A stretch of 64,000 nt of DNA, from contig JAFCMP010000162.1 of the NCBI GenBank assembly GCA_017506865.1, positions 1-64,000 on the forward strand, read 5' to 3'. Positions 1-64,000 of this stretch are shown here, piece by piece (the stretch's first letter is position 1; each line of letters starts with the position of its first letter). Made by a program: the position numbers and the translations under genes. The notes beneath the pieces are model-generated. The model had not been told where the DNA came from. It did not search any database and worked only from the letters and a program-made list of their open reading frames with translations. The DNA comes from Tribonema minus. Taxonomy: Eukaryota; Sar; Xanthophyceae; Tribonematales; Tribonemataceae.

Positions 1-858
1 GGAGCACGTGTGCATGGGGGCGTCAAACACGCAGACCCGCCGCATGCGCATGGCGATGAGCGTTGCCGCAGGGCTGGAATGGAGGGGGGGAGGGGGTATG
101 TATTGGCAGCGCATCGCGTATACCATCTACATACCTGTCTATGTGGCTTGTTCCCCCTGGCGCTACCCGTGGCCCCTCAGGCTTGCCAAAGCTCCCAAGA
201 AGGGAATCATTGGGTTAGGGCGGGGATTGCAGTCAGCGCAAGCTGCAGTTGGTGGGTGGCATTGTGCAGTCGAGGCTCGTGTTGCTGTGCTGTGCAGCGC
301 CCGCTCGCAGGATGGCGTGACCACGTACATGCATACATCCCAACCCTAGCTGAGCTAACCCTAATTTCCATTCTAGTTTACAGAGCCGCAGCACCCCACT
401 GCAGCAAGAGCACGGCAGCGTCAACGTGTGCTGAGGGGGGGGGGAGCAGCATGACCGAGCGCAGCACGAGGACCGGGTGACCGCGTACATACATACATCC
501 TAACCCTAACCTAATCTAACCCTAAGCCTAACTACAGTGTGTCATAACGGAGTGGGCAGGTGTCTGTTTCAATACGCTGCGACTACGTTTCGAGAACTGC
601 AGCACCCCAATGCAGCAAGAGAGCACGGGACGGCAGCGTCAACGTGTGCCCGGAAAGGGGGAGGGTGGGGGCAGCGCAGCCGAGCGCAGCAGCGCTCCGC
701 AGAGTGTCTGCATACCTACATCCCCGCCCGTGTAATTCCTGCGCACGGGCTGTCCATAGCACTGCTGTACTAATTTACTGGCAGCCTCTCACACTTCAAG
801 CATGGCACGCAGCACCGCGGCTCCAACAACAACCTCAACTACCACTTGAACTTTGCAG
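1..858. other. Intronic or upstream sequence of the partial first gene
   Basis: No convincing exon is visible. The stretch carries two copies, around 375-430 and 595-650, of a segment with GCAGCACCCCA and GCAAGAGCACGG cores, and two copies of a TACATACATCC-CCCTAA segment near 325 and 490. This tandem style matches the introns of the downstream genes, so it is probably intron of the gene whose last exons follow. It ends in an acceptor, CTTTGCAG, at 851-858. Confidence 0.4.
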
Positions 859-2163
859 GACGACGGTCTCGACGTTCTCGGCGACGGGCGATGAGTGCGA
901 CAGCGCTCAGGGGACGGCGCGCAGCAGCGCCGGCAGCGGCGGCGGCGGCGGCGGCGGCAGCGGCGGTGGCGGCGGCGACGGCGCTGACTGCGGCGGCAGC
1001 TGCTCCACGTGCACGCACCCGGAGACGCCCGCGAAGACGCCGCGGGGCGGTTACGACGGTTACGCCGGACAGTCACAAAGAGGTCAGCGCTCAGCCCTAA
1101 CCCTAGTTGTGGTCAGCGCTCAACCCTAAGCCTTACCCTAGCTGCGGAGACGCCGCGCGGCGGTTACGACGGTGACGCCGGGCAGCCACAAAGAGGTCAG
1201 CGCTCGGCCCTATCCCTAGCCCTGGTTGAGTGAGGAGGTCAACGCTCATCGTGTGCTTGCTTGGCAAATTTATGCATCGCCCGAAAGCGCAATTGAGTGT
1301 TATGATGACAGTGCTAGCCACATGGTCCTTCCTTCTTGAAGCTCTAAGCTCTTGGTGTACTTGACATCACCGTGAGCAACGCTAGCTGCGCCGTAGGTGA
1401 AATTTATTTGATGCCGCTCTTACGGGATGCCCAGAAAGTTGCTGCTGACACTAACCCTAATGAGTTAGCAAACCATGGCAACATTCATCCACGTGCGCGC
1501 TTGCAGCGGTTTTTCCTCTGAGGAGTGGCTGCTGCAGCAGCAATATGATGCCGTGTTTTGTGTCAGCTGTGCCAGCCCTGAGCGTGCAGCTCGTGGGGGC
1601 CCAGACCTCCTCGTGAAGCGCTGCAGTGACAGAGTGACATCGCGGTGAGGTCAGCGTGTGCACTGTGCGCGCCCACGTGTTTATTGTTCAACTCGAAGTT
1701 GTCGCCGCGACGCGTGTCGGCAAACGTGTCGTCGACGCAACACATCTTGGTACAGGTGCACCTGGGCGCCGCACAGCATCATGATGATCTAGAGTATCTT
1801 GACTTGTAGTTCAGCGCAGGTGCCCGCCCTCTGCTGGAGCCTTGCACACCTGTTGAGCGATGACGACAAACACCAGCGCACAGGTAGACGTATTCCATCC
1901 CCCATGTACACGCAAACCTTGCCAAAACCACCGGCTCATGTCCAACGAGCATCGCTTACTTCAATTGCACTGTGATCAACACATCAGCACCGCCGGCATC
2001 AGCAGTCGAACGACGCGCACTAAACTGTTACGTGCGCTGTGCGCCGCTGCCGCTGCCGCCGCTGCTGCCGCCCGCAGGGTACACCCTCCTGGGCCAGATA
2101 GGCAGCCGCCTCAGCAGCAAGTGGCTGTGGCCGGCGCATAAGGACAAGGGCGCGGGGAGCTAG
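859..2163 (+). CDS. Unidentified gene, last two exons (859-1082 and 2078-2163)
   Basis: Two exons join in phase. The first (859-1082) follows CTTTGCAG, enters in phase 2 and leaves in phase 1 at AAAGAG|gtcagc. The second (2078-2163) follows CCGCCCGCAG and ends at TAG 2161-2163. The readable protein is about 102 residues: a Ser/Thr stretch, a Gly-rich run, a small Cys cluster (CGGSCSTC), a Gly/Tyr/Gln segment, and a C-terminus beginning GYTLLGQIGSRLSSKW. I do not recognise the family. The alternative frame of the Gly run would be poly-Ala, but it does not connect in phase to the last exon. The upstream part of the gene lies outside the window or is unresolved. The junction at 1082 has an echo at 1147-1205, which supports it as a true exon end. 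Confidence 0.5.
1147..1205 (+). repeat. Echo of the exon end at 1082
   Basis: A degenerate copy of the last ~48 bases of exon 859-1082 plus its donor AAAGAGgtcagcgctc lies about 120 bp downstream, inside the intron. Confidence 0.7.
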
Positions 2164-4984
2164 CCGCGCCGCCGCAGCAGCAGCAGCAGCAGCGCTCAAC
2201 CGCGCTGCTGGGCGCTTCGCAGTGCGCTGCGCTCGCGGGCAGCAGCAACGCTCAGCCCGGCGCGCGCGCGCAGCGCGCGGATAGCCGCTGGGTCAGCGGC
2301 AGCACAGGTTTGGTGGCGGCAGCGGCGGCGGCAGCGGCGGGCGGCGGCAGCAGCAGCGGGCGGCGGCGGCGGCAGCAGCAGCGCTCAGCACTGATGCTGC
2401 GGCGCTCGGAAGAACTGCTGCTGGGCGCCAGCGCTGCGCGGAGCGTGTAGGACTTAGATGGGATGATACGGGAGGCGTGTGCGTGCGGAAGGCTGCCGGT
2501 TCCGCCAAATGTACTTGCCGAGCACTGACGCAGCGTCGCGTGCACACCGCCCGCCCTTTTTTAGCAGCCCGCGAGAACTCTTTAACAACTTGAAGACCGC
2601 TACCATAATATACTTTCTGCGTTACCGTCGCAGTTGCAACTTGTTGAACTTCAGGCTGAATGCCCGATCATCATGATGTGAGCAGGCCAATGCTGCATGT
2701 TCTAGGCTGTTTGAGGTGTGTTTTGTCGTTGTCATCACGGTTCATCAGAAGGCCAGTCAGCTGAGGCTCGTGACACTGTGCGCTGCATCACTTTTGATTA
2801 GTAATACGCAGAGCCTAAACCTCGGATGCGCACATGTGCAGTTCGCACATGACGTACGTCCGGCGGCCAACTTCAACTTGAAGACACTGCCACAAATTTT
2901 CCGTAGCACGCGCCTTCAAGTTGACGCGCACAAGTTTTGTCGACTTGAATGCCCAGCACGTCAGGCGGAATGTCATTGACTTTGGAAAGGCGCGGCAAGT
3001 CGAGATGCTGAGGTGCAACTTCAACATAAAGTTGTTGAAACTGGGGGCGCTGCTTGGGCCATCTTCTGCTGCAGCAACTGCAGCAGCTGAGATGGGGGTA
3101 ACTTACACTGTCCCAAACGCTACTGCAGAGATGGTACTATAGTATGCATGCTATGCTGATCTCGAACTTGGACTTCTTGTCGAACAAGCTGGAGGGATAC
3201 TATCAGGCTGCCTCTCTACACTGCCAGTGTTATAAGAATGGCATGCATCACCTAGGGCTCAAGCGCTCCCGTGGTATTCAGGCGCTGTGGCAAGTTGAAG
3301 TCTCAAATTGTTGTACGTAATGATAGCCCAGGGTCCTCTGCAGCAAGCAAGGCGGCGCCCACACTATTGTGCTGCACTCTCGGTGCTTTGTTTCAAGTTG
3401 ACGCACATGTCATTGCAATGTGGTGGCTTGCGTGCCACCGTGTGACGGTGAGACTCAGAGCGTTGAGTCTCGGAGGCCCTTCAAGCAATCGCAGCAGGCT
3501 CGAATTGACTGGAATGCTTGTGACACAATCAAACTGATTTTTGTTTGTTTTGGCAGTGAGTCACTGTTGCTTCAAGTTCATTCATGTTGCAACTTGTCAG
3601 TGACCGGTTCCTGACTCAGCGGATGCAAGGCTGCAGCAACTTGAAGGCATTAACAAGGCGGATCGTTGCCATGTACGCAAGTATGCCCAGTGGCACGTAT
3701 ACGCTGCGTTCACAGCTCACTGCACTGCACGTCACGGTGCCTCCGAGTCCGCCGCGGCACATCAAGGTGCATGCACACCGCCGCGGCCATATGGCATTGC
3801 ATCATGCGCGCCTTGCGACGTACCCTAACCGCAACTCAGAGTCTGCACTGCAGATGACTTGAAGTCGGCCCTCCAGGATCGAAGATCCTCTTTTGATACT
3901 AAGCCACCATGAAGCAATCATGATCTTTTTGATCCTCTCCATCACATGCATGAACTTCCAACAATGATAATCATTGATATTTTTTCTTACTAGCGTACTG
4001 AGTAGACATACTATGAGGGCACAAACTTCAAGACGCGCGGTCCGGGCAAGCATCACATCTGAGGTACCAGTTGTCCAGAGGTCCTGGTGCAACCTCCAGA
4101 AGAGCTGCAGACGCTGATGCCCACTACAGTATGTCACGAGCTATCCCATACTATAGTATATATATGTGTCATCATCCGATGAGACATTACAGTTGCCAGC
4201 GTAGGCATCAGCCCCCTCATGTGCACCTCAAAAGCTCAAGGCAATTATTTGGCGCAAGGTGTGACTCAGAAAGGAAGCCACAAGGATATCCATGCACAAT
4301 GATGGTTTGATGTTCACAGTTTTTTGCTCGATGATGCCTATGATGTGCCTTGGTTGTTTTTGATCATGATTTATTGGGCGTCGCTGTGTGAACAACTTGA
4401 AACAGGACAGTGCGCCAGCCGCAAGTCAGATGCCACAAGCTGTGTTAGTCTTGCGTGTAGGAACATCGTGACTATCCCTTCCACTAGCCGTAGTGAACCT
4501 TGATGGGAGGGAGTAAGCTCCGAAGTTTTCTTCTCTCGGCTTTTAATCGTTTCGTCTGTAACCGTTTTTTGTTTTGAAAAAACAGAGTTACTCTGCCTGT
4601 GTGATTGGCGAGCGCGGCCAGGCGAGCGAACAGTCCAGTCCGATAAGAAGGTGGAGCACATACAGTCGTTGCGGTAGACCAGCGTCACCTGACAAGGCGT
4701 CTAGCGCATAGCACAAGGTAGTCCTTGGGATACTCCTGTATTGTGTATCATCTAGGCATCTCACTCCAGAGAAGCATCGCCGAACGGGCGCCAAGAGGCG
4801 GGCGCGGCGTGTCTGCAAGGGAAGCATGTTGGCGATAACTTCATTGGAGCGCTGGATGACCAGAGCAGCGATGCAGTGAGTGTAGATCCCGCGCGGCGCC
4901 GGCGCCAGAACGATCATCTCTGTCGAAGCGAGATCGAGACCATCTCGTGCCAGTCTTTTATTGGTTTAGCGAAGCGTCAGGAGC
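2164..4984. other. Intergenic region between first gene and tandem-Cache gene
   Basis: It starts with CAG/GCG-rich 3' sequence (to about 2410) and becomes AT-richer. It holds many ACTTCAA/TTGAAGT motifs (around 2590-3040). The open frames on both strands look non-coding in codon use. I see no recognisable gene or promoter element. The 5' UTR and promoter of the next gene must lie here, toward 4600-4984. Confidence 0.4.
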
Positions 4985-5136
4985 ATGGACTACAGTGCAA
5001 CAGTGAGTCCAGCGGTGGCGTCGCCGATGTCACCGCCACCGGCGGTCTTGGAGGATTCGGTGCCTGCCGCTAGGCCCACTTTTCTCGAGACCCTGAGCCG
5101 ACAAGCGACGGGAAGGAGGAAGCAACATCAAGACAG
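4985..5136 (+). CDS. Tandem-Cache gene exon 1 (residues 1-50)
   Basis: Starts at the ATG at 4985, 18 nt after an in-frame TAG. Encodes a Pro/Ala/Ser-rich start followed by a basic stretch (GRRKQHQD). Leaves in phase 2 at AGACAG|gtgatt. The two leftover bases AG plus the first G of exon 2 make Arg51. Confidence 0.6.
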
Positions 5137-8100
5137 GTGATTACTGGTTCCCTGGCTGATCTGTCCTCCTCACTGATGACCGTATGAGCTTGTTCACACT
5201 GGTCTTGTCTGATGAACAGACCTGTCCGCGAGCGCCCTCGCAGTAACAGCTGTGAATGAGATTCTCTGACATTCTACTGCAGCAGCTACATCCACGATCG
5301 ATGTTTGTAGCTCAAGTGTAACCTCTTCTCAAAGGCCAGTGGTAAAGATGCATCATCATCACTCTGCCTGAGGACCAGTTCAGAAGCCCCCACCTCAAAC
5401 ACACACGCAGGAAGAAGTATAGTATCACCTCAAACTTCAAGCCTTGAAGTGTGCAGGCGCAGCATGACTGTCGCGCACAATCCCTGCCAGGCTGCCCTTC
5501 ATGCATGCAGCGCGGCTGTGCACGTGTCGAATGCTCTCGGCAGTCTGTCCTTCGCTCTATGGCAGTCTGCAGAAGAGCGCCAGTACACAACATAATATAC
5601 ACGATGTGACTTCAGAGAGTCGCTCTTCAGCAGCCAATTCAACTTCTCAAGACTATGTTACGGCAACGCTTGGCAGCAGCTGCATGCCGCCACATGCAAG
5701 GGAGGGGTGTATGTGTAACAGCTGGTCGCCTGCTTCAGCAGGAAGAGCAATGTAGTGTGCATACCTTTCATGTGCACCAGCAGCTGGAAGTGCCCCCCAC
5801 TCTCAACAGTTGGAGGACTCAGGAGTTTGCGGCGACCAGCGCCTGAGAGGAAGATCAGTGTGTGTGTATAGCAGCGCGCATACCCTGCGGGTACAGTTGG
5901 AGTGCCGATATTGTGTAAACTTACGAGACATACTTCAAAATATCATAGGTATCACGTGTATGTAATCGGCCGCCACGTCGCAGGTGCCACATGCGCACAT
6001 TCCTGGAATCACGTCATCAACGCAACTCTGCGTCACTTCAGCTTGAAATTGACACTGCTAGAGTTGCGTCACTTCAACTTGAAATTGACACTGCTGCCGT
6101 GCCCTGCGCGCTACGTCGTGATGCCAAGAGCCTTCTGGTAGCGCTCTTGCACTGCGGCGACCTTGTGCACGTGCACGCGGTAGTGGGCTCGCTCCCGTGG
6201 TCCTGTGTTCACGGGACGCTGCGGCCAAGAAGTTGTGGCAACGCTCAGTAGCGTCAGAAGATTGCACGCGTTGCATGGGAGCATACGTGTTGTATACAAC
6301 GTGGTGCGGAACCGGCTATATTTCAGCAAACTGCTTGGGAGCATACGTGTCGTATACGATGTGGTGCAGAATAGGCTACTTGTAATACTTCGAAGTAGCA
6401 TTTTTGCCGCTGAAGGGAAAGTAAACAAGTACGCAGTCGCGCCCTGAGCAAAAACTAATAAAAAGTACACAGTACATCAGCGTTGTGGTACCACTGGCAG
6501 GGACACCTGGACCAACTGAGGACAGGTATCCAGAGGTCAAGGTTGCGGCTAAGTGCAGACGTGTGCACAAGGAAAAAGCTGCCTGATGTCAACTGTGACG
6601 CTCCACTGGTGACGCTCCCAGCGAGTCATCAGCGAATCACCAGTGAGTGATCACGACGCAACTGTCCCTCACCGAATGCAGCGCCAAAATAGCAGTCATT
6701 TGCGTGGACGTTCAGCTGTGATGTACACGTGTCGCTGGCACGTCAACTGCCGTCGCGCGCCACGGCCGTCCCAAGCGTCTCAATGTCATCATTCAGTTGG
6801 CGCGACAGCAATACCGCCAGAGGAACTTCAAGCAGTGCCGCCAAACTGGGAAGTGATCACGCTCTCTACTATCATGATATACATGACGGCCTGGTAGCAA
6901 TATGCTGAGTGCACGTACTTCAAGACGTACACGTGCGCCCCTGTGTAGTATGGGTTTGTGGGCTGCAGTGCCGACAAATTCTGAGTGATTCTTCAACTTG
7001 AGGTATTCCGTTTTCTTCAACACAGGACCAGTGTGGCGCCAGATGACCGGCCTTCTTTTGTGGGTGCAGGCGCATCGAGGTGAGCTAACCCCCACTTTAA
7101 TCCTGAGCCTAACCTTGACTGTGAGCCATCACTGTCGGTGACTGCCTGGTGCCTTGAAATTCTGTCAGATGCTTGGTGGCGCGACAAAACTGTCCTGGCA
7201 TCATGTTGTTGTGATGTTGGCTGCAACTGGAGAGCTCTTCGGTCTGCCGACTTACATGTAGTCTTGTCGAGACATGCCTCTTCGGTGACATTCAGTTTCG
7301 TGCAGCCGCTCACCGCAACACTCAGTGCTCGACCGCTACCACTCAGCGCTCAACAGCAGCACATGCAGACTTTTTTTGGTACTATTCACCATCAGCAGCA
7401 ATTCTCGCTTGAAAGCCCTGATCTACCACGTCATGTTTTGCATACATTGACCTGTACTCACTGATGGCATAGAGGGGCCAAATGTCAGGCGCGTCTGCAA
7501 GGTGCACACGTCCTCATCGATTTGAGCAGACGCTGTCTGAGATGACAGCACGCAGGTCGTGCGAGCGGAGTAACTCAAAAGGTGGCGCGATGCCCCGCAT
7601 GGCGCAAGGGCAGCGCTGACAGGGACTTGCTCCCCAGACCTTGGAGAGAAATCCGGCCGGTACCTGCAGGCCTGGGCCTTGGATTTGGCTGCGCATGTCG
7701 TTCGCGGAAGCGCTGGTGAAGCGCATGTCACGGCGTATGCGTGCGGAGCGCAAATGCTTGGCTGTGTTGCAGCACCAGTGTCCAAGCTCTTGGGCCACGG
7801 TATGCCTCGGTTGCAGTATCCAGTGTAGACCCTAGACACCTGGTCTCCCTCAGGGCTGTATAATAAATGAAAGTCCATGGGTACTTGCAGGAGCGTTTTC
7901 AGACCTGTCTACAACCCTGACTTCACCCGTAGGAACACACGGGACACCCGGCGTCCCGTAGAGCTGTATAGATGAAAATCCACGAGTACTTTCAGGAACA
8001 TTTTTCAGACATGTCAATCACCCTGAGTGCAGCGGTGGGACCGCCTGGCCTCCCTTGGGGCCCATGTAGAAGCAAATGAAAGCCCGTGCATACTGTCGGG

Positions 8101-11100
8101 AGCATTTTTCAGACTTGTCAATGACTCTGATTCCCACTGCGATTCCGGCGCAGGACGAACTCGGCGTCGCGCGAGCGCTCCACCTTTGCAGCGATGCTCA
8201 GCCTGAAGGGCAGCAACAGGGGCTCCGACAAGTGGAGCGTGGGCAGCAGCCTGAGGCCGCCGCGGCGCCTGCGCGGCGGCGGCAGGTGCAACCCGCTCAA
8301 CTTCCGGCCGCGCGTGCAGCTGTACGTCATCTTTGCGCTGGTGAGTGACGCACCTCAACTTGAAGATATGCAGCAGCCGTCTCAAACTTCTGGGCGCGCA
8401 TGCAGCTGTAGGTGAACTTCGCGCGCTGGTGAGTGACGCACCGCAACCCGAAGATATGCAGCAGCCGTCTCAAACTTACGGGCGCGCATGCAGCTGTAGG
8501 TGGTCTTCGCGCACTGGTGATTGACGCAATTCAACTACACGATGTGCAGCCGTTTTAATTTCCGGCCCCGCGTGCAGCTGTAGGTGGTCTCTGCGCTGGT
8601 AAGTGACGCACTGTGGCACTTCAGCTTGAAGTTGAAAACCCCCTTGTCTTTCGGCCGCGCGTGCAGCCGCACGTCATTTTCGTGCTGGTGAGTTACGCAC
8701 TTTAACTTGAGGATGTGCGACTCGCTAAACTTTAGGCCACGCGTGCAGCTGTAGGTGATCTTCGCGCTGGGTGAGTGGTGTACTTCAACTTGAGGATGTG
8801 CGACCTGCTGAACTGTCGGCCACGCGTGCAGCTGTACGCTGCTCGTGCCCCGAAGGGGGTTTGCCGCACACGGCGTGCTGGATGAATGCGAGTATCGCCT
8901 TCCAAACGGCATGACGTCATTGTGCTGATGCAGGAGCGGGACATTGCGCATACCATCAGTTCATGTCATGATGACTATATGATTATTCTGATGAGTACCA
9001 TCACACGTTGCCGTGCGTCTGACTCCCCATTGTGTTGGTAGAATTCTGCAGCACTTCAAGTTACACTTGGCATCAAGGGCGCATCCGCTTTCAGCTTCTT
9101 GCACGTGGTCTCCGCGATTATGAGGAAAAAAAGGATCACGAGTTATAGGAGTGCCATAGCACGTCGCAGCAGCAGCTGTGTCACGAGTATTTCCAGGGCA
9201 GAGCAGATTTTTTTTGCAGGCAGGTCCAAGTGCACCATTTACTTTGCTCCCAGGGACTTGAGCAAACTACTCAATATGTAGTCTACAACATATGTGTGTG
9301 AGAATGCCGCAATGTAGGAGGGGTGAGCTTAATGCGGCACGGACAGTGCAGTGTAGGTCATGCTCTTTAAGAGACCCGAGCGCATAGGTGCCCAGTGGTT
9401 GTGAGTAGAAGTTCACCATATGTGTGTGGTGACGCCAGAGGCGGGGAAGCTTGATTCGCCGATGCCCCACATTACTGCACCTGTGCGAGCATCATGCGCA
9501 TGACAATATGGTATGTACGGCTAAGAGTCAATTCAAGTAGAACGGTCAAACCCAGTGTTGAGCAAGTTGGCGTTTGCTCGTCTTAAAGTCGGGGATTGCC
9601 AGTGGGGTCAGGGCTGGCACTTAGGGTTAGGGTTCAGGTCAGGCTTAGTTGGAGTCTGATGCAACGCGCACGCTGCAGCCGCAAGTAATTTATGTGGTTA
9701 CATGTGACATAGCGGTGCTGTGCAGTCGCTCTTCAGAGTGGTGCTGGCGTTGATTACAGTTTCATTAGCATGCTCGTGGTGGCTGGAAACCTCACTGCGC
9801 TCAGCGCAACTTGAAGTTCTCTTTAATGATGACGCCCAGCTGCCGCGCCCCCGCTGCCACAACGCAGGCAAGAGCTGCTGATACACAGATGCAGGCGTAG
9901 CAGTCAGTAACAAATACATGAACTTCAACTTCAACTGCTTCATCTATGTCCTACATGCACACCTGAGCGTAAACTGTTCTCCACTGTATACACTTGTAAC
10001 GTCAGCTTGCGCCGTGTTGCCGTCGCAGATAGAGCTGGTGATATTCGGCGTGTTTACGGGCTGCATGACGTCGCTGGCAAAGACGTGGGCCACGACGTTC
10101 GACGGCATGGGCCAGGACAGCATTGGCTCGGTGAGTCAACTTCAATTTCAAACTTCAAAGTATCTCAACTTCACGGCCGTTGACGGCGTGGGCCAGGACA
10201 GCATCGGCTCGGTGATTCAACTTCAATTTCAAACTTCAAAGTATCTCAACTTCAGGGCCGTTGACGGCGTGGGCCAGGACAGCATCGGCTCGGTGCGTCA
10301 GTTTCAACTTCACAGTTTTGCAGTTCTGTTCACACAATTAGCTTCAGCAACCTATAACGACAAATCTTTTTATGGGTTGCTGAAGCTATGTAGTTGTTTT
10401 GTACTGTTCACAGTGTGCTTCCCGTAGGAATCAAACTTGTGTGTTCAAGGCGTTATTAGCCCCACAAGTGATGTCCAATGCCTCAAGGGCTCGGCTCGGT
10501 GAGTCAACTTTACTTTCATACTTCAAAGGACTTTAACCTACAACCTCACTCAGGCCGTGACGTTGGACGGCACGAGCCGGGCCAGCAACGGCTCGGTGAG
10601 TCAACTTCACTAACATACTTCAACTTTTTGTTTGCCCCCAGGTGTTGTCGCTGCAACGCGACTCGGTGCAGTGTCTGTACTGTGTCGTCAGGTACAGATC
10701 GTCGTTCACAACGCGTCTCAGTACAGTGTTTGTAGAGTGTCACGCAGGTACTGTGATGCAGGGGGGGGTCTCGAGATGCCATTTGGCGGCGGCGGCGTTT
10801 GAGTGGTTGTCGTTGAGCCACTTTCAGACTGTCACACGACATGTAGATTCCGTACCGCAAGCTTCAAGTTAGATGCCATCCATCTGGGCTTTTTCGCGCC
10901 CTGAGCGAGAATCAATATAAAGTACTGTGATGCATCGTATTGACAACACCTGCGCGCGCATTTGCAGCCTCCCTCAAGCCACGACGTTCGACAGCACTAC
11001 TTCACAGTATCTCAACTTGACAGCCTCGCTTAGGCCGTGCTGCTCAATGACAAAGGTCGGGACAGCACCGGCGCAGTAAATCACCTTCACTTTCACACTT

Positions 11101-14100
11101 CAATTTTGCAGTATCATTCAGGCCGCGACGTTCAGTGGCGTGGGCCGCATCGGCTCGGCGAGACAGTCCTCTTCCTCTCTGCAAGATGTAAGGTTAGCTC
11201 AAGACTTGCTCATGATACACTCACTACTCATTCATTACTCACTTGCTTGACTCACTTTTGATTCACTTCAATGCAGGAGCAAAGGAGCGTGGTGAAGGAG
11301 GTGGTGCGGCTGATGACTTACCCACCACTCACTCACTACTCATTTACTACTCACTTACTTGACCCACTCGTGACTCACACCCATGCAGGTGCAAAAAAGG
11401 AGCGTGGTGCAGAAGGTGGCACGGCTGATGCCTTACTCATGAGTCACTCACTACTCATTCATTAGTCACTTACTTGACCCACTCGTGACTCACACCCATG
11501 CAGGTGCAAAGGAGCGTGGTGCAGAAGGTGGCGCGGCTGATGACTTGCTCACGACTCACTCACTACTCATTCATTACTCACTTACTTGACCCACTCATGA
11601 CTCACACCCTTGCAGGTGCAAAGGAGCGTGGTGAAGAAGGTGGCGTGGCTGATGACTTACTCACAATTCGCTCACTACTCATTCATTACTCACTTACTTG
11701 ACTTACTTGTGACTCACTTGAATGCAGGTGCAAAGGAGCGTGGTCAAGAAGGTGGCGCGGCTGATGACGGGCCTGCAGAATTTATCTCACAACACCAACG
11801 TGCAGGTGAACGCTGTCTTGCAGTGCCACCTTGGGAGGACATGCAGGCAGTACGCAGAGTGCATGCAACCGAACTGCAAGGGTCTGTTAGCCTGAGCCTG
11901 CGCAAGCATCTTGTTCGATGGCAGTTGTGGAAGTTACAACTTCAGGTTGAGGGTATGACCGCAGCCTTGGGGCCCCTGCATGCAGGCCTGCAGAATATTT
12001 CTTACAACATCAACGTGCAAGTGCGTATCAGGTCAAGACTGAACTTCACCATGAGGTTCAGCTTCGTCGAAGCCCCACAAAGCCCACTTGAAGCCAGTTG
12101 CTCCCCACCATCATGCTGGACACAAGTGCTTGAAAGCTACTGCTCCTTCACAACTAGACCAATCTTGAGATCTGCCATGTGATCGCCAAACTGGTCCCTT
12201 GTCCTAGGCTACGCTGCATGTGCTATGATATGCCTGCGTGCAATAGCGCTCGCTGCATGCTTGTGCAACGTAGATATCGTCTCAGCGTTGCTTGCACAAA
12301 GGGACGTACGTGACTTCATGCGGTGGACGAGGACCGGCCGCAACTTCAACTTCAAGTTGCCCTGCAATCGTTTGCCAGCAGCAGACATCGCCGATTTTTT
12401 TCGGAGACCGAGTCTTGGGACCAAGTTTTACCTAGTTTTACTCGCTACTTGAGGCCCCAGCCACCCCGATTTTAATCGGTGGAAACTCACTCGGTGTGCC
12501 AGTAGGCAGCCAAGTAATCACTCGGTGTGGTGCCCAGCACCGATTCAATTCAGACTGTATGAGGGCTGTTTTTGCGGGCGCGTTCGGTCCTTTATTCGGC
12601 CGGAAGTCCCGGTCGCGGTATTTTCGGTCTTTTCGCCCAAACTGGGGGTTTCGCATGGCGGAGGCTGCTGAAGCAGCAGAAGCTGCAGCAGCAGATGTGC
12701 TGACTGTAGAAGAGCTGGAGGCCCCACTGCCTGCAGCCACGTGGCATGATTCCCTTCGTGTACTAGTAGGATGACACGTGGAGTCCTACTCGGCCATCGA
12801 ACGCAACGGCAATAATACCTGGTGATCAGAGGATGAGGATCTCATGGAGGAGAAGAAGCTCCTGGGCTTCTGTAACTTAAAGCTGCAGCAGCTCAAAAGC
12901 TCGGCAAGAAGCGCGACGTTACTGATAGGTTTGTCACGTCAAGTTGAACTTCCACAAAAGCAATGTGCCATCAGACGCGCATGTATCCTGCATTGAGCGC
13001 ACGACTCAAGAAGGAGGACGACAATGTACATATGTAGTCGGCAATCGTAAAATCGGTATAAAATCGGGTGTTGCCTGCAATACTCGCCATTCCCGCCCAA
13101 CGAGGTGCTGGTCAATTACTCGGGGGTCCGAGTAGAAATTGACTCGCTTCTTGGCTGACCACATTGCTCATGACTCGGTCTGTTTGCCAGAGGCATTTAC
13201 TCGGTGACAAATCTACTCGGATTTGACAAGTCATCCCGCAACCCTACTCGGGGGTCAAACCTCACAAATCAGCAATGTCTGGCCAGCAGTGTACGCCCCC
13301 TTGACGGCTGCACGCTGACCAGTCGCTGTACATCTTCATTTTTGTGGCACCTGCAGAAATGCGGTGTTCAAGAATCCACTGCTATCGGATTGCATGTGCA
13401 CTTAAAATGCTGCCACCTTCGCTGTTGCGGCGACTGCAGAAACGGTGCGCGGGGGACGTGACGCAGGAGCGCGACGACGCCATCTTCCGGCTGTTGCGAT
13501 TCATGCAGGTGAATTCACGCATGCATTCATTCATCAACAGATGCGGCGAGCACTGTTTATTTGGCAGCAACCATCTTCCGGCTGTTGCGGTTCATGCAGG
13601 TGAATTCACGCATGCATTCGTCAACAGATGCGGCGAGCACTGTCCATGTGGCAGCAACCATCTTCCGGCTGTTGCGATTCATGCAGGTGAATTCACGCAT
13701 GCATTCGTCAACAGATGCGGCGAGCACTGTCCATGTGGCAGCAACCATCTTCCGGCTGTTGCGATTCATGCAGGTGAATTCACGCATGCATTCATTCATC
13801 AACAGATGCGGCGAGCACTGTCCATGTGGCAGCGACCTTGCAACGCCCACGCGTCGCCTGTCAGCTACAGTGCCTCTGCTGCCAGTGTCAGCGAGAGACT
13901 GTTTCTGTCTGTGCCACAAGTGGTGACTGCCTGGTACGTGACACTCGCAGCTTTTCTCAGCGGTCCTTTACTGGCTCCATTTTGGCCACATTGTGCAAAA
14001 TCCCTGAAATTGTCAGTCCACGACTCTGACTCGCCAAACTGCCATCTTATCACATGTTATCCACAATGATTCATTCCCAAACATGGACACGCTTTGTGGC

Positions 14101-17100
14101 ATGATAGGAGCCCACTATCTGCAGACGGCGTTTCTTAAATGCCACCCGCGAAGGATTGCCACCTGGTGACTGATTGACCGTACTGCTTCCGTGTACTGCT
14201 CCTGTGTAAAAAAGGATCAGTACCAGGTTGAATACATCACGCTGCTGAGCGCTGACATGACCATCTGGATGACCGTCAACAACGCCACGCGCATTGGCAC
14301 CGTCTTCAATCCCGGCGGCGTCGTGACGGCGGCAGCGGGGGGGGGCGGCGCAGGGGGGCGCGCGCTGTGGATGGCGACGCGCGTGAGCGTCGCCGAGTTG
14401 AAGTTGGAGGGCGCGCCGCTCCTGCGCGACCGCGTCTCATCACTGGACATGGCGTACGTGGTGAGTCACGAGTCGGAGTGAGCCAGAGTGAGTCATTATC
14501 GCATCGCTGGACATGGCGTGCATGGTGAGTGGTGAGTCAGAATGAGTCAAAGTAGTGAGTCGTGCATCGTTATGCCGGAATTGAAGTTGGAGGGCGCGCC
14601 GCTCCTGCGCGACCGCGTCTCGTCGCTGGACATGGCGTACGTGTGAGTCACGAACCGGTTATGAAGGGAGGTGTGACTCACGACTGAGTCATTTCGGCGA
14701 AAGCGACCTTGTGCCAGGTTGAAGTTGATGTGACCATGTGCGTGAGATCAGGCTGAAGTGGAGCTTCAACACTGCGCCGCTGTTTGCAAGCCTTTTGCCT
14801 CATTGCTGGACGTGGCATACATGCTGAGACCGCAAAGAGCCAGTCCAGCGCCATGCAGAGGCGCGTATGCGTCGCTGGGTTGAAGTTGGAGCGAAATCCC
14901 GATCAGGCGAGCATCGTTGTATTGAAGTTGCAGTGCGCATGCAGCAGCATGCGCCTCGTTGCTTAACATGCGATCATGCTCAGCCGCGGACATTGCGCAG
15001 AGTGAGTTGAGCGCCAATACGGCAGCGTCCGATAGAAGCCATGTTTCTCTGTGCCGATCGACTGCTCAGCTCGAGCAAGCGCTGCCGCACGTGCGCTGTG
15101 TGGACAAGTGCTGCAGCATGTGCTGAGCGCTGCTTGCGTTACGCAGGGCGTGCGCTGCCGCCGACGGCATCATGGACACCTACACCACTCTTGCTGATTG
15201 TTGAGACTTGCATTCGCTGCAGTGCGCGTGCTCGCGCGACTCCACTCTTGCTGGTCGCTGAAATGTACATGTGCTGCACTGCACGTGCGAGCGCGTGCGC
15301 GCAGGGCCAGGACCCTGAGGGTGCTGGTCGTGCTGAGCGCTGCTTCTGCGTTTTGCCTTGTGCTGAGCGCTGCTGCAATGCGCTGAGCATTGTGCCGCTT
15401 GCAAGGCGGCCACCCTACGACTCCGGCATGGACGGCTTCGTACGCTGAGCATTGCTTGTGCGTTTTGCCTTGTGCTGAGCGCTGCTTCGCTGCGCTGAGC
15501 GTTGTGTCGCGCAGGGCGGCCACCCCTATGAGACCGGCATGGACGGCTTCATACGCTGAGCATTACTATTGTGTTGTGCTTATGCTGAGCGCTGCTGCAC
15601 TGCGCTGAGCGTTGTGTCGCACAGGGCGGTCACCCCTACGAGACTGGCATGGACGGCTTCATACGCTGGGTCGTCGTGCCGATTCACGCGCAAGATGCGG
15701 CGGACTCGTCGGCGCCCATAGGCTACGTCGTAGCCGGCGACCTCGGGTCAGGTGCGTGCACGTGTGTTCATTCATGAATCATGTCAAACCCGCGTCAGGT
15801 GAGGGAGCATACATCATCAGGCCAGGCAGCAGGACCACAGTGGAGCCTGAAGGACACCAAGCAGTAGCAGCAGAGGCTCGCATGCGCAGAGGAGTGCTGT
15901 GTGCGGGGCGCTGCTTAGGGTTAGGGTTAGGGCTAACCCTAACCCTAGGTGTGCGCGCATGCGGTTCAAACAATGCCAGGTGAGCTGGCCAGGCAGCGCT
16001 CACCAGCCTGGTGGCGCGCTCCCTGGGGGGCACCGTCGGCGGCTACGCAAACCCGGAGTCATATACATGTCCATATGTATAATTTTTTCCTGATGTATGC
16101 TCATGTGCATCTATTAATTACATGTGCGGTGATAAGCAGGCAAGGCAGCGCTCACCAGCCTGGTGGCGCGCTCCCTCGGCGGCGCCGCCGGTGTCTACGC
16201 CAAACACTCAACTATGTACCATACTTATACCTCGCTGATGCATGCTGCTATGTCATGTCTTCCTGATGCATGCTAACATGCACAACAGGCAAGGCAGCGC
16301 TCACGAGCCTGGTGGCGCGCTCCCTTGGCGGCACCGCCGGTGTCTACGCCAACACCGCCAGCGCCGCCGCGATGGCCGCAGACAGCGACCGCTGGCAGGT
16401 TGCGAGTTCAAGTCTGAGCATCGAGTACCAGGCGCAGCACAAGAAGCGCCGCTCCGTCATGCAGGAGCTGCTCGAGGGGTTCTCGCCGCTGAGCGCCATG
16501 TCGAGCGCTGAGGCGGACCACTGGCTAGACGCCGTCAGCGAAGGTGAGGGCACCGTATGCATGTAGGTAGCCCTGGAAGTGATGAGTTGAAGTTGTTACT
16601 TCAAGTTTTTTGAGGCGCTGAGCGCCATGTTGGGCGTGGAGGCGCACCACTGGCCGGACAATGTCAGCGAAGGTGAGGGTATCCCCTGGAAGTAAAGATG
16701 TGAAGTTGATACCTCAAGATTATTGAGGCCCCGCCGCTGAGCGCTGCCACAGATGCGCATGCCTGAATCCTTGGGTGGAAGCGCACCACTGGCTGGACAA
16801 CGTCAGGGCAGGTGAGGGATGCAGAGGGTAGCCCCCTGGAAATTAAAAAAATTGAAATTGGTTCTTCAAGTTCTTTGAGGCCCCGCTGCTGAGCGCAATA
16901 CTGAGCGCTGAGGCGGACCACTGGCTGGACAACGTCAGCGAAGGTGAGGGGTGCGTAGGTAGCCCCCCCGGGAAGTGAATCGCGAGGTGAAGCTGATACT
17001 GCAAGTAGTTTCGAGACGCCGCTGCTGAGCGCAATGTCGAGCGCTAAGGCGGACCACTGGCTGGACAACGTCAGTGAAGGTGAGAGTACGTAGGTAGCCC

Positions 17101-20100
17101 CCCTGAAAGTGAAACGTGAGGTGAAGCTGATCCTTCAGGAACTGCCGAGCGCGACGGCCGCGGCGAAGCGGGTTACGGGCTCGAGGATGTCAGAGCGAGG
17201 TCTGGCTGTGTAGGTAGTGCTTCAAGTAGAAAACTGCATAATGTAGGTACTCCCCTGTGTCCTGATGTAGAAGTACACAATGTATACGCTGAGCGTGGTG
17301 ACTGACTTTTACCCTAATCCGCCCTCACCGCACCGTCGGCTACAGCGCAACAACACAAAAGAGACCATCATCACCGTATTGCTAGCGCGCGCGTTTTGTC
17401 TCGCTGACACCTGCTGGTACTTCACAGTTCAAAGAGTGGGCAAAGCTTAGGATTAGGGTAAGCGCTGCCCCCGCCCCCATACCCACTGTATGGGCGCATC
17501 GGCAGAGCGGATTTGCCAAACACCAATGATTAGTAGCAGCGGGTCTTGTGGCCCCGAAGAGTGCCCCCACGCCCCCCCCTCATCCCCCCCCCCCCTCCCC
17601 CTTCTGCCCTGAGCAATGCTGTGACCCCCCACCCTCCCCATGCACCGCCCCCTCCCTGCCTGCATTGCAGAGAGCACGGGAGATCCGCTGCAGGTCAAGC
17701 CCTACAGAATGACGGCAATGGCGTGGACCACAGACGCAGAGTCGGGTGAGTACATACCTGCTGAGGCAATGCCATATGAAGTCCTCCTGGAAGCCCCCCC
17801 GCAGTTGGCCTGGCGGTCAGTGACCATCATATAGTGTAGATGACGCATGTGCTCCATTGCGACCATTTAATAGTGTAGATGGCGCATTTGCTCCGTTGCG
17901 GTCACGAATGCGTATGCGTCCACGCTTGACACAAGCAAGAGTTGCATGTCTTGCAATTCGCATACAGGGTTTCTGCCCCCTCAAGCGGAAGTAACAAAGC
18001 ACATGCCTGCCTACGTTGTACATACTATATACCTGCCTACCTTGTTCCCGGGACTCCCCCTCTACATACTCCCTACCAGGAGGCTAGAGAGCGGGAGGGG
18101 GGGAGCCCAGGGGACAACCTGCCTACCCACCTCCCCCATTGCAGTGACCCTAATCCTGACCCCCTGACCTCAACGGCTGCGTCGGCAGCGACGCGTGAGA
18201 ACATGCCGCCTGAGTCCCCCCTGTTGTTAGCTTTGTGAGTGTTTGTGCATGCTTGGAATACCCTAGCGGGAAAAGTGTGCACGAGCTCAATAGGAGCATA
18301 CGTGTTGTTAATGACGTGGTGCGAAAGAGGGGTTGCCGCCGCTCAGGCGGAAGTAAATAAAGTAAATAAAGGTGAGTGCAGTGCATGCCTACCTACTTTG
18401 TCCCAAGTGGAGGCTCCCATGCATATCCGAATGCGGGTGGTCCTCTTGCGCGTTTGTGACTGAGTTCACGAATTGCTTTTTCACGACTCGTTGACTCGTT
18501 TGCTTTGTCTCTCCTTTCATGTGAGGTTGGCTCGTTTGCTGTGGCTCGCTCACTCAGGCGAGGTGGAGGCCTCCGCAGATGAGCGCACAGAGGTCGTGCT
18601 CATGCGGCTCTACAGCCGCGTATCAATCAACGCGACTCTTTGCAAATCAGTGAGTCACTATTTGTGACTCACTGACTCACTTGTGGCCGCCAGGCTTGGT
18701 GGAGGCCCCGGCAGACGTGCTCACGCTTTGTGACCTTTGTGACTTAATGACTCGCTCTTTGTGACTCACTGACTCACTTGCAACCCGCCAGGCGAAGTGG
18801 ACGCCCCCCTCGCAGACGGAGGTGGTCCTCAGTGGTGGTATGCACCCCACTGACCAAGTGCAAACCCAAAACTGCAACACTTGGATGATCAACGTGACTC
18901 TTTGTAGCTCAGTGACTCACTCACCATGACTCACTGACTCGCTTGCGACCTCCAGGCAAGGTGGAAGCCCCCGCAGACGCGCGAACAGAGTTGATCATCA
19001 CGCGCGGTGTAGTGTATCAACGACATGGCCCAACAGCTGTGAATCAATCATCGTAGCTCTTGTGACAAGTTTACTCGCATTTTTGTTTCGTGACTCAATG
19101 ACTCGTTTTTTTGTGACTCGCTGACTCACCAGGCGAGGTGGAGGCCCCCGCAGATGAGCGCACGGAGGTGGTCCTCACGCGCGGCGTAGTGGTCAACGAC
19201 ATGGCTCAGCAGCTGTACATGGGCGGGTTGAGCATCAGCCTCATGTATGCGCTCGTGCTCGACTGGATCGCGCTGTGAGTCCCTCTCAATATTTTATTGT
19301 GTTTGTTAATCTGCAATGAAGCCCATATAAACGCTACCGTACATGTACATATATACAGTATAGGTATCAGCCTCATATACGCGCTCGTGCTCGACTGGAT
19401 CACGCTGTGAGTACCTGAGTACCTCTTGAACTTTGTAAACGTATGTGTTGGATCAAGTTTTGATCGATACCGTACATGTACCTACATACAGTATCATAGG
19501 TATCAGCCTCATGTATGCGCTCGTGCTCGACTGGATCACGCCGTGAGTGCTTCTCAAACCCCATTGTGTTTGAATGTTTTTATCAAGTCTTGCCTCGCGC
19601 GCAATAAACCCAGATGACCAATGTGCCGTACATGTACATACATACGGGTTGAGCATCAGCCTCATGTACGCGCTTGTGCTCGACTGGATCACGCTGTGAG
19701 TACTCTATATTTTGATTAATTTTTGCTGAGGGCCTGAAACAGCTGTGAGTACTTCTCAAACTTCATTGCATATATATTTATAAGCTGCTTGAGACTTGAT
19801 TGGAGAGCAATGAACCCAGATAACCGATATACTGTTTGTGTACGTACATGTACGTACATACAGTATGGGTATCAGCCTCATGGACGTGCTCGTGTTCGAC
19901 TGGATCATGCCGTGAGTACGTCGTGAATCTCATTCTACAAGTTGACTGAGACTTGACTGGAGCGCAAGTAATCCAGGCGACTGATATACCATGAATGTAC
20001 ATGCATACAGTATGGGTATCAGCGTGAGGGCGCGCTCGTATTGATGAAAACAAAGACGTACTGAGACCAGTACGATGGCGGCAGGAGCATATGGCTAATG

Positions 20101-23100
20101 TTTGCGCTCGTGTTGCCGTGTGAGCACTTTTCATCATGTGCTGCACTGGCCAGCGCGCGCTTTGCATCATGTGCTGCATTGCCCAGCGCGCGCAAATGCG
20201 TTGCTGCTCACTTCGGAGCTGTCATGACTGCATTAGTTCTGTAATGCGGCACTACAGTACGCATGCTGTTAATCAGTACTACGTATGTGCACCGCGCCGC
20301 CGTGTACGCATGTCCATCAGTATCAGAAGTAAGTGTATTTTTCTCTTTATGTTCCAGTCGCTGCTGCCGTCGCCACTGCTGCTGCTGCTGCCAAGGCTTT
20401 TCATGCTGCTGCTGCTCCAGTGAGCGCTGCTACTACCGCTGCCGCCGCCACCGTTGCTGCTCCCGCGCCTGTTGCTCACGCCACCGCCACTCTGCTCACG
20501 CCGCTGCTGCCGCCGCTGCTGCCGCCGCCGCAGGCTGATGGCGGCGACGTTCTTCCAGGCGCCGGTGCTGCCGCCGCTGCTGCTGTCACTGCCGTCACCG
20601 CCACTGCTGCTGCTTCTCCTGTTGCTGCTGCTGCAACTGCTGCTCACGCTGCCGCCGACGCTGCCGCCGCCGCAGGCTGATGGCGGCGACGTTCTTCCTG
20701 GCGCCGCTGGAGAAGATGGCGCGGCGCGTGCGCGCGGGGCAGATGGTTGACATGGACTACCTGGCGTCACTGGCGCGGCGGCGGCGCAGGGCGCACAGCG
20801 TACTCCTCGTCTTCTTCAGCCTGTACAGCCTCGGCGTGAGCGTGGTCATGGGAACGCGCACCGCAATACAGGTACTTCAAGAAGTTACTTCACGAAGTAT
20901 GTAGGTACACATGCGGGTGTCATACCCTACACACACAGCGTTCCCCTTGGCTTCTGCAGCCTGTAACAGCCTAGGTGTAAGCGTGGTGATGGGGATGCGC
21001 ACAGCAACACAGGTATGTAGGTATGTACACGTGGCGTCCTGTGCGGGTGCCATACCCTACATTCGTGGCGTTCTCCTCGTATTCTTCAGCCTGTACAGCC
21101 TGGGCGTGAACGTGGTGATGGGGACGCGCAACGCGATACAGGTGGGTAGGTATGTACACATGGCGCGCTGTGCGGGTGTCATACCCTACATACATACCAT
21201 CTGGCGTGTGGGCGCGGCGATGCGGGCACGCTCAGCAACACGCACGCGCGCTGCACTGCTGGACGTTATACGACTGTATTGTATATGAGGTCTCATCTGT
21301 GTGCCCAGGTCAGAACTTAGGGTTAGGGTAATCGTAGCCCTAACCCTACAGCTGCGTCTGTGCCTGCAGTCAGCTACTATCACCCAACACTGCTTCGCCA
21401 CTCCTAGGCCACCGAGGCGCACCAGACGCGGAGCGCAGCAACGCCTGGCGCACAAGCGCACTCTATCATATAGACGCGATTTTCCCACGCTTCAGTATGC
21501 CCCATCACCAACTCACCACCATCACACCCAGCCGTCATTGCAAACCCACGCAGGCAACCCATGCAGGCAACCCACGCACATCAGACGATAAATAGGGCAT
21601 ACGTAGTGTACACGAAGTGGTGCGGAGCACGGCTCCCACCCCTCAAGCCGGAGTACGCAAAGTACATTCCAGAATTCAACTGCGTACGCACCTTCATTAT
21701 TTATCACACACCGACCGCCATCCCCCGCAGGCGCACAAGGCGTACCAGACGCGCAGCGCTGCCGCGCCGGGCGTGGTCGCCCTCGAGCTGCGCGATGAGA
21801 TGGACGGCGTCGGCCTATTTGCAGCCAGCCTGCAGGCGTCGGAGCTGCTGCGCGCGGCGCTGATCGCGCCGGACGACGCCGCTGCGGCCGCGGCGGCGCG
21901 GCTGCGGCTCGCAAGCGCCAGCGAGCTGCTGCAGGTACAGTGGAGGAAGATGTCCTCCTGGAAGCCCCTAGTAGTCGGCCTGGACTGGCAGTCAGTGAGT
22001 GTTTGATAGTGTAGGTGGCAGTTACGTTCAGCTGCGTTCACAAATGCGTATGACTGGCGGCAGCGAGCTGTTGCAGGTACCAGCGGAGGCGGCGGCTGGG
22101 GGGTGCTGTTCCCCCTCTCCCCTTGACAAGACGCATGGTCCCTGTTCAACCTGATTGGCCCTGTTTGTGTTCGGCGGCTCGCGTGTGGGGGCTGTCGTGC
22201 TTCAGTGCGCCTGCCCTTGCTACAATCTCAGAGGCTAAAGCTGATACACAAGGAACGTGAGCCCGGCATGCCTTGCATACTTTATGCGGTTTCCGCCGCT
22301 CAAGCGGCAGCAGCTCAAGTACAGTCTCACTGCATCGTCGGGTACCACGCGGTGTGAGGCGCTCTGCAGCCTCTGACCTGTGCACCGTGATGCACACATA
22401 CGAACTTGATCGTAATGGCACATGCAGCCTCTGACCTGTACACCTTGATGTACACATATCAACTTGATCATACTGGCGCACGATGACTGCCCTGGCATCG
22501 TCGGCGTCGGCGGCGGCGGCGGTGGTGACATTAACCCTCACCCTAAACCCTAACCCCAATACCTAACCCAACCCTACACCGAACCTAGCCCTGCCATGAT
22601 TCAGGGGGCGGTGGTGGCGGTGCGCATGCGTCCGCCAGCTCCTCTTGCCATGCTTGCAAAGCAGGCCTAGCTCAAAATCGGCAGCTTATCAGCCGCAGTG
22701 CTGCCCTCTGAGCAATGCTGCCCTCCGAGCAAAATGCGCTTCTGCACTGCCTGTGCATGTCGTGAAGTCGAGCCCCCTCTGGACCTGGGGCGGTCAAGCG
22801 CACATCTCTAGGGTTAGGGTTAGGCGCCGACGAAGCGGGGCCAGGCAGAGCCCGGCAAATGCACGCGCATGCTGTCAGCAGGAGTGTGCACGGCCAGCGC
22901 ACGCCCGACGGCTTGTGCCTTCTTGTTGATGCTTATTGTGCTGGCGTCGCAACGACACTGTGTGTCTTCTTATTTCTGCATATTTGTGCTTGCGCACCGC
23001 AATGGCACTGTGTGTCTTCTGGTTTGTGCTTTTCTGTGTTGTGCGCCCTGCTATGGCAGTATATGTCTCCTTATTTCTACGTGATTCGTGCTTGCGCGCC

Positions 23101-26100
23101 GCTGACAGTGTGTGACTTCTTATATGTGCAGATGTGTGCTTGCGCGCCGCAATTACAGCGCGTGTCTCCTTGTTTGTGCCTTTTTGCGCTCGCGCGCCGC
23201 AGGCGGAGTTTGTGGTGCTGCTCAACTCCACGGCACAAATTGTGGCCGCGCCCAACTGCCCCGAGCTTCAAGGGGCGGCATTCGACCCTGCATTCGTGGT
23301 GTCGAGGACGCTGGCAACAGGTGATGTGCGGCGCAGGTCACGGCTGTCGCAACGCAGTCTAGTATGAGATTGCTGACGGCGGGTTTGATCGACTCCGCCT
23401 GGCAGTGTGCATCGCACGCTGCACCAGCATTGCACGCTGCACCAGGCATTTGTGGCGTCGAGGACGCTGGCAACAGGGAATTTGCGGCGCAGGTCACAGT
23501 GGTCGCAACACTGTCTAGAGCTCTGCGCGATTTGCTTGCTGTGGTATTGACGCAAGGAGGGTCAGCAAGGGGGCGGGCTGGGGGGGCATTCGGTAACCTT
23601 TGCATGCACTCCAGGCAGCTGCTGCCGCCGCTGCGAGGGCTGCCCCAACCCGATGTCTCTAACCCTAGTCCCTCACCCTAACCCTAGCGCTAGCCCGGGC
23701 GAATGCGCTGCGCCCTTGCAGTCCAGTGCAACACCACAGCACGGCCGCCACGCCATCATGCCGTGATGCTTTGTATCGCCAACACTGTCACACTCCATGG
23801 CTGTCGCTGTCACTATGCGCTCACGGCGGTCACACCACGCGCGTGTGCAGGCAGCCGCTACAGGCGCAAGGCGGGGCCTGCCCTGGTACGCGTGAATGCG
23901 CAGTGCAGCGCGCCCTTGCAGTCCATCGCTAGTGCGACGTCACCGCGTGCACCACGTCCCATGGCCACCACTGACGCGCTCACGACTGCCACCAGATGAA
24001 AATTTCACTAGTTTATCGATGCTTGTGCGTTGGAATGGAGAAGTATACAAGTTCCCCCCAAAGATCCCACTAATGAATTTCAATGCGCGCGCGCATACGC
24101 TCGCACTGCAGGCAGCCGCTACAGCCGCAGCGCGCTCGTTGCGTGGTCCGACATGCAGCGCTTCCGCGCGCCGCGCTACGCGACGCGACTCGCGGCGAGC
24201 ACGCCGGAGTCAGCGCTCAGCGCGGCCGCGCAGAACGACTCAGACTTTGAGAGTCTGATTTGCTGGGTCGGCGCGCCGTTCTGGGTCGATGGTCCGGGGA
24301 CACCGGGCCCCCCCGATGGGGCAGTGCTCGTCGGCTCGGTGGTCAACGGTGAGATCTGGGGGACTAATGATGCGTCACGCAGAGTTGAAGTTGAAGTTGT
24401 AATCGAAGTTATGGAGCGCTGCTGCACGCGCATGGCTCGGCGGTCAACGGTGAGATTTGGGGGACTGCGCGGGGGGTGATGCGTCGCGCAGATGTGAAGT
24501 TGAAGTTGGACTTGAAGTTGTGGAGCGCTGCACGCGCATGGCTCGGTGATCAACGGAGAGACTGAGGGACTGTGCGGGCTGTAGGCGTCGTTGTGCACAC
24601 TTCAAGTTGCGGAGCGCAGCCGCGCGTGCAATGAACTTCAAGTGCAAGGCCGCAGTCGCCGCAGAGAGCGGTGCTCGCGCGCAGCTAAGGAGGCGCACCC
24701 ACGCCGCACCGCACCGCACGGTGCAGGCGCAGGGCCTGTTTGCTGCACACCGGGGCGCATTCGACCGCCCCTGTCACTACCTCAGTGTCAGAAGCCCAGC
24801 ATATCATTGTCAGGAATGGCGGCGGATGCAGAAACCGCTTGATGCACGTCGCGGTGCAGCGAACCGCCTCTCTTGCTGCCTCAGTCTTGGAGGCCGAACA
24901 CGTCATGTCGGAGACGGCAGATGCGATGAGCTGCCTACCAAGGAACTCTATCCAGGCGGTGTCACTGCGGCAACACACAGTAACCTTTATGCTGCAGGTT
25001 ATGCGCCGCCAATGCTGTATGCTGAGACTGTGAACCAGAATTTTGTTACTGGGGCAGCACACAATACCTTGGGTTATGCGCCGCCAATGCTTTACGCTGA
25101 GACTGTGAATCAAAATCGTGTGATGCTGTCGCCTCAGGGAAGACCAAGGTGCTGGAATCAGCCAATGATATCATTGGTCACGGCTACAGCGCCATCTACT
25201 ACCTCAACTCAAAAGGTCAGCATGCTCGTAAAAGTACTTGTGGACTTGTGTTCATGAAGGCCCAAGGGACGCCGGGTGTCCTGTCCAATCGAAAAATCTG
25301 CTTCAACGCGGCAGCCACATGCAAGTCCTCGTGGACTTGTATTCATAAACGCCCCACGGGAGGCTGGGTGCCCTGTGCAATAGTGAAGTTTACTCCTACG
25401 CAGCAGCCTACTAGTAGCCTGCAATGTGCCCTGAGAGCTTGGACACCGCCGCTGCAATCAGCCCTCACGCCGCGCTCCGCATGTGTACGCCATGATGCGC
25501 TCCGCCAGCTTCCGCGTTGAACGGCATAGTCAGCTCAGTGAGGATCTGACGCTTAGCGAGCCCAGTATTTGTGCTAAAAAAATACCAGGGTGCCACAGTT
25601 GTATGGTTTCTCCAGTGAATTGTTGCAATATTTTCGCACTACGGCGGTTGAATTTGAAGTTTTTTTTCTTAGGTCAAAAGTACATTTCAGAGGCTCCAAT
25701 GCCATCAATCACCTGAACTCAGACAGCTAAGTTGACTCAACTCTAGTTGCTTGATCACGAGACATGAGCACGCTGAGAGCGCATGTTCCCATCCTGCGTG
25801 GCCAAACTCAACCTGGAGTTGTGGATGAAGTCATGGAGGCCAATGGCAAATGGCAAGCGTTGTCAACTTGAAGTTACAACGGCACATGAGGCAGTGTGCC
25901 GCCGCCGCAGGCTGTCACGGGGGGGTGCCAGCCGACTTGACTAGACTATGACAGCACCAGGTGTAGCGACGCTGTTGAACGAAGCAGGCGCCGCGCTGCC
26001 TGCCGAGGAGTACACAGTTGCGCCACAAGTTGTAGTGTGACGACCGTCGCCTCTTGCAAGCCTCACTTCAATCGTGCTCTAGACCCCATCTCTACTTCAA

Positions 26101-29100
26101 GTTGACATCTTTGTCGTCAAAGGCCAATTGTAAGCCTCACTTCAACCTTGCTCTACTGGTCGACCCCGTCTCTTACTTCAAATTGACCTTTACGGCCTCT
26201 CATTGACCTGCCTGTCTTCAGAATGCTAATGTAAGCCTTACTTCAACCGTGCTCCAGACCCTATCTCCCCTTTCAATCGACGTCTCCGTCCTTGAGCAGG
26301 GGACTACCAGCAAGCGTCGCCCGTGCGCATAAACATCGCTCACGACCGCCAATTGTAAGCCTTACTTCAACTCTGCCGTAACCCCCCTTTCCCCCTCATT
26401 CTGACCTCTCTGTCTCTCGAGCAGGGGAGTACCATTGGCATCTTCGGTGTGCACAAACGACGATCACAACCGCAACTCTGAGCCTTTTTTCAACTACAAA
26501 GTACGCTCTAACCATTTCCCCCCTTGTGACGTCTCCGTCCCATGAGCAGGGGAGTACCAGCTGGCGTCATCCGTGTGCACAAACGACGCTCACACCGCGC
26601 TAACCATAACCCTTACTTCAACTCTGCCCTAACCCCCTTTCCCTCCCTCATTCTGACCTCTCTGTCTCTCGAGCAGGGGAGTATCAGCTGGCGTCATCCG
26701 TGTGCACGAACGACGCTGACCCCGCGCTGACGGTGACCCTTACTTCAACTCTGCCCTAACCCCCTTTTCCCCCCCTTGTGATGTCTCTGTCCCGTGAGCA
26801 GGAGAGTACCAGCTGGCGTCGTCCGTGTTCACGAACGACGCTCACGCCGACGCCCCCGTCGACGTCGACAGAGCGCTGCCGCAGACGGCGTGGCTCGACG
26901 AGCTGCGCGGCAGCAGCGCGTGGAAGACCAGCGAGCTGACGTCCGTCACGAGTGATGCCCACGTACGTGCAACAGCAGCAGCAGCAGCGCGTAGTACTTG
27001 ATTGTCCAGCGTGGGGACGGCGCGGACAAGCTCAGTAGGAGTATACGCGTTGTATACGAGGTGGTCTGGCCTAACCCTAACCCTCATCCTTAACCCTTAC
27101 CCTAACCCCAAGTTAGCTGTACCAGCGAGCTGACGTCCGTCACGAGCGACGCACACGTACGTCCCGCCGCAGCCGCGAAAAATGCCAAATGCGTTATCCT
27201 GGAGATATCGTAGTCACATGTGCTTCTTCAAGTGCCTCTCCTTCAAGTTCACAAAGATCAGCGAGCTGACGTCCGTCACGAGCGACGCCCACCTGCGTGC
27301 CGCCGCAGCGGCGGCACGAAGTGCTTTGTTCACCTTTGTTTGAGGCGCGAGAAACTCTATGGGAGACGTGCTATATCCACTACAGTGTTGTTGCTCCGGC
27401 AGCAGCGCGTGGAAGACCAGCGAGCTGATGTCCGTCACAAGCGACGCCCACGTACGTCAAATACCAAACAAAAAGATGACAATATAATCACACGTGTTTT
27501 GTCGAGTGCCATTCCTTCACGAAGCGCGTGGAAGACCAGCGAGCTGACCTCCGTCACGAGCGACGCGCACGTACGTGCCGCCGCAGGCGCAGGAAACACC
27601 TGATCCTGGAGTAATCCATGACAATCAATACTTCTTACATGATACTTTGAAGTATTCACATGTAATTCTTCAAGCGCCACTCCTTCACGAATACCGGCGA
27701 GCTGACGTCCGTCACGCGCGACGCCCACGTACGTCTCGCCGCAGCAGGCACAAGTACTTTATGCCATTTGGCCATCTCCTTTAGAGGTGATGGTCGATGC
27801 GGCAGCTGTAGCTGTCCCTAACCCTAGCCCTAACTCTTCATTGTAGCCCTAACATTAACACTAACCCCCAGCGAGCTGACGTCCGTCACGAGCGACGCCC
27901 ACGTATGTCCCGCCACAGCAGGCGCGATAATGCTTAATATGTGATGATATGGTCACATACGTGCCTCTTTGAGTGCCATTGCTTCACGAAGACCAGCGAG
28001 CTCACGTCCGTCGTGAGCAACGCCCACGCACGTCCTGCCGCAGCGGCAGTGCGCAAAGTAGTCCGCAAGTGGTCGCCTACGCTTCCTCCAGTACGGATCA
28101 ACCACAATTCGAAATGCGACGATCCTCCAGCTGCAGAGCCCGTGCGTGAGTCCGATGCTTGCAGTAATGCAAGCATACTGTTCGCTCCCGACGCACTCCA
28201 AAGCACCGCGGCGATGACCCTTAGACGACTCCCCAGCCGCACAACCTGTGCCTAGTCGCGAGTGAACCAGAAGCTGCCTGCATTCAAAACTTCACGCTGT
28301 GACTGTCCGCTGCGCTGCACTGCCGCGCGCCTCCGGTCAAGGGCAAGCACCATGGGGACAGCGCAGAAGTTGCCGATGTTCACACTTCACCCTGTGACTC
28401 TCCACTGGCTGCGCGCCGTGCGCCTCAGTTCGAGGGCAGGCACCACGTGGTCAGCGCCCGCTGCGGCCCCAACAGGTTGCACTTGAACCAGAAGTTGCCG
28501 GTGCTCACACTTCACCCTGTGACTCTCCCATGCGCTGTGCCCTCAGTTTGAGGGCAAGCATCACGTGGTCAGCGCCCACTGCGGCCCCAAGAATACGGTC
28601 GTCGACCAGAAGTTGCCGATGCTCACACCTCATGCTCACACCTCACCCTGTGACTCTCCACTGCGCTGCGCCGTGCGCCTCAGTTCGAGGGCAAGCATCA
28701 CGTGGTCAGCGCCCACTGCGGCCCCAAGAACACGGTCGTCGACCAAGAGGGCATGCGATCGGAGCTGGTGGAGTGGACGGGGGACCCGACTGACCAGTGC
28801 TGGGTCTACCTGGTGCAGGTATGTATGTATGGCGACTGTAGGTTGAAGTTGGAGAGTCACTGTGCTCTCTTGGCAGTGTGGTAGCCATGATGAAGCTGGT
28901 GGAGTGGACGGGGGACCCGACTGACCAGTGCTGGGTCTACCTGGTGCAGGTATGTATGTATGGCGACTGCATTTGAAGTTGGGAGAGTCACTGTGGAACA
29001 CTTGGCAGGTGTAGTAGAGCTGGTGGAGTGGACGGGGGACCCTACCGACCATTGCTGGGTCTACCTGGTGCAGGTATGTATGTACGGCGGCTGCAAGTTG

Positions 29101-30980
29101 AAGTTGGAGAGTCACTGTGGCATACTTGGCAGCTGTGGTAGAGCTGGTGGAGTGGACGGGGGACCCCACTGATAAGTGCTGGGTCTACCTGGTGCAGGTA
29201 TGTATGGATGGCGACTGCAGGTTGAAGTTGGAGAGTCACTGTGGCACACTTGGCAGGTGTGGTCGCCATAATGAAGCTGACGGAGTGGCTGGGGGACCCT
29301 ACCGACGAGTGCTGGGTGCACTTGGTGCAGGTATGTATGTACGGCAGCTGCATGTTGAGGTTGGAGTGTCACGTAGCACACTTGGCAGGTGCGGTAGCCG
29401 TGACCGCTGCTGAATGTACTCACGGACTTGCAGTTGTTTATGAAGGCCCCCAGGTTCACCTGGTGCAGGTATGTACGGCGGCTGCGTGTTGACGTTGGAG
29501 AGTCGTAGATTGGCAGGCGTGGCCGCGGCTGCTGCTGGGGTGTCAACACTTTTGGCTGTTGTCAGATTTTCTACATGTCAAACGTTGAATTAAAGGTGAG
29601 CGTTCGAGACCTGCAGACAATGTCAAGTCCCAATGCGCAGAAAGGCGAACTCTTCTTAGCTCACAACGATATCTACGAAAACAGCACAGGTGCCCGCAGA
29701 CATGACGGCGCTTAGGGTTAGGCTTAGGGTTAGTAGGGTTAGCGCCCATCAACGCTCATGCAACTTGTGCAGGCACGCCGCTGTGATGCATCTCAGGCAT
29801 CTCAGAGGTGCATCTCAACGTTTGTCCCGTGTTTTTTTTCTTTCCTGCAGGCCACTTCCTGGGGCTTTTTGCGAAACGTCAGTAACACAGGCGTGCTTGG
29901 GTGGCAGGTGCGCCGCGTGCTTCAAACTTCAAGCATCAAAGTTCAAGTCTGTACCATCTCGCCTCGAGGACAGGCGAATGATGAGTCGTGTGCAACGCGC
30001 AATGATCAACAGAGACCGCCAGAAACTGCAGTCAACTTCGACAACGATTGTATAGCCTGCGCCAGCCAGACTTGAGTGCAGACTGCCGGCTTTGCTTGTG
30101 CCGCGTCAGGCTGTGGGGAATGTGTTGCTTTTGCGTCTGACACTTGGTTTTTCGAGTCGGAGTCTACTGCGCTCCCCTGATACAACTGCGATTGACGCAT
30201 TGATGTCAAGGCTTGAACTTCCAGGGCCGGTCCCCCTCAGCTTCGAAGTGCATTATTGAGGTACAGTGCAGAGAGCCGGTGGACCACGCTTGAAGCTCTG
30301 TGAACGGAAGCATGCTGTGTGGCATTGATGTCTAGCTGATTGCCGACCATGGCATTTTTCGACGAAGACATGGGCGCCTGTAGACAATTGTCCATCAGCT
30401 GAGCGGTTTCATGCCCTGAGCGAGAAGCAATGTATGGCTCAGACAAACTAACGCTGACGCCAAGTCTAAGCGCGCCGATGCCGCCGCTGCCGCGCCCCTC
30501 GCCGCCGTCGCCCGCCTGCAGAACGCCTTCATCGGCCTGTGCTGCCTCAAGACGGCCGTCATCCTGGGGCTGTGCTACAGGGCGTACAGACCGTTCCAGA
30601 AGATCGTTCTGCGGAACAAGATCGTCGCCGCGCACGCCGCGACGCCCGGCGGCTCGCCGCTGTCCTCGCCCGGCGACTCGCTGCACCTCGACGCGTCGCG
30701 CTACAAGCCGTTGCAGCAGCAGCAGCAGCAGCTGCAGCAGATGCAGATGCGCCGCACCGGCAGCAGCAAGGGCCTCAGCAGCGTCAGCAGCACGCAGTCC
30801 GACGCGCCGCCGGCGCCGCTGCCGGCGCGGCTCACGGGGGCGGGGCTCAGCATCACGATGAGCACTGCTGCAGCGGCGGCGGCGCGCGGCGGCGGCGGCG
30901 GCGGCGGTGGCAGCAGCAGTGGCACGCCGTCCGGGGCGGGTGCGGGCGCGGCGGCGGCGGCAGCCCCACAGCCACTGTAG
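4985..30980 (+). CDS. Tandem double-Cache membrane sensor protein, 17 exons, 978 aa
   Basis: Exons: 4985-5136, 8154-8340, 10029-10130, 11728-11805, 13440-13508, 14221-14460, 15625-15751, 16289-16543, 17671-17745, 19133-19274, 20676-20871, 21731-21934, 23203-23320, 24112-24348, 26802-26962, 28684-28818, 30522-30980. All introns are GT-AG, all phases match, and the total is 2937 nt. Start: first ATG after an in-frame TAG at 4967. Layout by residue: Pro/Arg-rich cytosolic N-terminus; TM1 ~107-127; Cache module 1 ~131-457; TM2 ~460-487; HAMP-like linker ~483-517; TM3 ~518-535; Cache module 2 ~536-825; TM4 ~827-845; tail with Gln run 891-899 and Ser/Gly/Ala tracts. Both modules carry the F(N/D)P core (225-227, 636-638) and a strand ending in G(D/S)xxxG (GDLGSG; GSVVNG). 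As I recall, cyanobacterial double-Cache sensors have similar segments. No kinase, cyclase or GGDEF output domain is visible. Ligand unknown; function is inferred. Confidence 0.72.
6262..6385 (+). repeat. Dispersed AGCATACGTGTTGTATAC family, two tandem copies
   Basis: GGGAGCATACGTG(T)TGTATACnACGTGGTGC occurs twice within 70 bp. Related copies lie near 18295, 21600 and 27036, all in or next to this gene. Several are followed by a CTCAAGCGGAAGTA-like segment. It looks like a short non-autonomous mobile element; the boundaries are unclear. Confidence 0.5.
6445..6470 (+). mobile_element. Possible retrotransposon 3'-tail scrap
   Basis: CGCCCTGAGCaaaaactAATAAAAAGTAC resembles the extreme 3' end of the non-LTR elements at 56996-63185 (GCCCTGAGCGAGAATTAATAA). 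It is only about 28 bp, so it is a tentative severely truncated insertion. Confidence 0.35.
7820..8130 (+). repeat. Three degenerate tandem copies in intron 1
   Basis: Three ~115-bp units share AATGAAA(G/A)(T/C)CC, a TACTTGCAGGAGCGTTTTCAGAC-like core and a TGTCAATnACTCTGA-like tail. They are not echoes of the neighbouring exons. Related sequence occurs near 25240-25380 and 55400-55460, so this may be a dispersed element. Confidence 0.55.
8154..8340 (+). CDS. Tandem-Cache gene exon 2 (residues 51-113)
   Basis: Acceptor GGCGCAG at 8147-8153, donor CTG|gtgagt. Encodes a basic juxtamembrane region (LRPPRRLRGGGR) and the first half of TM1 (LYVIFAL). Six echoes of its 3' end follow. Confidence 0.8.
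8383..8845 (+). repeat. Exon 2 3'-end echo array, ~85 bp unit, six copies
   Basis: Copies of CGGCCGCGCGTGCAGCTGTA, then a GCGCTG|gtgagtgacgcac-like donor, and then a CTTCAACTTGAAGATGTGCAG-like tail, start near 8387, 8472, 8558, 8648, 8729 and 8809. Divergence differs from copy to copy. Confidence 0.9.
10029..10130 (+). CDS. Tandem-Cache gene exon 3 (residues 114-147)
   Basis: Phase 0 at both ends. Completes TM1 (IELVIFGVFTGCMTSLA) and begins the extracellular helix that leads into Cache module 1. Donor GGCTCG|gtgagt; several echoes follow. Confidence 0.8.
10165..10600 (+). repeat. Exon 3 3'-end echoes
   Basis: Two near-perfect copies of GGCCAGGACAGCATCGGCTCGGTG with flanks (near 10189 and 10270), then degenerate ones near 10490 and 10560. 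More decayed copies occur near 11040 and 11110-11165, beyond the inserted retrotransposon fragment. Units include the tail CAACTTCAATTTCAAACTTC. Confidence 0.85.
10748..10934 (+). mobile_element. 5'-truncated non-LTR retrotransposon with 13-bp target-site duplication
   Basis: Bases 10761-10921 match the last ~165 bp of the elements at 60025-63185, from the GATGCCATTTGGCGGCGG segment to the CGCCCTGAGCGAGAAT tail. The fragment is flanked by the direct repeat GTACTGTGATGCA at 10748-10760 and 10922-10934. This is the signature of target-primed insertion into intron 3. Confidence 0.85.
11270..11727 (+). repeat. Exon 4 5'-end echo array, ~113 bp unit, four copies before the exon
   Basis: Copies of the acceptor and exon start (ATGCAGGTGCAAAGGAGCG...) start near 11278, 11387, 11503 and 11615, before the genuine exon at 11728. 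Units are separated by ACTCACTACTCATTCATTAC spacers. Confidence 0.92.
11728..11805 (+). CDS. Tandem-Cache gene exon 4 (residues 148-173)
   Basis: Phase 0/0. Only the last of five similar acceptor copies continues into a full open exon ending NTNVQ|gtgaac. Encodes an amphipathic helix (VVKKVARLMTGLQNL), consistent with the long N-terminal helix of double-Cache folds. A decayed 3'-end echo is at 11978-12022. Confidence 0.75.
12390..13290 (+). mobile_element. Transposable-element remnant in intron 4
   Basis: The right end (about 13096-13285) is rich in ACTCGG/CGAGT motifs. It matches, in reverse complement, the block at about 48632-48830 in an intron of the SKA3-like gene. The left part has ACTCGGTGTG repeats and an open frame at 12496-12774 with an Ala/Glu-rich end; I find no transposase motif. 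It is probably a non-autonomous or decayed DNA transposon. Confidence 0.5.
13440..13508 (+). CDS. Tandem-Cache gene exon 5 (residues 174-196)
   Basis: Phase 0/0, 23 codons, acceptor GCGACTGCAG, donor ATGCAG|gtgaat. Encodes a charged helix (QERDDAIFRLLRFMQ). A 5'-end echo lies at about 13350 (ACCTGCAGAAATGCGG), and three echoes of the 3' end follow. Confidence 0.75.
13560..13835 (+). repeat. Exon 5 3'-end echo array, ~91-99 bp unit, nearly identical
   Basis: Three copies of CCATCTTCCGGCTGTTGCG, the donor ATGCAGgtgaattcacgcatg and a shared AACAGATGCGGCGAGCACTG tail follow the exon. They differ at only a few positions, making them the youngest-looking array in the window. Confidence 0.95.
14221..14460 (+). 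CDS. Tandem-Cache gene exon 6 (residues 197-276), Cache 1 core
   Basis: Phase 0/0. Encodes EYITLLSADMTIWMTVNN followed by RIGTVFNPGGVV, then a Gly-rich loop and the LEGAPLL segment. The F-N-P motif and order of strands match double-Cache sensors. The start could instead be 14227, after TACCAG, with two fewer residues; the parallel exon 13 starts at the equivalent of 14227. Confidence 0.8.
14490..14850 (+). repeat. Exon 6 3'-end echoes
   Basis: Copies of the CTGGACATGGCGTACGTGgtgag region lie near 14500, 14584-14650 (about 65 bp, close match) and 14803 (decayed). Confidence 0.85.
15405..15624 (+). repeat. Exon 7 5'-end echoes, ~105 bp unit
   Basis: GGCGGCCACCCCTA...GGCATGGACGGCTTC preceded by an acceptor-like GCAGG occurs near 15405 and 15512, before the real exon at 15625. 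Spacers are rich in TGCTGAGCGCTGCT. Confidence 0.9.
15625..15751 (+). CDS. Tandem-Cache gene exon 7 (residues 277-318)
   Basis: Phase 0 in, phase 1 out. Encodes MDGFIRWVVVPIHAQD and then IGYVVAGDLGS. In my recollection of cyanobacterial double-Cache proteins the equivalent reads like ALIRYTVTPV followed by GALVSGDIVNG. This is the strongest family signal in the gene. Confidence 0.82.
15915..15947. repeat. Palindromic interstitial telomere repeat
   Basis: Three TTAGGG units run head-on into CTAACCCTAACCCTA, giving a 33-bp inverted telomeric palindrome. An identical 33-bp sequence is at 52658-52690 in the other large gene. Confidence 0.9.
15975..16210 (+). repeat. Exon 8 5'-end echoes
   Basis: Two copies of AGGCAGCGCTCACCAGCCTGG with the following GGTGGCGCGCTCCCT segment lie near 15985 and 16141, before the true exon at 16289. 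Confidence 0.92.
16289..16543 (+). CDS. Tandem-Cache gene exon 8 (residues 319-403)
   Basis: Phase 1/1. Continues GDLGSG|K into a Gly-rich turn (SLGGTAGVYA), as in the family, followed by a less conserved, charged helical region (HKKRRSVMQELL). Five echoes of its 3' end follow. Confidence 0.82.
16590..17095 (+). repeat. Exon 8 3'-end echo array, five copies
   Basis: Copies of GCGGACCACTGGCTGGACAA and GTCAGCGAAGgtgaggg lie near 16640, 16780, 16910, 17045 and a decayed one near 17170. Each is followed by GTAGCCCCCTGGAAGTGA-like intron sequence and a TTGAAGTTG motif. Confidence 0.9.
17671..17745 (+). CDS. Tandem-Cache gene exon 9 (residues 404-428)
   Basis: Phase 1/1, 25 codons, acceptor TGCATTGCAG, donor TCGG|gtgagt. 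Encodes KPYRMTAMAW, equivalent to the second-lobe strand that reads (Y)(T/R)MAAKAV in related sensors as I recall them. Confidence 0.75.
18292..18400 (+). repeat. Dispersed AGCATACGTGTTG element, intron 9 copy
   Basis: GGAGCATACGTGTTGTTAATGACGTGGTGCGAAAG is followed by a CTCAGGCGGAAGTAAATAAAGT segment. It matches the family seen at 6262-6385 and 21600. Confidence 0.5.
18550..19060 (+). repeat. Exon 10 5'-end echoes
   Basis: Four copies of CCAGGCGAGGTGGAGGCC and the GCAGATGAGCGCACGGAGG segment lie near 18555, 18690, 18787 and 18953. The last is about 90 bp long. Spacers are rich in GTGACTCACTGACTC. Confidence 0.9.
19133..19274 (+). CDS. Tandem-Cache gene exon 10 (residues 429-475)
   Basis: Phase 1 in, phase 2 out. 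Encodes the last Cache 1 strand (TEVVLTRGVVVNDMAQQL) and the start of TM2 (LSISLMYALVLDWIA). The split Leu codon CT|G is completed by exon 11. Confidence 0.85.
19355..20045 (+). repeat. Exon 10 3'-end echo array, five copies
   Basis: ATCAGCCTCATGTATGCGCT, CGTGCTCGACTGGATC and a donor-like CTGTGAGT recur near 19363, 19497, 19650, 19868 and, degenerate, 20015. Each copy is preceded by a GTACATGTACATACATACAG-like spacer. Confidence 0.93.
20340..20675 (+). repeat. CTG/CCG-rich tract with an exon 11 5'-end echo
   Basis: A long pyrimidine-rich GCTGCTGCCGCC tract precedes the exon. It includes one copy (20531-20565) of GCAGGCTGATGGCGGCGACG, duplicating the acceptor and exon start. Confidence 0.85.
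20676..20871 (+). CDS. Tandem-Cache gene exon 11 (residues 476-541), TM2 end, HAMP-like linker, TM3
   Basis: Phase 2 in, 0 out. Encodes the end of TM2 (LLMAATFF), then APLEKMARRVRAGQM, which looks like the first HAMP helix (xPLxxMxxxVxxG), then an Arg-rich turn and TM3 (VLLVFFSLYSLGVSVV). The HAMP-like part is too short for a full two-helix HAMP. Confidence 0.82.
20940..21155 (+). repeat. Exon 11 3'-end echoes
   Basis: Two copies of the CAGCCTGTACAGCCT(G/C)GGCGT region with GTGGTGATGGGGACGCGCA and an ACAG|gt donor lie at about 20950-21012 and 21080-21142. Confidence 0.92.
21598..21680 (+). repeat. Dispersed GCATACGTAGTGTACAC element, intron 11 copy
   Basis: Same family as 6262-6385 and 18292: GCATACGTAGTGTACACGAAGTGGTGCGGA followed by CTCAAGCCGGAGTACGC. 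Confidence 0.45.
21731..21934 (+). CDS. Tandem-Cache gene exon 12 (residues 542-609)
   Basis: Phase 0/0. Encodes the extracellular helical lead-in to Cache module 2, with an Ala-rich stretch (APDDAAAAAAARLRLASAS). It corresponds in position to exons 3-5 of module 1. A decayed 5' echo is near 21414-21450 and a 3' echo (CAGCGAGCTGTTGCAGgtac) near 22060. Confidence 0.78.
22955..23202 (+). repeat. Exon 13 acceptor-region echoes
   Basis: TTTGTGCTTGCGCGCCGCA(A/G) with following CACTGTGTGTCTTCTT recurs about every 60 bp (near 22990, 23035, 23090, 23140) before the genuine acceptor CGCGCGCCGCAG at 23202. Confidence 0.85.
23203..23320 (+). CDS. Tandem-Cache gene exon 13 (residues 610-648), Cache 2 core
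   Basis: Phase 0 in, 1 out. AEFVVLLNSTAQIVAAPN and then FDPAFVVSR parallels module 1's EYITLLSADMTIWMTVNN and FNPGGVV. This shows that the two modules are homologous. A 3'-end echo is at about 23440-23480. Confidence 0.82.
24112..24348 (+). CDS. Tandem-Cache gene exon 14 (residues 649-727)
   Basis: Phase 1/1. Encodes SALVAWSDM, a variable loop, then ESLICWVGAPFWVD and AVLVGSVVNG. The order matches the family pattern (IVSW...LIRYTV...GALVSGDIVNG, recalled). It thus corresponds to exons 6-7 of module 1. A 5' echo is near 23850 and 3' echoes near 24432 and 24540. Confidence 0.83.
26290..26801 (+). repeat. Exon 15 5'-end echo array, ~125 bp unit, four copies before the exon
   Basis: GAGCAGGGGAGTACCAGCTG, GCGTCATCCGTGTGCAC and AACGACGCTCAC recur near 26297, 26420, 26545 and 26672. 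Each is preceded by a ctctgtctctcGAGCAG acceptor-like tract and CCTTACTTCAACTCTGCC. Confidence 0.93.
26802..26962 (+). CDS. Tandem-Cache gene exon 15 (residues 728-781)
   Basis: Phase 1 in, 0 out. Encodes EYQLASSVFTNDAH, an acidic loop, WLDELRGSSAWKTSELTSV and TSDAH. Second lobe of Cache 2. Donor CCCAC|gtacgt. Confidence 0.8.
27120..28045 (+). repeat. Exon 15 3'-end echo array, up to seven copies
   Basis: ACCAGCGAGCTGACGTCCGT followed by CACGAGCGACGCCCACgtacgt recurs near 27122, 27260, 27415, 27536, 27695, 27870 and 27995. Most copies keep the donor. Confidence 0.95.
28320..28683 (+). repeat. Exon 16 5'-end echoes, three copies
   Basis: CTCAGTTCGAGGGCAAGCA, CACGTGGTCAGCGCCC and CTGCGGCCCCAA recur near 28331 (short), 28428 and 28545, each followed by ACCAGAAGTTGCCG and TTCACCCTGTGACTCTCC, before the exon at 28684. 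Confidence 0.93.
28684..28818 (+). CDS. Tandem-Cache gene exon 16 (residues 782-826)
   Basis: Phase 0/0, 45 codons. FEGKHHVVSAHC corresponds to the GKxYxMAAxA strand of the Cache second lobe. Ends DQCWVYLVQ|gtatgt just outside TM4. Confidence 0.8.
28885..29480 (+). repeat. Exon 16 3'-end echo array, ~125 bp unit, five copies
   Basis: GCTGGTGGAGTGGACGGGGG, GACC and GCTGGGTCTACCTGGTGCAGgtatgtatg recur near 28889, 29018, 29142, 29268 and, shortened, 29445. Each is followed by GTTGAAGTTGGAGAGTCAC. Confidence 0.95.
30522..30980 (+). CDS. Tandem-Cache gene exon 17 (residues 827-978), TM4 and tail
   Basis: Phase 0 in, stop TAG at 30978-30980. TM4 is NAFIGLCCLKTAVILGLCY. Then a basic segment (RPFQKIVLRNK), a Ser/Pro stretch, a Gln run (six CAG plus more), a Ser/Thr-rich stretch and Ala/Gly tracts. 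No catalytic domain. Confidence 0.82.
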   Translation, partial: NAFIGLCCLKTAVILGLCYRAYRPFQKIVLRNKIVAAHAATPGGSPLSSPGDSLHLDASRYKPLQQQQQQLQQMQMRRTGSSKGLSSVSSTQSDAPPAPLPARLTGAGLSITMSTAAAAAARGGGGGGGGSSSGTPSGAGAGAAAAAAPQPL

Positions 30981-31825
30981 CTGTGCGTGTTATCGAGGCT
31001 GGTTGCGGTTCAGCTCGGTGCACCTACACCGGTGGGATGTGCACATTGAACGCGTCTGGGCGCACTGCACATTTTGTGGCCGTCGTCCACTAGAAGTGCG
31101 CAGTTCAACTTGAAGTTGCCTGCGCGAGGGGCAGGCCGGCAGAGCTCTCCCGCGCGTTGCGGGGAAGACGAGCGATAGCCTGAGCTCGATCATACGTCAT
31201 TGATTCCAGAGCCTGCCAGACGACTCTGAGTATATAGGGAGTCGAAGTCCCTGACATCGTGCCCCGCGCTGCTGCGCAGCCGGTGGGATGGACCGCACAC
31301 GTGCGGCCGCACAGGGGTTGCCGTTCTGAGGAAAGTAGTTGACCGTTGCCATGGCGGCATTTCAATTATCGAATGTTCCGAAACGAATCTGTGGTGCACG
31401 AGGACCACTACAAATCGGCACACAGTGTGTGGCGATATCAGAGTCACGGTGCGGCAACGCGGCTGCAGCGTGCTGGCACGCGCTGACGCACCAGTAGCTA
31501 CTAGATGGCATGCTCTTATGCCAGGTTGAGCGCTGAGACAAGCCCCGTCATGGCTGCACTCGAGGGCTGTCGCACTGCGCGCCATGCTGCGATGCGCCCT
31601 AGCAGCTGCGCAGCGCTGCCGCCGACAAGCCACGGTCACAGCACGTGCTATTTTACTGGTGGGCAGCGTGCTGTTACACTTGCTGCAGCAGCCGCAACCC
31701 TCCAACCCTACCCCTACATTTCGTGCCCGTGATTGCTCGCAGCAGCGATGCGCGCGCGATCGCTGCCTCTCTTTCCCGTGTATTTAACGGATGCTTTCAT
31801 GTCCGCTCACCATCATTGGTGCTTC

Positions 31826-31830
31826 TGTAA
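31826..31830 (+). terminator. Possible polyadenylation signal TGTAA
   Basis: The first TGTAA I noticed after the stop at 30980. This pentamer is the usual green-algal poly(A) signal. It would give a ~850-nt 3' UTR. Confidence 0.25.
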
Positions 31831-33799
31831 TACATTTGACGCGTTTACCAACCTGCCGTTTGTCCTGCACGTCGTTTTGTCTTGTCCAATCCAGTTAGGC
31901 CTGCGATGTCATGTATACCTATTTTAGCCAAGGATGGGCAAGCTTTTTGCAGAAGAACATAACATGATGTGTTTGGCCATATCTTGCTTGCAGGCCGGTT
32001 GCTTGCTGCCTCAGCCACCGCTGGATTGCCTGCACCAAGAGCTGTCGATTGCACGTGTTTTCACAAATGAGAGTCATACAGGTGCGAGCACTGCCACCTG
32101 AACGTGGCAGCACGGCTAACCCTAATCCTAGTTGCGACAGCAGTTGGAGCTGGTGTTAAGGCTGGGAGCTGGCAGATAGGGTTTGCGTGAACTACAGCTT
32201 GGACATCATGTGAGCATCAGTGCTGACATCGGAGTACATGTCTATGACAATAGCCTATGAACAGAAAACGCCAGAAAAAGCTTGTGGAGAAATCTCGGAG
32301 AGAACGATCCAGGAACTGGGGTTCCAACCGTCCATCCAATGTTGGGATGGAACACCGACCAGACAACACAGGCACACAATCACACCCACTGCGACAGCAG
32401 CTTTCAAGTGACAGAGCAAAACAGCGAAAGAAAAGGCGCAGGCGGAAAGCGAGACACCCAGCCGCCTTTCAAGGTCGAGGTGAGCACAGTCTCTCGGCCT
32501 GGCTCAACGGCTGCGCATTCTGAGGTTCATTCCGTCCCCCAGGCTGCATGAATCACATGACGCCCGAGCAACTGCCGCACCTCGCCATGCGGACGACGCA
32601 GCCTTAATGCTAAGTTTGGTACACAGGAGGCAAAGCTTTCACGAAAAGCACAGGGTAGAATCACCACCTCGAGCCATGCGGGCGCCTCGGCCGCAGGCTA
32701 CGGCTACTCAACTTGTGCTGTACTGCTGGAGCGTGTAAATGCCTGATCGCAAATTTGTTCGAGGTCTACCCCTCATCTGGCTTTGATAAGCTTGGATCTC
32801 ACTGAGCAAGTTCAGCGGCTGACCGTCTTGGAAAACACAATGGCTCGTCACTCGTTGCAATGTGTCAGGATCTCCCACTTGGTAATCTGATGATCTTGTC
32901 TAGTGCCCATTACCCAACCCATGATCTTCCATGCGTATTGTTCACTGAAGGTATCAGCTCTCTTCCACACCCCTTCCTGTCAGACACACACTTACACAAC
33001 CACGGTGACTGCTCCCTTCCACACCCCGTTCCCTCAGACACACACACACACACACATACACATACACAGAGAGAGGAGTGAGATGGGCCTTGGGATGATG
33101 CTCAGGAGGATGATGGTACGTTAACTTGGACGAAAATCTTTCTCAGCTGGTTTGTGGATCTTTTTATTGTTCTGCACGGGCAATAATGAAACAATCTCAC
33201 TTGCTGTTCTTTGCACATACCAGAATTCATTGCAGCAATTCAAAGTAGAGGAAGATGCCAAAGTGTACGACGGCGAAGTAAAACATGAAGTTATAGAAGT
33301 GTTTGGATATCCGACCGATGCCCTTGTTTGGTCAACAACAACATCATGGCGTAATGCATCCACTCATTAACCCCGAGGTCTCGGAGTGTGGCTGCATGCA
33401 CCCTATGCAATGAGTCCGAACTTTGGCTTATTTGTAGAGACCAATGAGTGTTTCTGCGGCACAGGAAGGTCGAACATCAACTTCAAGAGTCTCCTTATTG
33501 TGTCAACTGATGCAGGCCGAGCTTGATCCACTAGCTTGATCTACTAGTAGTACTCTTGTAGGTCCCGAAATGCCGCAGTTGGTGACCAGCCGCACAAACT
33601 CATTGATGACACAACGGTCGTTTTGGAAGTAGCACAGAGGTGTGCCAGTCTTCTGCATAGCAATGCAGTTGACGATTGGCACGTGGGATGCCCATTCAAC
33701 CAGCGTGAAACGCACAGCACGGCCACTGACCATGCCAAGCAATGCTATGCGCTGCGTAATCAACAGGCAGCAGCGGCATTTTCTTGGTTTGCTCAAAAG

Positions 33800-34085
33800 T
33801 GCGGCTTGGTGATTACATTCGTATTGCTCACTGAAGACGGTCGCTCAAACATGCAGCTCAGTGTTCCATGCGCATCGCTCTCTGACGGTGACTGCTCTCT
33901 TCCAATACATACCGCATCCCTCTCAGGCGCTGGTGGCATTCCGTTGGTCTGCTCAAAAGTGCGGCTCAATGTTCCATGTGCATCGCTCACTGAAGACGGT
34001 CAGCTCAACAATGCAGCTCAGTGTTCCATGCGCATCGCCCACTAACGGTTACTGCCCTCTTCCATACATGCGCCATCCGTCTCAG
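33800..34085 (+). repeat. Acceptor-region echoes before exon 34086
   Basis: About three ~110-130 bp units share AGTGTTCCATGCGCATCGC, CTGACGGTGACTGC, CTCTTCCA and CATCC(C/G)TCTCAGGCGC. Only the last leads into a long open exon. A more distant unit is near 32930. Confidence 0.7.
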
Positions 34086-34205
34086 GCGCGTCACCGCGCG
34101 CGCAAAGCCGCGCGCCGCGGCTACGTCGGTGGCGCCCCGCGGCGCGTGCACGGGCACCGCAAGCACTTCTATTTCCAGCGCCCGCGCATGGTCTTCTCCC
34201 TCTAG
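34086..34205 (+). CDS. Terminal exon of an unidentified gene, basic C-terminus
   Basis: After CCGTCTCAG, 39 codons run to TAG at 34203-34205. The peptide is very basic and aromatic (ARHRARKAARRGYVGG, then HGHRKHFYFQRPRMVFSL). GC3 is high, as in the true exons nearby, and the acceptor is echoed upstream. It resembles the style of nucleic-acid- or ribosome-binding tails, but I cannot name a family. Upstream exons were not resolved. Confidence 0.45.
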   Translation, partial: ARHRARKAARRGYVGGAPRRVHGHRKHFYFQRPRMVFSL

Positions 34206-35813
34206 TAGTTTCTGAGCGCTGCTATTGCAGTGTGCAGAGGGACTGAGCGCGCAGCAGCAGCTGCGGTCGGCGGCACCAATATATGTCATCAAACTTTGAC
34301 TTCAACTTGAAATTGATGAGTGCCCCCGTCCGCTGCGGCGCTGCCTGCGCGGGAGTCGGACGCAAGGGAGAAATGTTTTAGTGTGTGTCTAACGCTACCG
34401 CGAGCACCAGTGCTACGACGGCTGTATCGAGGGTTTGAAGTTTGTACAGGCGCGCGCGTGCTGGCTCTGCGCCAGCAGCACCTCTTGCAGCAGCAGCGGG
34501 GCACTTGCTTTATGTGCCGTGTAGGGGGGTGCCGGGGAAGCCAGCATCTGAAGTGCGGGCACATGACAACGCCATGCGGCATGGTCAGAGATGCATCAGA
34601 TCAGGGGGCTTTGACGAGGTCTTAGAGCAGCACTAGCTAGCAGGAGAAGGTACTCTCATGTATGTACTTCTCCAGTGCTGCTGTACAGCTGCAAATTGAG
34701 ACCGTACGCTGACAGGCAGTGCTGCATTCCGCCCCTCACAGTACAACCCAAATGTCTTGAGGGTTCCATGCAATAATTGTAGCTGTGTGGAGTTTGGTGC
34801 TGACAGTGCCCAGGACAGCAGTGTGTGTGCGACATGGCATACACACCTTTTGTAATCATACCAGTGTCCTCTGTGCACCAGTCCGCCGCTTGTGTTTATA
34901 CACCTCTCTATCTTGCGCAGCTTGCATGCATGGCTCGAGTTGAGCTTAAGAGCAATGCTTACATTCATGAACAGCTTGTGCGTATGTTGCAGCATGTCCT
35001 GCTGTCCTACAAAATGTGTTATGAAAACTTGTTCGTTCGCTGATTCAGGCGCAAACATGGTGATATGTTCCTACCCAGCCACTCAGCTGAAAATGTGCAT
35101 CACATGAAAATGGGCATTCTTGAGGTAATCATTCGTAATGGACACCTAACACAGAGTTTGTACTTTGCAAGATGTAGGATTGTAACACATTGTGCGCTTA
35201 AGGGTGGGTGGTTTAGCAAGTGTGACGCGAATAAGCGTTCTGCTCACAACCACTGTTGTCCACATGTGTGTTTGTGATGATGTTGTTCCCGCAAATGCTA
35301 ACGTTAAGTCACAACAGAGTGTGGACTGCTACTCTTCCACATGTCGTTGTGCCGAAAGTGAAAGAGTAGGTGGTGGGTCTAGCGGCTCATCACACTGAGC
35401 AGAAAAGAAGCGTGTGGTAGCTGAGCATTTGGGAGCTCATGCCGTTCATTCTTGATGCCCAACGTCTAGGCAGATTGTGTGTGGGGAGAGGGGGAATTGT
35501 ACTGAAGCGCTGCCATTGTTGCGGGCCTTTATGAGATACACAAGGCAACCGGTGATTTCTTGCACCGCTTGTGTGTATTGGCACCAACGCCGTGTGAGAC
35601 ATTGTGTGGGTCGGGGATTTTCGAACGTGTTTTGGCGCGCCTCGACCAACTGTCACTTTTTAGATGCAGAAGCCGTAGGTGGGAGCAGCCAAGCGGCAGC
35701 AGGACCAACAGCACGATGCTAATGATAGCACAGAAGCTGTGGTAGCAGCTACCCGGCGGAACCAGGCAGCAGAAGCAGAACACAAACGCAGTAGAGCGCA
35801 GTGCTGGCCTGCC
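34206..35813. other. Intergenic region before the SKA3-like gene
   Basis: Two open stretches, 34320-34625 (+, Cys-rich end) and 34633-35058 (-), show no recognisable domain and poor codon bias. An in-frame TAG at 35676 precedes the SKA3-like start. No promoter motif is recognisable. Confidence 0.4.
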
Positions 35814-35955
35814 ATGTCCGGAGGCAGCGATGTGGGATCATTCTTCGCTAGGCTGCGCACACTTGCCATCAGCCTGGAGGGAACGTCCAAAGCTTTGAAG
35901 GAGGTGCTGGAGCCAGGGTGGCAGGGGCAGCTAGCCGATCACCCGCTCGTCAAAA
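35814..35955 (+). CDS. SKA3: SKA3-like exon 1 (residues 1-47)
   Basis: First ATG after the in-frame TAG at 35676. Encodes MSGGSDVGSFFARLRTLAIS and a helix rich in Leu/Lys/Glu. Leaves in phase 1 at AAAA|gtgagt; Lys48 is completed by exon 2. Confidence 0.75.
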
Positions 35956-38900
35956 GTGAGTTGGTGCATTCAAACCCGATGAGTTAAACTTGTCTGTCTC
36001 GCGACGGGACGAAATGGCAAGGAGCTTCCTTGCCAGGGCACTCAATTGTCAGTTGCATGCTGCATGTACTTTGAAACACAATCCTGCCACTCCAATACAC
36101 ACCTGTAGTCGGGCATCACTAGTCTTCCTGCTGCAAACTTCAACTTCTAGAGCGTGAGCAGCAGACACGTCTAAACAACAGTGCGCGCCAACTCACCTAT
36201 TGCAACAAGCAACTTGCAATTGTATGTGCGCTGGCAAGAGAGGCAGCAGCAGCAGCATCGACATCATTCAGAATTTCAGATCGCTTGCAATGGAGGTACG
36301 CACCATATCGCGAAGACCTTGCCATTGGAGTCTGCAGACACGACTCAAATCAGTTCCTGCACGTACGGCACTGCTCCATAGGGCTGCTTTGTTGGCCGCT
36401 GCGACTCTGACGACAGCACTTGGCTGACGGCACGTGTGGACTGAGAGCATCATAAATTATTAAAGCGACCCGTTGAGACAGAACTCCCGCGTGTAAACAT
36501 TGTTTCAGTTGGGCGTCACAGCTGCAGTCCGGCCAGCCACATCGACCGCGATGCTGCTTGCGGGGGCTGGGCCACCCCCTGAGCTGGAACCCCTAGTGGT
36601 AGGTTTTCAGAGGACGTGGCCTTTGCTCAGCGCCTGCATCGACAAGTATACAACACCCTCCAGCCGCCGGGCCAACAGGTTGTGTACTGGGAGTATGTAC
36701 AGGTATAAGCGTGGCTTGTCACATACCTTGTGCATGAGCGATGGCGCCCCGCCTTTCTGGCATAAGCCACGACGACCCAGCAGGGCTTGCGCTGTGTTCC
36801 AGCGCGCAGCCTACATACATACCCCCAGCACGTGTGATGTCGTCGCCGAATGCCAGCGCCGGACCGCGTCAGTACCGGGGGTATGCATTGGTATACGCGT
36901 GGCTTGTCGCATACCTTGTGCATGTGCGACGGTGCGCATGTGCGATGGCGACCAGGTAATATACTGGGGTATGTATTGGTATACGCATGGCTTGTCACAT
37001 ACCGTATGCACGTGCGACGGCGCCGTGCCTCCCTGCCGCACGCCGCGGCGAGCCGGCATTGCATGGACTCTGGCCAGCGGCGCACGCTGAGCGCTGAGCA
37101 TTGCTGAGCCGTGCTGCACGTCATCTGCTGAGCGCTGCTGTGCTGCGTGAGGCGCACGTGACACCGTCATTCAGGCGCCCGCCTGCAGCTAGACAGGACG
37201 ACCCAGCGAACCCGTGCTGCATTCATTGTGAAGTATGAAATAAAGTGGCTGTTCATATACTTATCAATACATAAATAAATAGATGAATAAAGCAATGAAA
37301 TCCGTAAATCTTGGTGTGTGGTCTTCGAGTGGGAGGGCAAAGCCCACGCTACAGAAATAACACTGAGTAATTTCTAGTAGTCACTTGTTATGATGGGCAG
37401 TGGTTGAAGGGTAGTTCGCGCAGGACGGCACGCGCGCGCAGCATCCGCTGAGCACTGTAGCTCTGACCCGCCTCCACCGCGCAGCGTTGTTAAAAAAAAC
37501 ATGCGCTGTAGCCTCGAGCTCCTCTTCCTCACCCGCGCAGTGTTGACGGCATGCATCGCCCGGCGCCTGGGTTGCGAAGCCGCTGAGCGCTGAGGTGCAC
37601 GCCACAACCCTAAGCCTAACCCTAATGCACAACGCCTCACCCTATGTAGCTTTGACCCTATCTGGGGGAGCGTCTCGACCCTCTACTTTCGAGTGCGTGC
37701 CTCAGTGGCGTGTCGCCACAACGTTCAACCCCAACCCTAGCACGCGACGTCTGACTGAAACGTGACATCTGGCCCAAACGCCCTGACCCTAACGCTAACA
37801 CACAACGTTTAACCCGAGCTTTGACCCTTTTTGGGGAAGTGCCGCAGCCTTAGGGGTAGGGTTGAGGTTAGCTGGCGGTCAGGGTTAGTTCTCAGGGACC
37901 GAAGTTGCGAGGTGCCCACGCGTAAGTCACATGACAGGGCACACGCGGAGTCCTCATAAAGCTGTAGCTGGGTCCATGCTGCTCGCAGTACACTGTACTG
38001 CACTGTACTGTGTGTACTGTACTGTACTGTAGGGCACTGCGCGCTTTGTCCGTACAGAAGCAAAGAGCACTGCTTGCCGTCACCCAACGCGCGGAGGCGA
38101 ACCTGTTGAGCGTTGCCACCGGCCTCGCGGTACTGCACCGTACTTCACTGTGCTGTACTGGTTTTTGTACTTTGTGTCCACAAAATGCTCACATGGTGCA
38201 GCTGCTCGCTGCACGCAGAGGCGGACCCACTGAGCACTGCCACGGGCCTTGTACTGCACAGTGCTGCACTGTACTGTTTCTGTGCTGCACTGCACCATAC
38301 TGTGCCCCTGTAAACGGCTGACGTTGCGCCCTGCGCGGTATTCGCTGCGCGCAGAGGCGGACGCACTGAGCGTTGCCAGCGCTGCCTCGATGTACTATAC
38401 CGCGCCCACTGCACATTACTGTACTGTACCCCTCCTCATCTGAAATAGCTCAAAGTGCTGCGCCGCCCAATATTTGCTGCGTGCAGAGGCGGACCTGTTG
38501 AGCACTGCCACAGTGTACTGGGCTGTGCTGTACTGTACTGTTAGTGGACTGCACTGCCGTAGTGTGCGCCTGCAAACGGCTGACGGTGCCGCCCTGCTGG
38601 CTGTTCGCTGCTTGCAGATACGGACCCGCTGAGCGTTGCCACCGGCTTCGCGGTTCTGTACCATACCTTGCTGTACTGTACTGTTTTTTGTGCTTGGTGT
38701 CCGCAAAAAGCTCAAACGATGCCGGGATGCTCGCTGCGCACAGAGGCGGACCCATTGAGCACTGCCATGGCGCCTGTACCGTCGCTGTACTCTACTGTAC
38801 CGTACTGTACCCCTGCAAACGGCTGACGGTGCCGCCCTGCCTGCTTGCTGTTCGCTGCATGCAGAGGCGGATCCGCTGAGTGTTGCCACCGGCCTCGCAG

Positions 38901-41900
38901 CGGAGGCGGCCGGCGTGGAGGCCACAGCCAAGGCGCTCGAGGACCAGCACCAGCTCTACATGCTGCAGGGCGGGCTGCAGGTATGTATGCACCTGGTATT
39001 GATCTCGCATGGGGCTATTTCATGAACCATGTATGCACTACTTTTTGCTGTGGGGATATTCACGTATGGTGATTGTCAGTTGCACCAGCTGCAGGGCGGA
39101 CTGCAGGTATGTAGGGTTGATGCATGTACTTGGGGGTCAGGGTTGGGGTCAGGGTCAGGGTTAGGGTTGTTGCCGCATATACGCACGTACATACCTTCGC
39201 GGCGCCTGCAGCAGTGACATGGGCCTCGCCGCGCACATTGGCGCGGCATCAAAAGGTCCCGGCGTGTTAGGGTTAGGGTTGGGGTTGAGAGGCGCCCGTA
39301 CGTCGGTGCCGTGATGGCGTCCCAGGCCGCCTCCCGCCTCTCGCTCGTTGAGCAATGCTGCGGCGTCGTGAGGGCGTCGCCGCGGAAAGGTGCACACGCA
39401 CTGCGCCGCGCCGCGCCGCGCCGCGCTCGCTGCTGCGCGCATTGAGCTTCACGTGGTGAAGTTCCAGCGTTTTCTCAAGCGCGCTGCACCCGCACCGCCG
39501 CTGAGACTGGTGCAGCCGCAGCTGCAGATGCTGCTGGCCTTTGAAACCTTTGCCAGCCCCCGCTATACTGCTTTGTTGTAAGATACGCTGGGTTAGGTTT
39601 AGCACGTCACGTTAGGGTAGGGGTTAGTTAGGGTTAGGATTAGCTATTCCTGACCCTAACACGACGTGCGAGGGGGCCTCACCGCGCCCTGCTACCGCAC
39701 GCGTTAAGTTTCCAGCGTTTTCTCATGCGCGCTACACCCCGCGGCTGTATTGAAGTTTCCAGCGATTTCTCATGCGCAATACACTGCACCGCCGCCGACA
39801 CAGGTGCGGCCGCAGCTGCAGACGCTGCTGGACTTCAACGCCGCCGCGCTGGAGGACCTGGAGGAGAGGCTGGAGCAGTACGGCTACGAGCCGCGCATGG
39901 CGGACAGGTGACGCTCCCGTGGCACGTGTGTGTGTGGTGATGCTCATCCTAGCCCTAGCCCAGCATGTCCACTCTCAATCTTGAGTAGGCTGGAGCGGTA
40001 CGGCCACGAGCCGCGCGCAGCGGACAGGTGACCCTTCTGCGGTGTGGCGATGCTCACCCCAGCCCTAGCCCTAGCCCTAGCATGCCGACCCTCAATATTA
40101 GGCTGTGTTTGGTGATGCTCACCCCCAGCCTAGCCCTATCGTACCTACCCTCATATTAGGCCACGAGCCGCGCGTGGCGGACGGGTGACGCCCGTGGTGT
40201 GTGTGGTGATGCTAACTTCAGCCCTAGCCCTAGCATGCCGACCCTCAATCTGAGGCTGGGTGTGGCGATTCTCAGCCCCAGCCCTCGCCCTAGCATGCCG
40301 ACCCTCAATGTGAGGCTGGAGCAGTACAGCTACGAGCCGCGCGTGGCGGACAGGTGACGCTCCCATGGTCATGTGGTGATGCTCAACCCAGCCCTAGCTA
40401 ACCTACATACCCTCATCCTAAGCTGCGCGTGGCGGTCGGACAGGTGGTGTGTATGTGGTGATGCGCTTTCCATACCTAACCATCGTCTTAGGCTACGAGT
40501 CGCTCGGAGCGGACAGGTGACGCCCCCCGTCGCGTGTGGTGATGCTTGCCCCAGGCCCTAGTTCTAAATGTGTACTTTCTAAAAGCCTTGAGCTCTATGC
40601 GTGACGGATAGGCAACGTTCCGTGATGTGTGGAGATGCTCACCCTAGCCCAAGCCCTAGCATGGCTACCCTTGCCCCGCGCGCCCCTTGTGATAGATATG
40701 TGACATGACACAGTGTCATGATGCTGAATCTAGCTAGCAATGATGCACCCCCATGCGGCACGGGCCCTGCAAAGGCAGCACAAGCCCTGCCGTCATACGA
40801 TCATGGCGTGAGTTGCCCCGGCCGGGCTTGCTGCAGCGTGACGCCCCACAGCAGCAGCGCTCAGCATATGCCCTTAGTAATCCCAGACTCTTTCTTCCTG
40901 CAGCTGTTGTGCTGTTGCTGCGTGGTATCAGCGCTGAGTGCTGCTATCGCTGCATACATACATACCGTAGCAGCGCTGAGCGTCGCTGTTGCTGCGTGGT
41001 GGCAGCGCTCAAACACCTGAGTGCTGCTATGTTGCCTCTGCAGAATCTGTGCACGCGTTTCTGATAGTTTTAAATCATAAGCTTTTAGTCTCGCTTGGCG
41101 GGGCTGCGGCAGCATGCGGCGGCGGCACGGAGGTGTCGCTGGTCATGGACAGCGCTCAACACCTGAGCGCTGCTGTAACTTTGCCTCTGCGCAAGGATAA
41201 CAGCAACCGTCACTAACTCGCACGACTCAGACTGCATCAGCGCTCCACAGGCAGACACTATAAAGCAGGCAGCTGCATGACGCCATCAGCTGATAAGGAG
41301 AACAGCAAGGACAGCAGATGGCGCTTTTGACTGTTTCGATTGCACTTGGCAGGGCCGCGGCGGCTCGTGGCGGCGGCGCGGAGGTGTCGCTGGTCATGGA
41401 CAGCGCTCAACACCTGCGCTGCTGTAACTCTGCCTCTGCGTTATTGCGCTTTTGACTGTTTCGATTGCACTTGGCAGGGCCGCGGCGGCGCGTGGCGGCG
41501 GCGCAGAGGTGTCGCTGGTGATGAACAGCGCTCAACACCTGAGCGCTGCTGTAGCTTTGCCTCTGCGTGATTGCGCTCTTGACTGTTTCGATTCGGCGCG
41601 TGGCAGCGGCGCAGAGGTGTCGCTGGTAATGAACAGCGCTCAACACCTGAGCGCTGCTGTAGCTTTGCCTCTGCGTAATTGCGCTCTTGACTGTTTCGAT
41701 TGCACTTGGCAGGGCCGCGGCGGCGCGTGGCGGCGGCGCAGAGGTGTCGCTGGTGATGGACAGCGCTCTCATGGGGGATGCCACGTCTCAGGTCAGCCTT
41801 CATGGACTGGAACTTGATTGAAACATACACACCTAAAGCCACCTTACCGTTGTTTATGTCAGCTTTTTATTTATGGGTGACCCTTACGCTGAGAACTTCC

Positions 41901-43177
41901 CTTGCCTCGTACAGCGCTCTAATGGGGGACGCCACGTCTCAGGTCAGCCTTCAAACATTGAATCTCGATCATAGTGTGAACAACATACTTCAGAAGTATC
42001 ACTGTTACACATGTATACATATATACTGTACATGATGTTGATACATGACTGTTGGTTACGGCATGGGGGACGCCACGTCTCAGGTCAGCCTTTATATACC
42101 GAAACTTTGTTGTAGTATAGAAGTATATATATACACCTACGAATGCTGTACTGTTGCTCAATGAAGTACAAACACAATTACTGTACTGCTGGTTATATCA
42201 ACTTCTTTGCTATGGGTTCACCCCTCCGCCAGCAAATTAAGATAATTCTGTGCACGCACTGGCGTGCGGCGCTCTGATGGGCGTTGCCACGTCCTGACCC
42301 TGACGACAGTGCGAGAATATTGTGCACACACACTGCTGTACAGCGCCACCTCTAACCCTAGATGCCACATCCTGACCCTAACTACAGCGTACTACGAAAA
42401 CCAACCTCAACCCTAAGCACCAACCCTAGCCACAATCAGGTTTACGCAAACACGGTGATGAGCAGTGCGCTCCTGAGCGGTTCTGCGTCTAAAGCATACG
42501 CTTTCATGCTGTTATCTTGGAGCCCTCCCCGTCACGTACATCAGAGACATGCTTGAATGTGCAACACTAACCTCACAACTCCTCTTTCCCTCTGCAGGTA
42601 CTCTGCGCGTTCGTCCAAAGGGCGTCACCCCCTGCCTGCCCCCATCTCAACCCCCTCCGGCCGCAGGTGAATGTGACCCCCCCGCCCCACTCTCCCGCTT
42701 CTCACACTTTATGAATATACCTGTCTGAAGGCTGCCCCCCCCGCCCCCCTCCCGCCCCCGCCTTCCCTCGTTACTTTCTCACTTTTCAGCTGGACGTGAC
42801 CTCCGCAGCGGCGGCAGCACCAGACGACTCGGTCGCGGACCAGTCGCAGCTCTTTCCCGACGACACCGCCGCCGCTGCTGACGAGCCGTGCCACGCGGCA
42901 GCAGCAGCAGCAGCAGCGGCGGCGGCGGCAGGGCTCGCCAGCGGCGGCGACAACGGCGGCGGCGCGGCAGCCGCGGAGAACGCGCACGCCGCCGCCAACG
43001 GCACGGAGAGCCCGCCACCGCGCGCTAAAGCTGCTGCTGCCAAGGCGGCGGCGGCGGGCGGCGGCGGCGCGCGCAGCAGCGGCGGCGGCGGCGGCGTGGG
43101 CCGCGGCGACGATCCGCAGACGCCCACGCTGCCGGAGTGGGCGCTGTCGCGCGGCACGCGCAGGCACCTGCGCATGG

Positions 43178-43214
<37 letters not shown>

Positions 43215-45004
43215 GGCTGCGGCAGGTGCGCAGCTCGCCTCAGGAGCGTTAGAGAGGGGTGCGGTGTTTCTGACCTGGGTCTGTGGGGCAAGGCTGGGGA
43301 GCGGGCTGTGTAGACGTTGAGCCTCAGGCAGGTTGGGACCAGAGGACTTGCGAGCGCAGCGGCGGCGGCAGAATTGGCGACGGCGGCGGCGGCGGCAGCA
43401 GCAGTGCCAGGTCGGCATGTGCGTCCGCCGTTGCGGCCAACGCTGTCGGCACCGCGCTTCTGAACGCGAGGCGTGAAGTTGTGCAGCTTGCTGGGTCTAG
43501 GGTTGGGGTTACGGTCGCGCCAGCGCCTGGTGCGCCACAACACGCGGTAGCCTGGTGGCAGTGCTCAGAAGTGCGGCGGCCGACGGTGGAAAAATCCAGT
43601 TGGCTGCGCGTCGCGCCAGGACCGATGGCAGCTCTCAGCAGTGGCACCCAATTGTGTTGACCCTCAGCTGTAGTGTTGGTGGAAGTGGAGGCGCTTGTTG
43701 GCGGCAGCGCTCAACATTGCAGTGGCAGCAGGGCTCGGCGTCAGTGACCCTCAGCTACGCAGGGTCAGCTGATGCAGCGCTCAGCTCCGGCAACAGCGGC
43801 AGCGCTGCGCAGCGGCCGACGCAACGGAATACTGCGACCTGTGGTTCTTCTCGCTGACATGTTGAAGATTGACTGTTGAGGTTCATGAACGTCATCCATG
43901 AATACTTTGTCAGCGCCGCCGACCGCCGCAAGCGGTGCGACGTAGCGCCCAGCATGGCTTGCCTACATGCCCTTATGCTGCGCCTCGGCTGCACTTTGTT
44001 TTGGCTAACACAGTTTCAAAAAGATATTTAGCGCTCATCACGTTACTTCCCCAGCTCGCTGCTGCCGTGCATCACATTACTCATGTTCCCCGGCGCATTG
44101 CTGGTAGCGGTTGCAGCGCTCAGTTCCAGTAGCGCTCATCACTTATATGCCCCAACTCGTTGCCGCCGTGCATTGCCTCACTCATATGCCCCCACTCATG
44201 TTTCCCAGCTCATGGCTGCCGTACATCGCGTCACTTGCATTCCCCAGCTCGTTGCTGACATGCATCGATGCGCGCCGTCGCCGCAGGGGGCGACTGCGAC
44301 ACCGGCGGCCGTGGCAGTTACGCGGCAGTTACAGTTACAGGCGGTTACACGGGGGAGGGGACGCCGGCGTCTCCGCAGCTGCCCGCCACCTCCGTATCTG
44401 TGCTGTTTGGTGAGTAAACGAGTAATTCAATGAATGATGAGATTGTAAATGCGGGCAGCGCATCACTGTCGTCACGCGAGTAAATGACTGAGTGAGTCAG
44501 AGTGTGAGTCAGTCGGTAAGTGCTGGCGTCGTTGCAGCAGCCTGCAATGTCTTCTGCGCCAATGCTGAGTGGATGAGTGAGCGACGCAAATGGCACACGC
44601 CGATGCGCATCATGGCACCGCATGACCCTACCGTGCACCCCCACCCTCATTGCAACTGCTGCGCCACTGCCGCCGCCGCAGCGCACGGCACCGGTGGCGC
44701 CGCCGCTGCGTGCAGCCGTTGCTGCTGCTGCCGCCTGCGACACACACAAGCGACACCCTACTTCAATTTAGAACGATGCACGTCATGGCGCAGCATGCAC
44801 CGACCGCCCCCCCCCCGTCTGATCGCAACCGCTGCGCCGCCGCTGCTGCTGCCGCCGCAGCGCACGACGGCGCCGCCGCCACATCAGATGGCGCAGCGAG
44901 TCCGACAGCAGCCGCTGAATGCGGGTCCGACCCGCCCACACCGCAGCTGCAGCTCAAGACGACGCGGCTGCACTCCGGGCCGCTGCGCGTGAGCGACGTG
45001 AGCA

Positions 45005-45044
<40 letters not shown>

Positions 45045-48000
45045 GCGGCCCACCATGCCGGCACTCGGCGCGAAGCTGCGCATGCTCAGGTGGGTAACGC
45101 CGCCACGTTTAGGGTTAGGGTTAGGGTTGGGTTTAGGGTTAGGGTTAGCGAGCAGCAGCGGCGGCGGCGGCAGCAGCGGCGGCGGCGGCAGCAGCGGCGG
45201 CGGCGGCGGCGGCGGCAGCAGCGGCGCGCGGCCCACCATGGCAGCGCTCAGCGCAAAGCTGCGTATGCTCAGGCGGGTGGCGCCGAGCCGCGTAGGGTTA
45301 GGGTTAGAGTTAGCGGCAACGCCGACGCGCCTCCCTCGCTCAGGGGTGTGTGCAATGCTAGAGCACGTCATGATGAGCGACGCGAGCAGCAGCGTCGGCG
45401 GCGGCACCGGCGCGCGGCCCGCCGTGATGGTGATATGCGCGAAGCTGCAAATGCTTAGGTGGGTAGCGCCGCCACGGTTAGGGTCAGGGTTAGGGTTGGG
45501 TTTAGGGTTAGGGTTAGCGAGCAGCAGCGGCGGCGGCGGCAGCAGCGGCGGCGGCGGCAGCAGCGGCGGCGCGCGGCCCGCTGTGACGGCGCTCTGCGCG
45601 AAGCTGCGGATGCTCAAGTGGGTAGCGCGCAGCCACGTTTAAGGTTAGGGTTAGGGTTGGATTTAGGGTTAAGGTTAGCGAGCAGCAGCGGCGGCGGCGG
45701 CAGCGGCGGCGGCGGCGGCAGCAGCGGTGCGCGGCCCGTCATGGCGGCACTTGGCGCGAAGCTGCGCATGCTGAGGTAGGTCATCTGGTGTGCCTCCACC
45801 GCCGGCGGGCGTTGTGATCGTGTGCTGGTGTGACAATGAGCTGTCTGGGACGGCGCTGAGCTGCTCGCGCGCCGAAACGCGCACGCAAGCGGGGTTAGGG
45901 TTGAAGTTAAGGTGCCCGCCATGGCGGCGCTCGGCGCGAAGCTGCGCATGCTGAGGCAAACGCTGAGGTGTGTACTTGTAGGTGATGTTGTCTGCCTGAG
46001 TCTACCATCGGCGGGCATTGTGAATGTGTGCTGGTGAGGTGGTGAGCTGCGTGGGACGGCGCTGAGCTGCTCGCGCCAAAACGCATTCGCGAATAGGGTT
46101 AGGGGTAGGGTTAGGGTTAGGGTTAGGTGTGTCATGTGGTGCGACGCAGGGACGTCAGCAGCGGCGGCGGCGGCGGCGGCAGCGGTGGCGGCGGCGGCAG
46201 CGGCAGCGGCGGCAGCGGCTGCGGCGGCAGCAGGCCTCAGCTGGTCACCGTGCAAGCTGCTGCAGCATCAGGTGCGCAAGTTGCAAACAGGGGAACCTGA
46301 AGTTGAACTTGACACCCAAATGGCATCTCTGTGCTGGCGAAGGCGACTGATCTGGCAGACGCAGAGAGAAGAGGAAGAACTTGATGCACGATCGCTCACG
46401 TCATCGGCTCGCTCGTGAGGCGTGTTCGAAACTAACCCTAACCCTAACCCTAAGTCCGTGACGGCGCATGGTGAGTCAGGGTTTGAGGTAAGTTTCAGGG
46501 TCGGGGTTAGCGTTAGGACGTAGAGGTTGAGCGCTGCGGTGCTACGGCGTACTGCCAACCCTACCCTACCCCTTACCCTAACCCTCTCAAGCTGCAGCAC
46601 CATGAAGACGTCCATGCACTGCTCCATGCTAAAACTGTCGCAAATGTGAACCTGGTCCATCGGACAAGGCGGTACCCATCGATATGGACGCTTCGCTCAC
46701 GCGATCTGTACTCGTGTCTGTCAACTGTGTTGAACACTTGCGCGCCGTAGTGCCTGCTTCTTGAAGTAGGCTTTGCATACTACGACTCAGAGGTGTCATG
46801 CCAACTTCTGAGTATCATTATCAACAGCATACACACGCACCCCACGCCCTCCATGGCGTTGTGGTGGCACGCCATACCGCTAATCCTGACCTAACCCTAA
46901 ACCTAACCTAACCCTAACCCTAACCCTCTTATGCACAGCCCCATGAAGACGCCCATGCACCGCTCCATGCTGGAGGAGTCATGGCTGCTGGAAGACAGCG
47001 CAGCAGTGCTCAACGATGGCGACGACGAGCACAGCACGCCGATGGGTGAGTCACTCATTGAAGCATTGGTCCTGGCATTCATGTCTGTACTCCATCACGC
47101 TGACTCAACTGCATGAACTTAACGAGGCAGCACAGCAGCCCTCGATGATGGCGATGGTGGCAGCGAGCACGGCACGCCGATGGGTGAGTCACGCGTTGCA
47201 GTTTGGCTTCTGGCTTCCAGATGTACACATTATTCATCAGTACTTAACGACAACGCGGGCGCGCTCGATGATCACAGCGTCGGCGAGCACGGCACGCCAA
47301 TGGGGAAGTCACACGTTGCAGTTTTTCTCCTGACTCCCACTGCGAACTTTGTTTACATCTTTTGGAGTTTACGACATAACGACGGTGGCGACGCCACGGG
47401 GCATGGCACGCCAGTTGGTGACTCAGACGTGGCAGTTCAATGCTAGCAACGTTTACATCAAAAGTGCATCAGCGTTTGAAGTTTCTGACACGGGTAACCT
47501 AACCCTAACTCCAACCCTAACCCTTAGTACCGGTTGTAGACCACTACTCAGAAAATTCGTGGGTAGCTGCAGGATCGCTGCCGTGAAGCCCATGTTAATG
47601 ATGCTGCAGCTTGAATTTGTACATATTGTGTCACTCTCCAGTCCCTGGTTCCTTGTTTGATGCTCAAATGCTCTCAATTCATGAAAGCGGACATGGCGGC
47701 TTGACTAGTACTAACTTCTACTTTGACGATGCAGTGCAGTCTTGGAGATGACAGTGAGAAGTGGACTGTTCATCTGCATGTACTGAGATGCAATGTGCTG
47801 CTACTGCTTCAAGTATCACAACTTGTACCTGTAGTTGAAGCACTAGAAGCATCACAGGCAGCAAAAGACACAGCATCGAACCCGGCAAACGCACTTGAAG
47901 CGGGTCACCCAAAACGCAAATCTGACAAGTGCTTGTGCCTGTTCCGATGCCTGTCGGCGATGGCAGAGTTGAGCACTGGTGCTGGTGCTGCGCCCCCAGT

Positions 48001-51000
48001 CCTGCTGAAACGACCACTGTTTCTGTCATGTGTTTCAATGAGCTCAGAGCTGTCACCACACCAATGCTCACAGCTGCTGATGCTGCTGACTTGAGCACTG
48101 ATGCGCGTTGCACTCGCTGGCAGCTGTTCTAGCGCGCGATTGCGCTGCGTGAGCGCTGCCACGGCGATGACCGCTGCTGCTGCTGACATGACGGTCTCAC
48201 TTTGTGGCTGTTATACATAACTGTCGTGTAACTGTTGCAGCAGGGGAGTGTAGCGCTGTGGCCGCCACGCCGAGCGCTGCTTGAGTACTGCTGCTGCCAT
48301 GTTTTCGACTGTGGACTTTTGTAACTGTTATAACTGTTGTGTAACTATTGCAGCAAGCGAGTTGAGCGCTGTGGCTGCCACGCTGAGCGCTGCCATCGCG
48401 TTTCGCTCGCCGCTGACGCTGACTTTGTAATTGTATAACTGTCGTGTAACTGTCGCGGCAGGCGAGTTGAGCGCTGTGGCTGCAACGCCGAGCGCTGCCA
48501 CCATGTTTCGGTCGCCGCTGGCAGCGCCTGGACTGGCCCCCACACCGGGCAGTGAAGCTCATGCAGGTGAGTCACATGTTAAATTTGAAGTTGAATTTTG
48601 AAGCTTGAGGTTTGTATAGCTTGCTGCCCAGCAGACATTGCTGATTTGTGGGTTTCAACCCCCGAGTAGAGCTGCTGAGGTGACTTGTCAAATGCGAGTC
48701 GATTTGATACCGAGTAAAATCCCTCTGGCAAGTACACCGAGTCATGATCAATGCGGTTCAGCACGAAGCGAGTCGATTTTTACTCGGCCTCCCGAGTAAT
48801 TCACCAGCACCTGCTAGGCGAGTCATGACTGATTTTTTTGGCGAGTGTGATGCAGCTACTGCGGTTAGGGTTAGGGTTAGGGTTAGGGTTAGACCCCATT
48901 TTCAAACTGATTGTTTCTGTTGCTTGCAGTTTGATTATTGATGAGGTGCGCTCAAGGAGGAAACTCGCGCTGCAGATGGATGTTGATGCATTTGTCACAT
49001 TTTCTTCCCCCTCAGTGTTCCCCTGTGCAACTGCCAAGAGTGTCAGATTGGACGGTGCGTGCATACCGTGCGCCGCACACTGCCTGCACCCTCCATCAGA
49101 GACATGTCCACCATGAGACGCACGCAGCACACCGAGAGATTATAGCTCACCACCGTGCCAGAGCCGGACAACCAAGGGACCCAAAGGAGACGCAAGACTC
49201 GTGGCTAGTGCATGTGTTGCTAGAAGAAGTGGTCATATATACTTCAAGCATATAGACTTGAAGTGTATACTTCTATGTGGAACCAGGAGGCAAACGCGAA
49301 AAGTCACGTCAGCGCCCAACAGGACTCCACCAACCTCCACGTGAGCCGAGCTGCGCGCTGTCAACACAATGCCGCCATCACTGTCACTCATTCTCACCGC
49401 TCTGTGCGCGCACGCGCTTGCACGCTGCGCCGCCGCGCGCGACCCTAACCCTAGCCCTAACCCTAATCCTAAATGCACGCTGCGCCGCCGCGCGTGACAG
49501 GCGAGGTGCGCCTGGACATGATGGGCAGCGGCACGCCGGGCTCCAAGCTGAGCGATGCCACGGGGTATGTATCGCCGAGGGTAGGTATGCCCGTGCCGCA
49601 CAGCCTGCGCTACGGCCCTCCAGAGGCGGCGGCGGCGGCGGCGGCGCAGCACGTGAGTACGCTCGGCGGCGTTTGGTGTGTTGAGGCGCGTGGTGCCGAG
49701 CGTTGTGGTGTGCTACACATCGAGAACATTCCTCGGCACCTGTGCTTGAGGCGCGAGCTGTCTGGGGGCGTTTGATACTTCAAGTACTTGAAGTCAAGGT
49801 CATTAGCCGGGAGCGCACTGTGCAGAACTGCACCAAACCATGTGATTGTGCGGTTTGGCATGCCGCGGTCCGAGCTGAGCGATGCCATGGGGTATGTATC
49901 GCCAAGGGTAGGTATGCCCGTACCGCACAGCCTGCGCTATGGCCCTCCCGAGGCAGCGGCGGCGCAGCGTGTGAGTACCGTAGGTGTTGCAACGTAGAGA
50001 GCTGTTGCTCTATGCCGTAGGCGATGACGATTAAAAAAGTGACAGTTGGCCGGGGGCGCCAAAAACACAGTTTGAAAAATCCCGAGCTAGCCAGTACACA
50101 GTGCTAGGTGTACTGTTTATGATGGCAATAAAGCCCCCTACATGGTTTAGGGTAGGGGATGGTGATCAAGGGAGGGGTTGAAGGGACATGTCATAGGCAC
50201 TGCCGTAGGCAGAAAACAAACGCCAAGACGGGGGGTACATGGAATAAGCCCCCCCCCCCCCCAATGTGTAAACATGCACACAGTGCCCATCATGTAGGCA
50301 CATGGCGTCTGGTGCTGATGCGTGTGGTGCTGAGCGCTGTAGTCTGTTGTTAAGAGCGTGCTGGCATGTGTGCTTGAGTCACGAGCCGAGGTCCAGGCGT
50401 TGTATACTTCATGTACTTGAAGTTCATGTTTTGTGCGATTTTTTTCTTTGCTGAAACCGCACCGTGCAGAACCGCGCATGACCGTGCTTAGGAGCGTGCA
50501 GTTTGTTATCTGCGCTTGATGCAGAGTGTATTGGTTCTTGTAATTGTTCATTGATGGGCCGCAAGCACTCATTAATCCATTCGGTCATTCATGAGGTGAA
50601 TGACTGAAGACACTTTGTCTTTGTCCACACACCGGCACCGCGCGCAAACCTGTACCACAGCGAGGATGAGCTTCACCCAGAATTGAAGCCCATCTCACTT
50701 GCGCGCGTTCATTCCCAAAATGCGTCCACACACTGCACACGTCTTGATTTTGCCCGCCCGAAGTCACAGTCCCTCTCAGTCGTGCGCGTTCATTCATGGG
50801 GCGCATTCATTCATGACTTGTGTTCATTCATTACCATGTGTTGCTGCAGATCACGAACGCGCCCGCGCGCGGCGCGTTCATTCATGAAGTGCACTTATTC
50901 ATGCAGTGCGTTCATTCGTGACCATGTGTCGCCGTGGACCACGCAGGCGCCCGCGTTCATTCATGGAGTGCACTCATTCATGCAGTGCGTGCATTCATGA

Positions 51001-54000
51001 CCATGTGCCGTGGATCACAAGGGCGCCCGCGCGCGGCGCGCTCATTCATGAAGCGCATTCATTCATGAACTGCGTGTGTTGCCGTGAATTGCGCAGGCGC
51101 CAGCGCACGGTTCGCCTCTCATGCGCGGCGAATACGCGCACCGCGGCGGCGCTGATGCATCGATGCTCAGCGCAAGTCCGTCCACGCCCGGTGGCGCTAT
51201 GCGGTGAGCAGACCACGCTTGCGTAACCATGTAGCAATTGAATTAAAAGATATGGTATGTTTTGGACTATACACGAAAGAGTTGAAGACTCCGTAGATAC
51301 TTTACTAGGAAAAAAGCCTAAGTCGCAGACATGAACTATTACGAATGATGGACACATCAACAATTGGAACTTGGAATCCTACTTTTGAATTGTTGAGGTT
51401 TGGGAGCCTCCTTAGGGTTAGAGTTAGGGGTTAGATTTAGTATTCGTCCACCTGAATTCAGCATGCCTCATCGCGCACTCGGTGGGCTACTACTGAATAC
51501 ATGCACATACATGTAGTCCCAGCCAGTACATGGTTATGAGTGGTGCTGATTGCTAAGCTTCGAGGAATAAAGCGAACCACATGCATATTTATGCGTGCTC
51601 TCTTTAGAACCATGCTTCCGACCACCTCTTCACCAGTGCTCGAACCATGAATGTCCGTAGCGTCCTGTTGAGTCGTGACAAAGTCAATCGCGCATATACC
51701 TATGATGCCAGTTTGCAAATCACTTCATCTGTGCTCACATTTGACGTGGCCTGCTATGGCGCTGCACACGCTGCAGCAGGCGTGGGGCAAGCACGTCTAC
51801 CTACCTACCTATGAACGGTTTGATGCCAGCGATTAATCCAATCAGTGCTCAAACCAACTCTGATCTGTTGCACCGGGCCCCGTCGTGTTGACGCGCACAG
51901 CACCTACATAGAGTCTCCCAGAGGAGCAAACACGTACAAGTATACCTAGCCATGTGGATGGCAGGCCAGATTGCGAATGATCCGTGGCCTGTTGCGTACC
52001 TATGTACCCATGCGTGTTTGCAACATAACAACATATATACATATGCTCATACCAACCCTGTTGCATCGGTCCAATCGTGTTGATATGCACTGCAGCACGT
52101 CTGTACAGCCATGAAGGCTCCCGGTGGAGCAAGAACGTTTACCTACTTGCCCATGTGCGGTTGGATGCCAGATTGCAACTGATCCGTGGCCTGATGCGAT
52201 CCATGCGCATTTTCCATTTTTTCGGCAAATGACCTCATCACTGCTCACACCAATCAAATCAACTGCATGTTGCATCGGTCCTGTCGTGTTGACACTGCAG
52301 CATGTCTCAGCAGTCGTGGAGCGGCCACGCCGAGTGATCTATGGCCTGCTGCATACCTACCAACGCATGTGATTTTTGTTTGCAAATGACCTCTTTAATG
52401 GTCACACCAACCCTGTTGCGTTGGTCACGCTGTGTTGATGCGTGCTGCAGCATGTCTCAGCAGGCATGGAGCGGCCACGACGAGGAGGATGACGTCAACG
52501 TGACGCCCACCATGCAGTCGCCCTGTAAGGTACGATGTGCGGCACACACGACTATCAGCTGCGCAAGCCTGTTGTGCAAGATGACATGGATATGCTGACT
52601 GGTCAGCGTGAAGAGCATGACCGTCAGCTGCGCAAGCGTTTGTGACATGATAACATCTTAGGGTTAGGGTTAGGGCTAACCCTAACCCTAAAGTTGATAA
52701 GTGATCATCCCGCCATGCAGTCACCCTGTAAGGTACGGTACGCGCAGGCGCCACTGTGCATGCATGACTGTCAGCTGCGCAAGCCTGTTGTGACAAAATG
52801 ACAAGGCATGCGCTGGACTGACGGATCACGGCTCACATACAGCACAATGTCAGAATACGACCACCATGAATTGCCATGAACGATGAGGAGCACACTGGCT
52901 TTTTAGGAGCGTTACATTGTTCTGAGATGATGACATAGATGAGCTATATCTGAAATCAATGCCGGTGAGGACAGTGTCATTGTGTGTTCGCCTGTGACTG
53001 CATCTTCTGCAACTGCAACTGGGCGGTGCGCACTGGCCGCTGTGCAATCACAACGGCGACAGTGACGCGCGTATCAGATTTTCCCCTGTCGGAGCAGTTG
53101 ATGCACACACACGTGCTCACAGTCAGCTACGCAATCAATTCTTGGATGCAAGTTCAGGTACCTGTGAGTGAAGGCAGCCGTGTTGTGATGTAAGGAGGGA
53201 AACAGTTGTATGGAATAGAATGCCAAGTTTCGCTTTGCGTGGAGACTTAATGAAGCAGCAGCGTAGAGCTATCACTTGTGGATTGGCACAGGCCAACAGC
53301 ACGAGACAGGCAGCGGCAGCAGAGCCCTGCCAGGTAGGCAACGCAGAGAGCACGTTTTTGTCACTATATGCACCTACCAAACTTCAAGATGGGCATGCTC
53401 ACGCCGCGAGTGCGCAATTAAGATCACGGTGCGTCCGCGCAACAAAAGATGCGGTTGTGCCAGCTTCCAGTCGCGGCTGAGTACGCTCTACAAAGACTGC
53501 CACCGAAGAGCGCAAGCACCTGCTGCCATGCGTGCCAGCAACGCACTTCAACTCGTTCTGCATGTGGCGGCCATTTGATGCATGTCATCGCGATGGGCCT
53601 CTAAGACTCCACTAGCGCTGCAACCGACAATGATTGTGTGCTTGTTGTGACGTATTACGCTCACTACCAGATGCTCGATCCTTGCCATACGGGGCGCCGC
53701 ATGTACCCCTCGCGATAGTGCCGCCCTACGGCAAGCGAAATGCCCCGTGCTCCTCTCTCTCAACCAAAGTGGTCACCAATGTACTCACGCGGATTCTGCG
53801 CTCGCTGTTCTGCGCAGGTCGAACTGATGGCTGCGCTGCAGCAACGCCCCCTTGACGCCGCACCAACTTCAGCATATCCAACTTCAACTGCACCACCCGC
53901 CGCGGTACGTGCATCGCCCCCACCGCCGCCGCCAGCGATGTCGTCGTCAGCGGCCTCAACTTCAAGATCAACTTCACCATCAGCAGCCGCAACTTCAACG

Positions 54001-54390
54001 ACATCCGTGCCCCGCGTCTCGCCCGAGGAGTACGCGGCGGCGCCCAAGTTCCTCACGCTGCAGGTGACGCGCGAGGACCTGAACGCCGCCGTGGCAGCGC
54101 TCGACGCGTACGCGCGCGCCCACGCGCGCCCCTCGGACCGCCTGCTGAGCCAGGACGAGGCGGTCGCGCTGCTCAGCGGCGGCAGCAGCAGCAGCAGCGG
54201 CGGCGGCGGTGGCGGCAGCGGCGGCGACGGCAGTGGCGGCGGCGGCGGCGGCAGCGGTGGCAGCGGCGGCGGCGGCGGCGGCGACGCGCTGACGAAGCGC
54301 GCCAAGACGGTGCTGCTGTCGCTGATCCACCTCAAGAGAGTCGCCATGAGCGGGCGCGAGCGGCGCACGTACGAGATACTGTGCCAGTGA
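35814..54390 (+). CDS. SKA3: SKA3-like kinetochore protein with SKA1-like C-terminus, 14 exons, 813 aa
   Basis: Exons: 35814-35955, 36611-36702, 38867-38980, 39804-39907, 41713-41791, 42790-43225, 44287-44409, 44861-45089, 46939-47045, 48462-48566, 49501-49652, 51097-51203, 52451-52529, 53818-54390. The total is 2442 nt, all GT-AG and phase-consistent. N-terminal ~150 residues: SFFARLRTLAISLEG, long helices, and ERLEQYGYEPRM, matching the SKA3 pattern of a coiled-coil bundle ending in KYGYSPR. Middle: poly-Ala/Gly with TPTLPEWALSRGTRRHL (288-304) and a dozen TP/SP sites; animal SKA3 is CDK1-phosphorylated at such sites to bind Ndc80. C-terminus: PEEYAAAPKFL (692-702), REDLNAAVAALD and KTVLLSLIHLKRV, like the SKA1 winged-helix microtubule-binding domain with a Ser/Gly insert. 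Expected role: kinetochore-microtubule attachment in mitosis. It could be SKA3 with a shared ancestral domain, or a SKA1/SKA3 hybrid. Confidence 0.7.
36611..36702 (+). CDS. SKA3: SKA3-like exon 2 (residues 48-78)
   Basis: Acceptor GGTTTTCAG, donor GTACAG|gtataa. Encodes KDVAFAQRLHRQVYNTLQ and GQQVVYWEYVQ. Another frame is open here, but only this one is in phase with both neighbours. Two 3'-end echoes follow. Confidence 0.72.
36865..37025 (+). repeat. SKA3-like exon 2 3'-end echoes
   Basis: Two copies of the CAGGT..TACTGGG(A)GTATGTA(C/T) region with following TATACGCGTGGCTTGTC, GCATACC and GTGCGACGG lie near 36870 and 36955. Confidence 0.85.
38085..38770 (+). repeat. SKA3-like exon 3 5'-end echo array, ~130 bp unit, six copies
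   Basis: GCAGAGGCGGACCC(A/G)CTGAG followed by CGTTGCCACCGGCCTCG recurs near 38090, 38218, 38352, 38486, 38615 and 38742, before the exon at 38867. Spacers are runs of CTGTACTGTACTG. Confidence 0.95.
38867..38980 (+). CDS. SKA3: SKA3-like exon 3 (residues 79-116)
   Basis: Phase 0/0, using the second AG of GCAGAG as acceptor. Encodes ADPLSVATGLAAEAAG and KALEDQHQLYMLQGGLQ, a helical coiled-coil segment. Confidence 0.78.
39804..39907 (+). CDS. SKA3: SKA3-like exon 4 (residues 117-150), YGYEPR motif
   Basis: Phase 0 in, 2 out. A heptad-like helix (LLDFNAAALEDLEERLEQ) ends in YGYEPRM, the most diagnostic SKA3 match. 5' echoes lie near 39515 and 39700-39800; 3' echoes follow. Confidence 0.85.
39980..40620 (+). 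repeat. SKA3-like exon 4 3'-end echoes, five copies
   Basis: GGCTGGAGC(G/A)GTACGGCCACG and CCGCGCGTGGCGGACAGGTGACG-type junctions recur near 39988, 40162, 40317, 40490 and, decayed, 40597. Spacers repeat CCCTAGCCCTAGCATGCCGA. Confidence 0.9.
41090..41712 (+). repeat. SKA3-like exon 5 5'-end echo array, four copies
   Basis: CTTGGCAGGGCCGCGGCGGC, GGCGGCGCGGAGGTGTCGCTGG and ATGGACAGCGCTCAACACC recur near 41095, 41345, 41470 and (5' shortened) 41597, before the real exon. Each is followed by TGAGCGCTGCTGTAGCTTTG. Confidence 0.95.
41713..41791 (+). CDS. SKA3: SKA3-like exon 5 (residues 151-177)
   Basis: Phase 2 in, 0 out. Encodes AAAARGGGAEVSLVMDSALM and GDATSQ. Donor TCTCAG|gtcagc, with echoes near 41911, 42062 and 42275. 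Confidence 0.75.
41905..42300 (+). repeat. SKA3-like exon 5 3'-end echoes, three copies
   Basis: ATGGGGGACGCCACGTCTCA followed by GGTCAGCCTT appears at about 41922 and 42063. A decayed copy (GATGGGCGTTGCCACGTCCT) is near 42277. Confidence 0.9.
42790..43225 (+). CDS. SKA3: SKA3-like exon 6 (residues 178-322), TPTLPEW motif
   Basis: Phase 0 in, 1 out, acceptor CACTTTTCAG. Encodes Asp/Ala-rich sequence with a 13-Ala run, Gly/Ser blocks, the motif TPTLPEWALSRGTRRHL and a 12-Gly run. The homopolymer runs are codon-pure (GCA/GCG, GGC), so length polymorphism is likely. Confidence 0.8.
44287..44409 (+). CDS. SKA3: SKA3-like exon 7 (residues 323-363)
   Basis: Phase 1/1. Encodes GDCDTGGRGSYAAVTVTGGY and GTPASPQLPATSVSVLF, with TP and SP sites. 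Chosen over two other open frames because only it joins both neighbours in phase. Confidence 0.68.
44861..45089 (+). CDS. SKA3: SKA3-like exon 8 (residues 364-439)
   Basis: Phase 1 in, 2 out. Encodes PPTPQLQLKTTRLHSGPL, a 12-Gly run and ARPTMPALGAKLRML. An echo of its 5' end is near 44672; five or six echoes of its 3' end follow. Confidence 0.78.
45100..45965 (+). repeat. SKA3-like exon 8 3'-end echoes with TTAGGG repeats in the unit
   Basis: Copies of (AGC)n(GGC)n, GCGCGGCCC and GCGAAGCTGCGCATGCT, then an AGGTGGGTA donor, lie near 45150-45278, 45375-45462, 45520-45622, 45685-45780 and 45920-45960. Between copies sits GTTTAGGGTTAGGGTTAGGG-type sequence, so telomere-like repeat is part of the duplicated unit. 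Confidence 0.95.
46085..46260 (+). repeat. TTAGGG block followed by a Gly/Ala-type GGC tract
   Basis: Tandem TTAGGG at about 46096-46128, then ACGTCAGCAGCGGCGGCGG with a long GGC/GCA run to 46230. This is another degenerate copy of exon 8's internal tract. Confidence 0.75.
46880..46928 (-). repeat. CCCTAA interstitial telomere block just upstream of exon 9
   Basis: About six CCCTAA-type units lie within 50 bp, ending some 10 bp before the exon 9 acceptor ATGCACAG. A similar block with four units is at 46432-46452. Confidence 0.85.
46939..47045 (+). CDS. SKA3: SKA3-like exon 9 (residues 440-475)
   Basis: Phase 2 in, 1 out. Encodes PMKTPMHRSMLEESWLLED and DDEHSTPM, with two TP sites. A 5' echo (CAGCACCATGAAGACGTCCA) is near 46592; 3' echoes follow. 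Confidence 0.78.
47125..47430 (+). repeat. SKA3-like exon 9 3'-end echoes, three copies
   Basis: CTCGATGATGGCGATGG and GAGCACGGCACGCCGATGGgtgagtcac recur near 47137, 47265 and 47382, with GACTCA or TCACACGTTGCAG tails. Confidence 0.9.
48225..48461 (+). repeat. SKA3-like exon 10 5'-end echoes, two copies
   Basis: TAACTGTTGCAGCA(A/G)GCGAG, TTGAGCGCTGTGGCTGCCACGC and GAGCGCTGCCATCG recur near 48233 and 48345, before the exon at 48462. Confidence 0.92.
48462..48566 (+). CDS. SKA3: SKA3-like exon 10 (residues 476-510)
   Basis: Phase 1/1. Encodes LSAVAATPSAATMFRSPLAA and LAPTPGSEA, with several TP/SP sites typical of a CDK-regulated disordered region. Confidence 0.76.
48625..48835 (-). mobile_element. 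ACTCGG-rich repeat element, reverse copy
   Basis: Reverse complement matches 13096-13285 almost throughout, including the GACATTGCTGATTTGTG end (sense as read here at 48634) and the AATTACTCGGG and GACTCGCTTC blocks. The two copies lie in introns of different genes in opposite orientation. Confidence 0.75.
48863..48893 (+). repeat. TTAGGG interstitial telomere block
   Basis: Five uninterrupted GGTTAG units in intron 10. Confidence 0.9.
49501..49652 (+). CDS. SKA3: SKA3-like exon 11 (residues 511-561)
   Basis: Phase 1 in, 0 out. Encodes EVRLDMMGSGTPGSKLSDA, TGYVSPRVGMPVPHSLRYG and a short Ala run. One long echo of the exon follows. Confidence 0.8.
49855..49985 (+). repeat. SKA3-like exon 11 echo (~115 bp, long)
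   Basis: GAGCTGAGCGATGCCA, GGGTATGTATCGCCAAGGGT, AGGTATGCCCGTACCGCACA and GCGCAGCGTGTGAGTACCGTAGG reproduce most of the exon with its donor but no acceptor. It is the longest echo of an exon body in the window. Confidence 0.95.
50248..50262 (+). repeat. Poly-C run
   Basis: About 14 consecutive C inside intron 11 of the SKA3-like gene, next to GGGGGGTACATG. A site of probable slippage or assembly uncertainty. Confidence 0.8.
50845..51096 (+). repeat. SKA3-like exon 12 acceptor-region echoes
   Basis: Units with CGCAGGCGCCCGCG or AAGGGCGCCCGCGCG and TTCATTCATGAAGTGCA recur near 50850, 50940 and 51018, before GAATTGCGCAG at 51096. The spacer is an imperfect TTCATTCATG repeat starting near 50700. 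Confidence 0.8.
51097..51203 (+). CDS. SKA3: SKA3-like exon 12 (residues 562-596)
   Basis: Phase 0 in, 2 out. Encodes APAHGSPLMRGEYAHRGGAD and SPSTPGGAM. SP and TP sites continue the phosphorylatable region. Confidence 0.7.
51765..52350 (+). repeat. SKA3-like exon 13 5'-end echoes
   Basis: Copies of the CTGCAGCATGTCTCAGCAG and GTGGAGCGGCCACG region lie near 52277 (close), 52090 (degenerate) and 51770 (degenerate), with a further trace near 51900. They share ATCCGTGGCCTG...GCATACCTAC spacers. Confidence 0.8.
52451..52529 (+). CDS. SKA3: SKA3-like exon 13 (residues 597-623)
   Basis: Phase 2 in, 0 out. Encodes MSQQAWSGHDEEDDVNVTPT and MQSPCK. The acceptor is CTGCAG at 52450; a 3' echo (CATGCAGTCACCCTGTAAGg) lies near 52715. 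Confidence 0.75.
52658..52690. repeat. Palindromic interstitial telomere repeat, second copy
   Basis: Identical in sequence over 33 bp to 15915-15947: three TTAGGG units facing CTAACCCTAACCCTA. Confidence 0.9.
53818..54390 (+). CDS. SKA3: SKA3-like exon 14 (residues 624-813), SKA1-like winged-helix end
   Basis: Phase 0 in, stop TGA at 54388-54390. Begins with a Pro/Ser/Ala-rich linker. Then PRVSPEEYAAAPKFLTLQVT and REDLNAAVAALDAYARA, a Ser/Gly insert (~743-778), and KTVLLSLIHLKRVAMSGRER ending RTYEILCQ. The order (EEF..PKYM, then helices, then a basic helix and a C-terminal beta strand) is that of the SKA1 microtubule-binding domain. Confidence 0.8.
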   Translation, partial: VELMAALQQRPLDAAPTSAYPTSTAPPAAVRASPPPPPPAMSSSAASTSRSTSPSAAATSTTSVPRVSPEEYAAAPKFLTLQVTREDLNAAVAALDAYARAHARPSDRLLSQDEAVALLSGGSSSSSGGGGGGSGGDGSGGGGGGSGGSGGGGGGDALTKRAKTVLLSLIHLKRVAMSGRERRTYEILCQ

Positions 54391-55504
54391 CGCTCCGCGT
54401 GGCACGCGCCGAGCGTTGCTGCTAGCCCCAGCCAGCTTCCCCCTCCCCCGTCCCGTCTTGGCCGCCAAGAATGAACTCATGGTAGCCCAGTGGCGGCATT
54501 ATGCAGCCTAGACTTGTCTGGATTGCTGGCATGAGCGCTGATAGCATGAAATGCGGTGCGAGAGTGACCCCAGGGCCTGTTCTGCGCCTTGACCCCACCT
54601 AATGACCGGGTGCGGGAGCAAGGCTGTAACAGTTGGTAACGTGTTGGCGGGGCAGGGCCCCAAGGCTTAATGCCCGCGAATCCGCCCGATTCCACCACAA
54701 AACCTGCCCAGCGTATGAGAAGTAGTGGTAGATGGGCACCTGCGTGTCCCCGCTCTGCTGGGCGAGGCGGCCACATCAGAGGTGATGGCGAGAATTTCAG
54801 CGGGGAGCCTGACACGCGCACCGCGATGCTGGTCAGCGCCGTGCCCTCTGTGCGCTGTCTCCGCATGCGGTGCGCCGCAGCAGTGTACACTGTGGCACTC
54901 GCTGCCTGTGGTGTCGGAGTGCAAGGGCGGGGTATGCGGGGTATGAAGCGCAACGCAACCCTGGCCCGGTGCCACGGAGTCGTGCCAATGTTGCTAGCCG
55001 GGCAAGGCAGGGCCGGGCACACACCGGTGTTGGGATAAGTTGGGATACAACATACATGGTGCATGGCAGTAAGGAGGCAGGAACAACTGTACAGTAGCAT
55101 GAGTGTGCAGCCTGCCCTGCAATTACGTACCAATGCTTGATGTGAGTGTTTTCTTGTGCTGCGCCAGCCTTTGATTACAATGCTTTCAAAACTATGTCTG
55201 AGGATGCAGCAGGTCATGATAGCAACCATGGTCTTTTGCGACACCATGTTTCAACGCCCGATGGTTTATGTTGATGCAATTGATGATATTTCAGACACTT
55301 TTCCTTGCACTTGTACATATTTACAGCCATGAGGAGCACTGCCGATAGAGCTGAGCGTACTCCAGCGCAGACTAGGCTGCTGCGTTGACGCAAGCTTTTC
55401 GATTGCATAGGCAACCCGGCCTCCCTTGGGCCTTTATAAATACAAGTCCATACGTACTTTAGAATATAGTGTGCGCCAGTGCTTTGCCTTTTCAAGCCAA
55501 ATGA

Positions 55505-55640
55505 CTGGCTCCGGGCACCGACATCCTGCACATGTACCCTGTAACGACAGCGTCCAGCAGCTTCCACCCCTACACACCAATGCTGCCAGATGACACGTTG
55601 TTACAGTGGCAGGTTTGTAGCAATTCTGATCAAGTACTTC
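55505..55640 (-). mobile_element. Decayed endonuclease-region fragment of the non-LTR element
   Basis: GGGCACCGACATCCTGC, CAGCAGCTTCC, CCAATGCTGCCA and GTTTGTAGCAATTCTGATCA align in order with 57291-57415 of the minus-strand element, but with many substitutions and stops. It is an old copy. Confidence 0.75.
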
Positions 55641-55921
55641 AAAGTCGTTGACTGCTTGTGCACTCAGAATTGTCACATCGCAAAGCAGATCTGTGCACTT
55701 TCGAAACAATAAGACAGGAGTTGTATGAATAAATACATACAAGGGGGGGGGATTATTATTCATCTTTGAAAAAATCGGTTTCCAACGGTGGTGCTGGGAG
55801 GGGTTGGAGGCCGGCTCCTGCCGGAACTCCCGTATGCATCAACGGGTGTCTAGACATGTCAGCCTTTCCACTCCGTGACGGGGCTTTAGCTGCCCACATT
55901 GAGTGCCTCATCACTTTCTGC

Positions 55922-56018
55922 GACTAGCAGCCATGGGCCTGCCCTTGGTGCGCCAACTGCCTTCCGGACACTAGCGGCCATGGGCCTGCCCTTGGTGCGC
56001 CAACTGCCTTCCGGACAG
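55922..56018. repeat. 48-bp tandem duplication
   Basis: CATGGGCCTGCCCTTGGTGC followed by GCCAACTGCCTTCCGGACA appears twice, adjacent, with a near-identical lead-in (ACTAGC(A/G)GC). Confidence 0.9.
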
Positions 56019-56434
56019 CGACGCATGCAAAGCTTCTAGGTTTAAACTCATAGCAACACCCGATTCGGTTTGAACAGGCGTGTGATCTGCTGCAGGCTTG
56101 CGTGCACGGTGCTGGCGGCACAAAAGCTTCTTTTTGGACCTGAACCTATGGACTTGTATTTATTTGTGAACATTCGTGAATGGCAGCGGCGCGTACGCTC
56201 GTTTGTGTGCGCCGCTGCGCGGTCCTAGGCTGGCTAAGACGTGCTGCGAACACACCATGTACATGCGCTTCGTCTATTCTACGTCGTCATGTCGTGCATG
56301 ACAATCAGCGAGCGAAGCTCGCAAGCTCTGTGCAAGTGGACGAGCTGCGTTGGCCAAGCACACGCTGCAGGAACTTCAAGCAGCTGCAGTTGCAGTGCGT
56401 TTGAACAATGAGAGCACATGTCTGACAGAACCTA

Positions 56435-56905
56435 GTGTGCGCCAGGCCGCGCTGATGGCGCAGCCAGTCCGGCGATACACGGCGCAGCTGCCGCTGGATC
56501 AGTGGCCGCGGCGGCAGCACAGGCGGCACCAGCGGCAGCAGCAGCGGCAGCGCACAGCGCAATTACTCCGGCGGCAGCAGCAGCTGCAGCATGCTCCAGC
56601 ATCAGAGGCAGCAACAGCGGCAGCTGCTCATATTGCACCCGGTCTCAAGCGGCCTCAACGGCATCACTAGCTGCAGCATCAACAGCAGCTGCTGCGGGCA
56701 TAGGCAACACAGCTGCTCCAGGCCCTAGGGCTGCTGCAGCACATGCAACAGGAGCAGCGGCAGCAGGCGGCGCCGCAACCGCGCTGGCTGCGACAGCGGC
56801 GACGGCGGTGGCAGTGGCCAATGCGGCAGGTGCTGCACCAGCAATTGCGGCAGCAGCATCACCAGCAGCAGCAACGACAGGCGCCGCGGCAGCTCCAGCT
56901 GTGCG
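56435..56905 (+). mobile_element. Ala-rich linker fragment of the non-LTR element, + copy
   Basis: Matches the linker region of the + copy (about 61325-61810), including GCGCAGCTGCCGCTGGATCA and GGGCATAGGCAACACAGCTG. No RT or endonuclease part is present. It abuts the 3' end of the minus-strand element through about 90 bp, rich in TGTACA, with a ~50-bp segment that recurs inverted at 63185-63240. Confidence 0.8.
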
Positions 56906-57104
56906 TCCAGGTGTTGTCGACACATGTGCCATGCACGTGTCTCGGTACATGTTGTACATGTACATGTACAATGTACAATGTACATGTACATTGTACTTTT
57001 CATTAATTCTCGCTCAGGGCGCGAAAAAGCCCAGATGATTGGCATCTAGCTGTAAGGAATCTACATGTCGTATGACAGTCTGAAAATGTCGCAACGACAA
57101 CCAC

Positions 57105-58850
57105 TCAAACGCCACCGCCGCCAAATGGCATCTCGGGGTCCTCCCCTACGTCCTCCTCCATGTGCCCCCCCCCCCTGGATTCTGCCATGTGTGTCATGAC
57201 ACGGCCAGAGTACGCCATGTGGAGCGCTGCCGACAGTGCCAAGCGTAAGCGCGCCAGGGCGATGCCCTTGAGAGCTTTAGGGCGCGCTGCTCCGGGCACT
57301 GACATCCTGCTGGCATACTCCGTTGCCACAGCCTCCAGCAGCTTCCGCCCCTGCTCCCCGATGCTGCCAAATGACCCTATTGCCAAAGTGGCAAGTTTGT
57401 AGCAATTCTGATCATAATGACCAGAATAGTGGGTAGTCTTGGCGGCCTCCTGGTCGCGGCAGCATCGCTCAGGGTCTGCTGCAGTCTTCGCTGCCCGCAA
57501 CGCCACCTGTGCCTCGAAGCAGGTAACGTCCACCATGAGCGGTAGGTGGCGTGTCGGGTCGTCGTAGCCGGTCGCCGGGAAGGCGTCGGCAGGCAGCACG
57601 ATGTCCATCCTGCGACTCCCCGGCGGCCCGGCGGACCCCAGAAACGGCGTGTAGTCCTCGTCAACCAGTCCCGTTTTGAGGTATTGCCGCAGGATGCACT
57701 GCGTGGCCCTCTTGACGCTATTATGGACGATGGTGTCGTGCGCCTTGACGCGTGGCGCTTGACATAGCCGTGCATGCAGGGTGCCGCCCGGCGACTTCCC
57801 GCACAGCTTGCAGCCTGTCGTCTGTTCCTCTACTCCGATGGCGCGTTTGACGGCCAGTTGCCAGGATAGGCCATCTGACGGCCAGTTGCCAGGATAGGCC
57901 ATCGAACGAAGCCGTTGTGGAGTACATGGGCTCGTTGAGGAATGCCATGCCAATCGAGTGCATGTGCGCTGCGACCGGAATCGAGCAAGTGCTTGCGTGC
58001 GTTGCGTGCCCTGCGGCAGCTGTTGCAGGTCCGCCTCCACCTTATCTGCAAGCTCGGTAGCGACGGCATCTGCAAGCGCACTCTGATTGGGGCGCTTCAG
58101 GCTACACTGCAACTGCAGAGCACTGGCGTCAAGTACGCAAACAGCCTCCGCACCAGTGCCACCACCTGCTGTCGGCCGCAGCGGCGGCTGCTGCGTAGGT
58201 GGTTGCTGCTGCAGTGGCGCTAGCGCTGGTGGCAGTGTATGTTCCAGCTTGTCACCTGTTGCTGCACGTAGGGATGCGGCAGCTGTGGCGATCGTCCGCA
58301 TGAGGGGCAGGCGCGCCACCTCTGCTGCTGCTGCGCCTTGTAGCATTGCTGGTGTGGAACGCGCAGCGCCTGCATTGACGGCTGCCCTTGGTGCGTGCGC
58401 TGGTGCTGCAGCTGCGCCGCCTGCCGTTGCTGCTGCTGCCAGTGGTGTTGCTGCTGCCGCAGGTGTTGGTGCAGCACCTGCCGCATTGGCCGCTGCCGCC
58501 GCCATTGCCGCTGTCGCAGCCGGCATGATTGCGGCGCCGCCTGCCGACGCTGCTCCTGTTGCAGGTGCTGCAGCAGCCCTAGTAGGGCCTGGAGCAGCTG
58601 TGTTGCCTATGCCCGCAGCAGCTGCTGTTGATGCTGCAGGTAGTGATGCCGCCGAGGCCACTTGAGGTGCAACATGTGCTGCAGCTGCTGCAGCAGCTTC
58701 TGATGCTGGAGCAGCTGCTGCTGCCGCCGCCGCTGCTGCCGCCGGAGTAGGTGCGCCGTGAGCCGCCGCTGCTGCTGCTGCCGCTGGTGCCGCCTGTGCT
58801 GCCGCCGCGGCCCCTGATCCAGCGGCAGCTGCGTCGTGTGTTGCCGGAAA
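57105..58850 (-). pseudogene. Element endonuclease ORF, minus copy (linker + CCHC + restriction-like endonuclease)
   Basis: Open from about 58661 to the stop at 57105. An Ala-rich linker is followed by GDKLEH, a knuckle CKLCGKSPGGTLHARLC (C-x2-C-x8-H-x3-C), then RRMDIVLPA, LPLMVDVTCFEAQ and KTAADPERCCRDQEAAK. D, DVT and the distal A..K fit the PD-(D/E)XK nuclease of R2/NeSL-type LINEs. It ends EDPEMPFGGGGV. A 27-bp tandem duplication near 57855-57910 and a compensating shift scramble about 30 residues before the knuckle. The frame is shifted relative to the RT part by one missing base near 58855. Confidence 0.75.
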
Positions 58851-58854
58851 GCTG

Positions 58855-60001
58855 CGCCATAAGCGCGGCCTGCCGCTGATGCAGTTGCCGCTGCCGGAGC
58901 TGTCGCGCCTCCACTGGCAACCGCCGCTGCCGCTGTAACAGTTGCCGCTGCTGATGCTGCTGGTGCTGGTGCTGCTGCCGCTGCTGCCGGTGCCGCTTGT
59001 GTTGCCGCATCCTCAGCAGCGTCGTCTGCAGCCGCTTGAGGAGCCGCATGCTGCAGCACCCCTGCCCATCCAGAGAGTGCTGGTTGCAGCGCTTGCAACA
59101 TGCCCGCCACATACGCAGCATCAGCGATGTCGCAGGCGCTGGTAATGCCAAGGCCGCCATGCCGTGTTGGGAGTCGCGCTTGCTGTAAGGCTGGGCCGTG
59201 TGCTGCCAGATGGAAGTGGGCCCCACTTTGCTCAAACTGGTGCCAGGTCTGGCCTGGTGGCTGCAGGCCCATTGAGTGCTCAAGCACCCACTGCGTGACC
59301 CGATCCCACTCCTTGGCGGCTGGCGCTGTCTGCGTAGTGGGAATGGTGCGCAGGCAGTACGTCATGCGAGGCACCACGCAGTAGCGCAGTAACCTGATAG
59401 CCCTCGGAGATGTCAGGCGCGCGCATCGCTCTGCGAATCGAGCCCCTGCCCTGCCTGCACCCGCTTCCCTGCGCAGCCATGCGTCCACAAAGCTGCTGTG
59501 GCCCACCGGCACCCCCAGCAACACAGCTCCGCGGTTCTGATTTTCATCCGTATCCCCCACTAGCTGAACGCCCAGCTGCTGCAGCAGTTGCCGCTCGTGG
59601 TCTGTCACCACATGCCCCCTGCCAGGCAGCGCGCGTGACTTGGTGAGGTTTAGCTCCAGCCCCAGCTCCGCAAAGTGTTGTTTGAGCTGCGCCACCGCCT
59701 GTATGTCATCCTGAGTCAGCGTGCAAGCGCCTGTTCGGACGTTGGCATCGTCCATGTAGGCGCCCATCCGCCTCCGCGCGCGCTGCGCGGCCGCCGCCTC
59801 ATTGAACCGTTTCAAGCACGGAGCAATGGCGCCGCAGAAGAGTATCGGTGCTGCGGGGTCCCCCTGCTTAAACCCGCGCTGAGACATGATGATGCGCGTG
59901 GAGCCGTCGACGTGCTGGAACAGCAGGCGTGGCCGAGTGCGAACGAATGTGCCGATGAAGTAGTCGAGGAAGTCCGGCAGCTGTGCTGCTACCCATTCCA
60001 T
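58855..60001 (-). pseudogene. Element reverse transcriptase, minus copy (truncated)
   Basis: Begins inside the palm at EWVAAQLPDFLDYFIGTF. Contains motif B (KQGDPAAPILF), motif C (YMDDAN) and the thumb-like region with MTYCLRTIPTTQ and LPTRHGGLGITSA. The catalytic aspartate of motif A is absent, so the product cannot be an active RT. Confidence 0.8.
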
Positions 60002-60020
60002 TGTACATGTACATGTACAA

Positions 60021-61957
60021 CATGCGTGGCAGACCGCAAAGACTTCTTGGCGGAGCTCCTTGAGCCAGACGGGCAGTATGGGGTAGCCGTCTCAGCGGCC
60101 ATGGCCGGCAAACTCGCGTATGAGCTCGGTCACTGGCAGTTCATGCTGGACCTCAAGAATGCCTTCAACATGGTGTTCGTCCTGGCGGCAGCGGAATGGG
60201 TAGCAGCACAGCTGCCGGACTTCCTCGACTACTTCATCGGCACATACGTTCGCACTCGGCCACGCCTGCTGTTCCAGCACGTCGACGGCTCCACGCGCAT
60301 CATCATGTCTCAGCGCGAGTTGAAGCAGGGGGACCCCGCGGCACCGATGCTCTTCTGCGGCGCCATTGCTCAGTGCTTGAAACGGTTCAATGAGGCGGCG
60401 GCCGCGCAGCGCGCGCGGAGGCGGATGGGCGCCTACATGGACGATGCCAACGTCCGAACAGGCGCTTGCACGCTGACTCAGGATGACATACAGGCGGTGG
60501 CGCAGCTCAAACAACACTTTGCGGAGGTGGGGCTGGAGCTAAACCTCACCAAGTCACGCGCGCTGCCTGGCAGGGGGCATGTGGTGACAGACCACGAGCG
60601 GCAACTGCTGCAGCAGCTGGGCGTTCAGCTAGTGGGGGATACGGATGAAAATCAGAACCGTGGAGCTGTGTTGCTGGGGGTGCCGGTGGGCCACAGCAGC
60701 TTTGTGGACGCATGGCTGCGCAGGGAAGCGGGTGCAGGCGGGGCAGGGGCTCGATTTGCAGAGCGATGCGCGCGCCTGACATCTCCGAGGGCTATGTTCA
60801 GGTTACTGCGCTACTGCATGGTGCCTCGCATGACGTACTGCCTGCGCACCATTCCCACTACGCAGACAGCGCCAGCCGCCAAGGAGTGGGATCGGGTCAC
60901 GCAGTGGGTGCTTGAGCACTCAATGGGCCTGCAGCCACCAGGCCAGACCTGGCGCCAGTTTGAGCAAAGTGGGGCCCACTTCCATCTGGCAGCGCACGGC
61001 CCAGCCTTACAGCAAGCGCGACTCCCAACACGGCATGGCGGCCTTGGCATTACCAGCGCCTGCGACATCGCTGATGCTGCGTATGTGGCGGGCATGTTGC
61101 AAGCGCTGCAAGCAGCACTCTCTGGATGGGCGGGGGTGCTGCAGCAGGCGGCTCCTCAAGCGGCTGCAGACAACGCTGCTGAGGATGCGGCAACACAAGC
61201 GGCACCGGCAGCAGCGGCAGCAGCACCAGCACCAGCAGCATCAGCAGCGGCAACTGTTACAGCGGCAGCGGCGGTTGCCAGTGGAGGCGCGACCGCTCCG
61301 GCAGCGGCAACTGCATCAGCGGCTGGCCGCGCTTATGGCGCAGCCATTCCGGCAACACACGACGCAGCTGCCGCTGGATCAGGGGCCGCGGCGGCAGCAC
61401 AGGCGGCACCAGCGGCAGCAGCAGCAGCGGCGGCGCACGGCGCAACTACTCCGGCGGCAGCAGCAGCGGCGGCAGCAGCAGCTGCTCCAGCATCAGAGGC
61501 TGCTGCAGCAGCGGCAGCACATGTTGCACCTCAAGTGGCCTCGGCGGCATCACTATCTGCAGCATCAACAGCAGCGGCTGCGGGCATAGGCAACACAGCT
61601 GCTACAGGCCCTACTAGCCTAAGGGCTGCTGCAGCACCTGCAACAGGAGCAGCGTCGGCAGACGGCGCCGCAACCGTGCCGGCTGCGACAGCGGCAATGG
61701 CGGTGGCAGCGGCCAATGCGGCAGGTGCTGCACCAACACCTGCGGCAGCAGCAACACCACTGGCAGCAGCAGCAACGGCAGGCGGCGCAGCTGCAGCACC
61801 AGCGCACGCACCAAGGGCAGCCGTCAATGCAGGCGCTGCGCGTTCCACACCAGCAATGCTACAAGGCGCAGCAGCAGCAGAGGTGGCGCGCCTGCCCCTC
61901 AGGGCTCATGCGGACGATCGCCACAGCTGCCACATCTCTACGTGCAGCAACAGGTGA
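60021..61957 (+). pseudogene. Element reverse transcriptase and Ala-rich linker, plus copy
   Basis: The frame is open further upstream, from 59675, but that is antisense of the minus copy. Motif A is FMLDLKNAFN (about 60143-60172), motif B KQGDPAAPMLF (about 60322-60354), motif C YMDDAN (60433-60450). Thumb and a TRHGGLGITSA block follow, then ~270 residues dominated by Ala, which is unusual between an RT and its endonuclease. The frame terminates at 61957, after an extra AGGGCTC near 61901 relative to the other copies. Fingers motifs upstream of A are lacking, so it is probably inactive. Confidence 0.82.
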
Positions 61958-63035
61958 CAAGCTGGAACATATACTGCCACCAGCGCTAACGCCACTGCAG
62001 CAGCAACCACCTACGCAGCAGCCGCCGCTGCGGCCGACAGCAGGTGGTGGCACTGGTGCGGATGCTGCTTGCGTACTTGACGCCAGTGCTCTGCAGTTGC
62101 AGTGTAGCCTGAAGCGCCCCAATCAGAGCGCGCTTGCAGATGCCGTCGCTACCGAGCTTGCAGATAAGGTGGAGGCGGACCTGCAACAGCTGCCGCAGGG
62201 CACGCAACGCACGCAAGCACTTGCTCGATTCCGGTCGCAGCGCCACATGCACTCGATCGGCATGGCATTCCTCAACGAGCCCATGTACTCCACAACGGCT
62301 TCGTTCGATGGCCTATCCTGGCAGCTGGCCGTCAAACGCGCCATCGGAGTAGAGGAGCAGACGGCAGGCTGCAAGCTGTGCGGGAAGTCGCCGGGCGGCA
62401 CCCTGCTTGCACGGCTGTGTCAAGCGCCACGCGTCAAGGCGCACGACACCATCGTCCACAATAGCGTCAAGAGGGCCACGCAGCGCCTCCTGCGGCATTA
62501 TCTCAAAACGGGCCTGGTTGACGAGGACTACACGCCGTTTCTGGGGTCCGCCGGGCCGCCGGGGAGTCGCAGGATGGACATCGTGCTGCCTGCCAACGCC
62601 TTCCCGGTGACCGGCTACGACGACCCGACACGCCACCTACCGCTCATGGTGGACGTTACCTGCTTCGAGGCACAGGTGGCGTCGCGGGCGGCTAAGACTG
62701 CAGCAGACCCCGAGCGATGCTGCCGCGACCAAGAGGCCGCCAAATACACCCACTATTCTGGTCATTATGATCAAAATTGCTACAAACTTGCCACTTTGGC
62801 AATAGGGTCATTTGGCAGCATCGGGGAGCAGGGGCGGAAGCTGCTGGAGGCTGTGGCAACGGAGTATGCCAGCAGGATGTCAGTGCCCGGAGGAGCGCGC
62901 CCTAAAGCTCTCAAGGGCATCGCCCTCGCGCGCTTACGCTCGGCACTGTCGGCAGCGCTCCACATGGCGTACTCTGGCCGTGTCATGACACACATGGCAG
63001 AATCCAGGGGGGGGGGCACATGGAGGAGGACGTAG
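61890..63035 (+). pseudogene. Element endonuclease region, plus copy
   Basis: Same order as the minus copy: GDKLEH, SFDGLSWQLAVKRAIGVEEQ, knuckle, RRMDIVLPA, LPLMVDVTCFEAQ, EAAKYTHYSG. The frame is intact through the nuclease. In the knuckle the His is replaced by Leu (CKLCGKSPGGTLLARLC), so zinc binding there is doubtful. The frame ends at 63035 in a G-run slip, just short of the minus copy's EDPEMPFGGGGV ending. Confidence 0.8.
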
Positions 63036-63214
63036 GGGAGGACCCCGAGATGCCATTTGGCGGCGGTGGCGTTTGAGTGGTTGTCGTTGCGACACTTTCA
63101 GACTGTCATACGACATGTAGATTCCTTACAGCTAGATGCCAATCATCTGGGCTTTTTCGCGCCCTGAGCGAGAATTAATAAAAAGTACAACATGTACCGA
63201 GACACGTGCATGGC

Positions 63215-64000
63215 ACATGTGTCGACAACACCTGGACGCACACGGCGCATGCAGCAGCGGCAGCCGCCGGCGTCAACTCAGGCACTGCGCGTTCCACACC
63301 AGCAATGCTATAGTATACCACTGGTGACCAGGCGCAGCAGCAGCAGAGGTGTGCCTGCCCCTCATGCGGACGATCGCCACAGCTGCCGCATCCCTACGTG
63401 CAGCAACAGGCGACAAGCTGGAACATATGCTGCCACCAGCGCTCATGCATCAGCAGCAACAGCCACATATGCAGCAGCCGCCGCCGCGGCCGCCAGCAGG
63501 TGGTGGCACCGGTGCGGATGGTGTACTTGACATCAGTGCTCTGCAATTGCAGTGTAACCTAACCTGTGTGTGTGTGAGGACCCTCAATCAGAGTTCGCTT
63601 GCAGATGCCGTCGCCTCCGAGCTTGCAGAAAATGTGGAGGCGGACCTGCAGTTGCCGCAGGGCACGCAGTGCACGCAAGCGCTTGCTCGATTCTGGTCAC
63701 AGCGCCACATGCACTCGATTGGCATGGCATTCCTCAAAGAGCCGATGCTGGCCGTCAAACGCGCCATCGGAGTAGAGGAGCAGACGACAGGCCGCAAGCT
63801 GTGCAGGAAGTCGCCGTGCCACGCGTCAAGGCGCTCGACACCATCGTCCATAGCAACGTCAAGGGGGCCACGCAGCGCATCCTGCGGCAATGCCTCGAAC
63901 AGGACTGGTGGACGAGGACTGCACGCCGTTCCTGGGGTCCGCTAGGCCGCCGGGGAGTCGCAGGATGGACATCGTGCTGCCTGCCGACGGCTTCCCGGTG
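63215..64000 (+). mobile_element. Third element copy, + strand, running off the window
   Basis: Starts in the linker (GCGTTCCACACCAGCAATGC near 63288) and carries an ~18-bp insertion (TATAGTATACCACTGGTGAC region). It continues through GDKLEH and the pre-knuckle helix. About 30 bp are deleted across the CCHC knuckle near 63810, shifting the frame. It continues into the endonuclease at the window end. A decayed pseudogene copy, tandem to the plus copy. Confidence 0.8.

Follow-up and report, generated by a model that had tools for sequence, protein, structure and literature searches.

The window analysed here, a stretch of 64,000 nucleotides from the yellow-green alga Tribonema minus (Xanthophyceae), an ochrophyte, contains two large genes whose introns hold repeated copies of their own splice junctions. 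This locus raises the question of what these copies are, how they arose and how the genes tolerate them. To our knowledge, intron lengthening without transposons is poorly documented.

Splice junctions of two genes are echoed in their own introns

The exon chains of both genes were assembled by hand from the sequence (33 exons and 31 introns in total; Table 1). Protein phase is preserved when the first donor is joined to the last acceptor, and intron 8 of gene 2 is the sole phase disagreement across both rebuilt genes. Note that the last exon of gene 1 requires a start at 30471, 1 base downstream of the scan position, and that exons 1, 17 and 18 of this gene, missing from its deposited protein, are the least certain. 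A Pfam scan of positions 5000-14982, in the three frames of the plus strand, matched no family.

Each junction was represented by a 34-nt probe (20 exon and 14 intron bases) and compared, ungapped, with its own intron. At a threshold of at least 24/34, copies were found at 18 of the 31 donors and 14 of the 31 acceptors, while in dinucleotide shuffles (50 per junction) a score of 24 was never reached at 61 of the 62 junctions, the maximum at the remaining one being 24. Lowering the threshold to at least 23/34 gave 53 donor copies across 19 introns and 33 acceptor copies across 16 introns, so that 35 of the 62 intron ends are echoed, with 1-7 copies each, inside the intron. On the wrong side, in the 1300 bp past the exon, the same threshold was reached at 0/31 donors and 2/31 acceptors, both matches being G+C-rich and scoring 24/34. 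These results confirmed that the echoes in both genes are real: the 86 mapped copies lie far above the shuffles, with wrong-side matches at 2 of 62 junctions, in agreement with the proposal of an earlier note on this DNA that the copies derive from their own junction.

The same note had placed copies at both ends of almost every intron. This is correct for at least one end (25/31 introns at 23/34 or more), but both ends are echoed in 10 introns and neither end in 6. Its suggestion that the arrays lengthen the introns was also supported. Measured from each junction to its farthest copy, the arrays add up to 34% of the intron sequence of the two genes.

Table 1. Gene models and echo arrays, with coordinates in the window; array rows rest on junction-probe matches of at least 23/34
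Feature	Position	Strand	Remarks
Gene 1	4985..30980	+	19 exons, array host; phase-consistent exon chain; deposited as JKP88DRAFT_289857 (P0001)
Donor array, gene 1 intron 2	8281..8852	+	
Donor array, gene 1 intron 3	10082..11170	+	
Acceptor array, gene 1 intron 3	11191..11781	+	
Donor array, gene 1 intron 5	13467..13850	+	94% matches, among the youngest
Donor array, gene 1 intron 6	14401..14834	+	
Acceptor array, gene 1 intron 6	15322..15682	+	
Acceptor array, gene 1 intron 7	15973..16348	+	
Donor array, gene 1 intron 8	16484..17152	+	
Acceptor array, gene 1 intron 9	18545..19192	+	
Donor array, gene 1 intron 10	19215..20120	+	
Acceptor array, gene 1 intron 10	20347..20722	+	
Donor array, gene 1 intron 11	20812..21242	+	detected at 23/34 only
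Donor array, gene 1 intron 12	21901..22091	+	
Donor array, gene 1 intron 13	23277..23523	+	
Acceptor array, gene 1 intron 13	23596..24144	+	
Donor array, gene 1 intron 14	24325..24572	+	
Acceptor array, gene 1 intron 14	26036..26857	+	
Donor array, gene 1 intron 15	26903..28056	+	7 copies
Acceptor array, gene 1 intron 15	28255..28743	+	
Donor array, gene 1 intron 16	28759..29512	+	5 copies
Gene 2	35814..54390	+	14 exons, array host; exon chain phase-consistent except at intron 8
Acceptor array, gene 2 intron 1	37974..38908	+	5 copies
Donor array, gene 2 intron 2	38946..39126	+	
Acceptor array, gene 2 intron 2	39485..39848	+	
Donor array, gene 2 intron 3	39849..40681	+	
Acceptor array, gene 2 intron 3	41088..41772	+	contains 97% pair
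Donor array, gene 2 intron 4	41745..42397	+	
Acceptor copy, gene 2 intron 6	44667..44880	+	single copy, 27/34
Donor array, gene 2 intron 7	45040..46116	+	
Acceptor copy, gene 2 intron 8	46583..46958	+	single copy, 23/34; phase-break intron
Donor array, gene 2 intron 9	47009..47440	+	
Acceptor array, gene 2 intron 9	48208..48521	+	
Donor array, gene 2 intron 11	49631..49991	+	
Acceptor array, gene 2 intron 11	50545..51115	+	detected at 23/34 only
Acceptor array, gene 2 intron 12	52037..52492	+	
Donor array, gene 2 intron 13	52495..52750	+	

The arrays share the anatomy of mirages

Each unit pairs an exon edge with its splice site, and most copies also take in adjoining intron; the copies lie on the intron side. 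Those nearer the exon tend to resemble it more: the exon-nearer copy was the more similar one in 61 pairs and the less similar in 26, and the nearest copy was more exon-like than the farthest in 14 arrays, with the opposite in 5. The copies' spacing has a median of 133 bp and a 10-90% range of 90-181 bp (for the 77 of 86 spacings of at most 230 bp). The exon part matched extends over 6-123 nt in donor copies and 20-84 nt in acceptor copies.

The earlier note knew of no described system of this kind. This did not hold, since amphioxus mirages and human CBS variants share the anatomy. As presented in PMC3087553 and PMC3902484, the mirages of amphioxus (lancelet), found in Adh3, the globins BflGb6 and BflGb9, PGBD5 and TnC, are minisatellite-like tandem duplications over the 5' and 3' exon-intron boundaries, with units of 150-160 bp in the globins; AG/GT is retained in many, not all, copies, and regular splicing is reportedly undisturbed. 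Likewise, the Tribonema units span the exon-intron boundary at 35/62 junctions, occur at both boundary types (19 donors and 16 acceptors) and mostly, not always, retain the dinucleotide (GT in 47/53 copies, AG in 27/33). As regards splicing, conserved proteins skip the copies at two loci on other contigs (L016 and L051, below), whereas the deposited model of gene 1 includes copies. Mirages also differ in copy number between haplotypes; the arrayed Tribonema junctions are known from a single haplotype. The Tribonema arrays thus very probably belong to a kind already described. They extend mirages beyond chordates, at a high density in two genes: in contrast to the gene-by-gene reports from a chordate, they occupy 35/62 ends of two genes of an ochrophyte alga and appear in unrelated conserved genes.

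The human variants are summarised in PMC2630376. The 31-bp VNTR c.1444_1467+7(16_21), by its name, repeats the last 24 bases of the exon and the first 7 of the intron 16-21 times, and differs from the Tribonema arrays in involving one junction of one gene with short, uniform units. The 68-bp duplication 844_845ins68, with a strongly preferred distal site and normal mRNA, involves one junction, duplicated once. Rogers-type intron gain, as cited in PMC3087553, is an intragenic tandem duplication with copied splice signals, which makes a new intron out of exon sequence, whereas in Tribonema an existing intron grows and the units contain intron sequence. An intron built of duplicated exon only was not what we found, as the intron-side match ends within 10 nt in 10 of the 86 copies and 76 hold more than 10 nt of intron sequence. 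In Lipomyces stwintronisation, a duplicated donor adjoins the original and is ascribed to break repair; unlike in Tribonema, the duplication described in PMC7138796 is of 4-7 nt, with stepwise splicing and no exon edge copied. Introners are near-identical intron sequences dispersed in many genes, and the one array that we queried against the whole genome matched its own location only.

A model of recurrent duplication across the junction

Very probably, then, the arrays are mirage-type minisatellites that arose by recurrent junction-spanning tandem duplication and are tolerated since the original sites define the exons. Local tandem duplications of about 130 bp per unit would straddle the exon-intron junction. 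Because the exon's own two sites would remain nearest each other after the duplication, the exon would still be defined and the extra half-exon spliced out unnoticed. A copy bearing both sites would be included in the mRNA and purged by selection. With each further round the array, and with it the intron, would grow. The source of the duplications is the least certain step; it might be staggered-break fill-in with end-joining, or slippage, perhaps commoner at transcribed junctions.

Since the source of each array, the exon, stays under selection, the order and age of the duplications are readable. Moreover, exon definition becomes testable with natural decoys that bear real splice sites.

Echo arrays are patchy in the genome

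The earlier note envisaged a genome-wide process acting on nearly all introns. Arrays do occur in unrelated genes on other contigs, but a rule covering nearly all introns of the genome is not supported. Conserved genes on other contigs with arrays include an S6K-type kinase and an ISG20-like exonuclease. The kinase L016 has copies at both ends, and its deposited protein P0002 is colinear with those of Ectocarpus and Chrysoparadoxa and with one transcriptome protein; at L051, ISG20L2 aligns to an exon chain that skips 6, 1 and 4 copies. The arrays are therefore not confined to the two genes of the window. Visual reading of profile rows showed nested duplicates of half-exons in CCT (4) and kinesin (2) matches, all on the expected side; they were not seen in the kinase and myosin rows, where only the best candidates were scored.

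Among homology-anchored kinase intron ends, copies were present at 8/52 and absent from 44/52; one subset of 13 loci had them at 4/17 ends. This count retains one-sided ends with weak boundaries and omits 5 of 14 exon pairs with unclear ones (L034, L035, L036, L037 and L038), of which L035 scored 25 at its acceptor. Of 129 junctions predicted in 15 random regions of 10 kb each, 9 had copies. Both rates are much lower than that of the window. Echo arrays are thus patchy in the genome, and their density in the window is atypical. Four near-identical kinase loci, compared as three pairs, differ by small indels and one end gap only, with a single local repeat unconnected with a junction.

Are junctions preferred targets of duplication?

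The main competing view of the junction bias, which we consider to have somewhat less than an even chance, is that small tandem duplications arise anywhere: exonic ones are purged, intronic ones, whose two sides both decay, cease to be recognisable earlier, and junctions merely look favoured. Consistent with this, arrays also occur in intron interiors (e.g. 22352-22489 and 25218-25408), and, reasoning from the codon-position changes given below, conservation of the exon edge makes junction arrays look only half as divergent. Outside the window, exons were predicted with a stricter caller (codon table from 29 pieces; in its 22 window predictions, 17 donors and 15 acceptors are correct), which replaced a quick Viterbi gene finder, dropped after predicting 129 exons against 33 real ones. 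With low-complexity windows excluded, the repeat components at predicted junctions were not significantly in excess in the 15 random regions (16 vs 11.9, p 0.08); 30 kinase loci had no excess at all (9 vs 9.8).

Against undirected duplication, 32 of the 71 repeat components of the window straddle a junction, compared to 6.5 ± 2.2 under random placement, which exceeds a two-fold detection advantage. Circular shift of the repeat masks gave a weaker excess (donors, 18 vs 9.5, p 0.0005; acceptors, 14 vs 9.5, p 0.049). Furthermore, the fraction of positions with a local copy was 0.2-0.5 near junctions and 0.0-0.05 in three non-genic stretches, with 0.19 in a fourth, retroelement-bearing one. A motif test with column-permuted matrices gave 35% vs 14% in the window, reached by 0/60 permutations; in the kinase loci the result was not clear, with 6/60 permutations reaching the observed value. 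Junctions may be mutational targets: the excess is strong in the window and none is clear elsewhere, by a weak test on predicted exons.

A more specific proposal, which we advance tentatively and hold to be rather unlikely, is that duplication is directed to junctions by a link to transcription or splicing and adds half-exon copies, so that the exon edge is the main point of intron growth in the affected genes and the exon the preserved master, with older copies pushed inwards and decaying. If true, the arrays would be a datable record of intron growth.

The copies change as non-coding sequence

Changes found only in the copies are evenly distributed over codon positions 1/2/3 (46/43/46), whereas those found only in the exon fall mostly on the third (3/2/12; 12/17), indicating that the copies are non-coding. 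Copied splice sites show no additional constraint either, since the rates of copy-only change are equal, 0.054 for the donor hexamer and 0.055 for the copied exon part; at acceptors they are 0.058 and 0.064. These equal rates argue against the idea, improbable in our judgement, that the copies are retained by selection as RNA decoys or splicing regulators. The retention of GT and AG in most copies and the sharp drop in identity just past the donor hexamer would fit such a role; however, the probe includes the splice site and so favours copies that retain it, and the many kinase intron ends lacking copies do not fit.

In some arrays, ungapped identity between copies is 0.84-0.87 at the donor and 0.45-0.65 beyond. 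The exon part is thus kept better than the spacer, contrary to what one would expect of simple tandem decay. Budding of new copies from the exon, again and again, or probe bias could account for this, and selection may play a part.

We regard it as very improbable that the copies are real exons, duplicated and alternatively or constitutively spliced, as the deposited gene model has it. In that protein, P0001, 18 blocks with 316 residues in total fall outside the rebuilt exons, and 13 of these blocks terminate at a copied splice site; the pooled codon changes between copies and exons are 43% synonymous vs 28% expected, with 2 stops. The synonymous bias, however, stems from the real exon's own changes. 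Moreover, spacings are not preferentially multiples of three (32/29/25 for remainders 0/1/2), and a complete exon lies inside none of the 35 arrays, where about 6.4 would be expected under uniform breakpoints. Tandemly duplicated or mutually exclusive exons are likewise rejected by the absence of complete exons and of coding constraint, and the earlier description of the copies as decoys rather than exon duplications is upheld. Judging from the conserved proteins, which in L016 and L051 pass over the copies, the copied splice sites are probably not used in splicing. The deposited model of gene 1 thus illustrates an annotation trap, as it takes many decayed copies as exons, and predicted proteins may carry false repeats.

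It is hardly credible that minisatellites came first and later supplied the exon edges, for which nothing speaks beyond the array structure itself, since conserved domains are encoded by the exon edges of both L016 and L051, as well as by the nested matches in CCT and kinesin. Finally, tandem repeats are prone to misassembly and duplicate loci are present in this assembly, but the probability of an artefact is negligible, as most copies are roughly 5-25% divergent from their exon and arrays turn up again in different genes on different contigs.

Splice-junction copies in the two genes

Tribonema minus is a xanthophyte of the PX clade, with an assembly of 158 Mb in which the contig studied here (C162) spans 137,589 bp; the window covers its bases 1-64000. 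Bases 4900-54500 were read through and exons were chained by splice sites and phase, the phases being consistent except at gene-2 intron 8. In the two rebuilt genes the mean exon has 168 bp and 70% G+C, and the mean intron 1259 bp and 55% G+C. The rebuilt gene-1 product, used as protein query, retrieved a single entry, which is annotated as a hypothetical protein from Tribonema minus.

A 34-nt probe for each junction was run against its own intron to find copies of the exon edge and splice site. Copies were found at 32 of the 62 junctions at a cut-off of 24/34 and at 35/62 at 23/34; shuffled sequence attained 24 at one junction only, and the identical probes, applied as a control beyond the exon, matched at 2/62. 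Within the stacked copies the exon edge and splice site recur repeatedly, with spacers that, depending on the array, are either similar or strongly diverged. Copy spacing peaked at 120-140 bp (28 of 86 spacings), with no frame preference (32/29/25 modulo 3). Stretches from junction to farthest copy total 34% of intron sequence.

Genes and repeats in the window, and a stretch shared by two regions elsewhere in the assembly
Feature	Region	Position	Remarks
Gene 1	window	4985-30980 (+)	19 exons; last exon starts at 30471
Gene 2	window	35814-54390 (+)	14 exons
50-bp unit, 5.8 copies	window	22914-23201	ends at gene-1 intron 12 acceptor; without exon sequence
160-bp tandem pair	window	33784-34089	adjoins acceptor of the feature below; no junction copy found by 34-nt probe (best 17)
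Last exon of possible third gene	window	about 34086-34205	
Inverted pair of reverse-transcriptase-bearing element	window	56992-63189	centre near 60,010; copy in random region L049, 97.5% identical over 3.2 kb
Shared 5.7-kb stretch	random region L046	2559-8288	99.97% identical to the L048 stretch
Shared 5.7-kb stretch	random region L048	4271-10000	

Real splice sites and the nature of the copies

In gene 1 the frame is maintained by an exon chain that ignores every copy. The deposited protein P0001 (1247 aa) lacks exons 1, 17 and 18 and carries 18 blocks, 316 residues, outside the rebuilt exons; 13 of the 18 finish on a copied site. Decayed junction copies are included in it as exons, for example near-identical LVEWTGDPTD... 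pieces placed consecutively. We read the extra blocks as probable over-prediction, and further models of the proteome may be affected by copies predicted as exons.

Two independent genes appear to settle the real sites more firmly than gene 1 and P0001. L016, on contig C190, encodes an AGC kinase close to S6K, with acceptor copies 153 and 336 bp upstream of the exon stretch and donor copies 172, 422 and 435 bp downstream of it. The deposited T. minus kinase P0002 has no insertion at either junction, and it aligns colinearly with its counterparts from Ectocarpus and Chrysoparadoxa and with a protein derived from a transcriptome. L051, on contig C179, was chosen without knowing its content; its product is an ISG20-like exonuclease. 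One exon there is followed by six donor copies, and the next has one acceptor copy before it and four donor copies after it. The chain without copies gives a 106-residue alignment to ISG20L2 (7YW5).

Pooled copy-versus-exon differences show a third-position excess (0.153 vs 0.102 and 0.078), and 43% of codon changes are synonymous, which at first looks like constraint. This vanishes on polarising, in arrays having two or more usable copies, because the third-position bias falls on the exon (12 of 17 exon-unique changes) and not on the copies, where changes unique to a single copy number 46/43/46 by codon position over 2421 copy-sites. Copy-unique change rates did not differ between the copied splice site and the copied exon (0.054 and 0.055 for donors, 0.058 and 0.064 for acceptors); those of spacers were somewhat higher (0.072 and 0.092), a contrast biased by a probe that spans exon and splice site. 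Thus, the copies drift like non-coding DNA. In support of the earlier note, which took them for decoys rather than exon duplications, copy-unique changes are even and no array contains an entire exon, where uniform breakpoints would predict about 6.4 such arrays, a figure partly due to a few widely spaced single copies.

Frequency in the genome and preference for junctions

Protein-kinase junctions were homology-anchored and selected regardless of repeats. Copies were present at 4/18 ends of nine two-sided introns, 4/17 one-sided ends and 0/17 further ends at the best candidate site (one second-choice site scored 23), that is, at 8/52 ends. With predicted exons, whose rates are rough and probably too low because of false exons among the predictions, 15 random 10-kb regions gave 6/67 donors and 3/62 acceptors on the intron side and none on the other, and 30 kinase loci 4/79 and 5/72 on the intron side and one each on the other. 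At least one echoed junction occurred in 6 of the 15 random regions (L045, L049, L050, L051, L056, L057); an exon in L056 has a match to DNA polymerase kappa. Profile matches to CCT chaperonins and kinesins revealed six half-exon duplicates, spread over five loci; every one seen lay on the side expected, and the kinase and myosin rows showed no duplicate. Junction echoes are therefore widespread yet patchy, with the window at the dense end. Echoes do occur in unrelated genes on other contigs, as the genome-wide process proposed earlier would have it, but their presence in nearly all introns is not supported across the genome.

Junctions are crossed by 32 of the window's 71 repeat components, compared to 6.5 ± 2.2 under random placement (maximum 17 in 5000 trials, exon overlap of up to 60 bp allowed). 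The fraction of positions with a local copy was 0-0.05 in three non-genic stretches, 0.19 in one holding a retroelement and 0.2-0.5 near junctions. With predicted exons there was no significant excess in the random regions (16 vs 11.9 expected, p 0.08; at stricter cut-offs 12 vs 7.8, p 0.07, and 9 vs 6.2, p 0.14), and the kinase loci had no excess at all (9 vs 9.8). The test is weak, giving 29 vs 19.9 in the window, where true exons give 32 vs 6.5. The case for junction targeting comes from one window. Junction arrays would also be recognisable for longer, because their source exon is conserved.

Growth of the arrays and known systems

The nearer copy was more exon-like in 61 pairs and less so in 26, pairs inside one array not being independent; of the 19 arrays that were informative, 14 had a nearest copy closer to the exon sequence than the farthest one. 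We propose that duplication at a junction would be followed by new copies arising beside the exon, that selection would remove those carrying both splice sites, and that the remainder would drift. According to one report (PMC8355091), small tandem duplications form through fill-in and joining of the 3' overhangs that staggered breaks leave. For these arrays we infer the mechanism of duplication, and nothing here ties overhang fill-in or joining to splice junctions.

The earlier note knew of no described system, a claim contradicted by published cases. In anatomy the arrays fit the amphioxus mirages, minisatellite-like tandem duplications spanning exon-intron boundaries, which are described in Adh3, in the globins BflGb6 and BflGb9 (PMC3087553) and also in PGBD5 and TnC (PMC3902484); human CBS offers two single-junction cases in the account of PMC2630376. 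Such arrays in algae were not found in the literature searched, which does not prove their absence from print.

Other repeats in the assembly

Interstitial telomere-like tracts are numerous in the window, several in introns (46 TTAGGG and 43 CCCTAA in 64 kb). Four near-identical loci (L008, L010, L020, L031; 95-99.8%) lie on four contigs: the assembly contains haplotigs or recent segmental duplicates. The stretch shared by L046 and L048 is a very recent copy; it holds an ORF that we take to be reverse-transcriptase-like.
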